A stretch of 64,000 bases of DNA, taken from positions 1,302,001-1,366,000 of the forward strand of contig CP032507.1 of assembly GCA_008375315.1 (NCBI GenBank). The letters are read 5' to 3'. The position numbers and the translations under genes were made by a program. The stretch comes from Ectothiorhodospiraceae bacterium BW-2 (GTDB lineage Bacteria; Pseudomonadota; Gammaproteobacteria; Thiohalomonadales; Thiohalomonadaceae). Below are positions 1 to 64,000 of this stretch, piece after piece (the stretch's first letter is position 1; each line of letters opens with the position of its first letter). Under the pieces are notes generated by a model. It was given only the letters and a program-made list of their open reading frames with translations, ran no database searches and was not told the origin of the DNA.

Positions 1-1429
<1,429 letters not shown>

Positions 1430-1438
1430 TCAAAGAGC

Positions 1439-1636
1439 ATGGGCTGCTGGGGATGTCCTCACGAATTTGAAGGGAAGTGCCAACGAGTGGAGAATCGCCC
1501 CTGCGATCCTGGCATGAAGGGGTGTGTTCTCTTCGGCCGCTTTGTCTTTAGTAACGAGACCAAAAACCGCCCCGGCGGTCCGAGAGGTCGCGATAAAAAC
1601 GGCAAACGCATTGAGCAAGATGAGAGTCACCGTTAA
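1439..1636 (+). CDS. Small cysteine-rich protein, function unknown
   Basis: A 65-residue protein starting 9 bases after the thiC stop, probably co-transcribed with it. Five cysteines lie in the first half (C3, C6, C14, C22, C29) within a dense pattern, MGCWGCPHEFEGKCQRV then RPCDPGMKGCVLFGR. This suggests a metal- or cluster-binding or redox fold. The C-terminal half is basic and polar and looks disordered. I recognise it only as a conserved-looking hypothetical and assign no function. The opposite strand is also open here, but its product is low-complexity with no recognisable motif, so the plus strand is preferred. The ribosome site is weak (aaagagc). Confidence 0.6.
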   Translation: MGCWGCPHEFEGKCQRVENRPCDPGMKGCVLFGRFVFSNETKNRPGGPRGRDKNGKRIEQDESHR

Positions 1637-1681
1637 TCTAAGCCCCCCTGCCCGCCTCGCCTATATCAACGACTCACCTTA

Positions 1682-2494
1682 ATGAAACCTCTGGAGACGA
1701 CACCTGTGTCAAACAAGCCACTCTTAATCGGATTACTCCTTCTACCAACGCTATCCCCCCCACTCCACGCCGAGAGCTGGCAAGAGCTACTCGGCACTGC
1801 GCAAAAAATTCTCACCCAACCCCAACTCGAAGAGGCGGCCACAGCGGCACTCTCCCAATCGGAGATGGCGACCGCTATGAAAGAGGCGCTCGCTAGCGGT
1901 GTCGAATCGGCCATCACGACCCTAGGGCAGCCAGACGGCTTTTTAGGTAACGCCTTGGTCAAAATTCCCATGCCACCCTCATTAGCCTCAGTCGAACAGC
2001 TAGCGCGTAAGAGCGGTCAGGGCCACTACGCCGACCAATTCATCACCTCCATCAATCGCGCTGCCGAGAAGGCGGTTCCCGAAGCCTCAGCCATTTTGGG
2101 CGATGCTATTCGTCAAATGAGCGTCACCGATGTCGAGCAGATTATCAGCGGCCCCGATGATGCCGCCACCCGCTACTTCGAGAGAGTATCGCGCCAATCG
2201 CTACAGCAAAAACTGCTCCCGATTATTAAACAGGAGACCGGTACAGCCGGCGTCACCGCTGCCTATAAAAATCTAGTCGATAGTGCCGGCGGGGTACTAA
2301 ACAGCCTCGGCCCACTCTCTAGCTTTGCTAGCGGAGTAACAAAAGCGGTTGATCTCGACCACTATGTCACCGACCAATCACTCGACGCCCTCTTCGACTA
2401 TATTGCCATCGAGGAGCGGCAGATTCGCACCAATCCAGCAGCCCGCTCCACCGAGCTGTTAAAAAAGGTCTTTGGAACCGTTGCCGCACCATAG
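1682..2494 (+). CDS. DUF4197 family exported protein
   Basis: A 270-residue protein with an N-terminal signal peptide: a short polar start, then the hydrophobic run LLIGLLLLPTLSPPLHA with likely cleavage near residue 30 (HA/ES). The mature part is alpha-helical and rich in Ala, Ser and Gln, with features I associate with DUF4197 (SQSEMATAMKEAL, FVSINRAAE-like segment, IIKQETGTAGVTAAYKNLV, LDALFDYIAIEERQIRTNPAARSTELLKKVFG). The family is periplasmic or lipoprotein-like and of unknown function. It sits between thiC and mutM and is followed by a strong hairpin terminator. A later Met could serve as start, but the chosen one keeps a complete signal peptide. Confidence 0.85.
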   Translation: MKPLETTPVSNKPLLIGLLLLPTLSPPLHAESWQELLGTAQKILTQPQLEEAATAALSQSEMATAMKEALASGVESAITTLGQPDGFLGNALVKIPMPPSLASVEQLARKSGQGHYADQFITSINRAAEKAVPEASAILGDAIRQMSVTDVEQIISGPDDAATRYFERVSRQSLQQKLLPIIKQETGTAGVTAAYKNLVDSAGGVLNSLGPLSSFASGVTKAVDLDHYVTDQSLDALFDYIAIEERQIRTNPAARSTELLKKVFGTVAAP

Positions 2495-2597
2495 TGTGAT
2501 ACTCATCACAAAAAATATCACAATCAAATTAAAGATTAGATTTTCAGATCCGATAAGATGGGTAAGCATGAGACATTGAGTGAAAGAGTTAAATGCC

Positions 2598-2633
2598 CAC
2601 GGATAATCTCCGTTGAATATGAGCCTGTCTATC
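2598..2633. repeat. Dispersed short repeat, copy 1
   Basis: In reverse complement this stretch reads gatagacaggctcat followed by a second block resembling gagattatccgt. The same arrangement occurs upstream of the third flagellin (9325-9356), with the first 15 bases identical and small gaps later. The function is unknown; it could be a protein-binding site or a mobile-element scar. Confidence 0.45.
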
Positions 2634-2644
2634 GTATATAGACC

Positions 2645-2675
2645 GATCCCGGAGGGAGAGCGACCCGCCGGGATC
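2645..2675. other. Hairpin with GC-rich stem
   Basis: The inverted repeat gatcccg (2645-2651) and cgggatc (2669-2675) encloses a 17-base purine-rich loop. It has no T-run and lies just before the terminator at 2696. It could be the stem of a small RNA or part of the neighbouring repeat. No further support. Confidence 0.35.
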
Positions 2676-2695
2676 ATATAATTTTTATAGCGTAG

Positions 2696-2731
2696 AAAAT
2701 CGCCGATACTATTATCTAGTCGGCGATTTTT
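2696..2731 (+). terminator. Rho-independent terminator upstream of mutM
   Basis: A perfect 11-bp inverted repeat, aaaatcgccga (2696-2706) and tcggcgatttt (2720-2730), with a 13-base loop and T-richness on the 3' side. It ends transcription from the DUF4197 side 14 bases before the mutM start. The A/T symmetry means it could also act on the minus strand. Confidence 0.7.
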
Positions 2732-2744
2732 CTTTGGAATCGAG

Positions 2745-3566
2745 ATGCCAGAACTCCCCGAAGTTGAGACCACCCGACGCGGTCTAGCCCCGCATATTGT
2801 CGGTCAAACCGTCACCACCCTCACCATACGCCAACCCAAACTGCGCTGGCCGATTGCCGCTCAACCACTCCAGACGCTGATTGGTAAGCCGCTACGAGAG
2901 CTACAGCGGCGCGGTAAATATCTCCTGTTTAGCTTCCCTTCCGGGACGCTGCTTATCCATCTTGGTATGTCAGGCAGCCTCAAACTAGTCCCTTGCACTC
3001 AACCGCCCCATAGACACGACCACCTCGATATCGGTTGGAGTAATCACCTGCTACTACGGCTCACCGATCCGCGCCGCTTCGGTGCCGTACTCTGGAGTGA
3101 AGGTGATACCCTGCACCCGCTACTACAACCGTTAGGGCCGGAGCCACTCTCTGATGCGTTTACCCACCACACACTGCAACAGGCGGTTGCCAATAAGCGC
3201 CGCGCGATTAAACTGGCTATTATGGATAACCGTATCGTCGTCGGCGTAGGTAATATCTACGCCAATGAGGCGCTGTTTCAAGCACGGATCGCGCCACAAC
3301 AAGCGGCAGGCAACCTCAGCTCGGCCCAAATCAGCGCACTCAGCACCGCAATCAAGGCGACGCTCACCCGTGCCATTGAGGCCGGCGGAACCACTTTAAA
3401 AGATTTTGTCGGGGGCGATGGCAAACCAGGCTACTTTCAGCAACAGCTCATGGTCTATGGTCGTGAAGGGGAGCCGTGCGGCCACTGTGCAAGCACGATA
3501 AAGAAGATAGTTTTAGGGCAAAGGGCGAGCTACTTCTGCCCTAAGTGCCAAGCTAAGAGTTTATGA
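2745..3566 (+). CDS. mutM: Formamidopyrimidine-DNA glycosylase (Fpg/MutM)
   Basis: A base-excision repair enzyme that removes 8-oxoguanine and other oxidised purines and nicks the abasic site. At 273 residues it has the normal length. The N-terminal MPELPEVETTRRGL carries the catalytic Pro2 (Schiff base) and Glu3, and the conserved Lys58 is in RRGKYLL. The helix-two-turn-helix region is seen around VGVGNIYANEALF. The C-terminal zinc finger is complete at C245, C248, C265 and C268, with the beta-loop Arg260 in GQR. It stands alone after a terminator. Identification is secure. Confidence 0.98.
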   Translation: MPELPEVETTRRGLAPHIVGQTVTTLTIRQPKLRWPIAAQPLQTLIGKPLRELQRRGKYLLFSFPSGTLLIHLGMSGSLKLVPCTQPPHRHDHLDIGWSNHLLLRLTDPRRFGAVLWSEGDTLHPLLQPLGPEPLSDAFTHHTLQQAVANKRRAIKLAIMDNRIVVGVGNIYANEALFQARIAPQQAAGNLSSAQISALSTAIKATLTRAIEAGGTTLKDFVGGDGKPGYFQQQLMVYGREGEPCGHCASTIKKIVLGQRASYFCPKCQAKSL

Positions 3567-3644
3567 AGATAGCCATCGCCTGCTACAGCTCTACAGTTTA
3601 GTAAGAACAGTCTAGCTATTGTGGGGAATCATACCTCATGAGGG

Positions 3645-3666
3645 TGACGAGACGATAAACAAGGCC
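3645..3666. repeat. Solitary transposon end (degenerate TIR)
   Basis: These 22 bases match the right terminal inverted repeat of the element at 24817-24974 in 20 of 22 positions (tgacgagacgataaac then aaggcc). No left partner was found between mutM and this point. It is probably a relic of an old insertion between mutM and the flagellar genes. Confidence 0.5.
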
Positions 3667-3671
3667 GTCCA

Positions 3672-3992
3672 TCACGACTGTTGTTCGGTTTGACGATAGC
3701 GCTGCACTGCCTCTCGCCCCAGCTCCAGTGCACGAGAGTCGGCATAGATCGCCGAACTGCGCTGATGCAGTTGCTGCAACAGCCCACTATATTGCTGATT
3801 AAAATCGGTTAAACGCGGCTGCCACTCGGTTTTATCGATCTCTTCGGCATGGGTAAAAAAATCACTCAGGCCTTGATGAATTTGAGCAGCGATCTGCTGC
3901 GCCGCAATATAATCTTCGGCCTCAATCTCAGTCTTTAACTGCTGTAGGTGCTGCTGCAACAGTTGCCACAACGACTCTCTGTCAACCATCAC
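3672..3992 (-). CDS. fliT: FliT-like flagellar chaperone
   Basis: A 106-residue, highly helical, Gln- and Glu-rich protein. Its place, at the end of a flagellin-flaG-fliD-fliS group on the same strand, and its size fit FliT, the cytoplasmic export chaperone of the filament cap protein FliD. FliT sequences diverge strongly and no diagnostic motif is visible, so the call rests mainly on context. Its start overlaps the stop of the upstream protease-like gene by 4 bases, implying translational coupling. A generic flagellar hypothetical protein is the alternative. Confidence 0.55.
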   Translation of the reverse strand: MMVDRESLWQLLQQHLQQLKTEIEAEDYIAAQQIAAQIHQGLSDFFTHAEEIDKTEWQPRLTDFNQQYSGLLQQLHQRSSAIYADSRALELGREAVQRYRQTEQQS

Positions 3993-4453
3993 TCAACCTT
4001 TAATGGTTGACAGCGCAGCATATCAGAGAGAATCAGCTGATCCAAAATAAGCTCGCCCTCATGTTCAGGATTAGGAATTAAACGATTTGAGGCCGGATTA
4101 ATTAAAAAATCGAGCTGCTCTAACGGAATTTGCCCCACTAACGCCTCAATTTTAGGGTGCGATAGCTCCAGCACATCCCCCCGAGCGATTCGTCCCTGAA
4201 TCTCATAGATCACCGGGCCGTAAATGCCGCGTTCAGTAATCCCCTCAGCCGTGTTCACTTTGGTTATCTTTAACAACTCTAAACCCAGCTGGTCAATTAA
4301 TTTTTTCGAAAGACACATCATCGAAGCGCCACTGTCGACAATAATATCTTTCAGCTTAACCTGTTTTATTGCTGATTGCTCTATGCGCTCTTTTCTATAA
4401 TCGAGCCAACTATCATAGGATGTTAAGATAACATCCGTTGCCACTCTTCCCAT
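3989..4453 (-). CDS. Retropepsin-like aspartic protease
   Basis: A 154-residue protein with the single-lobe aspartic protease signature at residues 38-43 (IIVDSGAS; D40-S41-G42-A43), preceded by a hydrophobic strand and followed by MCLSKKLIDQLGL, as in the retroviral-type proteases found in bacteria. A second hydrophobic segment, EALVGQIPLEQLDFLINP, matches the C-terminal part of that fold. Such enzymes act as homodimers. There is no signal peptide, so it is cytoplasmic. It lies between fliS and the fliT-like gene and is coupled to the latter, an unusual place for this family. The substrate is unknown. Confidence 0.75.
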   Translation of the reverse strand: MGRVATDVILTSYDSWLDYRKERIEQSAIKQVKLKDIIVDSGASMMCLSKKLIDQLGLELLKITKVNTAEGITERGIYGPVIYEIQGRIARGDVLELSHPKIEALVGQIPLEQLDFLINPASNRLIPNPEHEGELILDQLILSDMLRCQPLKVE

Positions 4454-4471
4454 AACGGTAGATGCCTAATT

Positions 4472-4921
4472 TTAGCCCGCCATCGCCGACATCGAAGCCG
4501 ATGCCGCCTGCATATAGCTCATGGTGCGCTTTTCAGCCGGGATCTGATCCCACGCTTCACGAATTTCGCCAATCAGATTAGTGACCTCATCTAATAGCGT
4601 AGGATCATTTTTCAAATTCGCATCGAAAAGGCGTGTCTCCATATACTCATAGAGTGAAAACAGATTCTGACCTAAATCGCCTCCCCTATCTTTATTGACG
4701 CTCTCCCGCAAACCACCAATTATATTAATTGCACTATTAATAAAGCGCGTCTTTTCGGGGATATTACCGCGTAACATATGCCCTTTAGCACTAGCAATTC
4801 GATCTATCGCGCCATTAAGCAACATCTGCACCAACTTATGTGGTGAAGCATCCTGAACGCCACCAGTATTAGCAATTTGGCCGTACTGCTGAATCACATT
4901 ATTAATCTGGTTATATGTCAT
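4472..4921 (-). CDS. fliS: Flagellar export chaperone FliS
   Basis: FliS binds the C-terminus of unpolymerised flagellin in the cytoplasm and delivers it to the export apparatus. The 149-residue protein shows the family pattern: an N-terminal QINNVIQQYGQIANTGGVQDASPHKLVQMLLNGAIDRI and helices ending in LDEVTNLIGEIREAW. It is slightly longer than the usual 125-135 residues because of an Ala/Ser/Met-rich tail. A good ribosome site (gaggtga) precedes the ATG. It lies 48 bases downstream of fliD on the same strand, the usual order. Confidence 0.95.
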   Translation of the reverse strand: MTYNQINNVIQQYGQIANTGGVQDASPHKLVQMLLNGAIDRIASAKGHMLRGNIPEKTRFINSAINIIGGLRESVNKDRGGDLGQNLFSLYEYMETRLFDANLKNDPTLLDEVTNLIGEIREAWDQIPAEKRTMSYMQAASASMSAMAG

Positions 4922-4969
4922 CGCTATTCACCTCACTTCACTTCAATGCAATAAAAAATTTAATGTAAT

Positions 4970-6343
4970 TTAAAAGGCTGCTAACTGCTGGGTTAGATAG
5001 CTACTGGTTGAATTCATCTGCGACATTAGCCCGTCAAGCGCATTGAATTGATTCTCAAACCTCTTTTGAACCAACGCCAATCGATACTCCATATCCAACT
5101 GCCGATCCTGAAGTCGATCTACACTACTATTTAGGCCCTTAGTCCGAGAGGCCAACAAACCATCGGTACTATCAAGCATACTATTGGCTAAATTATAGAA
5201 ACGACTCGCATAACCATCAGTCGTATTACCAAACAGCTCGGCCACTGCCGCAAAATTGGTATTCATCGCATCAGTCAGAGTAGTACTATTAAGCGTTAAC
5301 TGCCCATTATCTTTGTTAGTCGTAATACCCATTTGTGAAAGATGACTAAAGGCTCCCGAAGTTGTTGTTGAACCGGTGTTTAAAATGCCACGCAACTGGG
5401 ACTCAATAGTGCGTAAAGTACTATCATTACTTAGATCACCCCCTCTTAGCTCACGAACCTTAGAGATCACCCCATTGTAGCCATTAACAAAATTATTAAC
5501 TGCCTCTTTAACGCCTGCTTCATCGCGGGAGATATCCAAAGTCGCTGAACCTATTTTATTAGCAGTGATATCGAGGCCATCAATGACACTATTAAACTCA
5601 TTAGTCGCACTACTAACATCAACCCCATCGACAGTAATAGAGGCATCTAAATCGGCTAAATCGACAATAGTCGCTCCAGAAGCACTCTTATTTAAGGTAG
5701 AGACGCCATCGGCCACCAAATTTGAGGTTCCGGTAACGCTGGCAATAGCCGCATCAGTACCGGTTTCAGTTGAGGTTAAAATGAGCTGTTGGCCTAATGT
5801 CCCATTAATAATTGTTGCCGTTAAGTTATCGTCATTATTAGCATGACTATTAATCGCATCGCGGACATCAGACAGTGTCATACCACTAATATCACCTAAA
5901 TCGATCTCTGTCGATGAGGCATCATTTAAAGTTATCTTAAAACCACCTACCCCAAAAGTATCTGTATCTGCGTATTGAGCACCGACTGACATTTTATGCT
6001 TTTGGGCAATTTCATTCACGCTAACAGCATAACTACCCTGCAATGCATTTTTGTCAGCAGTAACCGTTAACACCCCCTCTGTACTATTGCCACTGCCATC
6101 TAACTCGTTAGAGAGAGTTGATTTAAACAGTTGAAAACTCTCAATGCTATTCAAACCATCCATCGCCGATTTAAATGAGTCGATTGAGCTCTTCAGTTTC
6201 CCATAAGCACTAATCTGATCTTGATACTCCTGCTGACGCTGCTCCAACAGCCTTAGCGGACGGCGCTCATAATCCATCAAGGCGTTAATAATTGCCTGAG
6301 TATCCAGACCAGAACCAATTCCACCTGCACTTAAAACAGCCAT
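4970..6343 (-). CDS. fliD: Flagellar hook-associated protein 2, filament cap FliD
   Basis: FliD is the pentameric cap at the filament tip that guides flagellin assembly. This copy is 457 residues, in the normal range. The N-terminal FliD_N region is clear (GGIGSGLDTQAIINALMDYERRPL, then a coiled segment LEQRQQEYQDQISAYGKLKSS). The C-terminal FliD_C region has VNNFVNGYNGVISKVREL and the final coiled coil ending in NSTSSYLTQQLAAF. The middle is Thr/Ser/Asp-rich and variable, as expected for surface domains. The ribosome site gaggag lies upstream of the ATG. flaG precedes it and fliS follows. Confidence 0.96.
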   Translation of the reverse strand: MAVLSAGGIGSGLDTQAIINALMDYERRPLRLLEQRQQEYQDQISAYGKLKSSIDSFKSAMDGLNSIESFQLFKSTLSNELDGSGNSTEGVLTVTADKNALQGSYAVSVNEIAQKHKMSVGAQYADTDTFGVGGFKITLNDASSTEIDLGDISGMTLSDVRDAINSHANNDDNLTATIINGTLGQQLILTSTETGTDAAIASVTGTSNLVADGVSTLNKSASGATIVDLADLDASITVDGVDVSSATNEFNSVIDGLDITANKIGSATLDISRDEAGVKEAVNNFVNGYNGVISKVRELRGGDLSNDSTLRTIESQLRGILNTGSTTTSGAFSHLSQMGITTNKDNGQLTLNSTTLTDAMNTNFAAVAELFGNTTDGYASRFYNLANSMLDSTDGLLASRTKGLNSSVDRLQDRQLDMEYRLALVQKRFENQFNALDGLMSQMNSTSSYLTQQLAAF

Positions 6344-6382
6344 CTCTCTAACTCCTCTTGTAACCGCAACAGAAAAAACTAA

Positions 6383-6802
6383 TTATGCTTTAGCGCGAAT
6401 AATAATGCCTGCCGCCTCATCTAGTCGCTTATGCAACTGTTGAATCTCTTCTGAGGGAATTTGGCGAATCACCTCATTAGTCTCACTGTTGACAACCTTA
6501 ATCACCATAGAGCCGTTGTCGTTATCTCTTAGAAATTGCAGTTCACTGCGAACCTTTTGGACATAGCTATCTAGCTCAGAAAGGATGGAAGAGAGATCAT
6601 CTTGTGTTCGATCACCCTTTTCATCCTGTTTTTGCTCAGCACGAGTCCGTTCTAATAAACGATCAATACCAGATCTATCATTACCACTACCAACTTTAGC
6701 TTCTGCCGTAACTTTCGACTCTGCGCTAACTCTGCCAGCGGTACTGGCTTGATGCGGTGTAAAATTTTGGACACTAACGCTCTCTGTCACTGCACTAATC
6801 AT
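6383..6802 (-). CDS. flaG: FlaG family flagellar protein
   Basis: FlaG proteins affect filament length and usually sit between flagellin and fliD, as here. The C-terminal half carries the family signature: LDSYVQKVRSELQFLRDND, then MVIKVVNSETNEVIRQIPSEEI. The N-terminal half is low-complexity and charged, typical for FlaG. The frame stays open to an ATG at 6841, but the ATG at 6802 is preceded by the ideal site ggaggtga and is chosen (139 residues). Confidence 0.9.
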   Translation of the reverse strand: MISAVTESVSVQNFTPHQASTAGRVSAESKVTAEAKVGSGNDRSGIDRLLERTRAEQKQDEKGDRTQDDLSSILSELDSYVQKVRSELQFLRDNDNGSMVIKVVNSETNEVIRQIPSEEIQQLHKRLDEAAGIIIRAKA

Positions 6803-6928
6803 CTCTCTCACCTCCGTAAACCCTCTAAAATTGATCTGCAATCAATTTAGTTTACACCATTAATTTAACCCTTGCAGAGATTAACGGCCCAAAATCTGTC
6901 ATCTTTAGCCGCACCCAATAAAATTTTG

Positions 6929-6958
6929 AAAAAATGCCCGAAACAACAGCTTCGGGCA
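6929..6958 (-). terminator. Terminator of the minus-strand flagellin gene
   Basis: On the minus strand the 8-bp stem tgcccgaa / ttcgggca (6951-6958 and 6935-6942) with an 8-base loop is followed by six T (6934-6929). It lies about 75 bases past the flagellin stop, so flaG and fliD probably have their own promoter or depend on read-through. Confidence 0.8.
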
Positions 6959-7034
6959 AAAGCCTGTCTGAACTAGTCAGAACCTCCCTGTCAGTTCAAA
7001 TACGAAATTGTAATCCTTGAAAAATTGCTATAAT

Positions 7035-7907
7035 CTATTGAAGTAGAGACATAATTGATTGCGGTGCCTGATTCGCCTGCGACAGCATCGCCACACCCGC
7101 TTGCTGCAGAATCTGCATTTTCGTTAACTGCGCGGTCTCATAGGCAAAGTCGGTATCCATAATCCGTCCGCGAGAGGCTGTCACCTGCTCAGAGGATCCT
7201 CTGAGAACATTAATGGCCGATTCAAAGCGACTTTGAACAGCGCCAAACTCTGCTCGTTTTGTGGTGATAGCATCAATTGCCGCATCAATTCTGTCAATAG
7301 CGTTAAGCGCACTTGAGCCATCTGCCCCCCCAACAGCGACGCCCGTTAGTGCTGTGCTTCCCGCATTCACATTAATGCTTCCAGCAATCAAATCAGCCGC
7401 ACCAAGATTAATGTCTATCTTATTAGTAGAAAGATTATCTGGACCTACCTGTATTCTTACCAAACTGGTACCTACACCGGCTCCAGAACCATTAACCACA
7501 TTTTTACCATTATACTCAGTAGAATCAATAACCCGTTTAACCTCACGATTTAACTGCTGAAACTCATCATTCAAGTTAGATCTATCCGCAGTCCCCAAAG
7601 TACCGTTGGCAGATTGAACGGCAAGCTCACGCATTCTTTGGAGCATATCACCCATTTGTCCAAGCGCATTTTCAGCCGTTTGCGCCATGGAGATACCGTC
7701 TGAAGCATTACGAATCGCTACCTGCATGCCGCGATTTTGGGCCTCCATCCGGCGAGCAATGGCAAAACCGGAAGCATCATCCTTAGCACTGTTGACTCTC
7801 AATCCGGAAGAGAGTTTCTGCATGACATTAGCCATATTTGTTTGAGAGTTAGCTACATTCCGCTGCGCACTCATCGAAGCTACATTTGTATAAATTGACA
7901 GGCTCAT
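7035..7907 (-). CDS. fliC: Flagellin (first copy)
   Basis: Filament subunit, 290 residues. The conserved D0/D1 N-terminus (SIYTNVASMSAQRNVANSQ, then SSGLRVNSAKDDASGFAIARRM) and C-terminus (MDTDFAYETAQLTKMQILQQ, ending MSLLQ) are complete. The middle is short (about residues 140-200) and rich in Gly, Ala, Ser and Thr, so it has little or no D2/D3 domain. Ser/Thr in this exposed part are the expected sites for the glycans that the downstream island would supply. It has a good ribosome site (agagga), its own terminator, and is divergent from the second flagellin. Confidence 0.97.
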   Translation of the reverse strand: MSLSIYTNVASMSAQRNVANSQTNMANVMQKLSSGLRVNSAKDDASGFAIARRMEAQNRGMQVAIRNASDGISMAQTAENALGQMGDMLQRMRELAVQSANGTLGTADRSNLNDEFQQLNREVKRVIDSTEYNGKNVVNGSGAGVGTSLVRIQVGPDNLSTNKIDINLGAADLIAGSINVNAGSTALTGVAVGGADGSSALNAIDRIDAAIDAITTKRAEFGAVQSRFESAINVLRGSSEQVTASRGRIMDTDFAYETAQLTKMQILQQAGVAMLSQANQAPQSIMSLLQ

Positions 7908-8266
7908 CTTTCTATCCTCTTGAAAATATTATTTAAACTCAAGGCGGATACTTCGGTATCTGTCCAAGTTTACCGCCGTTATGGTTAATAGCGTTGCCAA
8001 AAAGTGATTCTTGAGAACAAAATAGGCCAACCTCACTTGGTGCCTATATTAAGGATGCCTCCCTCAAAAATAGCCCCCCTTAGCGCCAATCGCCAGCAAA
8101 AAAAGAGAAATCGCTCAAGAAATTGCCATTCGGCACGCTATTTTAGGCAACAAGCAACAACTTGTTTTCGCGGTGACGGTAATTCACGAAATGGTTATTT
8201 AGCCTGTCTACGTAATATCCGTCTATTATTCATCTCAATTACATATATATTGTAAGGAGATTTAAA
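7908..8266. promoter_or_regulatory. Divergent flagellin promoter region (359 bp, no gene)
   Basis: This stretch separates two divergent flagellin genes and must hold both promoters and 5' leaders. I could not find convincing sigma-28 or sigma-54 boxes by eye. A small structure is visible in the minus-strand leader: gatac-ttcg-gtatc (7947-7960, UUCG-type loop) nested inside ggcgg/ccgcc (7943-7977). A ribosome site aaggag precedes the plus-strand gene at 8267. An open frame inside (8004-8255) has no protein-like character. Confidence 0.5.
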
Positions 8267-9124
8267 ATGGCACTTTCAATTTACACTAATGTTGCCTCAA
8301 TGAGTGCGCAGCGTAATGTTGCCAACTCACAATCAATGATGGCTAGCAGCATGCAAAAGCTATCGTCTGGTCTGAGAATTAACTCAGCTCAAGATGATGC
8401 GTCTGGGTTAGCAATTACTCGTCGTATGGATGCACAATCACGAGGGATGGGTGTTGCAATCCGTAATGCCTCCGATGGTGTCTCCATGGCCCAAACGGCT
8501 GAAAATGCTTTAGGTCAAATTGGCGACATGATGCAGAGGATGCGTGAGCTAGCTGTTCAGGCCTCCAATGGAACACTTGGTTCAGCAGATCGAAACAACC
8601 TTAACGATGAATTTCAGCAATTGAATAGTGAAATTAAGCGCGTTATCGATTCGACTGAGTATAATGGCAAAAATGTCCTTAATGGCACTGAGAGCAATAT
8701 CAGAATCCAGGTGGGCGCAAATAATGTCTCTACCAATAAGATTGACTTAAATATGTCTGCTAGCACCATTCAAGCTGGCGGCCTCTCAACGACGGCTGGG
8801 GGTACTACTGGTATAACCGCATCGATTACCGGTACAGGAACATCAGCTGCTCTAGCTGCAATTAGTACGATCGACACAGCAATCGATGCTATCACCACCA
8901 AGCGTGCTGAATTTGGCGCAATTCAAAGTCGGTTTGAATCAGCGATTAATGTCTTAAGAGGCTCTCAAGAGCAGGTCGAGGCCTCTAAAGGACGAATCCA
9001 AGATACCGATTTCGCGTCTGAAACGGCCAACTTGACCAAAATGCAGATATTGCAACAAGCGGGGGTAGCTATGCTTGCGCAAGCAAATCAGGCACCACAG
9101 ACTGTTCTCTCACTGCTCCGTTAA
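8267..9124 (+). CDS. Flagellin (second copy)
   Basis: Filament subunit of 285 residues, close to the first copy at both ends (ALSIYTNVASMSAQRNVANSQ; IQDTDFASETANLTKMQILQQ, ending VLSLLR). The central segment differs, a Thr/Gly/Ala-rich run near residues 165-200. It is transcribed away from the first flagellin, with a good ribosome site (taaggag) and a strong terminator directly downstream, so it is monocistronic. Multiple flagellins with divergent centres usually allow different filament segments or surfaces. Confidence 0.97.
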   Translation: MALSIYTNVASMSAQRNVANSQSMMASSMQKLSSGLRINSAQDDASGLAITRRMDAQSRGMGVAIRNASDGVSMAQTAENALGQIGDMMQRMRELAVQASNGTLGSADRNNLNDEFQQLNSEIKRVIDSTEYNGKNVLNGTESNIRIQVGANNVSTNKIDLNMSASTIQAGGLSTTAGGTTGITASITGTGTSAALAAISTIDTAIDAITTKRAEFGAIQSRFESAINVLRGSQEQVEASKGRIQDTDFASETANLTKMQILQQAGVAMLAQANQAPQTVLSLLR

Positions 9125-9138
9125 ACAGCTCACTAACC

Positions 9139-9164
9139 AAAAAGGCCCCAATTGGGGCCTTTTT
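9139..9164 (+). terminator. Rho-independent terminator of second flagellin
   Basis: A perfect palindrome with 11-bp arms (aaaaaggcccc / ggggccttttt) starting 15 bases after the stop, with the T-run continuing past the stem. A textbook terminator; A/T symmetry allows action in both directions. Confidence 0.92.
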
Positions 9165-9268
9165 TATTTGCCTGTCATAAATAAAATATTCTTTAAATAA
9201 ATAATATTTATAAAAAATATAGTAAACTTTTTATCAAGTATTAGTATTACTAGCCGCTAACTGACTTA

Positions 9269-9299
9269 GGGGTACCTCGTTTCGCTCACGAGCTACTCC
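9269..9299. other. Imperfect hairpin upstream of third flagellin
   Basis: The 12-base arms ggggtacctcgt (9269-9280) and acgagctactcc (9288-9299) pair with two mismatches around a 7-base loop. It lies about 95 bases before the third flagellin start, in its leader or promoter region. It could be a REP-like element or a regulator site; nothing decides between these. Confidence 0.35.
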
Positions 9300-9324
9300 T
9301 GTATGGTAACGGTAATGAATTCTT

Positions 9325-9356
9325 GATAGACAGGCTCATTCAAGAGATATCCGTTG
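9325..9356. repeat. Dispersed short repeat, copy 2
   Basis: Shares gatagacaggctcat exactly, and a following gagatatccgt-like block, with the reverse complement of 2598-2633. It sits 37 bases before the start of the third flagellin, so it falls in the promoter or leader of that gene. Confidence 0.45.
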
Positions 9357-9392
9357 GAAATTCACCTATTCTTGAGAAATCAGGAGAGGATT

Positions 9393-10223
9393 ATGTCTCT
9401 TTCAATTTACACAAATATTGCCTCACTATCGGCACAAAATAGCTTATCCTATTCAAACAACTTGATGCAGACCAGTATGCAGAGACTCTCATCAGGGCTC
9501 CGCATTAACAGTGCTCAAGATGATGCTTCTGGATTAGCCATCTCTCGCAGACTAGATGCTCAAGTTCGTGGCATGAATGTTGCTATGAGAAATGCATCAG
9601 ATGGTATATCAATGGCTCAAACAGCTGAAAATGCGCTTGGTCAAGCCGGAGATATGCTGCAAAGGATGCGCGAGTTAGCTGTACAAGCAGCTAATGGAAC
9701 ACTCAGCACCTCGGATAGAACGAATCTGCAGAGTGAGTATGATCAGTTAAATACTGAAATCGGTCGAGTTATCTCCTCTACCGAGTATAATGGCAAAACT
9801 CTATTAAACGGTTCCGCAGGTTCCGTGAAAATTCAAATCGGTGCTGACAACAGCTCAGGCAACCAAATTACGGTTAACTTTGACGCAATCTCTGGCGTCA
9901 CAGCCTCAGGCGTTGCAAATGCAGGTAGTGTAGGCACAGTATCTACTGCACTCAATGCAATATCGGCAATAGATACAGCGATTGATAATATCACTGCGCA
10001 ACAAGCTACCTATGGTGCAATGCAGAGTCGATTTGACTCGACTATTAACATTCTGCGAGGTTCATCAGAACAGACCGCTGCGGCGTTAGGAAGAATTCAG
10101 GATACTGACTACGCAACCGAGACAGCGAATTTTACCAAAATGCAAATACTTCAACAGGCAGGGATAGCAATGTTGGCGCAGGCGAATCAGACGCCAAATA
10201 ATATACTCTCTCTATTGAGATAG
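9393..10223 (+). CDS. Flagellin (third copy)
   Basis: Filament subunit of 276 residues and the most divergent of the three: SIYTNIASLSAQNSLSYSN at the N-terminus, and SSEQTAAALGRIQDTDYATE with IAMLAQANQTPNNILSLLR at the C-terminus. The frame is open 13 codons upstream (9354), but the ATG at 9393 matches the MSLSIYTN start of flagellins and follows the ribosome site caggagag. The central domain is short. A long hairpin follows the stop, and the next gene converges on it. Confidence 0.96.
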   Translation: MSLSIYTNIASLSAQNSLSYSNNLMQTSMQRLSSGLRINSAQDDASGLAISRRLDAQVRGMNVAMRNASDGISMAQTAENALGQAGDMLQRMRELAVQAANGTLSTSDRTNLQSEYDQLNTEIGRVISSTEYNGKTLLNGSAGSVKIQIGADNSSGNQITVNFDAISGVTASGVANAGSVGTVSTALNAISAIDTAIDNITAQQATYGAMQSRFDSTINILRGSSEQTAAALGRIQDTDYATETANFTKMQILQQAGIAMLAQANQTPNNILSLLR

Positions 10224-10230
10224 CTTCATT

Positions 10231-10260
10231 TTCACAAAGCCCCGAAAGGGGCTTTGTGAA
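10231..10260. terminator. Hairpin between convergent flagellin and Maf genes
   Basis: A perfect 13-bp stem, ttcacaaagcccc (10231-10243) and ggggctttgtgaa (10248-10260), with a GAAA tetraloop. There is no T-run on either side, but its place between convergent stops (10223 and 10272) suggests a bidirectional terminator. Confidence 0.7.
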
Positions 10261-10271
10261 TATAACAGCAA

Positions 10272-12689
10272 CTAACGCAGGTTAGCTATCCACTTATTAT
10301 CTTGATCCAGTAGCATTAATTGATTAATGATCCACTCAACACCCTCTGCTAATCCCAGCTCCTTATATATTAATCCTAACTCATAGTAAGCTGACACATC
10401 TTCCGAATATTGCCGTAGATATTCATTATATACATCGATTGCCCCAACTACATCGCCAGATATTTTAAGCGCTTTTGCGTAAAACTGAGCATACTGCTTG
10501 TCTTGGTTATATATTTTAGACATAAACGCAAGTGCCTCTTGAGTTTTGCCAGCAGCAATATAGTTGTTAAAAATTCTAAGTGGAATATCCTCTTTAGGAA
10601 TTAAGCTTTCGACTTTAAATAGCTCACCATTTGCCTCAAGATATTTTTTTTCTGACTCAAACAATAAGGCCCTGAGCATGTGAGCAACATCATGCAGGAT
10701 ATCCCATTTCTCCATAATACTAACCATAAGTCTTATCCCTTCTCGCTGCCCCTCCTGCATATATCGTCTGGCTCTTTCCATTAAAGCATTAATATTACGC
10801 TGTTGAGTATCAGTTGAAGTTATGTCGTTAACTCTATAGAGACTACTATTTTTTTGCATGATATCATCATCATAAAGAGCCTTTTGCGCAATCAATGCTT
10901 GATATAACATTTGATCTTTTTCATCCAATTTCGTAATAACGATACCGTGCTCAAGTTTCCATGCAAACGCTCTCCACGCCCCAATAGATAGCGAAGACCA
11001 TTGCGAAATCAGCTCTGAAACAGGCTGTTGTTTTTTCTCACTCAAAAGCATCCTGCATCGATCAATTGATTGCCGATAACAGCTCTCTAGTGTCTCATAA
11101 CCTAAACGGTAGGTATTAAATAGCTTCTCTCTCTTCTCTTTATCGTCAAGGGCGGTGTTAATTTCAACTTCACTAATGTTCGGAAACTTAAATAGCTGTG
11201 CAGTTGAGAAGTCGTACTTTGACAAGTCAGAGAGTTTCTCTTTTATCTCTTCACAACTTAAATCAGTTGGCTCATGCTCTGTAAACAATTGCTTAACGCT
11301 CTCCATTAGCATTAATTTATCTTCCATGTAGCCGATCAAAATGGTTAACATTTCTAGCTCAAACTTACTCCAATTATCCCGTTTTATATTAGCCAACTTC
11401 TCTAAAGAAGATTTTGGCGTATGAATTTTTATTTTTTCAATGGAAGAAAATTTTACCGATCTCAATTTAACAGCATGCTTAGATATGTTATAAAATTTAA
11501 TATTTTTTTTGTTATGCAAGGCAACTCTCTCAACATGTTTCGCTGAGAGCAAATAGGCCCTTTCGGTTTGAACCATCTCCCCGGAGTTAGCCATAACGAC
11601 TCTATCAGCATCTCTCAGCAAAGAGTTCATACCATCCTCAATATTACCACTCTTCGCATGTGTAAAGCCGTCAGGTGAAAAGGCAAAATCAGCCCCCGCT
11701 AAGATAATAGTCCGACACCCCAAGTAAATTGCCGCATTAATTGTGGTATTAGTCACTGTTGTACCAGTAGAATCCAAATTTCCAGGCGCTCGCAACTGTT
11801 CATGATCACTAAATCCTGGACCAATAAAATAGTGTTTCCCCCCCCAACCAGAGAGCAGACGATAATCAGCATACTGAGTATGCAAAAAGATAGAGTCCCG
11901 AGCAAAGTAAAGCATATTAAAAGAGACATTATAACTTACATCGTAGGGATCAACCGATACAAAAAAGTCAGGAAAAATAGCGTTATCCTGGAGAATTTTG
12001 GCAATTCTAGATACCGCAAAAACAATCACCCGTTCACGATTAGCTTTTACCCAATCAAGAATAGATGACAAAGATGGCCCTCCTGCCAAAATAATAGCAG
12101 TCGCGCCCACAAAATTATCTTTTAACCTTGATATTGGATGTAAATTATGACAAGCGTTAACCAATATCATCTCTGTATGACGAGTCGAATTGACAGTAAT
12201 ATTAATAACAAAAGTCAATTCATTTATCGTTTGCAAGCAGCTCTCATACATACTGACATATAAACTTTGGCCATCGATCAATGCCAACGATTTTATATGC
12301 TTAACCCTATTGCAAGAGAGGTAATATTTATACTTAGACTCAGAGTTAACAAAATTTAGGTAACTATTTTCTGATGTAACAATCACCTGATCGTCATCAC
12401 GATTATAGCTAGACAACTTCTCGACCAATCGCTCAAGTACAATAGGTGGCTCAATAAAAAGATAGACACTATCTTGCGGAATCCCATGCGCAAATAGATA
12501 ATCAACTAGCAAACCGCTATCGGTACCATAAACAAAATAAAAAGTTCTCTCTTGAAAAAAATCTTTATATAGCTCATCATAAATTGTTTTTGAATCCTTC
12601 TTATCAAATGATAAGTTATTTACCGATCTAAGATATAACTCACCAAATTTATTTTGAACATAACCCTCATTTAATATGGATGCCACCAA
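10272..12689 (-). CDS. Maf/DUF115 motility-associated glycosyltransferase with C-terminal repeats
   Basis: Maf-type proteins transfer nonulosonic acids or related sugars onto flagellin in the cytoplasm before export. The DUF115 core starts near residue 195 with ATAIILAGGPSLSS and contains FPDFFVSVDPYD and CRTIILAGADFAFSPDGFTHAKSG, hallmark segments of the family. After about residue 640 the protein has TPR-like helical repeats (AGKTQEALAFMSKIYNQDKQYAQFY; AIDVYNEYLRQYSEDVSAYYELGLIY), which could bind flagellin or partners. At 805 residues it is at the long end. The start codon appears to be TTG with gaggtag upstream; an adjacent GTG is possible. It is the last gene of the minus-strand run, next to the flagellins. 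Confidence 0.9.
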   Translation of the reverse strand: MVASILNEGYVQNKFGELYLRSVNNLSFDKKDSKTIYDELYKDFFQERTFYFVYGTDSGLLVDYLFAHGIPQDSVYLFIEPPIVLERLVEKLSSYNRDDDQVIVTSENSYLNFVNSESKYKYYLSCNRVKHIKSLALIDGQSLYVSMYESCLQTINELTFVINITVNSTRHTEMILVNACHNLHPISRLKDNFVGATAIILAGGPSLSSILDWVKANRERVIVFAVSRIAKILQDNAIFPDFFVSVDPYDVSYNVSFNMLYFARDSIFLHTQYADYRLLSGWGGKHYFIGPGFSDHEQLRAPGNLDSTGTTVTNTTINAAIYLGCRTIILAGADFAFSPDGFTHAKSGNIEDGMNSLLRDADRVVMANSGEMVQTERAYLLSAKHVERVALHNKKNIKFYNISKHAVKLRSVKFSSIEKIKIHTPKSSLEKLANIKRDNWSKFELEMLTILIGYMEDKLMLMESVKQLFTEHEPTDLSCEEIKEKLSDLSKYDFSTAQLFKFPNISEVEINTALDDKEKREKLFNTYRLGYETLESCYRQSIDRCRMLLSEKKQQPVSELISQWSSLSIGAWRAFAWKLEHGIVITKLDEKDQMLYQALIAQKALYDDDIMQKNSSLYRVNDITSTDTQQRNINALMERARRYMQEGQREGIRLMVSIMEKWDILHDVAHMLRALLFESEKKYLEANGELFKVESLIPKEDIPLRIFNNYIAAGKTQEALAFMSKIYNQDKQYAQFYAKALKISGDVVGAIDVYNEYLRQYSEDVSAYYELGLIYKELGLAEGVEWIINQLMLLDQDNKWIANLR

Positions 12690-12734
12690 TGTATGCCTAC
12701 CTCACTATCTAAATAAAAAATCGAAACACGAAAT

Positions 12735-14255
12735 TTAGCTCAATAGAGTCTTCAGATATTTTATCAAGTCTGACATCTCTATTGGATGACTATTACAGAC
12801 CCGTTTAATCTTTAGCGCACCCGCCGCATTTCCTAACAACCCAACAACATTTAAGTCAACTCCACAGGACAATAGAATAGAGGTAATCGACAACACAGCA
12901 TCACCGGCGCCGATACGATCAACAACCTGAGTTGATAGCGCAGGGACTACAACACTCTGCTGTTTAACCCTATCTACATAGGTAGCGCCTCGTTCTCCCT
13001 GAGTGATAGCGATATATCGAACCCCTAATTTCTCACCAATATTTTCCGCCACCTCCTCGATAGGATCATGACGATTATGCGCTGCAAGCCTTATCTCTGG
13101 CTCATTTAAGGAGATAAAATTAGCCTTCGGGTAGCGAGTAATCACATGAAAGCCGCGATTACCGCTATTAATTTGAGTGTTAACGGCAAGGAATCTACTC
13201 TTATCAACTAATCGCTCCACCATCTTTCGAGAGATAAAGCCGTTGCCAAAATCAGAGACAACCACACAATCATACTGATTAAGATATTTATCTAACCACC
13301 CATTAATTTGTTGCTCTGTCTCCTCATTCAAATACTCCAAACCATTATAGTAAACCTCAAACAATTTCGACATATCACCATTAACAAATCTAGCTTTGGT
13401 CAATGTGGGTTTACTATCCAAATAGTAAAAATGGGGCGTAACATTCGATTTAAGATTAGCTCGAATAAAGTTCTCATCATCAAACCAATCACCAATGACG
13501 GTCAGCAACTCCACCTGTTGACAAAAACCGGCAATATGATTTGCAACTGCTAATGAGCCCCCAGCAAATCTTTCAGTATGTTTGTGTTGAACGACCAATG
13601 TATGCGATTTACCACTTTGACCTAAATCATTTGTATAGTGGTACTCATCAATAATTGCCTCACCAACAACTAAAACTTTTAAATTTTTAAGCCTATCAAG
13701 TTCAGAGGCCACCAAGCTTGGTGTATAGTACTTCTTAATTTCATCCAGATAGAGACGAACCTCGGCTGAAAAGATATCGAAATGGTTATTAAGCAACTGA
13801 GTAGAGCTAAAAGTTACCTCATCAGTCAATAATATCTCGCCACCATAACTCTGCAACACTTCCCGTTCAGCACTAATATAACCGGCAACATCAATCGACT
13901 CATCTTTAAACTCACTTCCTTTAGCATAAATATCCGGTTTTAGCTGATATAATAGCTCGACCGCTGTTTTAGCACGAATAATCGCCACAAAATCGACACA
14001 CTGCAATGCTGCAAGATTTCCTGCTCGCAACTTCTCATTAAAAACAGGCCGTCCTGGCCCTTTCGTCACGAACTCATCTGCTGTTAAGGTAGCTATCAAA
14101 ATATCCGCTGCCCTTTTCGCTGCCTGTAGGTGACGAATATGGCCAGTATGCAGTAGATCAAAGGTACCGTGACAGAGCACCACCTTCTGCTGCCTATCTA
14201 CTGCCTCTTTTCTAAGAGCAATTAGCTCTTCTACACTTTTTATCTTCTCTAACAT
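12735..14255 (-). CDS. HldE-like fusion in reversed order: nucleotidyltransferase then PfkB kinase
   Basis: The N-terminal domain (residues about 20-160) is a cytidylyltransferase-like nucleotidyltransferase with CHGTFDLLHTGHIRHL (HxGH at 36-39). The C-terminal domain (about 190-506) is a ribokinase-type sugar kinase with GGSLAVANHIA and the catalytic GAGD motif at 449-452. E. coli HldE, which phosphorylates heptose 7-phosphate and then adenylylates heptose 1-phosphate, has these domains in the opposite order. Together with the neighbouring GmhA-like isomerase (7-base overlap) this predicts activation of a heptose-like sugar 1-phosphate. The sugar and nucleotide cannot be read from the sequence. 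Confidence 0.85.
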   Translation of the reverse strand: MLEKIKSVEELIALRKEAVDRQQKVVLCHGTFDLLHTGHIRHLQAAKRAADILIATLTADEFVTKGPGRPVFNEKLRAGNLAALQCVDFVAIIRAKTAVELLYQLKPDIYAKGSEFKDESIDVAGYISAEREVLQSYGGEILLTDEVTFSSTQLLNNHFDIFSAEVRLYLDEIKKYYTPSLVASELDRLKNLKVLVVGEAIIDEYHYTNDLGQSGKSHTLVVQHKHTERFAGGSLAVANHIAGFCQQVELLTVIGDWFDDENFIRANLKSNVTPHFYYLDSKPTLTKARFVNGDMSKLFEVYYNGLEYLNEETEQQINGWLDKYLNQYDCVVVSDFGNGFISRKMVERLVDKSRFLAVNTQINSGNRGFHVITRYPKANFISLNEPEIRLAAHNRHDPIEEVAENIGEKLGVRYIAITQGERGATYVDRVKQQSVVVPALSTQVVDRIGAGDAVLSITSILLSCGVDLNVVGLLGNAAGALKIKRVCNSHPIEMSDLIKYLKTLLS

Positions 14256-14869
14256 TGGCTTAAACAGTCTGCAATGTGGTGCAACATAAACAAGTGACCA
14301 ATCTCAACTTCCCCATAATAGCAACTAGGAAGCCAGTAATTAATATCACCCAACTTTTTTAAAGAGTTATCTATCTCAAAACCACTTAGAGTTAAACAAA
14401 ACCCCTTTTGCTCTATGGCAACAGCCACTGCATTCAATATATTAGCTGACTCTCCTGAGCTACTGATAGCAATCAACATATCACCAGAACTAAATTGGGT
14501 CTGTAACTGACGCGAATAACCCTGTTCATATCCGTAGTCGTTACTGTAACAGGTCAAAAGTGCCGGCTCATGAATCGTTGACGCAATTAAGCCACCGGTA
14601 TTACAAAAATCGTTGACAATGTGGCCTGCAACCGCAGCACTGCCACCATTACCGATGACAAACAGCCGCCGCCTCTCTGATCGTAGGTTAATTAGCTGCT
14701 GTAATAGAGTCGTAATAGCCGTCTCCAGCTCTATCTGCCCTCCATCAGCGTTAGTAAATTTAGCCTGTTGTAGCCGTTGAAAAAAATTTTCATTCCGCTC
14801 GGTAAATAACATCCGAGCAGAGTGCTTATCGATCTGATTAGATAAAGTTGACATGTGGTGGAGTATCAT
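14249..14869 (-). CDS. SIS-domain phosphosugar isomerase, GmhA-like
   Basis: A 206-residue protein with a sugar isomerase (SIS) fold: VIGNGGSAAVAGHIVNDF (substrate-binding loop and GmhA-like signature), GDMLIAISSSGESANILNAV (phosphate-binding SSSGES) and a C-terminal helix EIGHLFMLHHIADCL with the Glu and His pattern of GmhA. GmhA converts sedoheptulose 7-phosphate to heptose 7-phosphate. It lies directly upstream of, and overlaps, the HldE-like fusion, as expected for consecutive steps. Its first codons overlap the previous gene; an ATG at 14854 is an alternative start. Confidence 0.85.
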   Translation of the reverse strand: MILHHMSTLSNQIDKHSARMLFTERNENFFQRLQQAKFTNADGGQIELETAITTLLQQLINLRSERRRLFVIGNGGSAAVAGHIVNDFCNTGGLIASTIHEPALLTCYSNDYGYEQGYSRQLQTQFSSGDMLIAISSSGESANILNAVAVAIEQKGFCLTLSGFEIDNSLKKLGDINYWLPSCYYGEVEIGHLFMLHHIADCLSQC

Positions 14870-15938
14870 CCTTCAAAGCATAGAGGTAACGATTCACCTC
14901 ATCCATGCGACAATTTTTGCGACAGTGATGAATATCAAGATATTTAGAGATGTAACGCCAACTCTGCTGACGACGCTCCCCTTCCCAAATTTCACTGAAG
15001 CACTGTTCATTAATATTACCGTAACAGAACTGCTCATTCTGAAGATAGGCGCTACAACCATAGAGATCGCCATTAGCCATAATATAGCCCCAAAAGAAAG
15101 GAGTAGAATAACACTTTAGGTAACGCTGCCCCTCATCCTGTAGAGATTTTTTCATAGTTCGCTGTCGAAATACCACAGAAAAGTTGTCTCGATTTTCAGC
15201 GTGAAGCGCCTCCTCTAACTCAAACATCTGTGAATAATCGACCGATTCATACTCATGAGTCAGACTAAAACCGTGCTGTGAATAGGGCTTAACCACAAGG
15301 TAATCGAGACCTAACTCATCACGACAGAGTCGAGCTAGTGTCACCATCTCATCACGGTTTTCGGGCAGTAACAGCGATTGAGCTCCAAGCGTACAAGCGG
15401 ATCCCTGCTGATTACGCTCATTAACTAGACGCTTAAGATTCTGCTTAACAGTCTCAAAATCTCTCTCTTTTGTCTGATGAATAGCAGCATAACTAGCCGC
15501 TGTTCCAGCGTTCATAGAGACTTTTATCCATGAAGTTAGTTTCAAACCTCGCTCTAAAAAATCATCTCGAATCACCGTACCATTAGTCGTAAAAGCATTA
15601 TCTATTCCGCTTCGGGCAGCCGCTTCAACTATTGATGTTATCTGTTTATGCAACATCGGTTCGCCTTCACCGGCATACATAACACTCTTCACCCCTTTCT
15701 CACCCATCTCTTGCAATCGGTCAGCCAATAGCTTTTCATCCAGACGCACCGTTTGGTAGCCAATATAGTCAACTGCACAAAATTTGCAGCGGTGATTACA
15801 GGCACCAATCGGGGAAATTTCCATATAGAGTGGATAGATCAACTTAAGCTGTTCCCAATCCTCTCTACCATCTAGCCATTGAGCCACTCGTTGGGGGTGA
15901 TAGCTTAATTTATGGCTATCAATCTTAAATTTATCCAT
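14838..15938 (-). CDS. Radical SAM/SPASM protein (1 of 4)
   Basis: A radical SAM enzyme with the cluster motif CNHRCKFC (C47, C51, C54) after the strand LYMEISPIGA, a glycine-rich SAM motif (YAGEGEPML) and a C-terminal SPASM-like region with cysteines in GDLYGCSAYL and ...HHCRKNCRMDEV. SPASM enzymes carry auxiliary Fe-S clusters and modify peptides, proteins or small molecules. Here the setting among sugar genes points to a sugar or glycan substrate (inference). The frame extends to a TTG at 15947; the ATG at 15938, overlapping the upstream stop, is preferred. It overlaps the GmhA-like gene downstream. Confidence 0.88.
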   Translation of the reverse strand: MDKFKIDSHKLSYHPQRVAQWLDGREDWEQLKLIYPLYMEISPIGACNHRCKFCAVDYIGYQTVRLDEKLLADRLQEMGEKGVKSVMYAGEGEPMLHKQITSIVEAAARSGIDNAFTTNGTVIRDDFLERGLKLTSWIKVSMNAGTAASYAAIHQTKERDFETVKQNLKRLVNERNQQGSACTLGAQSLLLPENRDEMVTLARLCRDELGLDYLVVKPYSQHGFSLTHEYESVDYSQMFELEEALHAENRDNFSVVFRQRTMKKSLQDEGQRYLKCYSTPFFWGYIMANGDLYGCSAYLQNEQFCYGNINEQCFSEIWEGERRQQSWRYISKYLDIHHCRKNCRMDEVNRYLYALKDDTPPHVNFI

Positions 15939-17265
15939 CATTATCAATTAGCTCGCACATGGCTTCAAATGCATCAAAAATTTTATTACAGTCACGACTT
16001 CCACCCCAAACTGAAAATTGAAAAGGAGTTCTATCTGGATACTGACCACCTATCTCATGACCTAATCCTTCGAAGTATATAGAAGAACCCGCATAATCAT
16101 CTTCAGAAACATAGATAAAATTCAAATACTTAACATTAGGATTAAATGAAGAAAGAATAGCAGGTCCTGTATTAACCGCCATATTAAAATAAACGCATTC
16201 ATAAAATGCCATTCTAATCATAATATTCCATGCAGCCACATGAAAAACATAGTAATCACCAAGATCATCCATATTAAAATCAGCATAAGTGTCTTTTACA
16301 AAGACAGGAATAAGTCCTCTAGACTTTACTCTATTAGCAAAACATTTCCACGCAGAAATATCACTATTTCTATCTTTTTCCAGAGTATACTCTCGCATAG
16401 TAATTGAAACAACTTTATTTAAATCAATAGCTCTAGCATTACACCATTGCTTCACAAATGAAATTGCAGTTTTTCCACTCTTAAGAGGTAGCCCATAACT
16501 AGAACCGTTATATCTTGTATCTGTTACACGATAAGAGCTATCAAGTTCCATAGGGTTATCAACTGAGTAATTTTCAGGAAATACTCTTCCAGAATAGTGT
16601 TCAGCCAATATACGAGCTTCATCTCGCAAACTACATATTGATATTCCTTGATTGGAAGGAACAAGCGTCACTGAAGGAACAATAACATTGTATAAAAACC
16701 ATTGATTATCTGATTCAATTAAAGCATTCTTGTTATTTCTTAAAATGCTCTCTCTAGAAAAGTCAAAAACCGAGTCGGGACTCTTTGGAACAATAACTGT
16801 ATGCAACCATTTTAACTCTCGTTTTCGGCGTTCAGCTTCAGCATGAACTAGTGCATTAACAAATTCGAAAGTAAGTGTATTAACATTGAGATCATAAAAA
16901 AAACACAAAATGTCTTTGTGATTATCATCATTAGCTTTTGGTTCAAAAACGAAATTACACTCAATCCAGCTTAGATTACTAAATCCATTTTTTTTCAATG
17001 TATCCATAATTTTTTTACGAATCATATTTTTTTCAATAACAATGATAACATTGTTACTCTTATTCTCGGGCTTCACCTGATCAACCCTATAAATATTCCC
17101 CCCTGACTCAAAGTTTGATTTAAATGAATCAATAAATCCCAAAAAGCTCAACTCAGGATATAACTCAATTAGCTTTAACGCAAATTTTTCTGCAGAATTT
17201 CCTGCTGGAGAAATATAAAATGGCTCTCCCTTATGAATATCAATCGCTGTTCTTAACAAACCCAT
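15931..17265 (-). CDS. Unknown protein with N-terminal nucleotide-binding-like domain
   Basis: A 444-residue protein that I do not recognise as a named family. Residues about 15-110 look like a Rossmann-type sensor domain (FYISPAGNSAEKFALKLIE, FLGFIDSF, then NVIIVIEKNMIRKKIMDTL), similar in layout to the C-terminal domain of the radical SAM protein at 29124-30992. The C-terminal part has VVSITMREYTLEKDRNSD, SRGLIPVFVKDTYADF and MAVNTGPAILSSF, which recall uncharacterised glycosyltransferase-like proteins of surface-glycan clusters. No signal peptide or membrane segment is seen. It is AT-rich compared with the flanks. The start has a good site (ttggagat). Confidence 0.6.
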   Translation of the reverse strand: MGLLRTAIDIHKGEPFYISPAGNSAEKFALKLIELYPELSFLGFIDSFKSNFESGGNIYRVDQVKPENKSNNVIIVIEKNMIRKKIMDTLKKNGFSNLSWIECNFVFEPKANDDNHKDILCFFYDLNVNTLTFEFVNALVHAEAERRKRELKWLHTVIVPKSPDSVFDFSRESILRNNKNALIESDNQWFLYNVIVPSVTLVPSNQGISICSLRDEARILAEHYSGRVFPENYSVDNPMELDSSYRVTDTRYNGSSYGLPLKSGKTAISFVKQWCNARAIDLNKVVSITMREYTLEKDRNSDISAWKCFANRVKSRGLIPVFVKDTYADFNMDDLGDYYVFHVAAWNIMIRMAFYECVYFNMAVNTGPAILSSFNPNVKYLNFIYVSEDDYAGSSIYFEGLGHEIGGQYPDRTPFQFSVWGGSRDCNKIFDAFEAMCELIDNDG

Positions 17266-17285
17266 CCATTAATCTCCAATAATAT

Positions 17286-19334
17286 TTACTTAACCAAAAA
17301 AACTTTTCGCCAAAGTCTTGAGGGTGGAGGGCTGTTTTCATAGAAAATTATGTTACGTATATTTAATATTTCTTTATTATATTTTGAATTTAACTTACTT
17401 ATAAAATCAGATTGTTCATTAGTATGTCGAAACTCTATTAATACAGCTTTTTCTACCCGATAAATCTCATCGAATGGGTTTTCCTTAAAATCAACAGCAG
17501 ACAATTGATCAAATCGAAAAGAGAACTTCTCTCGTGGACAATAATTTGAATTTAATAGATGAGACTTGCGACAATAACTAAAACGAATCGCCTCAACTAT
17601 ATACTGTTCCATATCTTCAGTCAGACACCCTTTTCCGCTAAAATAGCTAATTGCAGCTTTCTGTGCCAACTTATGAATTGAATCGGTACACTTGACTATG
17701 CCTACCGCTTTTGCTGTTGCCAAACTATTTCGTACATCACGATCTGGTTGCAAAGAAAAAATACTTACATCATTAACCACCTCCTCAAGGTCAGATATCT
17801 CCCAGCAATATTCCTCTTCAATACCTGCCGCGATTCCATGATAGATCTCTTGAAGATCTTCAGCAGACTCATTCCAATGTTGATGGCATGAGACAATAAA
17901 ATCAAATACAGAGAACCCCATATGCTTAAACAATGAAGTAATTTCACGAAAATAACCTTGTTCATAAAATAGGCCAACAGACAAATGAAATTGCTTGCAG
18001 TAAATATACTCTTCATAGCTTAAAGTATTCGATGCGACAACAACTTCGTTATACTCTGCACAGGGGAAGCTTTCATCACCAAAACGATACACGCCATAAG
18101 AAGTTGGAGGAATACGATATTTAGTTCTCAATCCATATTTTTCCCGATCCGCATTAGATTCCATCTCTGAACCAGGAAAAAGCACTAAATTGTAGAGCAA
18201 AATTTGTTCGATTGATGCATCCACAGCCATTTTTATTGAGCCCAAGTGTCGTTCAACTGAATCCTCTGGCAGACCTAATATAATCTCAGTAAAAGAGCTA
18301 TCTCCTGAATCTTCAACCTGCTTACCCGCCTCCATTAACGCATCTGTCGATATATTGGAGCGCTTAATTGCTGAGAGTACAACAGGATCGGATGACTGAA
18401 TCGAAGCCCCTAACGAAACAGCTCCTCCCAGTATTGCCGAAGTTTTAAGTACTCTCTCTTTCATGTTTTTACCTGTAGCGACACTGACTTTCTCCGGCCA
18501 GCCAAATTCATGTTGCACTTGGGCTATCTCTTCAGCCAATGCGATATCATCTTTATACATACCAAAGTTGGCATCAGCCAAATAGAGTGTTGGTTTCCCT
18601 TGGAGTCGTTGTGCCACATATTTCATCTCATTCATAAATCGCATAATCGACATCTTACCTAATTTTGTGTAGTACCGATTCCCTTCTAAACAAAATGTAC
18701 AAGTAAACGGACAGCCTCGCTTAAACTGCATAACCGGTTGCAGTGTGGGATCAGCTATAAATTTATCTAATAGTCCTGTTAAATATGGAGAGGGCAACTC
18801 ATCAAGATTCTTTATTTTTAATGGAGGTTCACCAGCAATTAACCTGCCATCATGCAAGTAGTGAACACCATTAATAGACTCTTCACTAGCTCGCAATAAT
18901 GAAACATCATAATCAAAACGTTCAAGAGCTAAGAGCAGCTTAACAAAGCTAATTTCACCCTCGCGGTAGATATAAAAATCAATCCCCGGATTTTCTGCTA
19001 AAAAATTTTTTTGGCGCTCAGTATCATCTGGATAGTTAACCCCTCCAACAATAATAACTGTTTTAGGTGAGTGCTTCTTTATCCTTTTAATTATCTGATA
19101 GGTTAATTGAGCATTCCAAAGGAAATAGCTTAACGCAACAACATCAGCAGGCTGAGTAAAAAAGGCATCTGAAAGTTCTTCAACAGCACGATACAACTCG
19201 ACTGAGATAGCATCATTTAATTCCTGTTTAGCATAAGCCGCACAATAGGCAACACCAAGAGGGTAAACTCTTTGATTAGTATTTACATGGCTTAAGTTAG
19301 CTAAAAGAATGCGTCGACTCTTTTCATTAATCAT
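17286..19334 (-). CDS. B12-binding-type radical SAM protein (1 of 4)
   Basis: A 682-residue protein. The N-terminal region (about 1-170) has the cobalamin-binding-like alpha/beta layout (PLGVAYCAAYAKQ, then SPKTVIIVGGVNYPDD) but no visible DxHxxG motif, so the cobalamin ligand may be absent or B12 may bind base-off without His. The radical SAM core starts at FKRGCPFTCTFC (C208, C212, C215) and includes VSLGASIQSSDPVVLSAIKRS and the ILGLPED segment. The roughly 250-residue C-terminal tail is unassigned. Enzymes of this class methylate or rearrange unactivated carbons. Context suggests a sugar substrate. Confidence 0.87.
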   Translation of the reverse strand: MINEKSRRILLANLSHVNTNQRVYPLGVAYCAAYAKQELNDAISVELYRAVEELSDAFFTQPADVVALSYFLWNAQLTYQIIKRIKKHSPKTVIIVGGVNYPDDTERQKNFLAENPGIDFYIYREGEISFVKLLLALERFDYDVSLLRASEESINGVHYLHDGRLIAGEPPLKIKNLDELPSPYLTGLLDKFIADPTLQPVMQFKRGCPFTCTFCLEGNRYYTKLGKMSIMRFMNEMKYVAQRLQGKPTLYLADANFGMYKDDIALAEEIAQVQHEFGWPEKVSVATGKNMKERVLKTSAILGGAVSLGASIQSSDPVVLSAIKRSNISTDALMEAGKQVEDSGDSSFTEIILGLPEDSVERHLGSIKMAVDASIEQILLYNLVLFPGSEMESNADREKYGLRTKYRIPPTSYGVYRFGDESFPCAEYNEVVVASNTLSYEEYIYCKQFHLSVGLFYEQGYFREITSLFKHMGFSVFDFIVSCHQHWNESAEDLQEIYHGIAAGIEEEYCWEISDLEEVVNDVSIFSLQPDRDVRNSLATAKAVGIVKCTDSIHKLAQKAAISYFSGKGCLTEDMEQYIVEAIRFSYCRKSHLLNSNYCPREKFSFRFDQLSAVDFKENPFDEIYRVEKAVLIEFRHTNEQSDFISKLNSKYNKEILNIRNIIFYENSPPPSRLWRKVFLVK

Positions 19335-19403
19335 AAATTTCTCATGTGCTCTATAATTTATGTATGTATTGTTAACCCAACAATCATATCTATACTTCAG
19401 GGG

Positions 19404-20510
19404 TTAAATAAAAAAATCTGACGGAAGCAATACTTCATTTCTCCCATCAATCTCGGCACAACCATCATAGTGTGCCTTGAGTACCTCATTAGTTCTTCCA
19501 TGAGGGCAGGAAGGGCACTCACGCATCGATAATTGTTTAAAATAATCCTGCCTGTGTTGAGACCACCACAGCATATCAAACGATTGATCCATAACATTAC
19601 CAATAACATATTTTGCATCATAACGTGTGTAACAGCATGGGTACATATCGCCTCGTGCATCAATGTAGGTAGAATGATTAGCATAGTAACAAAGCACATC
19701 AGGTGGAAACGATACTACATCTTTCAATCTGATATCACAAATATCAACTGTAAATCTTTCTGAGTTAAATTGATATTTGGCTTCTTCCATAGCTTTCTGA
19801 ACTGCTAATGAAAAACGGGCAGGCGTTTCTTGACGAATATATGGAGTATCAGGTCGATAAGCTATAGCATCAACGCCTAATTCAGATGAAAGTTCCGCAG
19901 CTTTAACTATTTCATCTGCATTATTATGTATAATAAAGCTTGAGGTCAAAACACATCCTTGATTCATTTCCTTACGTTTGCGATGAAGTCGAGCTATATT
20001 TTCGCATGCCAACTCAAAAGTTTTTTGTCCATTTGCACGAGGACGATTAACTATCTGATACCCGTTACTGCTACCTGCATTTAAACTCCAACGCACCCAC
20101 TGAGCTTGGGCAAGAAGCTCAATCATTTTATCTGAGAGTGGTAACCCCATATTTGAGGTAATCCCCCAATAGAACCTTTTGCTGACAACCCTTTCTAAAA
20201 TTATTTCCATACCATTGTGACATAAAGGGTCACCCGCACCAGTAAATGAAAGTGCTCTTACGCCAATCTCTGCTAATTCATCAATAAGAGCTAGAAATCG
20301 ACTATTAACCAAACGCTCACGCCCATTTAAATTGACATTATCGAGCGATATCCTTCTTTCTGGAGCATGCCACCAACAAAAGGTACAACGCAAGTTGCAT
20401 ATTTCTGTCGGCTCAATACGAACATGAACAGGAATTGCTTTCTCTTGCGAAGAAATTGCTGACAATAACTGCTTATGCTCACGAATTTTTATTTTCTCGT
20501 AAATCTTCAT
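19404..20510 (-). CDS. Radical SAM/SPASM protein (2 of 4)
   Basis: A 368-residue radical SAM enzyme with EPTEICNLRCTFCWWH (C38, C42, C45), the SAM-binding glycines in LSFTGAGDPL and a SPASM-like C-terminus: DVLCYYANHSTYIDARGDMYPCCYTRYD, then ECPSCPHGRTNEV. It resembles the SPASM proteins at 14838 and 22823 in architecture, so these are probably paralogues within one pathway. Its ATG overlaps the stop of the cupin gene (TAATG), implying coupling. Confidence 0.88.
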   Translation of the reverse strand: MKIYEKIKIREHKQLLSAISSQEKAIPVHVRIEPTEICNLRCTFCWWHAPERRISLDNVNLNGRERLVNSRFLALIDELAEIGVRALSFTGAGDPLCHNGMEIILERVVSKRFYWGITSNMGLPLSDKMIELLAQAQWVRWSLNAGSSNGYQIVNRPRANGQKTFELACENIARLHRKRKEMNQGCVLTSSFIIHNNADEIVKAAELSSELGVDAIAYRPDTPYIRQETPARFSLAVQKAMEEAKYQFNSERFTVDICDIRLKDVVSFPPDVLCYYANHSTYIDARGDMYPCCYTRYDAKYVIGNVMDQSFDMLWWSQHRQDYFKQLSMRECPSCPHGRTNEVLKAHYDGCAEIDGRNEVLLPSDFFI

Positions 20511-21004
20511 TATTTTATTGCCGCCATAAATTGTTTAATAGCAACAAAATCATCATATTCAGGACTCCAAGGTGCGAATTCCACATCTATATCCTTTTCA
20601 AAAGGTCCCATATATACCTCGTGAAACACAACAAAGGGAGTGATCGCAACCGGCATGTGCCATATCCCACCTTGTTGATGAAAAAAAAATGGGAATTGTT
20701 TATCACCACATCGCAAATCTATTTGAGAAGTAACCAAGCCGTGATCATCAAATAGATAGATCCGTAATGTCCCTTCAATCAGATGATACGATTCGGTTTT
20801 ACCGACAGGATGACGATGTGGCCGTAGATAACACTCACTACAAAAGACATTAATCATCTCTTGCACCGGAGATATTAAATTTTGATGTAAACACAACCGT
20901 GAACGAAAATGAGTGGCACAAGTCGCCTCTTTTTTCAATTTAGTCAATGTATTGGAATCAAGATAACTGATTCCATCAACATTGCTTGATTCAATCACGC
21001 CCAT
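20510..21004 (-). CDS. WbuC-family cupin metalloprotein
   Basis: A 164-residue cupin. The first metal motif is RPHRHPVGKTESYHLIEG, with His and Glu ligands as in WbuC proteins from O-antigen clusters; the second strand is HMPVAITPFVVFHEVYMGPF. WbuC-type proteins are often encoded with polysaccharide genes and their reaction is not firmly established. An N-terminal segment with FRSRLCLHQNLISPVQEM is typical of the family. It is coupled to the SPASM gene downstream and close to an epimerase gene upstream. Confidence 0.8.
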   Translation of the reverse strand: MGVIESSNVDGISYLDSNTLTKLKKEATCATHFRSRLCLHQNLISPVQEMINVFCSECYLRPHRHPVGKTESYHLIEGTLRIYLFDDHGLVTSQIDLRCGDKQFPFFFHQQGGIWHMPVAITPFVVFHEVYMGPFEKDIDVEFAPWSPEYDDFVAIKQFMAAIK

Positions 21005-21010
21005 TACATC

Positions 21011-21862
21011 TTACTCCACTGTTGCTGCATAATCCTCTATCCCTTGTTCCAGTGGTGTCATCACCAAATCTGGCAATCGATTTAGTAAGCGTCTATTATC
21101 AAATTCCAAATGAACTGGAGGACGGTATGGACTTTCTCTTTTCAGCGGACACTTTCCGTATCGAAGCATTATTTTATGGAGGATTTCTCCAATAGGCTGG
21201 CTGTAACCTGAGGCAATGTTAAAGATTCCACATCGACTTTCGGTAGCAGTTAAATAGAGTTGCTCAATAATCCTTGGAATATCACCAACAAAGAGAAAAT
21301 CACGCAAATCGGTTCCATCACCATATAAAGTAAAGGTCTGCTTTTGTTCAATTGCACCTATAACCGCTCCAATCATCCCACGCCCTTTATCACCACGACC
21401 ATACACGCCAGGTAAACGCAGAATATCCAACGGTACTGAAATCCGACGTTGCAGACGCTGCAAAATAAGTTCGCAGGTATATTTAGCCACCCCATATTGG
21501 GTATCAGGATGAATTGGAGAATCCTCGGTCAGCACACCTTCTGGGGTACCATACACCTCAATCGTACTCAAAAAGAGTATGCCTACAGGCGGAAACTCCT
21601 CCAGTATTTCTGCTAAATGCGAGATCATCTGAATATTACGACATAGCGTTTCAGTGTTATCCGCCTTTAATCTGGGAATACCCACTGCGATAACCAAAAT
21701 GGCATCAGTCAGATGATGTATCAGTACTGCACGGGCAGCCGATAAATCCTCTAGATTACACTGAGATGAGGAGAAGGAGATGCAATCAATACCCTTCGAC
21801 TCAAAATCATCAACAATACGTGATCCGATAAACCCTGACCCACCCAGTATCACCGCTTTCAT
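21011..21862 (-). CDS. NAD-dependent epimerase/dehydratase (extended SDR)
   Basis: A nucleotide-sugar epimerase-type enzyme with the NAD motif VILGGSGFIGSRIV at the N-terminus, Thr in FLSTIEVYGTP and the YxxxK active site in TQYGVAKYTCE. Substrate-side motifs include RLPGVYGRGDKGRG and DLRDFLFVGDIPRII. The substrate is presumably a UDP-, CDP- or dTDP-sugar and cannot be specified. The ATG at 21862 overlaps the stop of the glycosyltransferase upstream (TGATG) and gives the classic MKAVILGG start; an ATG three codons earlier is possible. Confidence 0.88.
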   Translation of the reverse strand: MKAVILGGSGFIGSRIVDDFESKGIDCISFSSSQCNLEDLSAARAVLIHHLTDAILVIAVGIPRLKADNTETLCRNIQMISHLAEILEEFPPVGILFLSTIEVYGTPEGVLTEDSPIHPDTQYGVAKYTCELILQRLQRRISVPLDILRLPGVYGRGDKGRGMIGAVIGAIEQKQTFTLYGDGTDLRDFLFVGDIPRIIEQLYLTATESRCGIFNIASGYSQPIGEILHKIMLRYGKCPLKRESPYRPPVHLEFDNRRLLNRLPDLVMTPLEQGIEDYAATVE

Positions 21863-22797
21863 CAGGAGCATGCCTGCGAAAATTGCTGATGTCGCTGAGC
21901 GTTATATTCATCAGCACGCTGTGCAAACTCAATTAATCTATCAGAGAGGTAGTAGTGATAAGCTGGGGTTTCTCGCATTAATTCAATCATCTGACTACCA
22001 AAACGGGCGAATACCGCCGGGATACGAAAATAGGGCTTGACGTCTGCAAATTCGGGTAATTCCAATAAAGCTAACATAGTTCGCAACACATCTTCTTGGC
22101 CATCAGACTGACTTCCTGCCATAGAATATGAGTTTGGATTGATACGAACAAACTGGTACGATTTTGGTGAGTAACAGACACCATAACGAAATGCCATTAC
22201 AAAATAGAGAAACCAATCGTAGTGCCAGCGCAACTTACGAATATTGGGATGAGCATTCCAAGCTGCATCAAAGTGTTCACGGGCCAAAAATGAGGTGCTG
22301 GTAGCAATACTGAATCGAGGCTGTTTATCAATCGCATCGGCAAAATCATCGGAACTAAACCAACGAGGCTGTTCACTTAAATAGTGCTTTACTTCAGAAC
22401 TCTCGCCATTAGGTAATCTTCGAGTCGCATCAGAAAAACAAATGCCAGCTCGTGGATAACGCGACAATAGATCCATAGCAGCCTCAAACATATGAGGCCT
22501 CACCGGATCATCAGGACAAACATGGATAAAATAATCAGTATCCATCACCTGAAGCCCAATATCAATATTAAATGGACCGCGGTTTCTACTTAAGTTGATA
22601 AAATCAAATGCATAGTCACTCTGTTTAGTATAGCGCCTCATAATTTCATCACTACCATCCGTAGAGCCATCATTAACCAAAACAATACGATTAGGTAACA
22701 ACTCCTGAGCTAATATGGCGTCCAATGCCTCCTCAATGAAACTTCCCTGATTATAGTTCGACATAAACACCGAAAAAGAGAGGAAATCATTTTTCAT
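21862..22797 (-). CDS. Family 2 glycosyltransferase
   Basis: A GT-A fold glycosyltransferase. The N-terminus FSVFMSNYNQGSFIEEALDAILAQ, the nucleotide-binding VLVNDGSTDGSDEIM and the metal-binding acidic motif in YFIHVCPDDPVRP are all in place. It is 311 residues with no membrane segment, so it acts in the cytoplasm. It may extend the glycan started by the Maf protein, or act in O-antigen synthesis. It is coupled to the epimerase downstream. Confidence 0.9.
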   Translation of the reverse strand: MKNDFLSFSVFMSNYNQGSFIEEALDAILAQELLPNRIVLVNDGSTDGSDEIMRRYTKQSDYAFDFINLSRNRGPFNIDIGLQVMDTDYFIHVCPDDPVRPHMFEAAMDLLSRYPRAGICFSDATRRLPNGESSEVKHYLSEQPRWFSSDDFADAIDKQPRFSIATSTSFLAREHFDAAWNAHPNIRKLRWHYDWFLYFVMAFRYGVCYSPKSYQFVRINPNSYSMAGSQSDGQEDVLRTMLALLELPEFADVKPYFRIPAVFARFGSQMIELMRETPAYHYYLSDRLIEFAQRADEYNAQRHQQFSQACS

Positions 22798-22822
22798 AAT
22801 TTTTTACTTTTTTCAATCAATA

Positions 22823-23896
22823 TTACACAAAAGTAATATGTTCACGATCCAATCCAAGGTATTCAAGAATTAGCTCATTACGCGACCGTGAACCACAATG
22901 GTGTTTGCAATCCTTAGCTGGATCAATCGCATATATTTTTTGGCGATTTTCTTCTGAAAACCAAAAATCCTTAAAAGAGCGTTCCAGAATAGATCCCAAT
23001 TTCCCCCCTTCAGTAAACGCCTTATCATGACAAGTGTAAACTATGCCGTCTGCTCCAATCACCGTCTGAAATTGTAAAAAGGGGCAAGAGTGAAAATCCA
23101 TATCGAATCGAGTGTTTAACTCTCCATAATTATCATTAATTTGATATTTTGCATCGACTAACTCCCGTTGTGCTCGCTCGATCTGCTCTTCGACCGAAGA
23201 GCGTATTTCATCGTGATAAGCATTCGATTGAGCTCCATCATTCTCAACATAAACTCCACTTAAGCTTACATTATGAACACCTATCTGTTTAAACAGACGA
23301 CATGCTTCATAAACTTGGTGATGGTTCTCGTGACAAATAATAAAACTAACGCCCAAAACGCAAGAACTGCCTCGAGCTGCAAATTGCTCCATGTTGCGAA
23401 GTACCCGGCCAAACTCGTTATTTGATATACCACGAACCTTGCCGTAGTGCTCCCCATCTACCGCATCAATGGAGACTCGAAGCCAGGTGCCATACTCGGC
23501 AAAACTGTCGGCCATTGCACCTTTAAGGTTAGAAGCATTGGTGAGTGATCCTACCTTAATTCCTCCCTCATAAAGGCGCTTAATCACCTTAGGAAGTGGC
23601 TTATAGAGTAGCGGCTCGCCACCGCCAGAGAATGTAACCGCTGCAACATTCATCTCGATAAGATCTTCGACAATCTCATACATCTTAGTTTCGGGCAATG
23701 CCTCGGATGTATCCATTCCTCCACCAATTTGCACCGAACTCATTCGATAGGCGCAATACCAACAGTCATGGTTGCAGTGATTATAGGGTTTGATGCGCAC
23801 ATGCACCGGTGCAGCTAACTCACCATGCAGCAAGGCATCAAGTCGATCAGGGTAGGCTATAAATTTAAGATGGCTGTATAATGGGTGTGTGGACAT
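22823..23896 (-). CDS. Radical SAM/SPASM protein (3 of 4)
   Basis: A 357-residue radical SAM enzyme with IKPYNHCNHDCWYCAYRM (C41, C45, C48), SAM-binding glycines in VTFSGGGEPLLYKPL and a SPASM-like C-terminus containing CPFLQFQTVIGADGIVYTCHDKAF and DCKHHCGSRSRNELI. It is closest in layout to the proteins at 14838 and 19404. Ribosome site gaggtta. It lies between an RmlD-like reductase gene and the GT2, in the same transcription direction. Confidence 0.88.
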   Translation of the reverse strand: MSTHPLYSHLKFIAYPDRLDALLHGELAAPVHVRIKPYNHCNHDCWYCAYRMSSVQIGGGMDTSEALPETKMYEIVEDLIEMNVAAVTFSGGGEPLLYKPLPKVIKRLYEGGIKVGSLTNASNLKGAMADSFAEYGTWLRVSIDAVDGEHYGKVRGISNNEFGRVLRNMEQFAARGSSCVLGVSFIICHENHHQVYEACRLFKQIGVHNVSLSGVYVENDGAQSNAYHDEIRSSVEEQIERAQRELVDAKYQINDNYGELNTRFDMDFHSCPFLQFQTVIGADGIVYTCHDKAFTEGGKLGSILERSFKDFWFSEENRQKIYAIDPAKDCKHHCGSRSRNELILEYLGLDREHITFV

Positions 23897-23914
23897 AGAA
23901 ATAGATAACCTCGC

Positions 23915-24748
23915 TTATTGTGAAACCCATTCAGCAACCGCTTCTTGCCACGGCCGCAACTTTTCGAGTTTGTGAGAAACTAATGGTGTATAGAGATTTT
24001 TATTACCACATGGAGGAAAATCACGCCAAGTCGCCCGTTCCACAATAACATTTAACTGTTTTTGGCGCACGATTTCACTCATTAAATCATATAACGATGC
24101 AGAACCCTCATTAGCCAGATGGTAAGTACCATACGGCAATGCCTCATTAAGCGCTCTCTTGACCACTTTGGCAGCGTCTAGGGTATAGAGTGGGCTAGAG
24201 ATAATATCATCCGCCAGCCTCAATACCCGCTCTCCTTGAGCAACCTTGTCAAGTAGGCGTTCAACTAGCTGCTTATTATGTAATGAAGGCCCAAACAGAA
24301 CCGGCAATCGAAAAATATAGTGTGCCGGCGTTATATCACGAACCAGTACATCAGCAAAATATTTAGCATGGCCATAAATATTAATCGGATCGGGTTCATC
24401 CCGTTCATCTAGTGGCCGTCGTAGCTTGCCACTAAAGACTGTTTCACTACTGAAATTGATAAAAACACCACCACTTGCCGCTGTCAGACGCGCTAACAAT
24501 CTAGGCAGATAAGCATTCAGTCGAAAAGTTTCCTCTGAATGTTGTTCACAGGCATCCACGCCAATACGCGCTACACAATTGATAACAACATCAAAATTTT
24601 CAGTGTCGAGTAGCGATTGCACTGCATCAAAATCCCTAGCATCCAGAGTTTGCGAGTTAACACCAGTCACCTGAAAACTATCCGCTAATACATAATGTAG
24701 TGCGTTACCTAACTTACCCGTATATCCAAGTATTAATATCTTCCTCAC
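23915..24748 (-). CDS. RmlD-like sugar-nucleotide reductase/epimerase
   Basis: A 277-residue protein of the dTDP-4-dehydrorhamnose reductase-like group. It has ILGYTGKLGNALHYVLA (NAD(P) site), NCVARIGVDACEQHSEETFRLNAYLPRLLA, the Ser/Thr pair in FINFSSETVFSG and the YxxxK active site in NIYGHAKYFADVLV. RmlD proper makes dTDP-rhamnose, but rmlA/B/C are not in this window, so another 4-keto sugar is likely. A transposable element sits in the short gap between its start and the upstream radical SAM gene. Confidence 0.85.
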   Translation of the reverse strand: MRKILILGYTGKLGNALHYVLADSFQVTGVNSQTLDARDFDAVQSLLDTENFDVVINCVARIGVDACEQHSEETFRLNAYLPRLLARLTAASGGVFINFSSETVFSGKLRRPLDERDEPDPINIYGHAKYFADVLVRDITPAHYIFRLPVLFGPSLHNKQLVERLLDKVAQGERVLRLADDIISSPLYTLDAAKVVKRALNEALPYGTYHLANEGSASLYDLMSEIVRQKQLNVIVERATWRDFPPCGNKNLYTPLVSHKLEKLRPWQEAVAEWVSQ

Positions 24749-24816
24749 AAATCTTCCTCTCTTTGTAAGAGCCTATCAATTCCAGAAACAAAACCTCTCT
24801 TATTTATAAATCTGTC

Positions 24817-24974
24817 GGCCTTGTTCATCGTTTCGTCAGGCTTGGCTGCAATAGGAACTCCAGCCAGCCTAAGCGCGGAATGGAAATCCCTTTTCCCAAG
24901 GAGGGATGGAGTATTCCCGTCACCGGTATCAGTCGCTGTACATGGTTGCGGCTGACGAAACGATGAACAAGGCC
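24817..24974. mobile_element. MITE-like element, 22-bp TIRs, 8-bp target duplication
   Basis: A complete 158-bp non-autonomous element. Perfect 22-bp terminal inverted repeats lie at 24817-24838 (begins ggccttgttcatcg) and 24953-24974 (ends cgatgaacaaggcc). Both ends are flanked by the direct repeat aatctgtc (24809-24816 and 24975-24982), an exact 8-bp target-site duplication. It has no transposase. It separates the stop of the radical SAM gene at 24981 from the RmlD-like gene; without it the spacer would be about 68 bp. A frame reading through it (24745-24984, TTG start) is an artefact of the insertion. Related ends occur at 39283 and 3645. Confidence 0.93.
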
Positions 24975-24980
24975 AATCTG

Positions 24981-26657
24981 TCAAGCGGCATAACTACTAC
25001 TTTCTAAATTTTCATCAACCATTTTATAGAGTCGCGTCGCAACATCATGTCGTTCAAGAAGCTTAGCCACTGCAATAAACTGAATGGTACCGATCAGTGA
25101 TTTGGAGAGCATGGCATCCTCACTCCAGCCATAACGGCGTTTGAGAGACACCTGTTCTTCAGCCGCAGCCTCATCAATCATATCAACAATACCAGCTATC
25201 TCTTTATTTTCTGGAATAAAAAAATCGAGAATATCGGTTTGTTGGCCAGTAACAGGATTAATCCACGGCTTGGTTACTAGTGGGTAATCACCGTTTTGCG
25301 TGAGAGGACTCCCCGGATAGACACGCATGGTGGAAATAACCGCCACATCAGCCCCCTTATGGATATATTCGGTCGCCACAGTAATGGAGTCCATTAAATC
25401 CTCTACCGTACTTTCAGGTATGCCAATAATAATAAACATCTGAGGAGTAATTCCTAGCCTTAATAACTCATCAATGACGATACGGTAATCATCCAATGTT
25501 ACACCAATCTTATTGACCGATGGCATATGAAGCAGTCGTTCACTAAACGACTCGATACCCAATCCGATATTATGAAACCCTGCTAATTTCATTAGCTGTA
25601 GTAATTCAGAACGTAAAATTTTTGTGCCGTCTGACTGACGATACAAAAAATCAAGTACACGAGCCTGACAAAAAAATTGTAGATCGCTGGGTAGTTCGCC
25701 CGAACTCTTACCCTCAATAACCTTTTGACAGAACTCTTTTAGGCGCAATATACCCTGAGCGTTGCCTACAGGAAAATCATCGTCACTGAACATAAATGCT
25801 CGTGCACCTACATTATTAGCGTAGTGCTCCACAAGTTCATAAACTTCTTGTGCAGACAGCATGATGATGGTGATTTTCTTATCTTGCGACAACGGAAGAA
25901 AATTCTGTGAACTACAAAAACCACAGCGACGAGGACAATGGCTGACTGTATAGAGACGCGTTGTTTCCACGGTAAATGAGGCATTATTAAACGCATTATT
26001 TTTGCGTGCTCTCATAATATCCCAGTAACGATAATATGGAATATTATTTTTCAACCCATTAACATAAAATAACTCGCTAAACTCTTCTCTAGTCAATGTT
26101 GGTGATGGTTGGTAAACCGTTTGCATCCCCATATCTACACGCTCAGTCTTCAGCATCGGTGCTAGATAAGCAACTCCTGATGTGTTTTGTAAAAGTGTCA
26201 ATAAATTTGTTGACAGTGAATTCCCCTCATGATATTTGCGATCAAATAAAAACAAATGATCACAAAAATTAGCAAAGGTTTTATCTGCAAAACCTAGAAA
26301 ACAAATGTCCAGTAATTTAGTTCTCAACCATTGTTCGTAATTCATAGTGGCTTCTTGGCCACCGGCAATCATCAATGTATCATGTGCTGAAAGAGCAAGT
26401 TGACGGAGTTCTAGAATCGCATCCAAATCCATACTCATATTCACATGGGTGACACTCATTCCAATAATATCATAAGCTCCAGATTTCACCCTTGTTTTTA
26501 ATAAATTTTCGTCATCTATGTCATAATCAAAGATTTCACAACAGTGATTATGTGCCTCTACTGCAGTCTTAAGATTATAAAGACCTAATGGTGGAGAAAT
26601 ATTAAACCCTGCCCAACTTTTGGATGTAAGCAACAAAATGGAAAGACCATTTTTCAT
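24981..26657 (-). CDS. B12-binding-type radical SAM protein (2 of 4)
   Basis: A 558-residue protein. The N-terminal cobalamin-binding-like domain (NISPPLGLYNLKTAVEAHNH, DIIGMSVTHVN, DTLMIAGGQEAT) precedes a radical SAM core with HCPRRCGFC (C241, C245, C248). Core strands include FMFSDDDFPVG, NIGLGIESFSERLL and FIIIGIPESTVEDLMDSI, with VYPGSPLT near the end, as in the methylthiotransferase-like radical SAM fold. There is no DxHxxG. The substrate is unknown. Ribosome site aagggga. It is followed by the transposable element. Confidence 0.88.
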   Translation of the reverse strand: MKNGLSILLLTSKSWAGFNISPPLGLYNLKTAVEAHNHCCEIFDYDIDDENLLKTRVKSGAYDIIGMSVTHVNMSMDLDAILELRQLALSAHDTLMIAGGQEATMNYEQWLRTKLLDICFLGFADKTFANFCDHLFLFDRKYHEGNSLSTNLLTLLQNTSGVAYLAPMLKTERVDMGMQTVYQPSPTLTREEFSELFYVNGLKNNIPYYRYWDIMRARKNNAFNNASFTVETTRLYTVSHCPRRCGFCSSQNFLPLSQDKKITIIMLSAQEVYELVEHYANNVGARAFMFSDDDFPVGNAQGILRLKEFCQKVIEGKSSGELPSDLQFFCQARVLDFLYRQSDGTKILRSELLQLMKLAGFHNIGLGIESFSERLLHMPSVNKIGVTLDDYRIVIDELLRLGITPQMFIIIGIPESTVEDLMDSITVATEYIHKGADVAVISTMRVYPGSPLTQNGDYPLVTKPWINPVTGQQTDILDFFIPENKEIAGIVDMIDEAAAEEQVSLKRRYGWSEDAMLSKSLIGTIQFIAVAKLLERHDVATRLYKMVDENLESSSYAA

Positions 26658-26749
26658 TTTATCCCCTTAATCATACGCGCACCATAAGCAATCTACAGCC
26701 AAGTAAAACATAGAATTTATAATTTAAAATGCATAATCATAAACGAACT

Positions 26750-28186
26750 TTAAGTATTAAAAACAAGATTATCTCTCGTTTTTTTCCTAAGCTCTGAAAT
26801 ATCTTCGATAGACATGCCCCACAACTCGGATATGCGTTCAATCCGTTCCGGAGAAAAATTAATTCTATCCCACTCATAAACTCTCAATATACTGACATCC
26901 TTTCCCGTCCACTCATTTGATTTGACCTTTGAATATCTCCAATCAATCTTATAGCTCTCTTCATTCTCAACATCCATAGCATTCGTAGCTAAGGCAATGT
27001 CATATATTGTTGTTCCCTTAATGGGAACCATAACAAAAATTTTGATATAGTCAGCATTACAGTGCTCAGCAAACCAAATAGTTTTTCTTATCTCCTCCCA
27101 AGTTTCACCGGGGTTTCCGATAACAAAATTTGCTAAAACATACATACCCCTGTCTTTAATATTCTGAATTTTTGCCGGAATTTCAGGAAGATTTTTTATC
27201 GGCTTTTTAATAATATCTCTTAAAACTCGTTCATCTCCCGATTCAATAGCAACATTAGCGCCGACACAACCAGACTCTTTCATTAAATCTAGCATCTCAT
27301 CATCAATTGCAAATATTGGCAGCGCAATGGCAACCCATTTAAGATTTAGTTGCCGCCGAATCAATTCATTCAATATCGCTTTTGCCTTTGGTTTGGCTGC
27401 AAAAAGATTATCATCCTGAATCACAAATGATTTCAGTCCAAAGTTCCTAACAAAAAATTCGAGATGATCAACAACTTTATCAGGTGAGGGCACCCGTATC
27501 TTGCGTCCTGAGATAAATGGAACCTGACAAAAAGTACAGGGATACGGGCACCCCCTGCTAATCGTTAATGCAATTCCTGGTAATTCAGGCGCACGATTAA
27601 ACCCATATCGCCCATCTTTCTTCAAATAATCATCGAGATTTACATAGTCATAATTAGGGAATGGTAGTTGATCTAGATCATCAATCAACGCACGATCTTG
27701 GATAGTTAATCGATTTAAATCATCACGATACAGCAATCCTTTAGCTGGAATCTCACCTCTGTTTTCCAGATATAATAATAACTCTCTTAACAGATACTCA
27801 CCTTCGCCATTACAACCATAATCAATATTAGTGTTAGCCATAACCGTCACTGGATCGGTAGTAATATGAACACCTCCAGCTATAACCGTAACATCTGGAA
27901 GAGCATTTTTTAACTCATTAGCAGCGATATCCAATGTTTCCGCATACTCTGATGTAATTACTGAAACACCGAAGTATTTAGGCGAAAAGCCCTTAACAAT
28001 CTCAACAAAATCGCCTATTGAAAGGTTATATTTTTGAGCATCGACAATCTTAACATCAACAATGTCCTCAACCATTGTCGCTAACAGACATAGCGTCGTT
28101 GGTGGAAGGTCCCATGTTGTTACCACATCATCTTTTACCCATCTTTGATTGGGATAACATAGTACTAATATTGGTTTGTCACTCAT
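26750..28186 (-). CDS. B12-binding-type radical SAM protein (3 of 4)
   Basis: A 478-residue protein with an N-terminal cobalamin-binding-like domain (VSVITSEYAETLDIA, VTVIAGGVHITTDP, YGCNGEGEYLLRELL) and a radical SAM core with ISRGCPYPCTFCQVPF (C213, C217, C220). Later core motifs are SFVIQDDNLFA, GANVAIESGDERVL, FVIGNPGETWEEI and VMVPIKGTTIYDIA. The frame runs 22 codons further upstream to 28252, but that part overlaps the preceding gene and is unusually hydrophobic; MSDKPILVLCYPNQ at 28186 is the natural start. Confidence 0.9.
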   Translation of the reverse strand: MSDKPILVLCYPNQRWVKDDVVTTWDLPPTTLCLLATMVEDIVDVKIVDAQKYNLSIGDFVEIVKGFSPKYFGVSVITSEYAETLDIAANELKNALPDVTVIAGGVHITTDPVTVMANTNIDYGCNGEGEYLLRELLLYLENRGEIPAKGLLYRDDLNRLTIQDRALIDDLDQLPFPNYDYVNLDDYLKKDGRYGFNRAPELPGIALTISRGCPYPCTFCQVPFISGRKIRVPSPDKVVDHLEFFVRNFGLKSFVIQDDNLFAAKPKAKAILNELIRRQLNLKWVAIALPIFAIDDEMLDLMKESGCVGANVAIESGDERVLRDIIKKPIKNLPEIPAKIQNIKDRGMYVLANFVIGNPGETWEEIRKTIWFAEHCNADYIKIFVMVPIKGTTIYDIALATNAMDVENEESYKIDWRYSKVKSNEWTGKDVSILRVYEWDRINFSPERIERISELWGMSIEDISELRKKTRDNLVFNT

Positions 28187-28232
28187 TAAACACCATCCGA
28201 AAAACATCAAAAATAAAACGAATTGGCACTGG

Positions 28233-29096
28233 TCATCTATAATCAATCCCAATCATTACAGGTAATAATTCACTACATTTCTCAGAATTAATGTCTAATA
28301 TTTTTTTTACCTCATAATCATCTAAGGTTGCATGTTGACGAGCTAAAAAACCTAGGTTAGTCTCTGAAACCTGCACTGACTCTATATCCACACTCAACCC
28401 ACGACTCTGCGCCCAAGTTCGAGCTAACTCAAAATAACTCATCTCATCTTCCGCAGTCATCTGAAAGACACCCCTAAGACGCTGCTCCATCAGCATAGCA
28501 ATCACCCATAATGTTCGCTGTATTGATACAGGAGAAAAAACATAATCAACAAAGGCTCGTATAGCTTCACCCCGGTCAAGAGCTCGTTGCCATCCATGTA
28601 TTACATTCATCGGTCCATCAATAACCTTTCCAAGGCGTAATACCGCACCGGCTCCGGTTAAAAGCAGAGATTCAATGACTGCCTTTTGTCTCCCGTACTC
28701 AATAGATGGAGAGACAGTCGTCATCGACTTAACTTTGGGTAGCTCGCCATTAAATACCAAATTAGTCGATGGATAAACCACTGTGGCTCCCCTCTCCCAT
28801 AGTATTTCAATAAGCCTCATGGTTGCTGCCACATTGATCTGCGCTGTTATTTCTGGTTGATGTTGACATTGAACCACATCGCTAATCCCTGCACATATCA
28901 CAGCTAAATCAACAGAATTTGGCAACACCCAGCTTGATGGTTCTGAAGATAAATCGAGATATAGTAGTTTCTCGTTATCTCTACGTCTCGTAGTACCTGT
29001 AACAGACCATCCTTGATGCGTTAAATAGTTTATCAATGCATGACCTAATGTACCATCTGCGCCAACAACTAAACATTTTTGTTGTACAATCATCAT
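28233..29096 (-). CDS. RmlD-like NAD(P)-dependent sugar-nucleotide enzyme
   Basis: A 287-residue extended SDR protein: LVVGADGTLGHALINYLT at the N-terminus, ICAGISDVVQCQHQPEITAQINVAATMRLIE, VVYPSTNLVFNGELP and the YxxxK site in SIEYGRQKAVIESLL. It shares the RmlD layout with the enzyme at 23915 but the two are clearly different. The substrate is unknown. It lies between two B12-type radical SAM genes, suggesting it reduces or epimerises a product of one of them. Confidence 0.83.
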   Translation of the reverse strand: MMIVQQKCLVVGADGTLGHALINYLTHQGWSVTGTTRRRDNEKLLYLDLSSEPSSWVLPNSVDLAVICAGISDVVQCQHQPEITAQINVAATMRLIEILWERGATVVYPSTNLVFNGELPKVKSMTTVSPSIEYGRQKAVIESLLLTGAGAVLRLGKVIDGPMNVIHGWQRALDRGEAIRAFVDYVFSPVSIQRTLWVIAMLMEQRLRGVFQMTAEDEMSYFELARTWAQSRGLSVDIESVQVSETNLGFLARQHATLDDYEVKKILDINSEKCSELLPVMIGIDYR

Positions 29097-29123
29097 ATGA
29101 CTATAAAATTAGCACTATTAAAT

Positions 29124-30992
29124 TTAGTGTATATTTTCATTCTCAAATGCTGTTGTATAGATATCATTATCTCTAAAACCCAACTCTTTAAATTGATGAA
29201 TAATATCATATTTATAAATTGACTGCATAACTAATATTGCTGCGTCTGCAAATTTATCTATCAATTCATCATCACGCTTATAAATTGTATATTCACCCAA
29301 ATATTTAGCGCCATGAAATGTATCATTATTATCAACTATAGCTACAATATTCATATCTTGATAGTTCAATTCAAGCAGATCAAAATACTCCAAAAATATA
29401 TCTTCGTAAACTCTAGGGCTAATAATTATTTTTTTGTACCGATTATTGACATCCAACAATAGTTCTTTTTGCTGCTGTATTTTCCTTCTTAAATTAGGCA
29501 GCGATGACGGATTAAAATCAAATCTCAGTGAACACTGACGACATCCAAGACGTATAATGCGTGGTGTTGAGACCTGTATATTCCCATATTCAACAACACT
29601 ACTACAGTTAGGACACTCAAGCTCACAAATATAGGCTTCATGTTCAGTACGCTTATCTAACTTTACTGATTTCACTTTACAATACTGTCTTGCCTCTGCT
29701 GAAATTTTCTCAATTTCAGCGACAACATTACGATACTCATCATCACTCATTCGAGAAAGATTAAGAGCGGGTGAACCAGAACGAATAAATTTCAGCTTAT
29801 CGGTTACAATACCCTTTTCCAGAGCCATTTTATACAAAGGCGTTCCTGGATAAGGTGATATTTTTCCAAGATTAATTTTATATTCTGGATGCTGCTTCCA
29901 CCAAGCTATGGTCTCTTGGCTTGTTTCGTAAGTTTCTGCTGGATCGCCAAAAATAAAATTACCTTGTATTGTTACCCTATTATCGACGGCACATCTAAGT
30001 GCACTTTCAATATTTTTTCTTGTTACACCATGCTTCTGCATACTCTTAAGAACATCATCATTTATGCTTTCCAAGCCAAAGCTTACCTCATAACAACCTG
30101 AATCACGCATAAATTTTAATGTCTTATCATCCACTGAACCAGGCCATAACTGACAAGTCCATAAAATATTGTATTTCATTATACGCTCGGAAAATTCGAT
30201 TAATCTCCGTTTACTAGCCGACATCATTTCATCAAGTACTGCAATGATATTAACATTATATTTATTCACAAGGATATCAATTTCATCGAAAACATTATCA
30301 AGGTTTCTCATTCTGTATTTTTGACCAATCGGATGGAAGCAGAAAGTACACTTTAGTGGACAGGAACGACTAGTAATAATAGGAATAGCGCGCGGAAAAT
30401 CAAATGGATAAAATGAAGTTCTAGCAGAAGGATATTGTCGCCGAAAATATTCTTCAATATCGATAAGTGTGAAATCAGGATATGGAAGCTGGTCAATACA
30501 CTCATTTGCTTCCCGTTCCGTATTATATACATAGCTACCATTCTGCTTATGTACAAGTCCTTTAATTGCAGCAACAGAACTACCTTTTTCCAGAGCATGA
30601 ACCAGCTCCAACGATGTAATTTCACCCTCCCCTAGAACAGCATAATCAGGTTTTATATGATTGCAGATAAACTCTTTATCACTAGTTACAATCCCCCCTC
30701 CAAGCACGGTTAATATAGAAGACTCCAAATTCTTAAATATATCAAATATATTTTTTATACTTTGATAGGCGGCAGAAAGTCCACCGCACATCATAATATT
30801 AACCTCATGTAAAGAAAGATAATTTTCAATCACATCTCTCTCTGATCTATCTGCATATGAGTTTAGATTGAGGATCGATACATCGTATCCGTTACTCTTA
30901 AGATAAGTAGCGACATACAGAATACCCAATGGCAAGTCATAAAATTCTTTTTGGCTGTATACCAATTTAGGAAGAATAAATACTATTTTCAC
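29124..30992 (-). CDS. B12-binding-type radical SAM protein (4 of 4) with zinc ribbon and Rossmann-like tail
   Basis: A 622-residue protein. The cobalamin-binding-like N-terminus (DLPLGILYVATYLKSNGYDV, VLGGGIVTSD, LGEGEITSLELV) leads to a radical SAM core with SRSCPLKCTFCFHP (C211, C215, C218), FGLESINDDVLKSM, FIFGDPAETYE and ISPYPGTPLYKMA. Two additions follow. The first is a zinc-ribbon-like segment (C460-C463 and C484-C487). The second is a final domain of about 100 residues, VAIVDNNDTFHGAKYLG then AILVMQSIYKYDIIHQFKELGF, resembling the nucleotide-binding sensor domain of sugar-modifying proteins. The start is GTG with agaggtg upstream. Strongly AT-rich. Confidence 0.87.
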   Translation of the reverse strand: MKIVFILPKLVYSQKEFYDLPLGILYVATYLKSNGYDVSILNLNSYADRSERDVIENYLSLHEVNIMMCGGLSAAYQSIKNIFDIFKNLESSILTVLGGGIVTSDKEFICNHIKPDYAVLGEGEITSLELVHALEKGSSVAAIKGLVHKQNGSYVYNTEREANECIDQLPYPDFTLIDIEEYFRRQYPSARTSFYPFDFPRAIPIITSRSCPLKCTFCFHPIGQKYRMRNLDNVFDEIDILVNKYNVNIIAVLDEMMSASKRRLIEFSERIMKYNILWTCQLWPGSVDDKTLKFMRDSGCYEVSFGLESINDDVLKSMQKHGVTRKNIESALRCAVDNRVTIQGNFIFGDPAETYETSQETIAWWKQHPEYKINLGKISPYPGTPLYKMALEKGIVTDKLKFIRSGSPALNLSRMSDDEYRNVVAEIEKISAEARQYCKVKSVKLDKRTEHEAYICELECPNCSSVVEYGNIQVSTPRIIRLGCRQCSLRFDFNPSSLPNLRRKIQQQKELLLDVNNRYKKIIISPRVYEDIFLEYFDLLELNYQDMNIVAIVDNNDTFHGAKYLGEYTIYKRDDELIDKFADAAILVMQSIYKYDIIHQFKELGFRDNDIYTTAFENENIH

Positions 30993-31031
30993 CTATTTTT
31001 CACCTCTATCTTTATTTATCATAGTGAATTT

Positions 31032-32084
31032 TTAACTTTTAAATTTTATTAGACAGCGCCCACTACTTTTTCCAGAACGCATATCATCAAGAGCATCATT
31101 AATATTTTCCAGAGAATAATAATCGGTAAACAATTCCCGCAACTGTATTCTTCCTGCTCGATATAGCGCGTGATAGCGTGGTATATCCAGTTCAGGACGA
31201 CTCTCTCCACCATGAGAACCTGTAATATATTTCCCAAAATGCATTGGGAGAGAATAAATATTAATATTATCTCCTTTTTTAGGAACTCCAACCAATATAA
31301 CACGTCCTTGTGGTTTACTCAGTTGATAACCCATTTCAATAATGGCCGGTTTACCTGTATTATCAATAAACACATCAACACCATTGGAATCCAAAATTTG
31401 GCTAATCGTCTCTTTTGCATCAACAACATTAGCATTAATCGTATGGGTAGCACCCATCTTCTTCGCTAATTCCAATCTATTGTCATACAGATCAACCGCA
31501 ATAATGGGATAGGCACCAACTAGACTAGCAGCCTGAACAATATTCAGTCCCACACCTCCAGCACCATAAACCACTACCGACTCACCAATACGCACATTTG
31601 CATCATTTTCCACCACACCAAACCCAGTTGTCACGGCACAACCAAATAAAGCCGCGACCTCCATATCACTATCTAATGGGATTGCTGTCATGCGGTTTTC
31701 CGACACAATCGAGTATTCGCTAAATGTCGTTACCCAACCGGCGTTTACCGTTTTTTCTCGCCATTGGTATTTAGGTGGAGCAGACTCGATTCCACTCCCT
31801 TTACGCCAATGCAATACAACGATATCCCCAACTTTAACAGTTCTTACCCCAGCACCAATCTCAATCACTGTTGCAGAGGCTTCATGTCCTAATAAATGAG
31901 GCAAAAATCTATCTTCACCTTTTGCACCATCTATCTCTCCAATTTGAGAACCACAAATACCGCTGAAATGAATTTTAACCAATACCTGTCCCACCTCCAG
32001 TGATTCAGGCAACATTATCTCTTCAATAACCAGTGGTTTACGCTGCTCGACTAAAATAGCCGCTTTCATTGTTTTTGGTATCAT
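31032..32084 (-). CDS. Zinc-type alcohol dehydrogenase (MDR family)
   Basis: A 350-residue medium-chain dehydrogenase. The catalytic-zinc Cys is in FSGICGSQIGEI, the His in HLLGHEASATVIEIG and a further Cys in FGCAVTTG. The NAD site is VVYGAGGVGLNIVQAA. The loop that holds the four structural-zinc cysteines in classical enzymes is replaced by HWRKGSGIESAPPKYQW without cysteines. Homologues with this loop occur in sugar-modification clusters, where they oxidise a polyol or sugar hydroxyl (family knowledge). It has a close upstream neighbour (methyltransferase, 7-base gap), so it is part of the operon. Confidence 0.88.
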   Translation of the reverse strand: MIPKTMKAAILVEQRKPLVIEEIMLPESLEVGQVLVKIHFSGICGSQIGEIDGAKGEDRFLPHLLGHEASATVIEIGAGVRTVKVGDIVVLHWRKGSGIESAPPKYQWREKTVNAGWVTTFSEYSIVSENRMTAIPLDSDMEVAALFGCAVTTGFGVVENDANVRIGESVVVYGAGGVGLNIVQAASLVGAYPIIAVDLYDNRLELAKKMGATHTINANVVDAKETISQILDSNGVDVFIDNTGKPAIIEMGYQLSKPQGRVILVGVPKKGDNINIYSLPMHFGKYITGSHGGESRPELDIPRYHALYRAGRIQLRELFTDYYSLENINDALDDMRSGKSSGRCLIKFKS

Positions 32085-32091
32085 CTATCAT

Positions 32092-32769
32092 TCACTCAAA
32101 GTAGATGTAGGAGTAATCACCACTATAACCCGTCTGCTTGAACCACCAGTCCCACTCTTCTGGAGTACAAAAAGCCTCACAAGTCACCTGCCAATAGAGC
32201 AGATTAGCCTTCTCCTCCTCATTTCGGTACGACTCTACACAGAGATATTTATACTTTTTTCCGACCCGTTCCATCTCTCTTAGAGCTTTATCCAGATCGT
32301 AGTTATGTAAGTTATGCAGCGTGGTAATGGAAAAAACAAAATCAAAATGGTCATCCGGAAAGGGAAGATGATTAGCATTCCCAATCTGTAACCGATCTTT
32401 TATCTCTTCCTTACCATTTTCTATTGCATAATCGGAGATATCGATTCCGTAAACATCTAGTCCAGGCAATAGTTGTGTCAATTCATAAAGTTGATAACCC
32501 TTACCACATCCAATATCAAGTATTTTATCGCCAGGTTTTAATCCATAGTGTTGAATCATTGCCTCTCCAACAGGTGCCCAACGACCAGCCATGTAGCGAT
32601 ATCCACCATAGTTTATGCGACGATCGCCATCCCAATAGTCATGCGCCCATTTTTTAGCTAGCATTGCCGCTTTTGCCTTGGGATATTCCGGATCATTTAC
32701 CCGAGCCAAATAGTCGCGCTGAGTGCTTTTATGTACTTTAGACATAAAATCAATATATGCCATAATCAT
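32092..32769 (-). CDS. Class I SAM-dependent methyltransferase
   Basis: A 225-residue Rossmann methyltransferase: motif I DKILDIGCGKGYQLYEL, acidic motif II VYGIDISDYAI, motif III LQIGNANHLPFPDDHFDFVFSITTLHNL. This is the group that methylates small molecules, and the neighbours suggest a sugar O-, N- or C-methylation. Its start overlaps the phosphotransferase gene by 20 bases. The alternative ATG two codons later (32763) is equally likely. Confidence 0.88.
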   Translation of the reverse strand: MIMAYIDFMSKVHKSTQRDYLARVNDPEYPKAKAAMLAKKWAHDYWDGDRRINYGGYRYMAGRWAPVGEAMIQHYGLKPGDKILDIGCGKGYQLYELTQLLPGLDVYGIDISDYAIENGKEEIKDRLQIGNANHLPFPDDHFDFVFSITTLHNLHNYDLDKALREMERVGKKYKYLCVESYRNEEEKANLLYWQVTCEAFCTPEEWDWWFKQTGYSGDYSYIYFE

Positions 32770-33811
32770 ATTCCTTAATTGATTGAAAAACTGTCTGTGC
32801 TTTTGTTAGCTGAGCTATTTTAAGTGCTGTTTCATCTAACATAGGATTTGCAAATTTCCTTCTTTTCATATGCACTGGCAAAAAAATATTGAGCATAATA
32901 CAACACCATTTTACTTGATAAACCGGATACAACATTTGAATCCGCGTCCTAAAATCATCAACATCAGCAAATAAATGTTGGCTGCGATCAATAAAATATT
33001 GGTAATATTTCATCGGAACCTGAACGGCGGGTTGTAGAAAAAAATCTATAACCGTCTTAACTGGATCATCCCACCCCGCATATTCAAAATCGATAAAGTA
33101 AATCTCTCCTTTATCTGTTCGTAAGGCGTTATGAAAGCCAAAATCGGACGGTGATACGCAACACTGCCCTTGTGAAAATAGTGCATCCATTGCCCATCCA
33201 CGCCTATATGCCTGCTGTTCAATCGACTCACGACACCATTTCCAAAACTTGGCCAACTCGTTGATAAAGTCAACACCTTTACCGCCAATACCATCATCAT
33301 CAATCGCTAGCAGCTGTTGAATACGCCGAGCAGTAATATTCAAGTGCCCAATCAATGACGAAGGCGATTCAGATGCAGGAGGCAGTTTCTCTGCATAGTA
33401 ACGCATTATGGGTTGGTTGAGTCCATTCAGAAAATTAATGGCTGCATCAACTTCCTGTTGCCCCAACTCATCTGGTTGTAGATGTTCTCCGTCAATATAC
33501 TCGTAAAGAGCCATACCATTTTCAGCACTCAACGCTAATGGTGCGGGTACACTGCCTGGACAAACATGATTTGCATACACCAGAAAATCATATTCGGTCT
33601 GTAACCGATTGCGATTATCACCATCGTGCTGAAAATAGTGCTTCAACAGATATTTTTGATGATTCTCACCTGACTCAATACAGTAACTTCGATTATTCCC
33701 CCCCATACACAAAAGAGATATTCGCTCTATTTCTGTATCCTCTGCTGCGGCTCGTACCAACAGTTGCGAAGATATACTGTATAGTTGTGCCTCGTGGATA
33801 AGATTTTCCAT
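32750..33811 (-). CDS. Aminoglycoside/choline-kinase-like phosphotransferase
   Basis: A 353-residue APH/choline kinase-fold enzyme: MGGNNRSYCIES (ATP loop), KYLLKHYF (ATP Lys), the catalytic loop around CVSPSDFGFHNALRT with Asp and Asn, and the magnesium-binding FIDFEYAGWDDPVKTVIDFF. Relatives phosphorylate choline (LicA) or sugars such as N-acetylhexosamines. Here it could phosphorylate a free sugar or alcohol destined for the nucleotidyltransferase. The frame is open to 33850, but the ATG at 33811 overlaps the HAD stop (TAATG) and is preferred. Confidence 0.83.
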   Translation of the reverse strand: MENLIHEAQLYSISSQLLVRAAAEDTEIERISLLCMGGNNRSYCIESGENHQKYLLKHYFQHDGDNRNRLQTEYDFLVYANHVCPGSVPAPLALSAENGMALYEYIDGEHLQPDELGQQEVDAAINFLNGLNQPIMRYYAEKLPPASESPSSLIGHLNITARRIQQLLAIDDDGIGGKGVDFINELAKFWKWCRESIEQQAYRRGWAMDALFSQGQCCVSPSDFGFHNALRTDKGEIYFIDFEYAGWDDPVKTVIDFFLQPAVQVPMKYYQYFIDRSQHLFADVDDFRTRIQMLYPVYQVKWCCIMLNIFLPVHMKRRKFANPMLDETALKIAQLTKAQTVFQSIKEYDYGIY

Positions 33812-34416
33812 TAACACTCTATCCCAAGATACTTCCCTATATCCTGCCAAGTTGCAAAAGTAGGCATCAAAGAAAGTGAATAGTGTTCTTCGGGATCAAA
33901 CAGAATGGAGATAATATTTTTAGGGAACTTTTGCGCGGTCAATATTTCAGGCAAATCATCAATAAAGCAGTCACATCCACACCGTTCAATCTGTGCCAAT
34001 TTAGTATCGCGTGTTAATTCAAAGAAAAGCTGTTCATCGCTAAATAATTTCCGGTTATTCCAAACAAGATTCTCATTAATCCATCCTCTAGCTGCGGCAT
34101 GTAGATCATAGGGTAAACCAATGACAGGATATTGTGTCTTATGACTAATGATATTGATAACATGCCCCTGTTCAACGGCTGCTGCGATGAAAGCCACCAC
34201 ACCAGGAAAAGCACTTGCCTCACTCATTCGTTTACCGTAAACATATCCCTGCATCTCTGTCCATACAGGCTCCTGATCTATACCGCGCAAGTAATCGCGT
34301 ATGGCAATTTTATTGACTGGCATATCAGAATTTATCACCCCCTGTTCTAGTGCAACTTTATAAAAAATTTCATCATAACAGGCTATGGTATTGTCAAAAT
34401 CAATTCCAATATACAT
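33811..34416 (-). CDS. HAD-superfamily phosphatase-like protein
   Basis: A 201-residue HAD protein with the nucleophile motif at the very N-terminus (YIGIDFDNTIACYDE; D6 and D8), a Ser/Thr motif in INIISHKTQYP and the acidic motif CDCFIDDLPEIL. It could fill the GmhB role of removing the 7-phosphate from a heptose bisphosphate, next to the GmhA-like and HldE-like proteins of this island, although it is not a classical GmhB by sequence. It is coupled to the phosphotransferase gene. Confidence 0.8.
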   Translation of the reverse strand: MYIGIDFDNTIACYDEIFYKVALEQGVINSDMPVNKIAIRDYLRGIDQEPVWTEMQGYVYGKRMSEASAFPGVVAFIAAAVEQGHVINIISHKTQYPVIGLPYDLHAAARGWINENLVWNNRKLFSDEQLFFELTRDTKLAQIERCGCDCFIDDLPEILTAQKFPKNIISILFDPEEHYSLSLMPTFATWQDIGKYLGIEC

Positions 34417-34453
34417 CCAATTCCTCGCTTTAATAACGCAATCAAAACTACCA

Positions 34454-35368
34454 CTAAATGCGTGACAAAATTTGATATGCTATGTTTTTAGCGGTTAAAC
34501 CATACTTTTGACGAGCATACGCCTGATGGCCTACTTCATGCATAAATTCATCTGCAGTACCAAAATTGACAAGGGGAATCCTATTTTCGGTCGCTACCAT
34601 CCACTCAGCCACAGCGCTGCCAAAGCCTCCCAACAAACTATGCTCTTCTACGGTTGCAATCAGTTCAAAACGCTCCATAGCCCCTGAAAGATAGGTCACA
34701 TCAAGAGGTTTTACGGTATGAAAGCTAACTATTTCCGCCAAGACTCCCTGTTCAGCAAGGATATCCGCCGCTTTCAGTGACTCTTCCATCATACTACCTA
34801 CTGACAACAAGGCAATTCGCTCCCCGGGACGAACAATGATAGCTTCGCCGGTTGTCAATCGTAGTGATTTTGAATGAATATCCGGTTCACCTTTTTTACC
34901 AATTCGGATATAGGCCGGCTTATCAGACTGTAACACTGCTCGCATGATCATACGCAGCTCGTTTGTATCACAAGGCGCAAATATCTGCATGCCGGGCAAA
35001 GTTCTCATAATGGCTAGATCTTCGAGCGAATGGTGAGTTGGACCAAGCTCTGCGTAAGAGAGACCGGATCCAGTCCCAACAATCACTACCGGAACATTTT
35101 GATAACAAACATCCACTCGGATTTGCTCAAAGCAGCGAGTTGTTGTAAACGGAGTAATGGTGTACACAAATGGGCGCAGACCCGAAAGCGCCAATCCGGC
35201 AGCAACCCCCATCATATTGGCTTCAGCGATACCGCAATTGAGAAACCGCTTTTCATCTATATCTTTAAATTTATCAAATAGTCTATTACCAATATCACCC
35301 GATAAAAGAACAAGCCGTTCATCCACTTTAGATAGTTGCGTTAACTCATCAGCAAATGCATTTCTCAT
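34454..35368 (-). CDS. Transketolase C-terminal half (pyrimidine-binding and C-domain subunit)
   Basis: A 304-residue subunit corresponding to the second half of transketolase: NAFADELTQLSKVDERLVLLSGDI, then FLNCGIAEANMMGVAAGLALSGLRPFVYTI with the TPP-activating Glu in GIAEANM, and ELGPTHHSLEDLAIMRTLPGM. It pairs with the N-terminal half encoded immediately upstream, the two coupled by an ATGA overlap (start 35368; a GTG two codons earlier also exists). Split transketolases in glycan clusters transfer two-carbon units onto or off sugars. The substrate here is unknown. Confidence 0.92.
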   Translation of the reverse strand: MRNAFADELTQLSKVDERLVLLSGDIGNRLFDKFKDIDEKRFLNCGIAEANMMGVAAGLALSGLRPFVYTITPFTTTRCFEQIRVDVCYQNVPVVIVGTGSGLSYAELGPTHHSLEDLAIMRTLPGMQIFAPCDTNELRMIMRAVLQSDKPAYIRIGKKGEPDIHSKSLRLTTGEAIIVRPGERIALLSVGSMMEESLKAADILAEQGVLAEIVSFHTVKPLDVTYLSGAMERFELIATVEEHSLLGGFGSAVAEWMVATENRIPLVNFGTADEFMHEVGHQAYARQKYGLTAKNIAYQILSRI

Positions 35369-36186
35369 TTGCACTCTCCAAGCTCGTCCTGTGCTAATAA
35401 CACCTCTTCAGCGGTAGGTATACGATAGTGCCAATTATTATCATCCTCCATAAAGGAGACTCCTTTCCCTTTCGTCGTATGCGCAATAATTGCAGTTGGT
35501 TTCTCTTTTTTCGAGGTAAAACGATCTAATTCAAATAACAGCTCAGAGTAATTATGTCCATCAACTTCAACAGATTCCCAGCCGAATGCACGCCATTTAT
35601 CAATCATAGGATCGAGAGAGAGGATTTCCTGACTACGACCAGTTGCCTGCCATTTATTAAAATCAACAATCACACATAGGTTAGATACTTTTTGTCCAGC
35701 AGCCAGCATAGCTGCTTCCCAAATAGAGCCTTCATTACACTCCCCATCTCCCAGCACAACATAAACATTATACTCTCTCTTTTGCATGCGTGCCGCCAAT
35801 GCAATTCCCAATCCTATGGGTAAACCATGACCTAACGAACCAGTCGCAGCCTCAATTCCAGGTAATTTATCCGGCGTAGGAGGATGTTCCGCAAACAACC
35901 CACCATCCTTACCGTAATCATTAAGACAATCCGAATGATAATAACCGCGTTTTGCTAGCACATGAAATAATGCTGGTGCCCCATGACCTTTGCTCAAAAT
36001 ACAACGATCTCTCAATGGATCTGTTGCTTTAGAAGGATTGATTCTCAATTTCGAAAAATATAGAGCTACCAAAATATCAACACAAGAGAGGCATGAACCT
36101 AAATGAGGCGTATGGCTCTTGTGGGAATTCTCAATAATTTGTTTTCTTAAAACACAAGCAATCTGTTTCAGTTGGTCGTACTGCAT
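35365..36186 (-). CDS. Transketolase N-terminal half (TPP/Mg-binding subunit)
   Basis: A 273-residue subunit with the thiamine diphosphate motif VYVVLGDGECNEGSIWEAAMLA (GDG...N), the upstream His-containing strands CILSKGHGAPALFHVL and TGSLGHGLPIGLGIALA, and HTTKGKGVSFMED at the end. It forms a heterodimer-type transketolase with the following gene. The ATG at 36186 is preferred over a TTG at 36195. The chromosomal thiC nearby makes the TPP precursor but has no special link to it. Confidence 0.93.
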   Translation of the reverse strand: MQYDQLKQIACVLRKQIIENSHKSHTPHLGSCLSCVDILVALYFSKLRINPSKATDPLRDRCILSKGHGAPALFHVLAKRGYYHSDCLNDYGKDGGLFAEHPPTPDKLPGIEAATGSLGHGLPIGLGIALAARMQKREYNVYVVLGDGECNEGSIWEAAMLAAGQKVSNLCVIVDFNKWQATGRSQEILSLDPMIDKWRAFGWESVEVDGHNYSELLFELDRFTSKKEKPTAIIAHTTKGKGVSFMEDDNNWHYRIPTAEEVLLAQDELGECK

Positions 36187-36223
36187 AATAATCAATATAA
36201 TTTACAATAAAGTAATAGAACAA

Positions 36224-37219
36224 TTATGGCTTGTGGATGTATGTATCATTCTGATTTTTTAATACATCAAAATTAGAATCAATCCACTCTATAACTTCAT
36301 CAACACCTTGTTCAAGACTTACAACATCACTCCAGCCAATATTTTTTCTAATTTTGGTACTATCAATCAAATAAGCTGCATCTTTTCCGAGCCTTTCATC
36401 AGCTATATCGACCACATCATAAAAGTCAACTCCCATTTTATTACATATCATTTCAACTATACTCTTAATAGTTACAGTTGACTCAGTAGCTATATGGTAA
36501 ACATCACCGATATCACCTTGTAAAGCCACCTTTAATGTAGCATCTGCAACATCCCTTATATGCACGAATGATCTCTCTGAAATACCACCGCCATGGAGCT
36601 GCAAACGCCTTTTTTGCTTTATATACATGATAGTTCGAGGAATAATCCGATAGAGTTGCTGACCAATCCCGTAAACATTCGCTGCACGAGTATAAACTGC
36701 TGGAAAATTATAATTATCAATAAATGTTTTCAAACTCATATCGCCAGCTGCTCTAGAGGCAGCATAGGGCGTACTAGGGTTATAAGGCTGATCTTCCCTA
36801 ACATAGTTAGGACAATTACCATAAACTTCTGGCGTTGCAATATGAACATATTTTTTTATAAAATCAAAATCTTTTAACCTATTAAATAGCCTTGTCACAG
36901 CAACAGCATTCGTCATAAACCAATGTTCAGGATGTAACCAACTCTCAGCCACCATACCCTGAGCAGCAAAATTCACGATATAGTCAGGTTTTTCTTTTTC
37001 CATCAAATCAGCAATTTTATCTAGATCATGATTGAGATCCATCTGATAAAAAGTGTAATATTCATCCACTAACCTGTTATTAATGTACGGCAAAAAAAGT
37101 CTATTAGGTGGCTGAGAACGGCTAACTCCAATTACTGAGTAACCCATATTTAAGCCAAAATCGACAAAACTCGCTCCCGAAAAAGAATTACTGCCAATCA
37201 CCACTATTTTTTCATTCAT
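36224..37219 (-). CDS. NAD-dependent epimerase/dehydratase with YxxxR active site
   Basis: An extended SDR of the GDP-mannose/dTDP-glucose dehydratase type: VVIGSNSFSGASFVDFGL (a modified GxxGxxG), IVNFAAQGMVAESWLHPEHWF, IATPEVYGN, RAANVYGIGQQLYRIIP, SERSFVHIRDVADA. The active-site motif reads TPYAASRAAGD, so the usual YxxxK lysine is Arg (Y152, R156 from the chosen start; codon aga at 36752-36754). The first codon of the longest frame is GTG at 37249; the ATG at 37219 is preferred. It is the first gene of the minus-strand run, divergent from the radical SAM gene at 37440. Confidence 0.85.
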   Translation of the reverse strand: MNEKIVVIGSNSFSGASFVDFGLNMGYSVIGVSRSQPPNRLFLPYINNRLVDEYYTFYQMDLNHDLDKIADLMEKEKPDYIVNFAAQGMVAESWLHPEHWFMTNAVAVTRLFNRLKDFDFIKKYVHIATPEVYGNCPNYVREDQPYNPSTPYAASRAAGDMSLKTFIDNYNFPAVYTRAANVYGIGQQLYRIIPRTIMYIKQKRRLQLHGGGISERSFVHIRDVADATLKVALQGDIGDVYHIATESTVTIKSIVEMICNKMGVDFYDVVDIADERLGKDAAYLIDSTKIRKNIGWSDVVSLEQGVDEVIEWIDSNFDVLKNQNDTYIHKP

Positions 37220-37331
37220 AATCATTAACTTACTACCAAGAAGACCCACTCCAAACTACAACCGTAAACAGCCAAATTAAAAAAATCAATCTGCAATTAT
37301 GACTTGTTTATCCTTCAATTTAGCGTCTTAC

Positions 37332-37357
37332 AAAAAAAAACTTAAGTTTTTTTTTTT
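37332..37357. repeat. A9-CTTAAG-T11 palindrome in divergent promoter region
   Basis: Nine A, then CTTAAG, then eleven T: a nearly perfect 24-base palindrome in the 220-bp gap between divergent genes. It could act as a bidirectional terminator-like hairpin or as a bent, easily melted promoter element. The surroundings are very AT-rich, and no clear -35/-10 pair could be picked. Confidence 0.55.
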
Positions 37358-37439
37358 AAAACCGCTGTCATTTATATATCATATCCTTAATTAAAGTTAC
37401 ATATACTATATTTATTTGTCAACCAAGAGAGACTCTGCA

Positions 37440-38567
37440 ATGCCAAAAAAAATGAACCTAACCAACAAGCTACATCAACCGCTGATACTAGAGCGCATTT
37501 CACAATCCGACTCTTTAGCACCAAAAACCTATCCCCTCGTCGTCGAACTCGACACCACCGAGGCCTGTGATCTCGCCTGCCCCGGCTGTATTAGCGAAGA
37601 TATTGTCCAAAACGGCGCTCGTTTCTCCAACGAAAGACTACTACAACTCGGAGAGGAACTCTACGATGCGGGCGTTAAAGCCGTTGTCCTTATTGGGGGC
37701 GGCGAACCCCTAGCCCACCCCGCTGTTGGTGAGTTAATTGACTACTTTGGCACCCATGATATCCACATTGGCATCACCACTAATGGCACCTTTATCCACA
37801 AATATCTGGAACCAATTGCCAAATACTCGTCATGGACCAGAGTCTCTATGGACGCTGCAACGAACAAGCTATTCCAAAAACTACGACCCTCCAAAGGAGG
37901 AAAATCGAAATTCGACCAAATTATCGCCAATATGCGGCAATTAGCCAAAGTTAAACAGGGTAAACTGGGCTATTCTTATCTCATTCAAACGGAAGCCGAT
38001 GGTAATGGCGTTGTCCCCAATATTCACGAAATATATGCAGCCGCAGAGTTAGCACGCGATATCGGCTGTGACTACTTTGAAGTTAAACCGAGCTACCAAT
38101 TTCGTAAGGGCATCGAGCATGCATTGATGAAACACTCTCAAGAGAAGATGGATCAAGCGCGAGCTGAAATTGAACGACTTGATGAGCTAGAGACCGATAG
38201 CTTTAGTATTATTAAGGCGATTAACCTAGATGCATCTCTAAATGGCATTAATGAACCACAACCAAAGGACTACAAACGCTGTCCGGCTTCCATTCTTCGC
38301 ACCCTGATTGCGCCATCGGGCGTTTTTGTCTGCCCCTATTGGCGTGGGAAAATTCAATACAACATGGGGCAATTGCACGATCAATCTTTTCAATCGCTAT
38401 GGCATGGCCAATGCCGCGCTGAAGTAATGAACTACCTTGATGCCGGAAAACAGTGTAACTTTCACTGCCTACGACACCTATCCAATCTTGAAACTATTGC
38501 TATAACGAATGCACTGGAGCAGGGGAATCCCATAGCGACCGTTGATGAGTTTGATCGATTTATTTAA
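37440..38567 (+). CDS. Radical SAM/SPASM protein (4 of 4)
   Basis: A 375-residue enzyme with VELDTTEACDLACPGCISE (C43, C47, C50), SAM-binding VVLIGGGEPLAHPAV and a SPASM-like C-terminus (KRCPASILRTLIAPSGVFVCPYWRGK, later GKQCNFHCLRHLSNLE). It is the only radical SAM gene of the island on the plus strand, and less AT-rich than the others. The frame begins at a TTG (37416); the ATG at 37440, with agagag upstream, is preferred. The last 288 bp are duplicated as a remnant at 39545-39832. Confidence 0.9.
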   Translation: MPKKMNLTNKLHQPLILERISQSDSLAPKTYPLVVELDTTEACDLACPGCISEDIVQNGARFSNERLLQLGEELYDAGVKAVVLIGGGEPLAHPAVGELIDYFGTHDIHIGITTNGTFIHKYLEPIAKYSSWTRVSMDAATNKLFQKLRPSKGGKSKFDQIIANMRQLAKVKQGKLGYSYLIQTEADGNGVVPNIHEIYAAAELARDIGCDYFEVKPSYQFRKGIEHALMKHSQEKMDQARAEIERLDELETDSFSIIKAINLDASLNGINEPQPKDYKRCPASILRTLIAPSGVFVCPYWRGKIQYNMGQLHDQSFQSLWHGQCRAEVMNYLDAGKQCNFHCLRHLSNLETIAITNALEQGNPIATVDEFDRFI

Positions 38568-38577
38568 CCTTTTGAGC

Positions 38578-39252
38578 CTAAGACCTCTTTGGACTCGAAC
38601 AAATTACCCACAAATAATGGCACATACTGGGAAACCCTGTATGCAGCACCTCATCGTTCATTCCAAAAAGAAACACATTATTAAAATATTGATAACCCAA
38701 ATCTTTTAATGCGGTTGCGTCTTTTAAATTAACATGACCCTCTTTGGATGCATGAGAGGCGTATTGACTCGCAGCCTTGTTAGGAGTTCCCATAATTATT
38801 ACCCCTTTATGATTCAGTGAATCGACCAAGTTTCCAACAAATGCAGACTCCTCATTTGGAAAAACATGTTCAATGACATCGACAAGAAAGATGCCATCAA
38901 CCTTTTCAGGAAATGAGGCGTGTATAAAATCGAAGTATTCGAAGCGGACATTTTCCAGAAAACTGTTTCGTGTCCGTGTTTTATCCAGCATATCTTGATC
39001 GATATCGGTACAAATTAGTTGCTTGACCCTACTTGCGACCAAAGGCGAACCAAAACCATCCCCGATACCAACCTCAATCACTCGATCCATGCCCTGCAAC
39101 ATACTGGAACAAAATTTATACCTAGACAACACATAACAGAGATGACGCGGGTCTACGCGATAAATTTCCGAAGTATATTCTCCTAGTAGAAGCTGTTCTC
39201 GCTGCTTTGCTTCTGCAACCATCGACTCCCATAATATTTTTGAGTTATCCAT
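38578..39252 (-). CDS. Class I SAM-dependent methyltransferase
   Basis: A 224-residue protein with motif I VIEVGIGDGFGSPLVAS, motif II QLICTDIDQDMLDKTR and VDGIFLVDVIEHVF, a pattern seen in UbiG/Methyltransf_11-like enzymes. The substrate is unknown. It converges on the radical SAM gene (10-base gap between stops). Upstream lies the IS relic at 39283. Confidence 0.87.
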   Translation of the reverse strand: MDNSKILWESMVAEAKQREQLLLGEYTSEIYRVDPRHLCYVLSRYKFCSSMLQGMDRVIEVGIGDGFGSPLVASRVKQLICTDIDQDMLDKTRTRNSFLENVRFEYFDFIHASFPEKVDGIFLVDVIEHVFPNEESAFVGNLVDSLNHKGVIIMGTPNKAASQYASHASKEGHVNLKDATALKDLGYQYFNNVFLFGMNDEVLHTGFPSMCHYLWVICSSPKRS

Positions 39253-39282
39253 AATCTATCCTGATTTAGTTATGCCAAATAA

Positions 39283-39544
39283 GGCCTTGTTCATAGTTTC
39301 GTCAGCTAAGAGCCAAAATTGGTAATGTTTCTCAGCACACAAATGACATGACACACATCCCCCTTAGAGGTAAAATCAGTTAATGAAGACCACTTAATCA
39401 CCAAAAGGAGGCAACATCATGTCGGAGGTCAGTTTAACCGAATCTGTCGTAAACCCAAAGGGAAAACCTGCGCAACCGGAATAGCAATTAATCATCATAG
39501 AGTGATGTGGAAAAAATGGCTCAGGAGCTCATTCATGAACAGCT
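39283..39544 (+). mobile_element. Insertion sequence relic, left end plus transposase start
   Basis: It begins with a 22-base end differing in one position from the left TIR of the element at 24817 (ggccttgttcatagtttcgt). After about 110 bases a strong ribosome site (aaaaggaggcaac) precedes an ATG at 39419 whose frame, MSEVSLTESVVNPKGKP, stops after 21 codons (39484). Further on, another frame reads EKMAQELIHEQL before the sequence changes at 39545 into a radical SAM gene fragment. I interpret this as the 5' end of the autonomous partner of the short element, broken by frameshift and deletion. The transposase family is not identifiable from this much. Confidence 0.6.
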
Positions 39545-39832
39545 TGTCCGGCTACCATTCTTCGTACCCTCATTGCACCATCAGGTGTTTTTGTCTGCCC
39601 CTATTGGCGCGGCAAAATTCAATACAACATGGGGCAACTGCACGATCAATCTTTTCAAGCGCTCTGGCATGGCCAACGCCGCACTGAAGTGATGGACTAC
39701 CTTGATGCGGGTAAACAGTGCAACTTTCACTGCTTACGCCACCTGTCCAACCTTGAAACTATTGCTATAATGAGTGCACTGGAGCAGGGGGATTCCATAG
39801 CGACTATTGATGAGTTTGATCGATTTATTTAA
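39545..39832 (+). pseudogene. Truncated duplicate of the radical SAM/SPASM gene 3' end
   Basis: These 288 bases align without gaps to 38280-38567, the 3' end of the radical SAM gene at 37440, with about 27 differences (roughly 90% identity by hand count). The frame is intact to the stop, ending ATIDEFDRFI. Most differences are at third codon positions, so the copy probably evolved as a working paralogue before its 5' part was lost at the IS junction. Without the radical SAM core it cannot be active. Confidence 0.9.
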
Positions 39833-40004
39833 TCTTGACAACCCGTTCGAAAAAAGGTGTTTACTCTCTGTCTCAAGGATACTGAACTGTCAAATCACGA
39901 TTATGGCCTTATGCCTAGTGCTAATAACATCTATTAAAGTTGTTTCCCAATCAAACCATATAGTTTATAATTAATTTTTTTAAACAATTTTTTGAAAGGT
40001 TTTA

Positions 40005-40505
40005 ATGATGAAATTTAGCACATCAGAGTTAAATACTGATAGAGGTTGGGCTGCTGCTACTGGCATAAAGAAAAAGCAGTTTTACTTAATTTTGGAAACT
40101 TTCGAAAAAAGCCACTCTAGTATTATCGAATCGAAATTACTTAAAAATACGATTGAAATTGGTGATGAATTCTGTATCAAAAACACAGAGGAACTTTTAT
40201 TTTTTACGCTGTTCAGTTTAAAGAGTGGATTAACTTATGATAACTTGGGTTTTGTGGCTGGAATATCATCATCTTATGCGCACAAAATTCAAGCATTTGG
40301 TCTCTCTGTTTTGGAGCACGCATTAAATGAGTTAGAATGTATGCCAATTAGAAAATTTAAGGATCCCACTGAATTTAAAGAGTTTTTTGAGAAAAATAAT
40401 ATCGAAAACATACTCATAGACGCAACCGAGCAACCGAAACAAAGACCATCAGAATATGATAGACAAAAAGAACATTTTTCAGGTAAAAAAAAAGGCATAC
40501 AGTAA
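40005..40505 (+). CDS. IS5-like (DDE_Tnp_4-type) transposase, N-terminal part
   Basis: The first frame of an IS transposase: an HTH-type region (SELNTDRGWAAATGIKKKQF; EELLFFTLFSLKSGLTYDNLGFVAGISSSYAHKI) and the first catalytic Asp in ENILIDATEQPKQRP. The frame ends SGKKKGIQ-stop at 40505. A run of nine A followed by G (40484-40493) lies at the point where relatives read SGKKKRHTVK. A -1 slip there gives exactly RHTVKALVIATSGRN and continues into the next frame. This is either programmed frameshifting or a disabling mutation. Inverted ends could not be defined with confidence. Confidence 0.85.
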   Translation: MMKFSTSELNTDRGWAAATGIKKKQFYLILETFEKSHSSIIESKLLKNTIEIGDEFCIKNTEELLFFTLFSLKSGLTYDNLGFVAGISSSYAHKIQAFGLSVLEHALNELECMPIRKFKDPTEFKEFFEKNNIENILIDATEQPKQRPSEYDRQKEHFSGKKKGIQ

Positions 40506-40513
40506 AGGCTTTA

Positions 40514-40921
40514 GTGATTGCAACCTCTGGAAGAAATATCCCATATATAAGTATGCCATATGCAGGTAGTGTACATGATTTTTCAATGATGAAGCAAGAA
40601 TTTGATCCGATGGAAAACTGGTTTGAAAATATGAATGCAAATGTTGATTTAGGGTTTCTTGGTATTGAGTCTGTTTATGATTTTAACTCAATAAAAATTC
40701 CACATAAAAAACCTAAAAATGGCTCATTGACAGATGAGCAAAAAGCAGAAAATAAAATGGTTGGTTCTGAGAGGATTTTCGTTGAACATAGCATTGGTGG
40801 GCTAAAACGTTTTAGAGCTTTAGCTGATAGATTAAGAACTCATTCCGTCAAGTTATATAGCAAAATACTAGGAATATGCGCTGGAATCTGGAATTTCTCT
40901 CTCGCTAACCCATTGATTTAA
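40514..40921 (+). CDS. IS5-like transposase, C-terminal part (-1 frame)
   Basis: This continues the transposase after the A9G slip. It holds the second catalytic Asp in NVDLGFLGIES and the catalytic Glu in ERIFVEHSIGGLKRFRALADR, completing a DDE triad with the Asp of the first part; SMPYAGSVHDFSMMKQ is also typical. The listed ATG is internal; translation is expected only as a fusion. Total fused length is about 300 residues, normal for the family, so the element may still be active. Confidence 0.83.
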   Translation: MIATSGRNIPYISMPYAGSVHDFSMMKQEFDPMENWFENMNANVDLGFLGIESVYDFNSIKIPHKKPKNGSLTDEQKAENKMVGSERIFVEHSIGGLKRFRALADRLRTHSVKLYSKILGICAGIWNFSLANPLI

Positions 40922-40954
40922 AAAAAGAAACATGTCTATTATAGGAGATATAAA

Positions 40955-41419
40955 ATGGAATGGGCTGCTGTTATAAACAATCCGTTACTTAAAAACCTTC
41001 CATTTAAGATTGAACTTAATAAATGGGGGCAAATACTCATGAGTCCTGCAAGTAATAGTCACGGAAATTTACAATATAAAACGGGTTCTAGGATTGAGCC
41101 TGAAAAGAGAGGTAAAGGTGAAATAATCACCGAATTTTCTGTACAAACAAGCCAAGGGGTAAAAGTGGCTGATGTTGCATGGGTATCAGATGAATTCATT
41201 GAAAAATATGATTTTGAAACGCCTTATAGTTGTGCCCCAGAAATCTGCGTTGAAATTGTATCTCCCTCTAACCCTAAAGAGGAAATTGAAGAAAAAATTG
41301 AATTGTATTTGGCAAAAGAAGCTAGAGAAATCTGGATTGTCAGTGATGATGGTAATACAAGATATTACTCGTATAAAGGAGAGCTGTCGCAAAGCGTAGA
41401 GCTTGATATTGACAAATAA
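40955..41419 (+). CDS. Uma2-family (DUF820) endonuclease-like protein
   Basis: A 154-residue protein of the PD-(D/E)XK-like Uma2 family. It has the typical SPASNSHGNLQYKTGSRI segment, VKVADVAWVSDEF with the catalytic-type Asp, APEICVEIVSPSNPKEEIEEKIELYLAKEAREIWIV and a final beta segment. The family is abundant in cyanobacteria and sulfur bacteria and its role is unsettled. It has a good ribosome site (ataggagat). It abuts the IS transposase upstream and pseG downstream, so it may have arrived with the insertion. Confidence 0.88.
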   Translation: MEWAAVINNPLLKNLPFKIELNKWGQILMSPASNSHGNLQYKTGSRIEPEKRGKGEIITEFSVQTSQGVKVADVAWVSDEFIEKYDFETPYSCAPEICVEIVSPSNPKEEIEEKIELYLAKEAREIWIVSDDGNTRYYSYKGELSQSVELDIDK

Positions 41420-41428
41420 GTGTCTCTG

Positions 41429-42490
41429 ATGCCACTCTTTACGCTTGCTATTCGTACCAGTTGTGGTGGTTCAACCGGCATGGGTCACCTCAAGCGCTTG
41501 ACAGCCTTGGCTCAAGCGCTACAGCAGTATTGCATCGAACCACTATTCATTATCAATACCCCTCTGCAACTCACAGAACTTCCGTCCTACTTTAATTTTA
41601 CCGCTCTAACACTAATTCACAGCGAAAATAACCTGCTAGAGGATGCAGACAACACACTTCACATAGTACGAAGATACCCATCGATTAAGGCAATTATGGT
41701 CGATGACTATCAGCTAGGCTCAGCTTGGGAGGAGGTGTTTCAGCAGCAAGGGTATCGGATCATTGTGATTGATGATTTGGTTAGGCAACATCAATGTGAT
41801 CTACTCATCGACTCCAAATGGCGTGGTGCTGAAACAGCGCTAAGTTATGACCATTGTCTGCCTGCATCGACACAAACACTATTAGGTCCCGACTATTTTA
41901 TCCTCTCTAGGGAGTATCAAGCAGCTCTACCGGAGAGAAAAGCATCCCTTGCTCCTAACCCGTTCACAATTCTTATTTCACTAGGAGGTTCTCCTAGGTT
42001 AGATCAAATCGAGCAGTTAACTGATGCCTTCAGTCATTATTGGAGCCTCACAACTCATCTACAACTCAATATTGTTAGCGGAAATTTACCTCGGCAAAAA
42101 ATACAATCAGGCCATAGTCGCGTGACGATCGATACCATCGAAAATGTACCCTCTCTATACCCCTGCTATCTGAAATCCGATCTATTTGTCGGAGCTGCGG
42201 GTACCTCAATGTATGAAGCCTTTGCCTGTCAACTGCCCGCTATCACCTTTACCATTGCCGATAACCAGCACATTCCGCTATCCCATGTACACGATTTTGG
42301 TCATTTTTTTCATAGTAACAGCCCTCCATGGGATTGGCTGGAGGGATTGGTACGAAGTTGTGAACAATTCTGTCAAAATTACTCAAAATTGGAACAATCC
42401 TACCGCAACGCCCGTTGTTCTATTGATGGTAAAGGATCTGATCGAATTTCGCTGGCGATTAAGCAACTATTAAGCCCTGCATCGACCTAA
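41429..42490 (+). CDS. pseG: PseG-like UDP-sugar hydrolase of pseudaminic acid synthesis
   Basis: PseG removes UDP from the diacetamido-trideoxy-altrose intermediate. The 353-residue protein has a MurG-like GT-B layout: TSCGGSTGMGHLKRLTALA at the N-terminus (glycine-rich loop with His), MVDDYQLG, TILISLGGSPRLDQIEQL at the start of the second domain and DLFVGAAGTSMYEAFACQLPAITF for UDP binding. With PseB, PseC, PseF and PseI nearby the call is strong. The frame also opens with GTG at 41420 directly after the Uma2 stop. It is on the plus strand, convergent with the main Pse operon. Confidence 0.85.
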   Translation: MPLFTLAIRTSCGGSTGMGHLKRLTALAQALQQYCIEPLFIINTPLQLTELPSYFNFTALTLIHSENNLLEDADNTLHIVRRYPSIKAIMVDDYQLGSAWEEVFQQQGYRIIVIDDLVRQHQCDLLIDSKWRGAETALSYDHCLPASTQTLLGPDYFILSREYQAALPERKASLAPNPFTILISLGGSPRLDQIEQLTDAFSHYWSLTTHLQLNIVSGNLPRQKIQSGHSRVTIDTIENVPSLYPCYLKSDLFVGAAGTSMYEAFACQLPAITFTIADNQHIPLSHVHDFGHFFHSNSPPWDWLEGLVRSCEQFCQNYSKLEQSYRNARCSIDGKGSDRISLAIKQLLSPAST

Positions 42491-42500
42491 ATCGTTATGA

Positions 42501-42938
42501 CTATTGTTCACCAGGTAGCCAATCGTCCCCTAGCAATTCATCCATCTGCCAACAAAATAGTTCCGGAAAGTCTGCTATCCCCGTCTCATTCACAGCAATC
42601 GATACGGCATCATTCCACACCTTATCCAACCAATCGGGATCAGCAAGCCGTGGTTTAAGGCTAGGCACCTCTTTTAGGTGAAGCGCTATGGCCCGTCTTT
42701 GAGTTTGAATCGTTCTCAACCAACTCTTTCCACGCCTTTCGGGCTGATATTCCCACTTAAGCAAATGAGCTATAAGAGCTGCCATTCTTGATGCTAACTC
42801 TCTCTGTTCGCTCTTTCCCACATCCTCTATCTCTTCAGCTAAATGTTCAATATCAAGCAGTTCAAACTGTCTATCTCTTAAAAGCTGCGCTTGCTCATTT
42901 GCCCATTCTAAAACATCTTGCTCATAAGCGATCATCAT
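42501..42938 (-). CDS. DUF29 family protein
   Basis: A 145-residue protein with the DUF29 layout: YEQDVLEWANEQAQLLRDRQFELLDIEHLAEEIEDVGKSEQRELASRM, then HLLKWEYQPERRGKSWLRTIQTQRRAI and the C-terminal FPELFCWQMDELLGDDWLP. The function is unknown; the family is common in cyanobacteria and some sulfur bacteria. It starts immediately after the PseI stop, so it is at the end of the Pse operon, but a role in the pathway is not implied. Confidence 0.9.
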   Translation of the reverse strand: MMIAYEQDVLEWANEQAQLLRDRQFELLDIEHLAEEIEDVGKSEQRELASRMAALIAHLLKWEYQPERRGKSWLRTIQTQRRAIALHLKEVPSLKPRLADPDWLDKVWNDAVSIAVNETGIADFPELFCWQMDELLGDDWLPGEQ

Positions 42939-44003
42939 TTACTTTTGCACCCCACCCAAGCAGTCCCAAGTCACAGGGTCACCCACCTCTAAATCATAAG
43001 CTGCTTTTTTTGACAGCACAATATCGTAGTATTTAGGTGACAGACCAAAACCAGGTCTGACCGACTTAATATTTTGGGCGCTAAAGGGCTCACCGGCTTT
43101 GATCGGAGCAATCGCGTAGAGTGATCGTTTTCCCTGCAAATTCTTGCTCGCAGCAGGAGTCACACTATACTCCACATCTCCCAGAGCCTCTTCAACTCGC
43201 CGGATTTCGGTCACCATCGCCTGAAACTGCTCGATAGTGAGTGAGAAGAAACTATCCACCGACTCTATCGTCTCATCCAGAATAATATGCTTTTCAATCA
43301 CCTTTGCGCCCAGAGCCACTGCACCGATGGAAACCCCCATACCAGGCGTATGATCTGAAAGCCCAACTGGCAATCTAAACATCTGTTCCAGATGGGGAAT
43401 TGTCTTCAGGTTTACTTCCGAGATGGGGGTTGGGTAGGCCGTGGTGCACTTTAACAGCACAATCTCTTCGCATCCGGCCTCTTTCAGAGTCGCTATTGCT
43501 TCAGCGAGTTCTGCCACATTAACCAGACCGGTTGAGAGAATGACGGGCTTACCGGTGGCCGCAACCTTTTTTAGCAAGGGAAGATCCAACACCTCTGGTG
43601 AGGCGATTTTATAGGCTCGAACATGGTATTTCTCCAACTCATCTACCGATGTTGGATCGAATACTGAACCAAACAGCTCCACACCCAGTTCGTTAGCACG
43701 ACTAAAAAGAGCAGGCAGCCACTGCCATGGTGTATGAGCATATTCGAATAGATTATATAAATTACCATAGCTGTGCCAAGGGTTATCTTCGGCAATCATA
43801 AAATCGGCTTTGTTGGAGTTTATGGTAATGGTGTCAGGACGATAGACCTGTATTTTAATCGCATCAGCACCCGCTTTATGAGCTGCCTCTATCATTTGTA
43901 GCGCAATATCAAGTTGGCCTGCATGATTACCGGATATTTCAGCAATTGTATAGACAGGCTGTTCCTCACCAATCGCTCTATCTCCTATTGTTACCGGTCT
44001 CAT
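42939..44003 (-). CDS. pseI: Pseudaminic acid synthase PseI (NeuB family)
   Basis: PseI condenses the altrose derivative with phosphoenolpyruvate to form pseudaminic acid. The 354-residue protein has the NeuB domain (PVYTIAEISGNHAGQLDIALQM, ADAIKIQVYRPDTITI, MFRLPVGLSDHTPGMGVSIGAVALGAKVIEKHI) and a C-terminal SAF antifreeze-like domain (AIAPIKAGEPFSAQNIKSVRPGFGL). The GNHAG and IQVYRPDTIT forms favour PseI over sialic or legionaminic acid synthases. Strong ribosome site (gaggaga). The ATGA overlap couples it to the ATP-grasp gene. Confidence 0.93.
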   Translation of the reverse strand: MRPVTIGDRAIGEEQPVYTIAEISGNHAGQLDIALQMIEAAHKAGADAIKIQVYRPDTITINSNKADFMIAEDNPWHSYGNLYNLFEYAHTPWQWLPALFSRANELGVELFGSVFDPTSVDELEKYHVRAYKIASPEVLDLPLLKKVAATGKPVILSTGLVNVAELAEAIATLKEAGCEEIVLLKCTTAYPTPISEVNLKTIPHLEQMFRLPVGLSDHTPGMGVSIGAVALGAKVIEKHIILDETIESVDSFFSLTIEQFQAMVTEIRRVEEALGDVEYSVTPAASKNLQGKRSLYAIAPIKAGEPFSAQNIKSVRPGFGLSPKYYDIVLSKKAAYDLEVGDPVTWDCLGGVQK

Positions 44004-45199
44004 TGGATCTCCTCCTCTAGTTCACATACAAACAGGCGATTAATGTCAGCCAAAATTGCCATCATCGAACTATAACTATTAAACTTAAATAGATAGACTC
44101 CCAAGCGCTGCCGTCTATAATCATCAATTCGATCGCCTGACTGTAGATAGGCATACCCAGTGAGTAGATGAGGCTGCAAGCGCTCATTGAGCGTTAAATC
44201 GACCAAGATCCCGTTTCGAGACGCCATCGGAGCGTAACGGATCACATAATGGCCCGTTTTTATTGATTGAGAGGCCAAGGTTAGCGGCTGCCCAAGATAA
44301 CCGTTTAGAGTATTGAGCGTATAGCTAAATTGGGTTAGGTACTCAACCGGTATAGCATACCAATCCCCTGGTGTACGGCGAGTAAACTCAATAATATAGA
44401 GCTGATCACCCTGTTGCAGGTATTGGCCATGAATCAAGCCATCGGTTAGTTTTAACTCTGAGGCGATACGCTCCACAACGCCACGCAGATAGCTTTTATG
44501 ATCTGCAGAGGGGTGGTAGGGGCCAGAGGAGTAGGCAATTTGGTAAGGATTCAGCCAGTGATATTCGCTGTCATAGTAGTCAAAAACCACCTTTTGGTTG
44601 ACGATAAAACTAGAGAAGCTGTGCATACTCCCCTCAATATACTCCTCAACCACGCAGCGCTGACTTAGTGAGCTTGCTAACGCCCTCTCTATGGCAGATT
44701 TAAGCTGCATACTATCGAAAACGGTTGTGATTCCCTTACCGCCGGAGCGATCCACCGGCTTAACAATCACCGGTAGAGGGATTGACCAATCGGCTATTAA
44801 GGCCTCTAAATCACTCTGCCTATCCACAGCGCAATAGCTAGGACTACTGACACCAATTTGACGACAAAAGTCGCGATAGAGATCCTTCTCATGGATCACT
44901 CTAGCGGTTGTCACACTATCATAGCCGGGCAACCCAAGCCGCTCGGCCACAAACGCAGCCGTTTGGTAGGCGGTATCATTGCTACCGGCAATGACTCGAT
45001 CAAAGCACTCCTTTTGCGCTAACGCCAATATCGCTTGAGGTTGACTATAATCGAGATTAAAGTGTGCCTCCAATTGTCGGTTGACTGCGATATCCGGCAT
45101 ATTGTTGACGGCACTGATAAGATACCCTTCGTTTTTAGCCCTCTCAATCAACAACAGATCGGAGGGGGTTCCGCCAATGAGTAGTGCTCGCTTAGACAT
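44000..45199 (-). CDS. ATP-grasp family ligase-like protein
   Basis: A 399-residue ATP-grasp enzyme of the carbamoyl-phosphate synthase/PurK type: a preATP-grasp Rossmann part (RALLIGGTPSDLLLIERAKNEG, VIAGSNDTAYQTAAFVAERLGLPG), the ATP loop LPVIVKPVDRSGGKGITTVF, CVVEEYIEGSMHSFSSFIV and the metal-binding YIIEFTRRTPGD. Such proteins join a carboxylate to an amine or thiol. Within this operon it may attach an acyl or amino-acid group to the amino sugar (inference). It is coupled to pseI. Confidence 0.83.
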   Translation of the reverse strand: MSKRALLIGGTPSDLLLIERAKNEGYLISAVNNMPDIAVNRQLEAHFNLDYSQPQAILALAQKECFDRVIAGSNDTAYQTAAFVAERLGLPGYDSVTTARVIHEKDLYRDFCRQIGVSSPSYCAVDRQSDLEALIADWSIPLPVIVKPVDRSGGKGITTVFDSMQLKSAIERALASSLSQRCVVEEYIEGSMHSFSSFIVNQKVVFDYYDSEYHWLNPYQIAYSSGPYHPSADHKSYLRGVVERIASELKLTDGLIHGQYLQQGDQLYIIEFTRRTPGDWYAIPVEYLTQFSYTLNTLNGYLGQPLTLASQSIKTGHYVIRYAPMASRNGILVDLTLNERLQPHLLTGYAYLQSGDRIDDYRRQRLGVYLFKFNSYSSMMAILADINRLFVCELEEEIQ

Positions 45200-45223
45200 A
45201 AAATAGTAGCTGCATGGATACTT

Positions 45224-45898
45224 TCAAGAGATATTGATTCCATAAATAACATAGGAGCAGTTGCTATCAGATCTATGCTCAACAATCTTACTAAAACCAA
45301 AAGATGCTAACATATCTTCATGCAGAGGATTGACATAGATAAAATAAGCGCCTATTGCGTTATTAATAATATGCGTAGCAAGCCCTAACAAAAAACAGCG
45401 AAACAATGCCTCATTAAATGGATTATAGGCAAAGATGACCTTATTGTTAGCAGTGTAACTTGCCATGCGTATATCGCACTCATGAATAGTAACACCCTCT
45501 ATATTTAGCCGTCTTAAATTATCTCTAGCAATCCGATTCAGATAGACTGAATGCTCATAGCCAGTAATGGTAGAAAAACCACACTCATGCGCCAAAATGA
45601 GACCGCGCCCCTTGCCTGAACCTATATCAACAAACTCATAGGTTTTGATAATTTCATCGGGAAGCTCTCCACATGCCGATAGAAACACCGACTCAACAAC
45701 CCCCATATACATGTAGCAGCCATCGTAATTATTAACCCCAAGATGCTCTAAATCAACTACATGACGAGTCTCTATATTATTACGCTTTTTATCAAAACGG
45801 TATTCGTCACGAAAGAAGATATATGATTCGCGTAACCCTTTGTAATATATCCGCCTAATCACTCTACGAAAATTAGACCAAAGCAATGTCAAGTTCAT
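45224..45898 (-). CDS. SAM-dependent methyltransferase-like protein
   Basis: Contains a clear class I SAM motif, YEFVDIGSGKGRGLILAHECGF, with the following acidic strand TGYEHSVYLNRIA and KVIFAYNPFNEALF in motif IV position. The N-terminus is basic and hydrophobic (LLWSNFRRVIRRIYYKGL). The longest frame starts at a TTG (45919); the ATG at 45898 is preferred. The substrate is unknown; it may methylate an acyl or amino group of the pseudaminic acid derivative. Confidence 0.78.
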   Translation of the reverse strand: MNLTLLWSNFRRVIRRIYYKGLRESYIFFRDEYRFDKKRNNIETRHVVDLEHLGVNNYDGCYMYMGVVESVFLSACGELPDEIIKTYEFVDIGSGKGRGLILAHECGFSTITGYEHSVYLNRIARDNLRRLNIEGVTIHECDIRMASYTANNKVIFAYNPFNEALFRCFLLGLATHIINNAIGAYFIYVNPLHEDMLASFGFSKIVEHRSDSNCSYVIYGINIS

Positions 45899-45929
45899 AA
45901 ACCGTGAGCTTCTACACAAAAAGCAGTCA

Positions 45930-47411
45930 TCAATTTAACTTAATCCAAGTTGTCTTCAGTTCACAATATTCATTCAAGGCGTGCAATGATTTATCCTTAC
46001 CAATTCCAGACTCTTTCACCCCTCCAAACGGAACCGCATTATCATCATCACCATAGCTGTTGACATGAACCATCCCCGCCTCTAATCTCCGACTGCAAAA
46101 AAATGCCTCATTAATATCGTTAGTCCATACCGAGGCTGCCAAGCCATAGTGGGTATTGTTAGCTAAATGGAGCGCCTCCTCAATATGCTCATAACTATGA
46201 ATGATCAATACTGGCCCAAATATCTCCTGTTGCGCCAATTCACTATCGGGGGTCACTTCATCAAAAATCGTGGGGGCAATGTAGTAACCGTTAGTAGGAA
46301 TAGCTGCATCGCCCTCTATGACTACAGGCTCAATGCCTGCTTGTTTCGCTCGTTGAATAAAGCCCTGAATACGCTGATACTGCTCCTGACTCACAATCGA
46401 GCCGACTGTTGTCTGAGGGTTAAATGGATCGGCAGGTACATAGATTTTTGCGGCACGATACAATAGCGATAAAAAGCTCTTTTTTATCTCTTTATCAATG
46501 ATTAGGCGTGAAGGAGATGAACATATTTGGCCTTGATTATAGAAAATATTTTTTGCTAGAACTTCAGCTGCGTGAGGTAAATTAGCATAGTTTCGGGTCA
46601 AGATAAATGGGCTTTTGCCGCCACACTCCAACCCTATCTTTTTCATATTTGATTCGCCGGCATAGAACAACATCTTTTTACCCACAGCCGATGAGCCAGT
46701 AAAGAAGAGTCCACGCACTTTAGGGTGTCGAGCCAAGGCCTCGCCAGTCACCTCGCCACGGCCGGTAACAACATTTAGCACACCATCTGGCAACCCCGCT
46801 GAGGTTGCCATAGCCGCAATCGCTAAAATAGAATAGCTTGCCTCCTCAGCCGGTTTTATCACCACAGAGTTCCCCATGAGCAGTGCCGGCGCGATCTTCC
46901 AAGCGGCTACCACTAACGGATCATTCCAAGGCAGAATCGCCGCCACAACACCTAAGGGTTCACGAGCAACTAAGGCTAACTCCTGAGAGTTAGGCTGATA
47001 AGACTCATCGTGAACTTTATCCACAGCTTCAGCAAACCAGCGCACGACACTAATCGCTTTAGGAATCGAATCTTCGATAAAATTACGATAGGCTCGACCG
47101 GTCTCCAAAGTATCGAGTTGAGCTAAATAGGTTAGGTTAGCTTCAATGATATCTGCCCAGGCAAAGATAATCTGCTTCCGCTCTCTAACGGGTTTATCGC
47201 ACCAAACCCGACTCAAATAACTTGCGTTAGCGGCATTAACAGCTTCATCGACTTCACAAGCAGTGCAATCAAATAGTGGCTTTAACTGTAACTGCCGCAG
47301 TGGTGATTTTTTACTTAGCAATAGAGAATCAGACAAACTACAATACTGCCCATTAATATATGGCCGATTCTCAATACTATCGATTAATTGTATATTTACA
47401 GCGGTTTCCAT
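45930..47411 (-). CDS. Aldehyde dehydrogenase family protein
   Basis: A 493-residue NAD(P)-dependent aldehyde dehydrogenase. The catalytic Glu is in KKIGLECGGKSPFIL (E262) and the nucleophile Cys in YNQGQICSSPSRL (C297). The cofactor site is FFTGSSAVGKKML, with LPWNDPLVVAAWKIAPALLMGNSVVIKPAEE upstream. It resembles betaine/aminobutyraldehyde dehydrogenases, which make amino acids or acids from amino-aldehydes. In this operon it might produce an acyl group for the ATP-grasp or acetyltransferase (inference). The ATG at 47411 follows ggaggt. Confidence 0.93.
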   Translation of the reverse strand: METAVNIQLIDSIENRPYINGQYCSLSDSLLLSKKSPLRQLQLKPLFDCTACEVDEAVNAANASYLSRVWCDKPVRERKQIIFAWADIIEANLTYLAQLDTLETGRAYRNFIEDSIPKAISVVRWFAEAVDKVHDESYQPNSQELALVAREPLGVVAAILPWNDPLVVAAWKIAPALLMGNSVVIKPAEEASYSILAIAAMATSAGLPDGVLNVVTGRGEVTGEALARHPKVRGLFFTGSSAVGKKMLFYAGESNMKKIGLECGGKSPFILTRNYANLPHAAEVLAKNIFYNQGQICSSPSRLIIDKEIKKSFLSLLYRAAKIYVPADPFNPQTTVGSIVSQEQYQRIQGFIQRAKQAGIEPVVIEGDAAIPTNGYYIAPTIFDEVTPDSELAQQEIFGPVLIIHSYEHIEEALHLANNTHYGLAASVWTNDINEAFFCSRRLEAGMVHVNSYGDDDNAVPFGGVKESGIGKDKSLHALNEYCELKTTWIKLN

Positions 47412-47434
47412 AGTTACCTCCACTTAATCAAATT

Positions 47435-48445
47435 TTAATTTGAATTTGAATTTGAATAAGAGCACCAAAAATAGGGCTGGATAGAGCCACCAAAACTGAG
47501 TTTAAACCACCCCCGCTGTGGACTATTCACTCCCTCTAAATCAACCTCTGTCACCCCTTTTTTCGCTAACATCGAAAAGGCCTGCCATAATACGGCAGTT
47601 CCGGTAGAGCTAGAACGCATTTGCGAGTTGTTAGCTCCAAATAGATAGTAAGCCCTTAGGCCGGCAATCAAAAACAGGGCATAACTTCCTGCGCTACCCA
47701 TCTTGTCCTTAGCCACGAATAGATGTCCGATTCGGCTGCCTAACAGACTCATCGCCAACGATGATAAAAACATCAAATCCGCTTCACTCATCGCAATATT
47801 CTGCCGCAACATTGTTAGTTTATAAAAATCGACAAATTGCGCTACATCATTTGACTCACAAACGGTGATCTGATCACGATAGCCATAACGAATCTGCTGT
47901 TTTCTCGATACTGATGCATTTTGGTATAAAGGTGACTCGGTTAATATGCTATTGTCGGTAAACGAGGTAATATCAACAATTGAAGTATATCGCACCTCAA
48001 TCGAATATTTGGGTGCAGCAATATGGTAGTTACACCACTGAAAAGGTCTAATATCCTGCAATTGTGGCAACAGTTTTAATTTTATTTGATTATATTTAGA
48101 TACTAACCATGTCGAAAAAAAGGTCAATATATCGAAATACTCCGAATGAATCTGAGCACGATTTAAATTAGGTAAATGACCCATTAATATTCCATCATGA
48201 ATCAAAGTGCCATGGCCAATAACTTGGGTCTCATCTAATGACACTGCCAAGAGAACAACAGCCACTTTTTCTCGGCCTTTAACACAATAATAGGTGTGGA
48301 ATACCCCAGATAATGCCTTCAAATAAGAGGAGAGAAAAAAACCGCTCACCAAGGGGGAGCGCAAAATAAATCTATCCCACTGCTCATCTATATGAGCAGG
48401 TTCCATAACATAGTGCTTTTGTACCATATCCATAGCGACACCCAT
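47435..48445 (-). CDS. GNAT/FemAB-like acyltransferase
   Basis: A 336-residue protein of the double-GNAT (BioF2/FemAB-like) type. The pattern is LRSPLVSGFFLSSYLKALSG at the N-terminus, SRKQQIRYGYRDQITVCES in the middle, then GHLFVAKDKMGSAGSYALFLIAGLRAYYLFGA and TEVDLEGVNSPQRGWFKLSFGG at the end. Such enzymes transfer acyl or aminoacyl groups. It could replace PseH, the N-acetyltransferase of the pathway, which is otherwise not evident in the window, or add an extra acyl group. Confidence 0.72.
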   Translation of the reverse strand: MGVAMDMVQKHYVMEPAHIDEQWDRFILRSPLVSGFFLSSYLKALSGVFHTYYCVKGREKVAVVLLAVSLDETQVIGHGTLIHDGILMGHLPNLNRAQIHSEYFDILTFFSTWLVSKYNQIKLKLLPQLQDIRPFQWCNYHIAAPKYSIEVRYTSIVDITSFTDNSILTESPLYQNASVSRKQQIRYGYRDQITVCESNDVAQFVDFYKLTMLRQNIAMSEADLMFLSSLAMSLLGSRIGHLFVAKDKMGSAGSYALFLIAGLRAYYLFGANNSQMRSSSTGTAVLWQAFSMLAKKGVTEVDLEGVNSPQRGWFKLSFGGSIQPYFWCSYSNSNSN

Positions 48446-48447
48446 GA

Positions 48448-49239
48448 CTAAAATTGCCTAAATAACTTTGGAGTTTTTTTGTTCAGATGGCCAGACAAAT
48501 AGTGATCGACAACAGCGTCATTATAATAGTCATAAATTAGATGCAAATGGTGAGGATGCCAATCAGAAGAGCGCCAAATTCGCCCACTACTCTTGTGTTT
48601 TTTCTTAATGACATATCGCTGTTTATCAAATATTTTAAATAACATTTCAAACTCATCAACCATCGAACTCACAGCTCGACATGAGAGATGATGCAGGCCA
48701 TCACCAGCCACCAAGGGTGCACAGTTCTGCTGTACAATATCACCGGCATCTAGTTGATCAGTTAGTTCATGAATTGTCATACCTGTCATCTGTGGCTCCA
48801 GTAGATAGCTAGGCCAAAAATGGGTAATACAACCACGATACCATGGAGATAATCCCCCATGGATATTCCATTTTTCACCCGTCACACAGGCGAGCGTTGC
48901 ATTATTCAATATATGAATACCGTAGCTGATAAAGAGAGTGGGAGCTATCTTCTGTAAAAATTGTCGTACCTGTTCACTATTAATTTCAGCTCGGGAAACG
49001 ACTATTTTAGGTACCCTAGGAAAGTCAGCATGTTCAAAAAAGTCTAGCTCGATCTTCTGCCGCTGCTTAAAGTGGTGGTTAAATAAATTGGCTGTCTCTA
49101 GCGGTAAATCAGTTGGTGGTTTTGGCACATGAACCTCCCTCTGCTCAATCACCAAACCATCTAATAGACCTAAATCGTGAAGTTTTCTTGCAATAAATGC
49201 GTGACGGGGATGAGAGCCTGCAGCAAATACTAATTTCAT
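48448..49239 (-). CDS. Formyltransferase-like protein
   Basis: A 263-residue protein of the methionyl-tRNA/sugar formyltransferase fold. The catalytic Asn-x-His is in KWNIHGGLSPWYRGC (about 125-127) and the catalytic Asp in ELTDQLDAGDIVQQ (about 164), with MTGMTIH between. Sugar N-formyltransferases use 10-formyl-tetrahydrofolate to formylate amino sugars in surface glycans. This fits a formylated nonulosonic acid. It is coupled to the upstream DUF4910 gene by TGATG. Confidence 0.83.
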   Translation of the reverse strand: MKLVFAAGSHPRHAFIARKLHDLGLLDGLVIEQREVHVPKPPTDLPLETANLFNHHFKQRQKIELDFFEHADFPRVPKIVVSRAEINSEQVRQFLQKIAPTLFISYGIHILNNATLACVTGEKWNIHGGLSPWYRGCITHFWPSYLLEPQMTGMTIHELTDQLDAGDIVQQNCAPLVAGDGLHHLSCRAVSSMVDEFEMLFKIFDKQRYVIKKKHKSSGRIWRSSDWHPHHLHLIYDYYNDAVVDHYLSGHLNKKTPKLFRQF

Positions 49240-50591
49240 CACTCTATAAAATCGATTCCATACTTAATTAAACCACTATTCTCTAATTTCTCAATCACCA
49301 CTCGTAGCTCTTCAACACAACACCCTGCTGCGTTGGCAATATCAAATAGACTATTTGTACCATCAGCCATACTTAGAACAAGTAGCATACGATTTAACTG
49401 TAGGCGGGAATCAAACCGACTATCCGAAGAGCTTGCTCTTGTCTCTTCGGAATTCATGTTAGGGTAGAGTCCTCTCGGCCCTAATTGTGGTTCACCATAA
49501 GGAGAACAGTTAATCGGATAGCCACACCACTCAGCATAACGCAATATCTGCTCAATCGTATCAGCACTTCTAATTAAGGCATCCACATCCATAAACTCTT
49601 TAGTATCTAGTGAGTTATGATACCCAAGATAGTGTCCATATACTGTTCTTGATATCTGCCCGACCGGTAGCTTAAATCCAGGTGCGCCATATTGCCGTTC
49701 ATCTGAACCGCCTATGGGCGAAAAAGCTTCATATCTAACAGATTCAATACTATCTAGTTGATTGTTAGATATGTTTTTAATCACCTTATCGAGTATGCTA
49801 TCTGCTGAACGACTCATTTTATAACGCAGCGAGGTAGCTGAACCGCCGACACAGGTTAAAATAAGACCATAAGCAAGCGACTCTTTAAGATGTCGATGAT
49901 ATTTTGACAAAAAACATAGCGAGCCAATCGTCTCTGGATTTAATAGAAACCGATAACTAAACCGCCTTTTTTTCCAAGTCGCTAGACGAAGATAGAGCAG
50001 TAGTAGTGTTAACGGCCCAGAGAGCTCATTGTTAGCGAGTGAGGGGTGGCACAGATAACTGCTGAGCAGCACTTCCCGTTGACTCTCACCGGGTAGAAGC
50101 GTATGTCCAAACGGAACGCCACCGGAGATGAATTGTGCCTCAATTTTGGCGTGATAACGCCCCGGTTTTAACTGTTGACGCTTCTGATCAGAGAGACAGA
50201 ACCCCCAGCTTCTTTTGTAATAACTGGTAACATACGGAATTGCACTAGGTAAAGCGGGAAGACTATGTAGATTTTGTTGTAACCGATCCAGTTCAAAGTA
50301 TTCATCGACCGGCTCAGAGTAGTTCACTACATGCAGATTAGAGTCCCGACTATCACAGACAACTTCGCCATCAGGCCCCGTCAGTCGAGCATGAGAGAAG
50401 TGCCACTCTGGAGGGACAATCCAATCGAAAACTTTACTACCTGTCGGGATTTTTTCGACCCTAAGATCCATCTGCTCACTAAAATAGGCCAGTGACTGCT
50501 CTAATCCTGGACCAGTAATACTTCGAGTTAAGGGCCATAACCGATCAAATAAGTTATCAATTAATTTTTTTTCGCTAATGTAACCACTCAT
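49239..50591 (-). CDS. DUF4910 aminopeptidase-like protein
   Basis: A 450-residue protein with the N-terminal LFDRLWPLTRSITGPGLEQSLAYF and FDWIVPPEWHF of the DUF2172/DUF4910 family, a zinc-peptidase-like centre (VLLSSYLCHPSLANNELSGPLTLLLLYL; SPIGGSDERQYGAPG; YHNSLDT) and a C-terminal winged-helix-like tail. It looks like an M28-type fold with His, Asp and Glu candidates in place. Members often sit in nonulosonic acid or O-antigen clusters; the reaction is not established. It is overlapped by pseF upstream (ATGA). Confidence 0.85.
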   Translation of the reverse strand: MSGYISEKKLIDNLFDRLWPLTRSITGPGLEQSLAYFSEQMDLRVEKIPTGSKVFDWIVPPEWHFSHARLTGPDGEVVCDSRDSNLHVVNYSEPVDEYFELDRLQQNLHSLPALPSAIPYVTSYYKRSWGFCLSDQKRQQLKPGRYHAKIEAQFISGGVPFGHTLLPGESQREVLLSSYLCHPSLANNELSGPLTLLLLYLRLATWKKRRFSYRFLLNPETIGSLCFLSKYHRHLKESLAYGLILTCVGGSATSLRYKMSRSADSILDKVIKNISNNQLDSIESVRYEAFSPIGGSDERQYGAPGFKLPVGQISRTVYGHYLGYHNSLDTKEFMDVDALIRSADTIEQILRYAEWCGYPINCSPYGEPQLGPRGLYPNMNSEETRASSSDSRFDSRLQLNRMLLVLSMADGTNSLFDIANAAGCCVEELRVVIEKLENSGLIKYGIDFIE

Positions 50592-51355
50592 ACTGGCATA
50601 CGATCCGATGACTCCAACTCTTGCTGCTGGGTAATCACTTGATAGAGCAGCTCAGCGACACGCCAATCCTCTTCAGTATCGATATCCTGAACTCGGTAAC
50701 GAGGCAAAATAATCGGAATACCTGCAAAGCCTAGAGTGGCACGCTGATATTGCGGTTGATTAACCCTATCTAAGTCGTTCCAATAGAACTGTCCGGCATC
50801 CATATATCCCTCATCTAGATCTTGCGATCGGTAAGTGAAATACTCCGGCCAAAACATCTCCGCTTCGCCTTTATCGTTAATTTTAAAGCTCCGTTGTACT
50901 GGAAATGGCATCGATGCAGCTGAAAAAGTACTGGCCTGATCTGGCCGCTGCTTTAACTGTTCTAACCCTTGCCGAATATAGCGAGCATCCATTAACGGTG
51001 CTGTCGCATAGAGGGTACAGAGGTAGCGAAAGGAATCCCCCTCCTGCTGCAATCTGTTTAAGGTATAGCTAACAGCTTCCCCCGAAGTCACATAATCATC
51101 AGCCAACTCTTTAGGTCGCATAAAGGGGACTGTTGCACCAGCACCAATAGCAACCTCCGCGATCTGTTCATCGTCGGTCGAGACGATAATTTTATCAAAC
51201 AGTGCAGTTTTAAGCGCAGCCTCAATCGTATAGCAGATTATCGGTTTGCCAAGAAATGGTTTGATATTTTTTTTAGGAATTCGCTTACTGCCTCCTCGGG
51301 CAGGAATAATAGCAACGGCTCGGTCTCCACTCTCCAAGGCTCTCTCCCAATTCAT
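50588..51355 (-). CDS. pseF: Pseudaminic acid cytidylyltransferase PseF
   Basis: Activates pseudaminic acid with CTP to CMP-pseudaminic acid. It shows AVAIIPARGGSKRIPKKNIKPFLGKPIICYTI (the CMP-NeuAc synthetase family signature), IIVSTDDEQIAEVA, LADDYVTSGEAVSYTLNRL and YMDAGQFYWNDLDRV; the last two are typical of PseF rather than NeuA. The length of about 255 residues is normal. The longest frame begins at a TTG (51367); the ATG at 51355 is preferred. It lies between pseB and the DUF4910 gene. Confidence 0.93.
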   Translation of the reverse strand: MNWERALESGDRAVAIIPARGGSKRIPKKNIKPFLGKPIICYTIEAALKTALFDKIIVSTDDEQIAEVAIGAGATVPFMRPKELADDYVTSGEAVSYTLNRLQQEGDSFRYLCTLYATAPLMDARYIRQGLEQLKQRPDQASTFSAASMPFPVQRSFKINDKGEAEMFWPEYFTYRSQDLDEGYMDAGQFYWNDLDRVNQPQYQRATLGFAGIPIILPRYRVQDIDTEEDWRVAELLYQVITQQQELESSDRMPV

Positions 51356-51373
51356 GTTAAGCGCCAATAAAAC

Positions 51374-52384
<1,011 letters not shown>

Positions 52385-52482
52385 TTACCTCTCAGTTTTA
52401 TGACTTAATGACATCAAGTTGTCGTGGATTTTGATCGGTAAGCTGCATTGATTGCCCGTGATCTAATGCGCACTCTCTCATG

Positions 52483-52791
52483 CTACACAAACTCGCCCCT
52501 ACAATCTAAATAACCGTGTAAAAGATACTCCATTAAATCAGCCATCCAAACACTATCCTGTCGCTGCTGCGCATCAAACAACTCGACTATCAACATCTGT
52601 AATGCTTTAGCTTTATCACTCTCATCTAGCTGTACTATTAGATTATTGATCTCATCTAACACATCAATAAAGAGTTGGTTAGCCTCACCTAAATGGCCAC
52701 AGCGATAAGCAACTGCTGTAGCGACCACTTTCTGGCAAAAACTAATACTATCTTCACTCAAAGTAGTGACACCCCTCAATTTTAGCACCAC
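52483..52791 (-). CDS. Small helical protein coupled to Maf gene
   Basis: A 102-residue, mostly helical, acidic protein (NQLFIDVLDEINNLIVQLDESDKAKALQMLIVELFDAQQRQD; WMADLMEYLLHGYL). I do not recognise a family. It starts inside the end of the Maf gene: the long frame begins with GTG at 52791 (38-base overlap), while a TTG at 52761 with gaggggt upstream is a plausible alternative. Its position suggests a small partner or chaperone of the Maf glycosyltransferase or of flagellin. It is separated from pseB by about 100 bases. Confidence 0.6.
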   Translation of the reverse strand: MVLKLRGVTTLSEDSISFCQKVVATAVAYRCGHLGEANQLFIDVLDEINNLIVQLDESDKAKALQMLIVELFDAQQRQDSVWMADLMEYLLHGYLDCRGEFV

Positions 52792-54043
52792 GCCTATCGC
52801 TATTAAAAAATTTCACTTTTGACTTTAAGGCTATATAGGATTCCAGATCACTTAAATAGCTTTTTAGATTAGGCAGTGTCCCAATACGCTCGCCATAACC
52901 ATTAATCACCCAATCGACATGAGTTACTATTTTATGGCTAAAATCGGAGTTATTTACATGAGATTGATCATTATAGTAGCCAAAGTCGGTGCCATAGAAG
53001 ACAACCTCTTTAGCCCCCGCCTTTACCGCTAAATCGATGGCTGGATGAATCACACTACCAGAGCTAAAGAGTTGCCATGCGCGATTGTTAAATCCGGCCT
53101 GCTGATAGACAACAGAGTTAGAGCAGCCCCAGTAGCGCTGGCCTAACCATACATTAAGTACCTGAATCGGCACAGCAGGAAAATAGAGAAGTCGGGTTTG
53201 CCTCATATTGGTTGATAAATCGGCAAAGGCGCGAATAATATCTAAATTTGCCTCAATCACTACAGCTACATCAGGAACTATACCTGCATGATCCAGTGTT
53301 TTCAGTGAGGTATCGACTGCAATAATCGTCTCTTTACCCTGCACGGCTTTTAGCGGCTCGAAGTGATCGGCTAAAGTCGGGCCTGCACCAATGACATGGG
53401 CTCGCTTTGAGCCTATTTGCCGCAGCAGCGCGGGTAAACGGGCATCCTGTTCCAAAAAAGGGCGATTTTGTGCTATCTGCTCCAGATACTGACTATCACG
53501 GCTACGCATGTTCTGTGTGACATAGTCGTCATTTAAAGCCGTTTGTATGGCACGATAGAGTTTCGGACAGCGACTATTTTCAAACCGCAATGCCGAAGGT
53601 GCTGTTGCAAAGGGATAGCGTAGCTGCTCATCTGCTGTAGCGACAGTTAAATCGACTCGTGACTGATTTAACCAACGACTAAAGTCGTAGTGAGTGGCGT
53701 AGAGGTTAAACAGACGCAGGTTCATTAATACTAGTATTAGCTTTGACTCATTAGCCGTCTGCTCTAGTAGATAGTCAATAACAGCGCCATTATTTTCGCC
53801 ATAAACATATAGCTGCTGCGCCGTTCTCTCCTGCTGCAGTAAAGGCTTAGCTAATGCGATCGCTTCTGCCATGGGATCAAAACTGCTACTTAAATGGATC
53901 CCATCCACGATTAACGATGCAACACTGCCCCGCTCCTCCAAGGTCGCATCATAACTACCGGCCCGTTCTAACTCTGCGGCAAGTTGTGGCCAACGCCGCT
54001 CAATCAGGGCTAAATTGGCTGTATAGATAGGGTTATCATTCAT
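52754..54043 (-). CDS. Maf/DUF115 motility-associated glycosyltransferase
   Basis: A 429-residue Maf protein, shorter than the one at 10272 and without its TPR tail. The DUF115 core is clear: KRAHVIGAGPTLADHFEPLKA, ETIIAVDTSLKTLDHAGIVPDVAVVIEANLD, SGSVIHPAIDLAVKAGAKEVVFYGTDFGYYNDQSHVNNS. Maf enzymes transfer pseudaminic or legionaminic acid to flagellin Ser/Thr. Located in the same operon as pseB, pseF and pseI, it is the best candidate for the pseudaminic acid transferase. Confidence 0.9.
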   Translation of the reverse strand: MNDNPIYTANLALIERRWPQLAAELERAGSYDATLEERGSVASLIVDGIHLSSSFDPMAEAIALAKPLLQQERTAQQLYVYGENNGAVIDYLLEQTANESKLILVLMNLRLFNLYATHYDFSRWLNQSRVDLTVATADEQLRYPFATAPSALRFENSRCPKLYRAIQTALNDDYVTQNMRSRDSQYLEQIAQNRPFLEQDARLPALLRQIGSKRAHVIGAGPTLADHFEPLKAVQGKETIIAVDTSLKTLDHAGIVPDVAVVIEANLDIIRAFADLSTNMRQTRLLYFPAVPIQVLNVWLGQRYWGCSNSVVYQQAGFNNRAWQLFSSGSVIHPAIDLAVKAGAKEVVFYGTDFGYYNDQSHVNNSDFSHKIVTHVDWVINGYGERIGTLPNLKSYLSDLESYIALKSKVKFFNSDRRGAKIEGCHYFE

Positions 54044-54058
54044 CAGCTTCGATAGCAG

Positions 54059-54985
54059 CTATAGCGTCACTACTGCACTATAGATAGCGCTCTTATCCTC
54101 CTCATGGGAGGAGTAGTAGCTAATATAGAGTTGTTGCTGATACTCAACCACACCGGCATAGCTACAATCCCCACCGGACGGAAGAGCTAATAGCTCAATA
54201 ACATGACCGGTGCCACTATCGATTTGACACACAGAGGTTCGGACTCGCTCATCATAAAGACGAATAACCGCAATTAATTCGCCCGATTTAAGCTGTATCA
54301 TTTTGGGGCCACCAATACGCCGATCCAGTTTTTGCCACTGCCAAGTGGTATAAGGGGGTGAGGCCTCACCTAAACAGGCAACTGTCTCATCCGGATCACG
54401 ACTATCACGCCTTAATAAACAGAGCACGCGTTGATCGTTTAAAAAGAGGAGTGAAGTTTCGTTAGAGTAGATATCCGCTTCAGGAAAAAAGTGTTCTTTG
54501 ACTATTTGCCACGATTTACCATCTTCGGTTCGGTAGAGGCAACCATGACTATCTTTGCCGCTATAAGCAACACTATAACCATAATTTTGCTGCCATGTGG
54601 TACTCCAGCGCCAACTCCCTAGCCCTGTTGCACAACTGAACGAACCACTCCAGTTTACGCCATCGGTTGAGAGCCAACTTAGCGATTGCATTCCCTCTCC
54701 GTCAACCGGTTCGATAAAGCGTATAACACCATTTAACATCAGCTCATCATGATGCGTCACTGAGAGTTTAGGATCGCGTAGATCGCCTCGACTATCTGAT
54801 AAAAGAGCAATAGATTGCCACTTTTTAAAATCATCAGAACGAAGCAGGCGTAGTTTCCCATGGTTGCAAACATGCTCACCACCTTCACGAAAACAGCAGT
54901 ACCATTGATGCTTAAACCGAATCAGATCGGTAAAGGCATTATGCTCACCTTGATCCCACATTTTATGGCCAGTTGATAGTTTCAT
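54059..54985 (-). CDS. Sialidase/BNR-like beta-propeller protein, cytoplasmic
   Basis: A 308-residue protein with repeated beta-propeller-type blades: LIRFKHQWYCCFREGGEHV, LRLLRSDDFKKWQSIAL, SDSRGDLRDPKLSV, LSWLSTDGVNWSGS, LYRTEDGKSWQIVKE, MIQLKSGELIAVIRLYD. These recall BNR/Asp-box and exo-alpha-sialidase proteins. There is no signal peptide, so it would act in the cytoplasm. Placed directly before Maf in a pseudaminic acid operon, it could hydrolyse or bind a nonulosonic acid conjugate (inference). Its ATG overlaps the stop of a decayed HEPN fragment. Confidence 0.72.
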   Translation of the reverse strand: MKLSTGHKMWDQGEHNAFTDLIRFKHQWYCCFREGGEHVCNHGKLRLLRSDDFKKWQSIALLSDSRGDLRDPKLSVTHHDELMLNGVIRFIEPVDGEGMQSLSWLSTDGVNWSGSFSCATGLGSWRWSTTWQQNYGYSVAYSGKDSHGCLYRTEDGKSWQIVKEHFFPEADIYSNETSLLFLNDQRVLCLLRRDSRDPDETVACLGEASPPYTTWQWQKLDRRIGGPKMIQLKSGELIAVIRLYDERVRTSVCQIDSGTGHVIELLALPSGGDCSYAGVVEYQQQLYISYYSSHEEDKSAIYSAVVTL

Positions 54986-55192
54986 TTTTCGCCTTTAAGC
55001 TTTAACGCTTCATCTCTCATTCGCGCCTGCACATGCTGTAAAACCTTAACGCCATCAATTGCTTGTAATATTGCGTCCAGCAGTGATTGCTCGTTAGTCA
55101 CATATTCATGCATCAGACTATTGCGTAACAACCTAAGCTCCAACCACTGCTGCGGATTTCTGTTGTGCCACGTTAAAGTAAAACTCCTGTCT
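54982..55192 (-). pseudogene. HepT-like HEPN toxin fragment
   Basis: After the MNT gene, a frame without a proper start reads WHNRNPQQWLELRLLRN then SLMHEYVTNEQSLLDAILQ and ends with TGA at 54982. It carries the HEPN RNase-type motif RxxxxHxY (RNSLMHEY) and the C-terminal helix, but the N-terminal half of the family is missing and the frame is closed upstream by a stop near 55192. This is the decayed partner of the antitoxin gene at 55173. Confidence 0.7.
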
Positions 55193-55472
55193 GTTTAGCG
55201 TGCTGATGAAACGGTGTTTCGGCTACAGTAGCATCTTGCAGTATAAGATCCACCTCAATACCCTCCATCTTTATGATTAGCGTCGCAGCTAATCTTAGCT
55301 GTAATGCTAACCGTTGCGGTAAACACTTATCCGTTAAAACCAGTAGGTCAATATCACCACCGCGCAAATCATCATCAACCCGGCTACCAAAGAGTATGAT
55401 AATCGCTTCATCATCGATCATCTCTGTAACTGTCTGTTTAATTAGCTCAATTTGGGAATTGCTTAAACGCAT
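55173..55472 (-). CDS. MntA-like nucleotidyltransferase antitoxin
   Basis: A 99-residue minimal nucleotidyltransferase with IIILFGSRVDDDLRGGDIDLLVLTD: the GS motif at residues 29-30 and catalytic Asp pair at D40 and D42. In MntA-HepT systems this protein AMPylates the HEPN toxin. The gene looks intact while the HepT gene that should follow is only a fragment, so it is now an orphan antitoxin. Confidence 0.88.
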   Translation of the reverse strand: MRLSNSQIELIKQTVTEMIDDEAIIILFGSRVDDDLRGGDIDLLVLTDKCLPQRLALQLRLAATLIIKMEGIEVDLILQDATVAETPFHQHAKQTGVLL

Positions 55473-55587
55473 AATATTTCTGAATATTTACGGTAATCTA
55501 TGCATACAAATCAGGCCTCAGGATAACGCAACAGTCGATTTCAGGGGGTAACAAGCAAGGAAAAGAGCCCTCCCTTACCGCGTCCCA

Positions 55588-56265
55588 TTACAACAGCGAA
55601 AAACTCCGCAACACTCCCTGCAACTTAGGATCGCTCTGCGCTAGCTCTTTCAACGCCCCCACTAAACGAGTCATCTTCGAGCCCTGCTCATGCTGAATCT
55701 CAAAATCTTGCTGCAGCCCTAGCTCTATCCGATCTAACCGCTGCTCTAACGGCTTCAACGCCGTTTTACGATCCCACACGATAAAACCAATTAAACCAAA
55801 TATACCCGCAATCATCACCAACATCAGATTCCATATCTTATCGAACTGATTATTCATTTGGTCAAAACGCTGATTTGTCTGCTTCTCTAACGAATCAATA
55901 CGCTGATTCACCGCATCAAAACGCGCACTAACCTGCTTCTCCATTGCGTCAAAACGCTCCCCGAACTGCTTTTCCATTATGTCAAACCGCTCTGCGGTCT
56001 GCTTCTCCAATGCATCAATACGTTGGTTTACCATGTCGAAGCGCTGATTTACTGCATCAAAGCGCTGATTTACTGCATCAAAGCGCTGATTCACGGCTTC
56101 AATACGATGATTCACTGCGTCAATACGCTGATTAACTACCGCAATGTCACTCTTTAAATCACCTAACGATTCGATAATTTCTCGATCTGTTAACCGTGGT
56201 GCCACATCAACGGCATAAACACTCTGCATTCCAACCAATAATAACGCTATCACTGTCAGTTTCAT
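55588..56265 (-). CDS. Exported/membrane coiled-coil protein with heptad repeats
   Basis: A 225-residue protein: signal-like N-terminus (MKLTVIALLLVGMQSVYA), then a long coiled coil built from seven-residue units of the type DAVNQRF (residues 44-85, six units in a row, then degenerate), a membrane segment near 144-166 (IWNLMLVMIAGIFGLIGFIVW) and a second short coiled coil at the C-terminus. There is no enzyme motif. Such proteins occur often next to nuclease- and Fic-like genes in sulfur bacteria; the role is unknown. It is coupled to the upstream nuclease-like gene by ATGA. Confidence 0.75.
   Translation of the reverse strand: MKLTVIALLLVGMQSVYAVDVAPRLTDREIIESLGDLKSDIAVVNQRIDAVNHRIEAVNQRFDAVNQRFDAVNQRFDMVNQRIDALEKQTAERFDIMEKQFGERFDAMEKQVSARFDAVNQRIDSLEKQTNQRFDQMNNQFDKIWNLMLVMIAGIFGLIGFIVWDRKTALKPLEQRLDRIELGLQQDFEIQHEQGSKMTRLVGALKELAQSDPKLQGVLRSFSLL
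56011..56136. repeat. 21-bp tandem repeat encoding heptads
   Basis: Six adjacent 21-base units within the coiled-coil gene, the central three nearly identical at DNA level (tgatttactgcatcaaagcg). The unit encodes one heptad, so copy-number change lengthens the coil without a frameshift. Confidence 0.8.
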
Positions 56266-56882
56266 CTTAATAACTCCCTACTCACCGATGAAAGAATCAT
56301 CACTAATATCGCCATAATCTTCTCTACCTGATCAATATGGTATTCTGCTTGATCAATTTTAACCGTTTGTCGGTTAAGCCATAAAAACCGCCACACACTG
56401 CCGGTCGTTACCGCACCGTAAATTGAGTCAATCGCGCTGTCCTCTTTTCGGTTAAACTGCTGTGCAGCGACCATTTCAGCCAAGCACTGACCTAAGCCAC
56501 TAATTATATTTTCGTTTTTAGCCTCAACAATTGTAATAACCGGTGCGGATACATAGAGCTGCTCTGTCGAGTAGCTGAGTAAAAAATCACAAAAGCCGAC
56601 TAAGCCCTGTTCGCTATTTACATCGAAATGGATACCGGAAAAGAGACTAATACGATGCGATAAAGTGCGTTTTAGCTCCATTAACAACGGTGCAATAATA
56701 AACTCTGATCGCGCTTTTTCAGTATTAATGGCTAAAGCAAGTGCGACTGATTCCGCTAACGACTGCTTAAATGTTACGGGTAGAGCATACGGCTTAAGAT
56801 CACTAAATAGCCATTCATTCTCTATAATAGTGAGCTCAAACTGCTCCTTAACCTGTTTTAGGGTAAAATCACGATAAGCCAT
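56262..56882 (-). CDS. PD-(D/E)XK nuclease-like hypothetical protein
   Basis: A protein of about 206 residues. The segment LVGFCDFLLSYSTEQLYVSAPVITIVEAKNENI has the spacing of a PD-(D/E)XK catalytic core (Asp, then hydrophobic strand with E-x-K), followed by GQCLAEMVAAQQFN and YGAVTTGSVWRFLWL, a pattern I know from uncharacterised proteins of cyanobacteria and sulfur bacteria. Biochemical role unknown. A C-terminal fragment of a second member lies at 59402-59606. The ATG at 56882 is preferred over a TTG one codon earlier. Confidence 0.72.
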   Translation of the reverse strand: MAYRDFTLKQVKEQFELTIIENEWLFSDLKPYALPVTFKQSLAESVALALAINTEKARSEFIIAPLLMELKRTLSHRISLFSGIHFDVNSEQGLVGFCDFLLSYSTEQLYVSAPVITIVEAKNENIISGLGQCLAEMVAAQQFNRKEDSAIDSIYGAVTTGSVWRFLWLNRQTVKIDQAEYHIDQVEKIMAILVMILSSVSRELLR

Positions 56883-56887
56883 CAAGC

Positions 56888-57643
56888 CTACTCTTGCATA
56901 ATCGCAATCACGCGAGGGTCTAAACAGGATCGCATAAACCGATTCATCTCACGCTGCTCGCCACTATGGTAAAAGTCGAGCATTAATTGGTTAAACTCTA
57001 GCTGCCTCTTTGCCGGAAGGTTAATCGCCGGATAACCCTGATTGAGCAGAACCCCATTCATCACTAAGCGCCCCATCCGTTTATTGACATCATAAAAGAA
57101 CTGATATCGTGCCATAGTCAGAAACAGATGAATTGCATAGTCATAAATATCGTTAAACTGACTCTGCTGCGCCACCATCTGTTCAAATAGCCGTGGTAGT
57201 TCAGCCGCTTTAGGGGGGAGATAGTCACTACCAGCAATCGTTACGCTACCGGTTCGAAAGGTGCCCCACTGTAACGCCTCCTGTTTCGCGGCAATACAGT
57301 GCAGCGCACAAACACTGTCGATAGTTACGCTAAAAACATCCTGCTCTAACAACGCAAACAGTTCACGCCACGCATTAGCCTGATTTAGCGCAATCTGTTG
57401 ATCCGATAAGCGGTGCCCTCCAACGGTAACCCCGTCGAGCAGTGTTTGAATCTCGGGTAGAGTGAAGGGCAGCCCCTCCAGGTTCACCGCATCGCAGACC
57501 AACTCTGCCAGTTGGCGTTTGGCCAACATCAGGGCACGCCCCCGATTAGGCTGGATATGCCAATGATGATCACCCAAGCTATCGAATTGCCTAAGCATTT
57601 TCCTCCAATAAATTTTCCCGATTTTTGTTTCGTGATTTGACAT
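56888..57643 (-). CDS. Fic-domain protein with degenerate catalytic motif
   Basis: A 251-residue Fic protein. Fic enzymes usually transfer AMP via the motif HPFx(D/E)GNxRxxR. Here it reads QFFYDVNKRMGR (residues 181-192): the catalytic His is Gln and the first Gly is Val, while Asp, Asn and the Arg residues remain. The inhibitory-helix-like segment DAVNLEGLPFT is near the N-terminus (51-61). The protein may therefore lack AMPylation activity or belong to a divergent Fic group. An ATG at 57598 with ggagg very close is an alternative start. It is followed by the nuclease-like and coiled-coil genes in one operon. Confidence 0.83.
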   Translation of the reverse strand: MSNHETKIGKIYWRKMLRQFDSLGDHHWHIQPNRGRALMLAKRQLAELVCDAVNLEGLPFTLPEIQTLLDGVTVGGHRLSDQQIALNQANAWRELFALLEQDVFSVTIDSVCALHCIAAKQEALQWGTFRTGSVTIAGSDYLPPKAAELPRLFEQMVAQQSQFNDIYDYAIHLFLTMARYQFFYDVNKRMGRLVMNGVLLNQGYPAINLPAKRQLEFNQLMLDFYHSGEQREMNRFMRSCLDPRVIAIMQE

Positions 57644-57724
57644 TTACACGCCAGTTTTTTTGATATTGCGTATAGGGAATTTGCTTTTTCTCCCATTCGG
57701 AACGAGGCCGTATTTAGTAAACTA

Positions 57725-57895
57725 TCACCGAAATCTAAGCTCAGGCTTTTTAGGTGGTCGTGATACCACTTTACGCTCTGTCTGCTGTTGGCGTTGCATT
57801 AAATCATTTACAATTTCATCAAGATTATGGTGATGCTCTTTTGCATACTCTTCTCTTAATTTTCGGGTTTCGGCGATAATAGGATCATCCCACAT
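57725..57895 (-). CDS. Small antitoxin-like protein
   Basis: A 56-residue frame, ATG at 57895: MWDDPIIAETRKLREEYAKE at the N-terminus, then EIVNDLMQRQQQ and a basic Pro/Arg-rich tail. This is a typical short partner encoded next to VapC/PIN-like toxins in sulfur bacteria and cyanobacteria, starting 4 bases after the PIN-like gene. The frame is intact, although the toxin gene is damaged. The name antitoxin is an inference from position and size. Confidence 0.65.
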   Translation of the reverse strand: MWDDPIIAETRKLREEYAKEHHHNLDEIVNDLMQRQQQTERKVVSRPPKKPELRFR

Positions 57896-57898
57896 AGG

Positions 57899-58270
57899 TT
57901 ATTCCTCAAACAGCTCTGATGGAGTACAAATAATCGGTGGTTGGTAGCCGTGGTGTAAGCAGACTCTTTCGATCTTTGGACGCATAATAGCGTTAGCGAT
58001 AGGCAGTGCATCAAGTTCTGCTTTAACCGGTAACGATCCTGCGTCAATAAAAGCAGTTGCGAGTTGTTTACTCTCTGGGGTAACAGAGAGCTCAGTCAAA
58101 CCTTGAATAGCGGTTAATCTTTTTTCCGCCGCTTGTGGATCGCCACGAGCGGCTTCTGCTATCACTGCTTCTGAGATATAGATTTCAAAGTGTTGCTGTT
58201 GTCTCTCCCACCAATATAGACTTCTGGTTTCATCATGACTCTCTATTTTGGTCATCGGGACATGACTCAT
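57899..58270 (-). pseudogene. PIN-domain (VapC-like) toxin, truncated and internally deleted
   Basis: Recognisable PIN-family segments: LYWWERQQQHFEIYISEAVIAEAARGDPQAAEKRL and the C-terminal MRPKIERVCLHHGYQPPIICTPSELF. Two parts known in the family are missing: the N-terminal strand with the first catalytic Asp/Glu, replaced by codons overlapping the end of pseC, and about 25-30 residues between DALPIANA and MRPKIE, which normally hold the HG-D-LLTWN segment. The toxin should be inactive. It is immediately followed by an intact small antitoxin-like gene. Confidence 0.7.
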
Positions 58271-59405
58271 AAATCTGCTTAATCACCACCTGCTGCGCCG
58301 CGTCAGTTAATTCAGGAAACAGCGGTAGCGACAACGCCCGTTGATAGTAACACTCTGCGGCATTAAAACTGGAGTACTCTACCACCGCCTGCTGATAGTA
58401 GGGCTGATGATAGAGTGGGATATAGTGCAAATTAACCCCGATGTCACTCTTTCGTAGATGGTTAAACAGCGAATCCCGCTGCGCTCTACCCGCTAATACT
58501 TCAATTACAAACAGATGCCATGACGAACTGAAATCGTCCCCGACCTGCTGCCAAGTTAAGGGTAGCCCCTGCAGCTGCTGCCGGTATTGTGCTGCAATAT
58601 CACGGCGCTTGGCAATAAACTGATCCAACCGCTGTAGCTGGCTTAGACCTAATGCCGCCTGAATATCGGTCATACGGTAGTTAAAACCGAGCTCAAGCTG
58701 TTGGTAGTACCAGGATCCATCCGGCGAGTGGGTCATTAACGCTGGATCACGAGTAATACCGTGGCTGCGTAGTCGTGCCATCTTATCGGCCAGTTCGGCG
58801 CGGTTAGTCATCGCCACGCCCCCCTCACCGGTGGTAATCATCTTAACCGGATGGAAGCTAAACACGGTAATATCGCTATAGCGGCTGCCGCCAATCTTAT
58901 CCCCCCGATACGCTCCCCCTAACGCATGCGAAGCGTCTTCAATAATGGCAAAGCCATATCGTTGCGATAGCGCATATATCGCTGCCATATCGCAGCTCAG
59001 GCCGGCAAAGTGAACCGGAATCACGATTTTAGGCAACTTTCCGACACGCTCTGCCTGTTGCAGCTTATACTCCAGAGCATCAACCGAAAGATTGTAGGTT
59101 TTAGGGTCGATGTCGACAAAATCGATCTCTGCACCGCAGTAGCGGCCACAGTTAGCTGAAGCGACAAAGGTAATCGGTGTAGTCCAGAGCCAATCGCCCG
59201 CTCCTAGTCCTAAAGCAAGGCAAGCTAAGTGCAGCGCTGAGGTCGCACTGTTCACTGCCACCCCATACGCTGCGCCGCAGTAATCACATAGCGCCTGCTC
59301 AAAAGCGGGTACCACCGGCCCCTGAGTTAAAAAATCGGAGCGTAGCACCGCTTCAACGGCGGCAATATCGGCCCGACTAACGGTTTGACGACCGTAAGGG
59401 ATCAT
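58233..59405 (-). CDS. pseC: PseC aminotransferase of pseudaminic acid synthesis
   Basis: PLP-dependent transaminase (DegT/DnrJ/EryC1 family) that aminates the PseB product at C4. It has 390 residues: MIPYGRQTVSRADIAAVEAVLRSDFLTQGP, GVAVNSATSALHLACLALGLG, AIIEDASHALGGAY and the PLP lysine in TVFSFHPVKMITTGEGG (K188). The VxxFHPVK form and length fit PseC. It lies about 5.8 kb upstream of pseB, separated by toxin/nuclease genes in the same direction. Confidence 0.9.
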   Translation of the reverse strand: MIPYGRQTVSRADIAAVEAVLRSDFLTQGPVVPAFEQALCDYCGAAYGVAVNSATSALHLACLALGLGAGDWLWTTPITFVASANCGRYCGAEIDFVDIDPKTYNLSVDALEYKLQQAERVGKLPKIVIPVHFAGLSCDMAAIYALSQRYGFAIIEDASHALGGAYRGDKIGGSRYSDITVFSFHPVKMITTGEGGVAMTNRAELADKMARLRSHGITRDPALMTHSPDGSWYYQQLELGFNYRMTDIQAALGLSQLQRLDQFIAKRRDIAAQYRQQLQGLPLTWQQVGDDFSSSWHLFVIEVLAGRAQRDSLFNHLRKSDIGVNLHYIPLYHQPYYQQAVVEYSSFNAAECYYQRALSLPLFPELTDAAQQVVIKQIYESCPDDQNRES

Positions 59406-59606
59406 GTTTCACTCATGACAGCAACGAGTACCCGTAGCAGTGGTTCTAAATCGCCCGGAACCCGGAACGGATTCAGATCCTGCTCAATCTGCTTTTCAAC
59501 CGGATGCAGACGGCTAAACTGCCACACATTGCCGGTTGAAACCGCACCATAAAGCCACTTATCATCTGTTTCTTCAACGACAATCCCATATTTGATGGCT
59601 AGTTGA
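59402..59606 (-). pseudogene. C-terminal fragment of PD-(D/E)XK-like family protein
   Basis: The minus-strand frame reads LAIKYGIVVEETDDKW, then LYGAVSTGNVWQFSRL and LRVLVAVMSET-stop, matching the C-terminal region of the protein at 56262 (IYGAVTTGSVWRFLWL...). The N-terminal part is absent and there is no start codon. Its TGA overlaps the ATG of pseC (ATGA). A relic of a second family member. Confidence 0.72.
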
Positions 59607-59862
59607 CAGTTTCACTCACCCCTGACATTGAGACACGCTACCGCCATCGACAGCCATCTTTACGGAGAGAATCTCTCCTCTAGCTATCGCGGGGTATTTT
59701 TTAAGCATTACTCAAAGTTAGCGTCTCAGTACCGCTCTTCTTGAGTCGCTAGCATACCCCACTTGGTACGCCATTGCCAGTTAGCCATTGCAGCCCCATC
59801 CCCCCCAGATTCTAGACAGCGTAGAGACGGCGAGGAGAGAGTGGCGTGTATTGAACCATCGT
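59607..59862. other. Non-coding gap, about 255 bp
   Basis: No gene recognised. A small hairpin ggagag / ctctcc at 59664-59678 and C-rich runs near 59800 are the only visible structures. A plus-strand frame at 59763-59963 overlaps sppA and has no protein-like features. Promoters for the pseC-side genes probably lie here. Confidence 0.4.
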
Positions 59863-60834
59863 TTAATAGAGCGTGGTCTGCTGTAGCGGCTGCACCACGG
59901 TGGCGGCTATCGCCGCACCCAATCGATCTGCAAAGCGGGTCAAAAGACCCTCCTCTGGGGTAAAGTTGACAATCTTCTCAACCCCCACCACCTCGCGAGC
60001 AACCTTATGTAGATCCCCAATCTCATCGACCAGCCCCAGCTCAATCGCTCGGCGACCACTCCAGATGCGGCCGCTAAAGAGCGCCTCACTCTGCCGCAAT
60101 CGATCGCCTCGACCCTGCTTCACCGAGTCGATAAAAGCGGTATGAATATCATCCAAAACTTGCTGAATATGGGTAACGGCCTGCTCCTCTAGCGGCGAGA
60201 AGGGATCAAGCCCCCCCTTATGCTCCCCTGCGGTCAGCAGCCGCCGCTCAATACCGAGTTTATCCATCGCGGCGGTAAAGCCAAAGCCGTTCATCAAGAC
60301 CCCAATCGATCCCACTAGCGAGGAGGGGTTAACATAGATTTTGTCAGCCGCTGCGGCGATATAGTAAGCACCCGAGGCACCGATATCGGTGATCACTGCA
60401 TAGAGGGGGATCGCCTCATGCGCCTGTCGCAGACGCTTAATTTCACGATAGATGAGATCTGACTGCACCGGACTGCCGCCGGGGCTATTGATATAGAGCA
60501 CCACCCCTTTGGTCATCTCATCTTCAAAGGCGCGTTGTAACCCCTTCATCACTCCATCGGCACTACTCTCGCCCCCATCGGCAATCAGCCCTACCAGATC
60601 GACCCGAGCCGTATGTTCGCTGCCACCTAGCCCCTCGCCACTTAAATCGGTACGCCACAGCGTTAACCCTAATAGCGCAAATAGATAGATAAACAGCAGT
60701 AGTTTAAACAAAATCCCCCAACGACGCCGTCGCCGCTGCTCCTTCAGACTCTCTAGGCTTAAAGTCTCAATCAACTTACGCTGCCACTGCGGATTATCCA
60801 CTTGCTCACCACTAGCCACTAATCTTCTCCACAT
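59863..60834 (-). CDS. sppA: Signal peptide peptidase SppA (36 kDa type)
   Basis: Inner-membrane serine protease that degrades cleaved signal peptides. It has 323 residues with one N-terminal membrane segment (about 40-60, after a basic RRRRRW stretch) and a periplasmic catalytic domain. The nucleophile Ser is in TDIGASGAYYIAAAADKI (S154) and the general-base Lys in AGEHKGGLDPFSPL (K206). YINSPGGSPVQSDLI is the conserved oxyanion-side segment. The S-K dyad is complete. It lies downstream of the HAD phosphatase and rluC, an arrangement often seen in gammaproteobacteria. Confidence 0.95.
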   Translation of the reverse strand: MWRRLVASGEQVDNPQWQRKLIETLSLESLKEQRRRRRWGILFKLLLFIYLFALLGLTLWRTDLSGEGLGGSEHTARVDLVGLIADGGESSADGVMKGLQRAFEDEMTKGVVLYINSPGGSPVQSDLIYREIKRLRQAHEAIPLYAVITDIGASGAYYIAAAADKIYVNPSSLVGSIGVLMNGFGFTAAMDKLGIERRLLTAGEHKGGLDPFSPLEEQAVTHIQQVLDDIHTAFIDSVKQGRGDRLRQSEALFSGRIWSGRRAIELGLVDEIGDLHKVAREVVGVEKIVNFTPEEGLLTRFADRLGAAIAATVVQPLQQTTLY

Positions 60835-60863
60835 ATCTGTAATCTACACCCAATTAATTCAAA

Positions 60864-61523
60864 CTATTCACTATCGAGCCACTGTGGTAGCTCGGTTAAA
60901 CTATCCATAATTAAGAGCGGATTATGGTTCAGTAACCGCTCTTTAGCGTGCACTCCATAACTGACTCCCATCGAATCGGTACCGGCGTTAACTGCCATCT
61001 CCAGATCGTACTCCGTATCGCCGATCATGAGCGTCTGCTCCACTTCACAGCCACAAAAATCGATAATATCAAGCAGCATCTGCGGGTGGGGTTTAGAAAA
61101 CGACTCATCGGCGCAGCGACTGGTCACAAATAGCTCGCCTAGCCCCGTGCGTTCTAGCTCTCGATCAAGCCCCTTGCGCCCCTTACCCGTCGCAATCGCT
61201 AGCAGATAGCCGCGCCGCTGGAGTAGTCGCAACAGATCCACCACCCCCTCAAACAGAGCCGACTCCTGACAGTGCCCCCCCAAAAAGTGGTGGCGGTAGG
61301 CGGTGACAAACTGATTAAAAAAGCTCTCACTCTCTCCCGGATAGAGGCTCTCAACCGCCTCACGCAGCCCTAGCCCGATAATATTCTTTAACTCATCACG
61401 ACGACGGCTAGGTAGCTGTAGCTGCTCAATTGCCAACTCTAGGCAGTGGACAATGGTCGCTTCTGAATCCATTAGGGTGCCATCCCAGTCGAAAACCAGT
61501 AGCTGATAGCGGTGTGGGGTCAT
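60864..61523 (-). CDS. HAD-IA phosphatase, phosphoglycolate-phosphatase-like
   Basis: A 219-residue HAD hydrolase: LLVFDWDGTLMDSEATIV (nucleophile D12, D14), LAIATGKGRKGLDREL (motif II region), KPHPQMLLDI (Lys motif III) and MIGDTEYDLEMAVNAG (acidic motif IV). The cap insertion IIGLGLREAVESLYPG is of the Gph type. In gammaproteobacteria the gene next to rluC is commonly such a phosphatase, whose physiological substrate is uncertain. Its ATG overlaps the rluC stop by 4 bases. Confidence 0.92.
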   Translation of the reverse strand: MTPHRYQLLVFDWDGTLMDSEATIVHCLELAIEQLQLPSRRRDELKNIIGLGLREAVESLYPGESESFFNQFVTAYRHHFLGGHCQESALFEGVVDLLRLLQRRGYLLAIATGKGRKGLDRELERTGLGELFVTSRCADESFSKPHPQMLLDIIDFCGCEVEQTLMIGDTEYDLEMAVNAGTDSMGVSYGVHAKERLLNHNPLLIMDSLTELPQWLDSE

Positions 61524-62467
61524 GGCGTCTGCTCCAATCGGGTTAAAAAGTCGGTTAAATCGGCCGCTAGTGGGGCGGTAAAGTCATAAGTCTGTTCGTT
61601 CGGCAGGGTAAAGCGCAGCCGTGAGGCGTGCAAAAAGAGCCGTTTTAGTCCCAATTGCCGCTGGCTGCGATTAAAATCACTATCGCCATACTTCTCATCC
61701 ATCGCTAACGGGTGGCCCTGCTGCTGGCACTGCACCCGAATTTGGTGGGTTCTACCGGTATCGAGCTGAATCTCAATTAGGCTCTGATCGCAATAGTTAC
61801 CCCGGCTAAAAAAGCGACTGCGGGCTAGTTTGCCGGCCTCATCGACCTTAACCAGCCGTTCACCAGAACTTAACTGGTTCTTGCGCAGCCGAATCTCAAC
61901 CTGTAGCCCCTGTTTTGGTAACCGCCACTGCCCCTTCACTAGCGCTAAATAGTGTTTCTCTACCTGCTGGTGGTCACGAAGTAGTGCCTGGAACGCCCTT
62001 AGCGCGCTGCGCTTTTTGGCAATGAGCAGACAGCCAGAGGTCTCCCGATCGAGTCGATGCGCCAGCTCCAGATAGGGTGCCTCTGGTCGTAGCGCCCTCA
62101 AACCCTCAATCACTCCATAGCTGAGGCCACTGCCGCCATGCACCGCAATCCCACTAGGCTTATTTAGGACTAAAAAGTGGCCATCTTCAAAAATAGTCGC
62201 CTGCTGTAGCTGCTGTAAAACCCTCTCTGTCGGCAGCGCTGTAGCAGCGGTGGGTGATTGGCGTATCGGCGGTAACCTCACCTGATCCCCTTCACAGAGG
62301 CGATAATCGACCTTAACCCGTTTACGATTCACCCGCACCTCGCCCTTGCGCACCAGTCGATAGATATGGCTTTTGGGCACCCCTTTGAGAATTTTCACCA
62401 AAAAATTATCCAGCCGCTGGCCAACACTGCCGATGTCTATTGTATGGTGTTGCACCGAATTTGACAT
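61520..62467 (-). CDS. rluC: 23S rRNA pseudouridine synthase RluC
   Basis: Modifies 23S rRNA uridines 955/2504/2580 (E. coli numbering). It has 315 residues: an N-terminal S4 RNA-binding domain (QRLDNFLVKILKGVPKSHIYRLVRKGEVRVN), then the RluA-type catalytic domain with YLELAHRLDRETSGCLLIAKKR (catalytic D140) and GRTHQIRVQCQQQGHPLAMDEKYGD. The motif set and the neighbouring HAD gene favour RluC over RluD or RluA. Confidence 0.93.
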   Translation of the reverse strand: MSNSVQHHTIDIGSVGQRLDNFLVKILKGVPKSHIYRLVRKGEVRVNRKRVKVDYRLCEGDQVRLPPIRQSPTAATALPTERVLQQLQQATIFEDGHFLVLNKPSGIAVHGGSGLSYGVIEGLRALRPEAPYLELAHRLDRETSGCLLIAKKRSALRAFQALLRDHQQVEKHYLALVKGQWRLPKQGLQVEIRLRKNQLSSGERLVKVDEAGKLARSRFFSRGNYCDQSLIEIQLDTGRTHQIRVQCQQQGHPLAMDEKYGDSDFNRSQRQLGLKRLFLHASRLRFTLPNEQTYDFTAPLAADLTDFLTRLEQTP

Positions 62468-62617
62468 AACTATTTTAGATTAAGCTTTAACATAAGATTG
62501 CAGAACATTGAAAAATAACAGAGTTAAACAGAAAAAATTTAACCATTGCCCCCAAAAGACGCTATACTTGGGTAACCGGCTACAGTGGCGCATCAACCTT
62601 CAACGCGTCCCCTCACT

Positions 62618-63376
62618 TCAACCCAGCTCTCGCCCAGCTGGCAGCGTTGAAAGCTGCTGGAGCCGGTTTTCTCTTTCTACCTCAGTCCCAGCTAAAGAGC
62701 GCTCTAACCCGTTTAAGCGTTCGAGGGTGCCGACATCGCACCAGAGCCCCTCATAGAGGGTCGCAGCCACCCTCCCCTCTGCCGCAGCTGCCATTAATAG
62801 TGGTGCTAACGGCCGCTTTCCTGCCCTCAGCCCGACAAATAGCTCTGGCCGATAGAGGCCGATACCGGCAAAGGTGTAGCGCGACTCCCCCTCCTCACCC
62901 TCACAAGCGGCCAGCCCATCGCGTAGGTAGAAATCCCCCCGCTGATGGTGGGAAGGATTAGGCACCAGCACCAAGTGGGCTAGCTGTTCGGGCGCTAGTG
63001 AGAGCTGCGTTAACTTAACGCGGCAAAAAATATCGCCATTGACCACCCCAAACGGCGCTTCGCCTAACAGCGGCAGCGCCTGAACAATCCCCCCCGCCGT
63101 CTCTAGCGCCTCAGCTTCGCGACTATATTGAATCGAACAGCCATAACGCCCGCCATCCCCCAACGCCGCCTCAAGCTGCTCCCCTAGCCAGGCGGTATTG
63201 ATCACAATGTGACTCACCCCAAGGGCGACCAAATGGTGTAGCTGGTGCACCAGTAGCGGCTGGCCGGCCACTTCGATTAATGGCTTAGGGGTATGATCGG
63301 TTAAGGGCCGCAGCCGCTCGCCGCGACCGGCGGCGAGGATCATCACCCGCAAACCGACGCTACACGACTCGCTCAT
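62618..63376 (-). CDS. murU: MurU-like N-acetylmuramate-1-phosphate uridylyltransferase
   Basis: A nucleotidyltransferase of the peptidoglycan-recycling route found in pseudomonads and relatives, making UDP-MurNAc. It has VMILAAGRGERLRPLTDHTPKPLIEVAGQPLLVHQL (nucleotide site), VINTAWLGEQLEAALGDG and ALETAGGIVQALPLLGEAPFGVVNGDIF (metal Asp), ending with LYEGLWCDVGTLERLNGLE. Length about 250. The frame is open to 63430 across the upstream stop; the ATG at 63376 is listed, and the ATG at 63343 just before ILAAG is equally possible. The related kinase AmgK is not in the window. Confidence 0.88.
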   Translation of the reverse strand: MSESCSVGLRVMILAAGRGERLRPLTDHTPKPLIEVAGQPLLVHQLHHLVALGVSHIVINTAWLGEQLEAALGDGGRYGCSIQYSREAEALETAGGIVQALPLLGEAPFGVVNGDIFCRVKLTQLSLAPEQLAHLVLVPNPSHHQRGDFYLRDGLAACEGEEGESRYTFAGIGLYRPELFVGLRAGKRPLAPLLMAAAAEGRVAATLYEGLWCDVGTLERLNGLERSLAGTEVERENRLQQLSTLPAGRELG

Positions 63377-64000
63377 TGCCACCATCGACCGGCACTTGGG
63401 CTGCGGTCGTTTTAGCAAACAGCGGCCCACACATCTCGGCGGCCAACTCGGCTACATCGCGGCTAGTGACTTCGGTTTTTAACAGATTATTACTCTTATA
63501 CTGCTCCACAGTCAGACCGTAGTGTTCTGCCCGCGCCTGTAGCACCGCCTCGCTCCAGAGCGCGGTATCAAACACGCCATTAGGATGGAGTGTGTTAAGA
63601 CGAATATTCTCTCCTCCCCACTCTAACGCTGCAACCCGCATTAGCTGATTGAGCGCCGCTTTAGAGGCGGAGTAGGCCGCCGCCCCCGGCCCCGGTGCCG
63701 GCACATTTTTAGAGCCGATAACGACCACCCGACCGCCATTTAACGCCAGTTTTAAAAAGGGGTAACAGAGCCGCAGCAGAGTTAAATTGGCGTCGAGATT
63801 GACCGCCATCGTCCGCCGCCACACCTCACCACTGAGCGACTCAATCCGACAACCGGCACTAAAGAGCCCGGCGTTGGCCACCACCATATCGAGCCCTCCA
63901 AAACGGCGTACCGCCTGATAGATCAAGTCAGAGAGCGCACTCTCATCGGTAATATCACCACACAGACCCAGCGCATTATCGCCGTTAAGCTCGCCAATGG
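63360..64000 (-). CDS. Short-chain dehydrogenase, C-terminal part of aldolase/SDR fusion type; runs off the window
   Basis: The frame is open to the window edge. It shows the SDR core: GGLDMVVANAGLFSAG, VNLDANLTLLRLCYPF, VVVIGSKNVPAPGPGAAAYSASKAALNQLMRVAALEW (YxxxK) and the end ITSRDVAELAAEMCGPLFAKTT-like segment with VPVDGGNERVV. The long C-terminal insert (EHYGLTVEQYKSNNLLKTEVTSRD) matches bifunctional class II aldolase/short-chain dehydrogenases, so an aldolase domain probably lies outside the window. Upstream codons at the edge read NALGLCGDITDESALSDL, consistent with this. Confidence 0.85.
   Translation of the reverse strand, partial: IGELNGDNALGLCGDITDESALSDLIYQAVRRFGGLDMVVANAGLFSAGCRIESLSGEVWRRTMAVNLDANLTLLRLCYPFLKLALNGGRVVVIGSKNVPAPGPGAAAYSASKAALNQLMRVAALEWGGENIRLNTLHPNGVFDTALWSEAVLQARAEHYGLTVEQYKSNNLLKTEVTSRDVAELAAEMCGPLFAKTTAAQVPVDGGNERVV

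Follow-up and report, generated by a model that had tools for sequence, protein, structure and literature searches.

A radical SAM-rich island beside flagellin genes, with a putative heptose route to a remodelled and probably branched flagellin sugar

The window analysed here, the whole stretch of 64,000 nucleotides within which all coordinates are given, carries eight intact radical SAM (rSAM) genes within 24 kb, flanked in the list of open reading frames (ORFs) by flagellin/Maf and pseudaminic-type genes. The gene set runs from 10272 to 38567 and beyond, and comprises, with its surroundings, the following features:

4970-6343: FliD
7035-7907: second flagellin (PF00669/PF00700)
9354-10223, plus strand: flagellin (PF00669/PF00700)
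10272-12689, minus strand: Maf1, MptE-like putative flagellin glycosyltransferase (formerly DUF115) with a TPR-like tail (PF01973, E 1.9e-38)
12735-14255, minus strand: HldE-like, nucleotidyltransferase plus PfkB heptose-7-P kinase, domain order reversed
14249-14869, minus strand: GmhA-like sedoheptulose-7-P isomerase (SIS; TIGR00441, E 1.8e-21, below cut-off)
14838-15947, minus strand: rS1, SPASM rSAM (PF13186), anchor of the conserved cassette
15931-17265, minus strand: u444, no family match
17286-19334, minus strand: rB1, B12-binding rSAM, relative of the C-methylases TokK/CysS
19404-20510, minus strand: rS2, SPASM rSAM
20510-21004, minus strand: WbuC-family cupin (TIGR04366, above cut-off)
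21011-21871, minus strand: SDR epimerase/dehydratase (PF01370)
21862-22797, minus strand: GT2 glycosyltransferase (PF00535)
22823-23896, minus strand: rS3, SPASM rSAM
23915-24748, minus strand: RmlD-like reductase 1 (PF04321)
24981-26657, minus strand: rB2, B12-binding rSAM
26750-28252, minus strand: rB3, B12-binding rSAM, AprD4 its best solved relative
28233-29096, minus strand: RmlD-like reductase 2 (RmlD2), overlapping rB3
29124-30992, minus strand: rB4, B12-binding rSAM, weak AprD4 relative
31032-32084, minus strand: zinc alcohol dehydrogenase, ADH (PF00107/PF08240)
32092-32769, minus strand: MT1, SAM-dependent methyltransferase
32750-33850, minus strand: APH-type kinase (PF01636)
33811-34416, minus strand: u201, HAD phosphatase (motifs and fold search)
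34454-35374, minus strand: split transketolase, pyrimidine-binding and C-terminal part (PF02779/PF02780)
35365-36195, minus strand: split transketolase, ThDP-binding N part (PF00456)
36224-37249, minus strand: DH46, NDP-sugar 4,6-dehydratase-like SDR
37416-38567, plus strand: rS4, SPASM-like rSAM
38578-39252, minus strand: MT2, methyltransferase
41420-42490, plus strand: glycosyl hydrolase/transferase, which we take to be PseG-like from its GMGHLKR motif (weak PF13692, below cut-off)
42939-44003, minus strand: NeuB/PseI-like nonulosonate synthase (PF03102)
44000-45199, 45224-45919 and 45930-47423, minus strand: ATP-grasp, MT3 and aldehyde dehydrogenase
47435-51367, minus strand: acetyltransferase (FemX/GNAT), formyltransferase, DUF4910 and PseF-like cytidylyltransferase (the last at 50588, PF02348)
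51374-52378, minus strand: PseB-like 4,6-dehydratase (PF02719)
52754-54043, minus strand: Maf2 (PF01973)
58233-59405, minus strand: PseC-like DegT aminotransferase (PF01041)

All eight rSAM proteins pass the Pfam Radical_SAM cut-off and retain CxxxCxxC, so that the ORF list, Pfam and a motif check bear out the eight enzymes of a preliminary description of this DNA. The genome as a whole (4,074,140 bases) yields 26 PF04055 matches, 25 of them above cut-off, and eight of the 26 fall in the window. A single same-strand run (10272-37249) holds seven of the eight genes, the eighth (37416) lying on the opposite strand. The four enzymes described as B12-binding (17286, 24981, 26750 and 29124) all score above cut-off with PF02310, and Pfam likewise confirms their reported neighbours: SDR epimerases and reductases, a GT2, a split transketolase, a zinc alcohol dehydrogenase and methyltransferases. 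The SPASM-like label given to four others holds by PF13186 for those starting at 14838, 19404 and 22823; the protein encoded at 37416-38567 has no Pfam SPASM match (E 0.001), though its C-terminal cysteines are similarly spaced. Our analysis adds the GmhA-like, HldE-like, HAD phosphatase and APH-type kinase genes (14249, 12735, 33811 and 32750) together with Maf2 and the PseC-like gene, and because of these last two (52754 and 58233) the glycan region extends to about 59.4 kb. The G+C content is 34-46% at 10-58 kb, against 51-56% at both window ends, and is already 43-44% in the FliD/flagellin stretch (4-10 kb). The island was probably acquired horizontally.

An rS1 alignment search of genome contigs returned 222 stretches with 186 relatives of rS1, and the best 80 of the 186 were analysed as loci. 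Identity to rS1 is 56-63% in these 80 named genome loci and 44-50% in eight viral contigs, and the cassettes occur in Proteobacteria, Nitrospira, Magnetococcales and others, as well as in some phages. Gene families were counted per locus after a homology-weighted choice of ORFs, which places rS1 in 79/80 loci; counts of ThDP and GmhA/HldE enzymes come from tblastn on the DNA. The loci are phylogenetically non-independent, and the counts and tests given here treat them as independent; since loci often end at contig ends, absences are weak. A GmhA- or HldE-like enzyme is found in 61/80 rS1 loci, and seven of the 80 have neither GmhA/HldE nor family F9. Family F10, which overlaps rS1, consists of antisense ORFs produced by automatic ORF choice in GC-rich loci. 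The island is part of a recurring set of nucleotide-sugar and rSAM genes, not a random collection.

Homologues of the isomerase, kinase and nucleotidyltransferase of heptose-nucleotide synthesis lie together at 12735-14869. Against NCBIfam equivalog cut-offs, the HldE-like protein scores 141.9 of 345 bits (rfaE_dom_I) and 109.2 of 181.5 bits (rfaE_dom_II), and the GmhA-like protein 76.8 of 209.45 bits (gmhA); with the cut-offs missed by so far, sedoheptulose-7-P may not be the substrate. The genome also has a separate, kinase-first HldE elsewhere. In u201, DxD, SHKT, K and DD are invariant in eight sequences and HAD folds head the fold search; its nearest solved folds are deoxyribonucleotidase-like, none of the best 50 matches listed is named GmhB, and the PDB sequence search gave no match. 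The heptose route (GmhA/HldE/HAD) and the interchange of ThDP enzymes described below, both absent from the preliminary description, say most about the likely chemistry.

A ThDP enzyme is present in 71/89 rS1 loci: E1alpha/beta in 55, a split transketolase (TK) of the window type in 13 and an acetolactate-synthase-like (ALS-like) enzyme in three. The queries were taken from the window and five loci (L042, L097, L139, L144 and L033), the first four of which are among the searched loci and match themselves. Of the 18 loci without a match, ten are shorter than 13 kb, and one, L084, does have TK genes at a greater distance upstream (L123). In the gene-family counts, which find TK in 11 and E1 in 46 of the 80 loci, the two never occur in the same locus (p 2.7e-5, Fisher) and therefore look interchangeable. 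In ordinary metabolism transketolase produces sedoheptulose-7-P, and with GmhA/HldE-like genes in the same block the split transketolase might do no more than provide this compound, leaving an unbranched, deoxygenated or C-methylated heptose as the product. We regard this as unlikely, given that the ThDP enzyme is E1 or ALS-like in 58 of the 71 loci, that TK and E1 exclude each other, and that we know of no E1 or ALS-like enzyme producing sedoheptulose-7-P. A 2025 review names three ThDP classes that branch keto-sugars, namely YerE-like decarboxylases, E1-type alpha-KADH2 and split-gene TK (PMC12247030). The same review gives CDP-4-keto-3,6-dideoxy hexose as the YerE substrate, describes antibiotics whose C2-branched sugars belong to the E1 and TK classes, attributes a proposed split-gene TK to miharamycin/amipurimycin, and cites one survey of 13 keto-acceptor split TKs, all streptomycete and none characterised in vitro (PMC12247030).

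The anchor enzyme rS1 has seven cysteines (C48, C52 and C55 plus C277, C296, C340 and C344) that are invariant in 52 sequences. Among proteins of solved structure, its sequence comes closest to DesII and BlsE, and BtrN gives a weak match to its C-terminal part; identity to these three sugar-acting enzymes is 13-19% by structure. With scores well short of the DesII and BlsE cut-offs of NCBIfam, rS1 forms a family of its own. The predicted fold aligns with DesII at Z 25.4 (rmsd 3.9 over 330 residues), tied with the peptide-modifying SkfB (Z 25.0) and closely followed by SuiB (Z 24.4). SPASM enzymes often modify peptides, and this tie would suit a role of the SPASM rSAM enzymes on flagellin or on a small, RiPP-like peptide rather than on a sugar. 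Such a role is nevertheless highly unlikely, as two sugar enzymes, DesII and BlsE, head the sequence matches, heptose-nucleotide genes accompany rS1 in most loci (61/80), and the gaps at 24749-24980 (containing a repeat element) and 39253-40004 (containing an rS4 remnant) hold only small ORFs, none of which resembles a RiPP precursor by eye. Direct rSAM modification of flagellin, one of two products envisaged in the preliminary description, found no evidence in our analysis, though the rS1 fold is as near to SkfB as to DesII. In the pathway proposed below, rS1 would most likely supply a ketone.

Among the B12-binding enzymes, rB1 matches TokK (E 1e-43) and CysS (E 4e-38) in a search of solved-structure sequences, and rB1 has both the B12-binding and the radical SAM domain. 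Within NCBIfam it matches the KedN5 subfamily best, though far below the cut-off (151 bits against 700). The B12-dependent C-methylases TokK, CysS and KedN5 act in natural-product clusters, whereas rB1 sits in a glycan island; at E 1e-20, none of the 55 other genomes examined had an rB1. Its resemblance to TokK/CysS, like the antibiotic origin of the E1- and TK-class branched sugars in the review, would fit a block that makes a diffusible secondary metabolite. This is extremely improbable: flagellin and Maf flank the block, the scanned window proteins have no PKS/NRPS domains, the one exception being a weak KR-type SDR match in the PseB-like protein, and a crude hydropathy scan found no multi-pass membrane profile among ORFs of at least 130 aa starting beyond 4 kb. 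In that scan, u225 shows two hydrophobic stretches.

The best solved relative of rB3 is AprD4, which acts in sugar deoxygenation (E 4e-16), and with 74 bits against the NCBIfam AprD4 cut-off of 500 it is not classed as AprD4; AprD4 is also nearest, weakly, to rB4. The adjacency of rB3 and RmlD2 was not seen in other loci; in L120 and L123 it is relatives of rB1 that have RmlD2 homologues nearby. A full-length relative of rB2 with 32% identity occurs in L120, and the PDB sequence search gave no match to rB2. The rS2 protein is 43% identical to a homologue in genome G349, in a region that also has homologues of DH46, ADH and MT1; rS3 recurs with MT1 in related loci, and MT1 with rS3 and DH46. 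A single-protein search of genome contigs gave no match for rS4. Genome G236 has an rS4 homologue beside relatives of the ATP-grasp and aldehyde dehydrogenase genes (locus L022; window counterparts at 44.0-47.4 kb) and on a different contig from its rS1, and rS4 probably belongs to this ATP-grasp/aldehyde-dehydrogenase module. It is unlikely that all eight rSAM enzymes act in making the same sugar. For u444, profile searches gave no family and tblastn no match in the loci searched.

Maf1 (10272) adjoins flagellin (9354), Maf2 (52754) lies on the far side of the block, and Pse-type genes are present at 42939, 50588, 51374 and 58233, none of the genes being assigned as a dedicated PseH. Linkage to flagellin was assessed in 40 rS1 genomes hand-picked from the 80 loci, including six for which a flagellin in the locus was known beforehand; a flagellin-family match here means PF00669, which may also match FlgL. 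Within 40 kb of rS1, a radius picked after the distances had been seen, 15/35 genomes have such a match, against at most 2.13 expected. Removal of the six known cases leaves 9/29 (1.79 expected, p 2.5e-5), or 7/24 when only strong matches (E 1e-24) are counted (0.98 expected, p 2.3e-5), an enrichment of about five- to seven-fold. Within 15 kb the match is found in 7/35 genomes, and without the six in 2/29 (0.71 expected, p 0.16), or 1/24 for strong matches (p 0.32). Four Methylomonas/Methylobacter and three Paludibacterium/Aquitalea/Vogesella are among the 15 linked genomes. In genome G318, one contig carries flagellins, Maf, Pse genes, a SPASM rSAM, a ThDP-like pair, HldE, GmhA, an SDR and rS1. 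The other product envisaged in the preliminary description, a heavily remodelled sugar, fits both this linkage and the recurrence of the nucleotide-sugar and rSAM set.

The cassette is not exclusively flagellar, since 20/35 genomes (many with short contigs) have no rS1-flagellin link within 40 kb and 5/40 have no flagellin-family match at all. Together with a GT9 heptosyltransferase-like family in 12/80 rS1 loci (Pfam run on one member), these genomes would suit a surface polysaccharide (O-antigen/EPS) cluster that merely lies next to flagellar genes and sends its sugar to LPS, not flagellin. Because the 15-kb linkage is not significant without the six known cases, we give this explanation more weight. 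It remains rather unlikely in view of the two Maf genes flanking the block, the lack of any flippase- or polymerase-like membrane protein in the crude hydropathy scan of window ORFs, the 40-kb enrichment, and the contiguity of flagellin, Maf, Pse genes and cassette in G318.

Taken together, and with a little more confidence than doubt, we favor a flagellin-glycosylation island that makes a pseudaminic-type nonulosonate and a second nucleotide sugar, derived from a heptose route, remodelled by rSAM enzymes, C2-branched and transferred to flagellin by Maf proteins. Building on the observed gene content, homologies, cassette recurrence, ThDP class interchange and flagellin linkage, the GmhA-like, HldE-like and HAD enzymes would convert sedoheptulose-7-P to an NDP-heptose, whose ring carbons would be oxidised, dehydrated or epimerised by SDRs and SPASM rSAM enzymes, rS1 acting first. 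The split transketolase, as a ThDP carboligase, would then add a two-carbon branch onto the rS1-derived ketone. The AprD4-like rB3 and rB4 may deoxygenate and the TokK/CysS-like rB1 may C-methylate the sugar, with RmlD-like reductases, MT1 and the cupin as candidate finishing enzymes. Finally, the flanking Maf proteins would attach the sugar to flagellin, and the GT2 may extend it.

More tentatively, and with doubt outweighing confidence, the rS1 cassette could be a general, so far undescribed way of making branched higher-carbon sugars, in which a twitch-type rSAM enzyme gives an NDP-heptose a ketone and any of three ThDP classes adds the branch; it would serve flagellin glycosylation in several phyla and would also have been acquired by phages. 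The window, with the most rSAM genes seen, would add deoxygenation by radical chemistry and possibly repeated, CysS-like rounds of methylation, giving a strongly hydrophobic flagellin sugar. If true, rSAM sugar remodelling and ThDP sugar branching, best known from antibiotics, would meet in a widespread surface-glycan pathway, and the rS1 cassettes of Proteobacteria, Nitrospira, Magnetococcales and others would share a purpose. The loci now supply numerous homologues of split transketolases, an enzyme type that has hardly been studied, and raise the question of why phages have a compact copy of the cassette.

Campylobacter, Aeromonas and Shewanella have flagellin glycosylation islands that include Maf and pseudaminic acid genes. 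Like the window, these combine flagellin and Maf with PseB/C/F/I-like genes and tailoring enzymes at a single locus, to which the window adds the heptose-nucleotide route, the split transketolase and the eight rSAM enzymes; no such island appeared in titles and abstract openings of the papers listed on rSAM enzymes with flagellin glycosylation, Maf, glycosylation islands or pseudaminic acid. The ThDP systems for C2 branching, namely YerE (yersiniose), AviB1/AviB2 (avilamycin) and split TK, represent the same three classes that adjoin rS1 (PMC12247030, PMC4425429). In contrast to YerE-type systems, the ThDP enzyme is here paired with a heptose-type route, and the ketone may come from a radical SAM enzyme.

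All eight radical SAM (rSAM) reading frames proposed in the preliminary description were found in the window (positions 1302001-1366000 of its contig) above the Pfam Radical_SAM cut-off, each with its CxxxCxxC motif intact; the window holds 8 of the 26 PF04055 matches of the source genome, a single contig of 4,074,140 bases. The proposed division into four B12-binding and four SPASM-like enzymes held for the former, with the B12-binding domain above cut-off at 17286 (rB1), 24981 (rB2), 26750 (rB3) and 29124 (rB4). It held in part for the latter: SPASM lies above cut-off at 14838 (rS1), 19404 (rS2) and 22823 (rS3), but rS4 (37416) has similarly spaced cysteines and no Pfam SPASM match. Flagellins, FliD and two Maf proteins (putative flagellin glycosyltransferases) frame the region, and the rSAM block contains genes beyond those first described, namely the heptose-nucleotide enzymes HldE-like and GmhA-like, a HAD phosphatase and an APH kinase:

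4970: FliD
7035, 9354: flagellins
10272: Maf1
12735: HldE-like fusion, its two domains in reversed order
14249: GmhA-like isomerase
32750: APH kinase
33811: HAD phosphatase
between 41.4 and 59.4 kb: pseudaminic-type (Pse) genes
52754: Maf2

The island HldE is an additional copy, since a separate, kinase-first HldE with 37% and 24% identity to its two halves is encoded elsewhere in the genome. The G+C content falls from 51-56% at 1-4 and 58-64 kb to 43-44% across FliD and the flagellins and to 34-46% at 10-58 kb, and the low values within the island fit the expectation for acquired DNA. A crude hydropathy scan of ORFs of at least 130 aa beyond 4 kb found no multi-pass membrane profile except in u225, which has two hydrophobic stretches. 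The flippase and polymerase of polysaccharide loci thus appear to be absent from the island, as would be anticipated for direct transfer of a soluble nucleotide sugar to flagellin.

Several smaller features lie between these genes. Positions 39545-39832 are a 288-base remnant of a second rS4 copy (90% identity to the rS4 3' end), directly upstream of a transposase fragment (40514-40921, DDE_Tnp_4). A short element at 24817-24974, located between the RmlD1 and rB2 genes and bearing perfect 23-base inverted repeats, looks like a MITE; it has 67 matches in its own genome, mostly to the element ends, and one near-full copy at 86%. ORF u444 (15931-17265) was assigned to no family and had no match in the loci searched, and the beginning of its sequence looks like a Rossmann segment of the PglD type.

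The four SPASM proteins were combined into a profile, which at E 1e-40 matched 10 of 369 genomes of the class, including the source genome; rS1 orthologues of 50-62% identity were identified in seven of the other matched genomes. Searching genome contigs with an alignment of rS1 orthologues yielded 186 relatives, the best 80 of which (56-63% identity) were kept as named loci, in Methylomonas, Methylobacter, Gallionella, Nitrospira, Paludibacterium, Aquitalea, Vogesella, Magnetococcales, Planctomycetota and others. The most frequent gene order is rS1 - SDR - GmhA - HldE - E1alpha - E1beta - second SPASM rSAM. Among these best 80 of 186 loci, GmhA or HldE is present in 61, SDR in 51, E1beta in 44, E1alpha in 43, the second SPASM enzyme in 37, the methyltransferase MT1 in 12 and the N part of a split transketolase (TK) in 11. 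A window-like variant comprising HAD, APH-like, split TK, rS3, MT1 and at times WbuC or RmlD-like genes recurs with varying completeness (L050, L054, L058, L075, L086, L104, L111 and others). In extended stretches, L118 (from a Rhodospirillaceae MAG) and L123 (from a member of the Gallionellales) each show four rSAM genes, L123 with an rB1 relative among them; a betaproteobacterium (L119/L120) has five, including relatives of rB1 and rB2. Another rSAM family, F9, occurs in 12 of the best 80 of 186 loci, 11 of them with a GT9 heptosyltransferase-like gene, and none of these 12 has GmhA or HldE (p 8e-10).

In 11 of the best 80 of 186 loci (L038 and ten others), a 112-aa protein, F8, adjoins the second SPASM enzyme; it is also present in phage contig L143, and the one member examined had no Pfam match. 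The roughly 3.2-Mb Rhodospirillaceae MAG G389 (L086, L106, L125-L129) has 62 radical SAM matches, with five PF04055 matches inside about 12 kb of one contig.

The cassette also occurs on a plasmid and on viral contigs. Plasmid pDCAR1 of Solidesulfovibrio carbinolicus (L145), a possible vehicle for its transfer, carries rS1 and three more annotated rSAM genes beside Pse genes, together with split TK, HAD, APH, HldE and GmhA. In eight IMG/VR contigs (L137-L144), rS1 relatives of 44-50% identity belong to a compact version of the cassette: seven have a second SPASM rSAM, four have GmhA and HldE relatives, and four have an F9-type rSAM instead. All eight encode a ThDP enzyme, short E1-like or acetolactate-synthase-like (ALS-like), in a search for which L139 and L144 supplied seeds. 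Phage structural or replication proteins, across contigs terminase, portal, RecE, annealing protein, helicase and DNA polymerase, were present in all five contigs whose genes were examined (L138, L139, L140, L143 and L144). Radical SAM gene cassettes are reported from pelagimyophages (PMC7029224), in passages that do not name the rS1 pathway.

The distance between rS1 and flagellin genes was assessed in 40 hand-picked rS1 genomes, 35 of which had a flagellin-family match (PF00669, possibly including FlgL). For a radius of 15 kb, rS1 lay near such a match in 7 of the 35 (at most 0.84 expected, p 1.4e-5); for 40 kb the count was 15 (at most 2.13 expected, p 1.8e-10). Because the 40-kb radius was picked after inspection of the data and the genomes are kin, these p values are optimistic. 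Flagellin proximity was prior knowledge for six of the 40 genomes; upon their removal, enrichment persisted at 40 kb (9/29 vs 1.79 expected, p 2.5e-5; strong matches only, 7/24 vs 0.98, p 2.3e-5) but was no longer significant at 15 kb (2/29, p 0.16). In the other 20 of the 35 genomes no flagellin-family match was seen that close to rS1, partly because contigs are short. Cultured laboratory strains in which the cassette is close to flagellin include Methylomonas sp. LW13 and Methylobacter tundripaludum. One contig of G318 unites flagellins, Maf, Pse genes, a SPASM rSAM, a ThDP-like pair, HldE, GmhA, SDR and rS1; G141 resembles it, with only a partial Maf and no clear flagellin in the stretch examined.

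The island is a real, coherent and recurrent biosynthetic unit. There is good support for a nucleotide sugar as its product and for a role in the flagellum. Neither an rSAM-rich flagellar island nor the rS1 cassette was found described in the open-access literature, searched by title and abstract opening with subscription journals mostly outside its scope.

Across 52 aligned rS1 sequences, seven cysteines are invariant (three of the core motif, four C-terminal), which suggests one auxiliary cluster. By sequence, the solved structures most closely related to rS1 are those of DesII and BlsE; with BtrN the match is confined to the C-terminal part. The predicted structure is a good model (mean pLDDT 91.5) and superposes on DesII (Z 25.4, rmsd 3.9, 330 aligned), SkfB (Z 25.0, rmsd 3.6, 293 aligned), SuiB (Z 24.4, rmsd 3.9, 302 aligned) and BlsE (Z 24.1, rmsd 3.9, 297 aligned). 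Given the tie between DesII and SkfB, the fold cannot tell a sugar from a peptide substrate; it is the gene neighbourhood that separates them. The nearest solved relatives of rB1 are the C-methylases TokK and CysS, the latter acting iteratively, and that of rB3 and rB4 is AprD4; rB2 had none at E 0.001 in a PDB sequence search. The partner of AprD4, AprD3, is an NADPH-dependent reductase (PMC5461906). In the window the rB3 gene overlaps an RmlD-like reductase gene, a pairing not seen in the extended stretches of other loci. rS4 probably serves a different modification, since its close homologue in G236 (67%) sits beside ATP-grasp and aldehyde dehydrogenase genes on a contig other than that of rS1.

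In 71 of 89 rS1 loci (the best 80 of 186 genome loci, eight viral and one plasmid), a ThDP enzyme is present: E1-type in 55, split TK in 13 and ALS-like in 3, the last class comprising one Pfam-tested protein (L144) and tblastn relatives in L056 and L138. TK and E1 never occur together in the best 80 of 186 loci (11 TK and 46 E1 loci, p 2.7e-5). The interchange of three ThDP classes next to rS1 gives the best clue to the chemistry conserved here, which would be carboligation to a sugar ketone rather than supply of sedoheptulose-7-P. AviB1/AviB2 and YerE represented the two mechanisms described at the time of PMC4425429. The ThDP classes given for keto-sugar branching in PMC12247030 are YerE-like decarboxylases, E1-type alpha-KADH2 and split-gene transketolases, the last as a proposal only, for miharamycin/amipurimycin.
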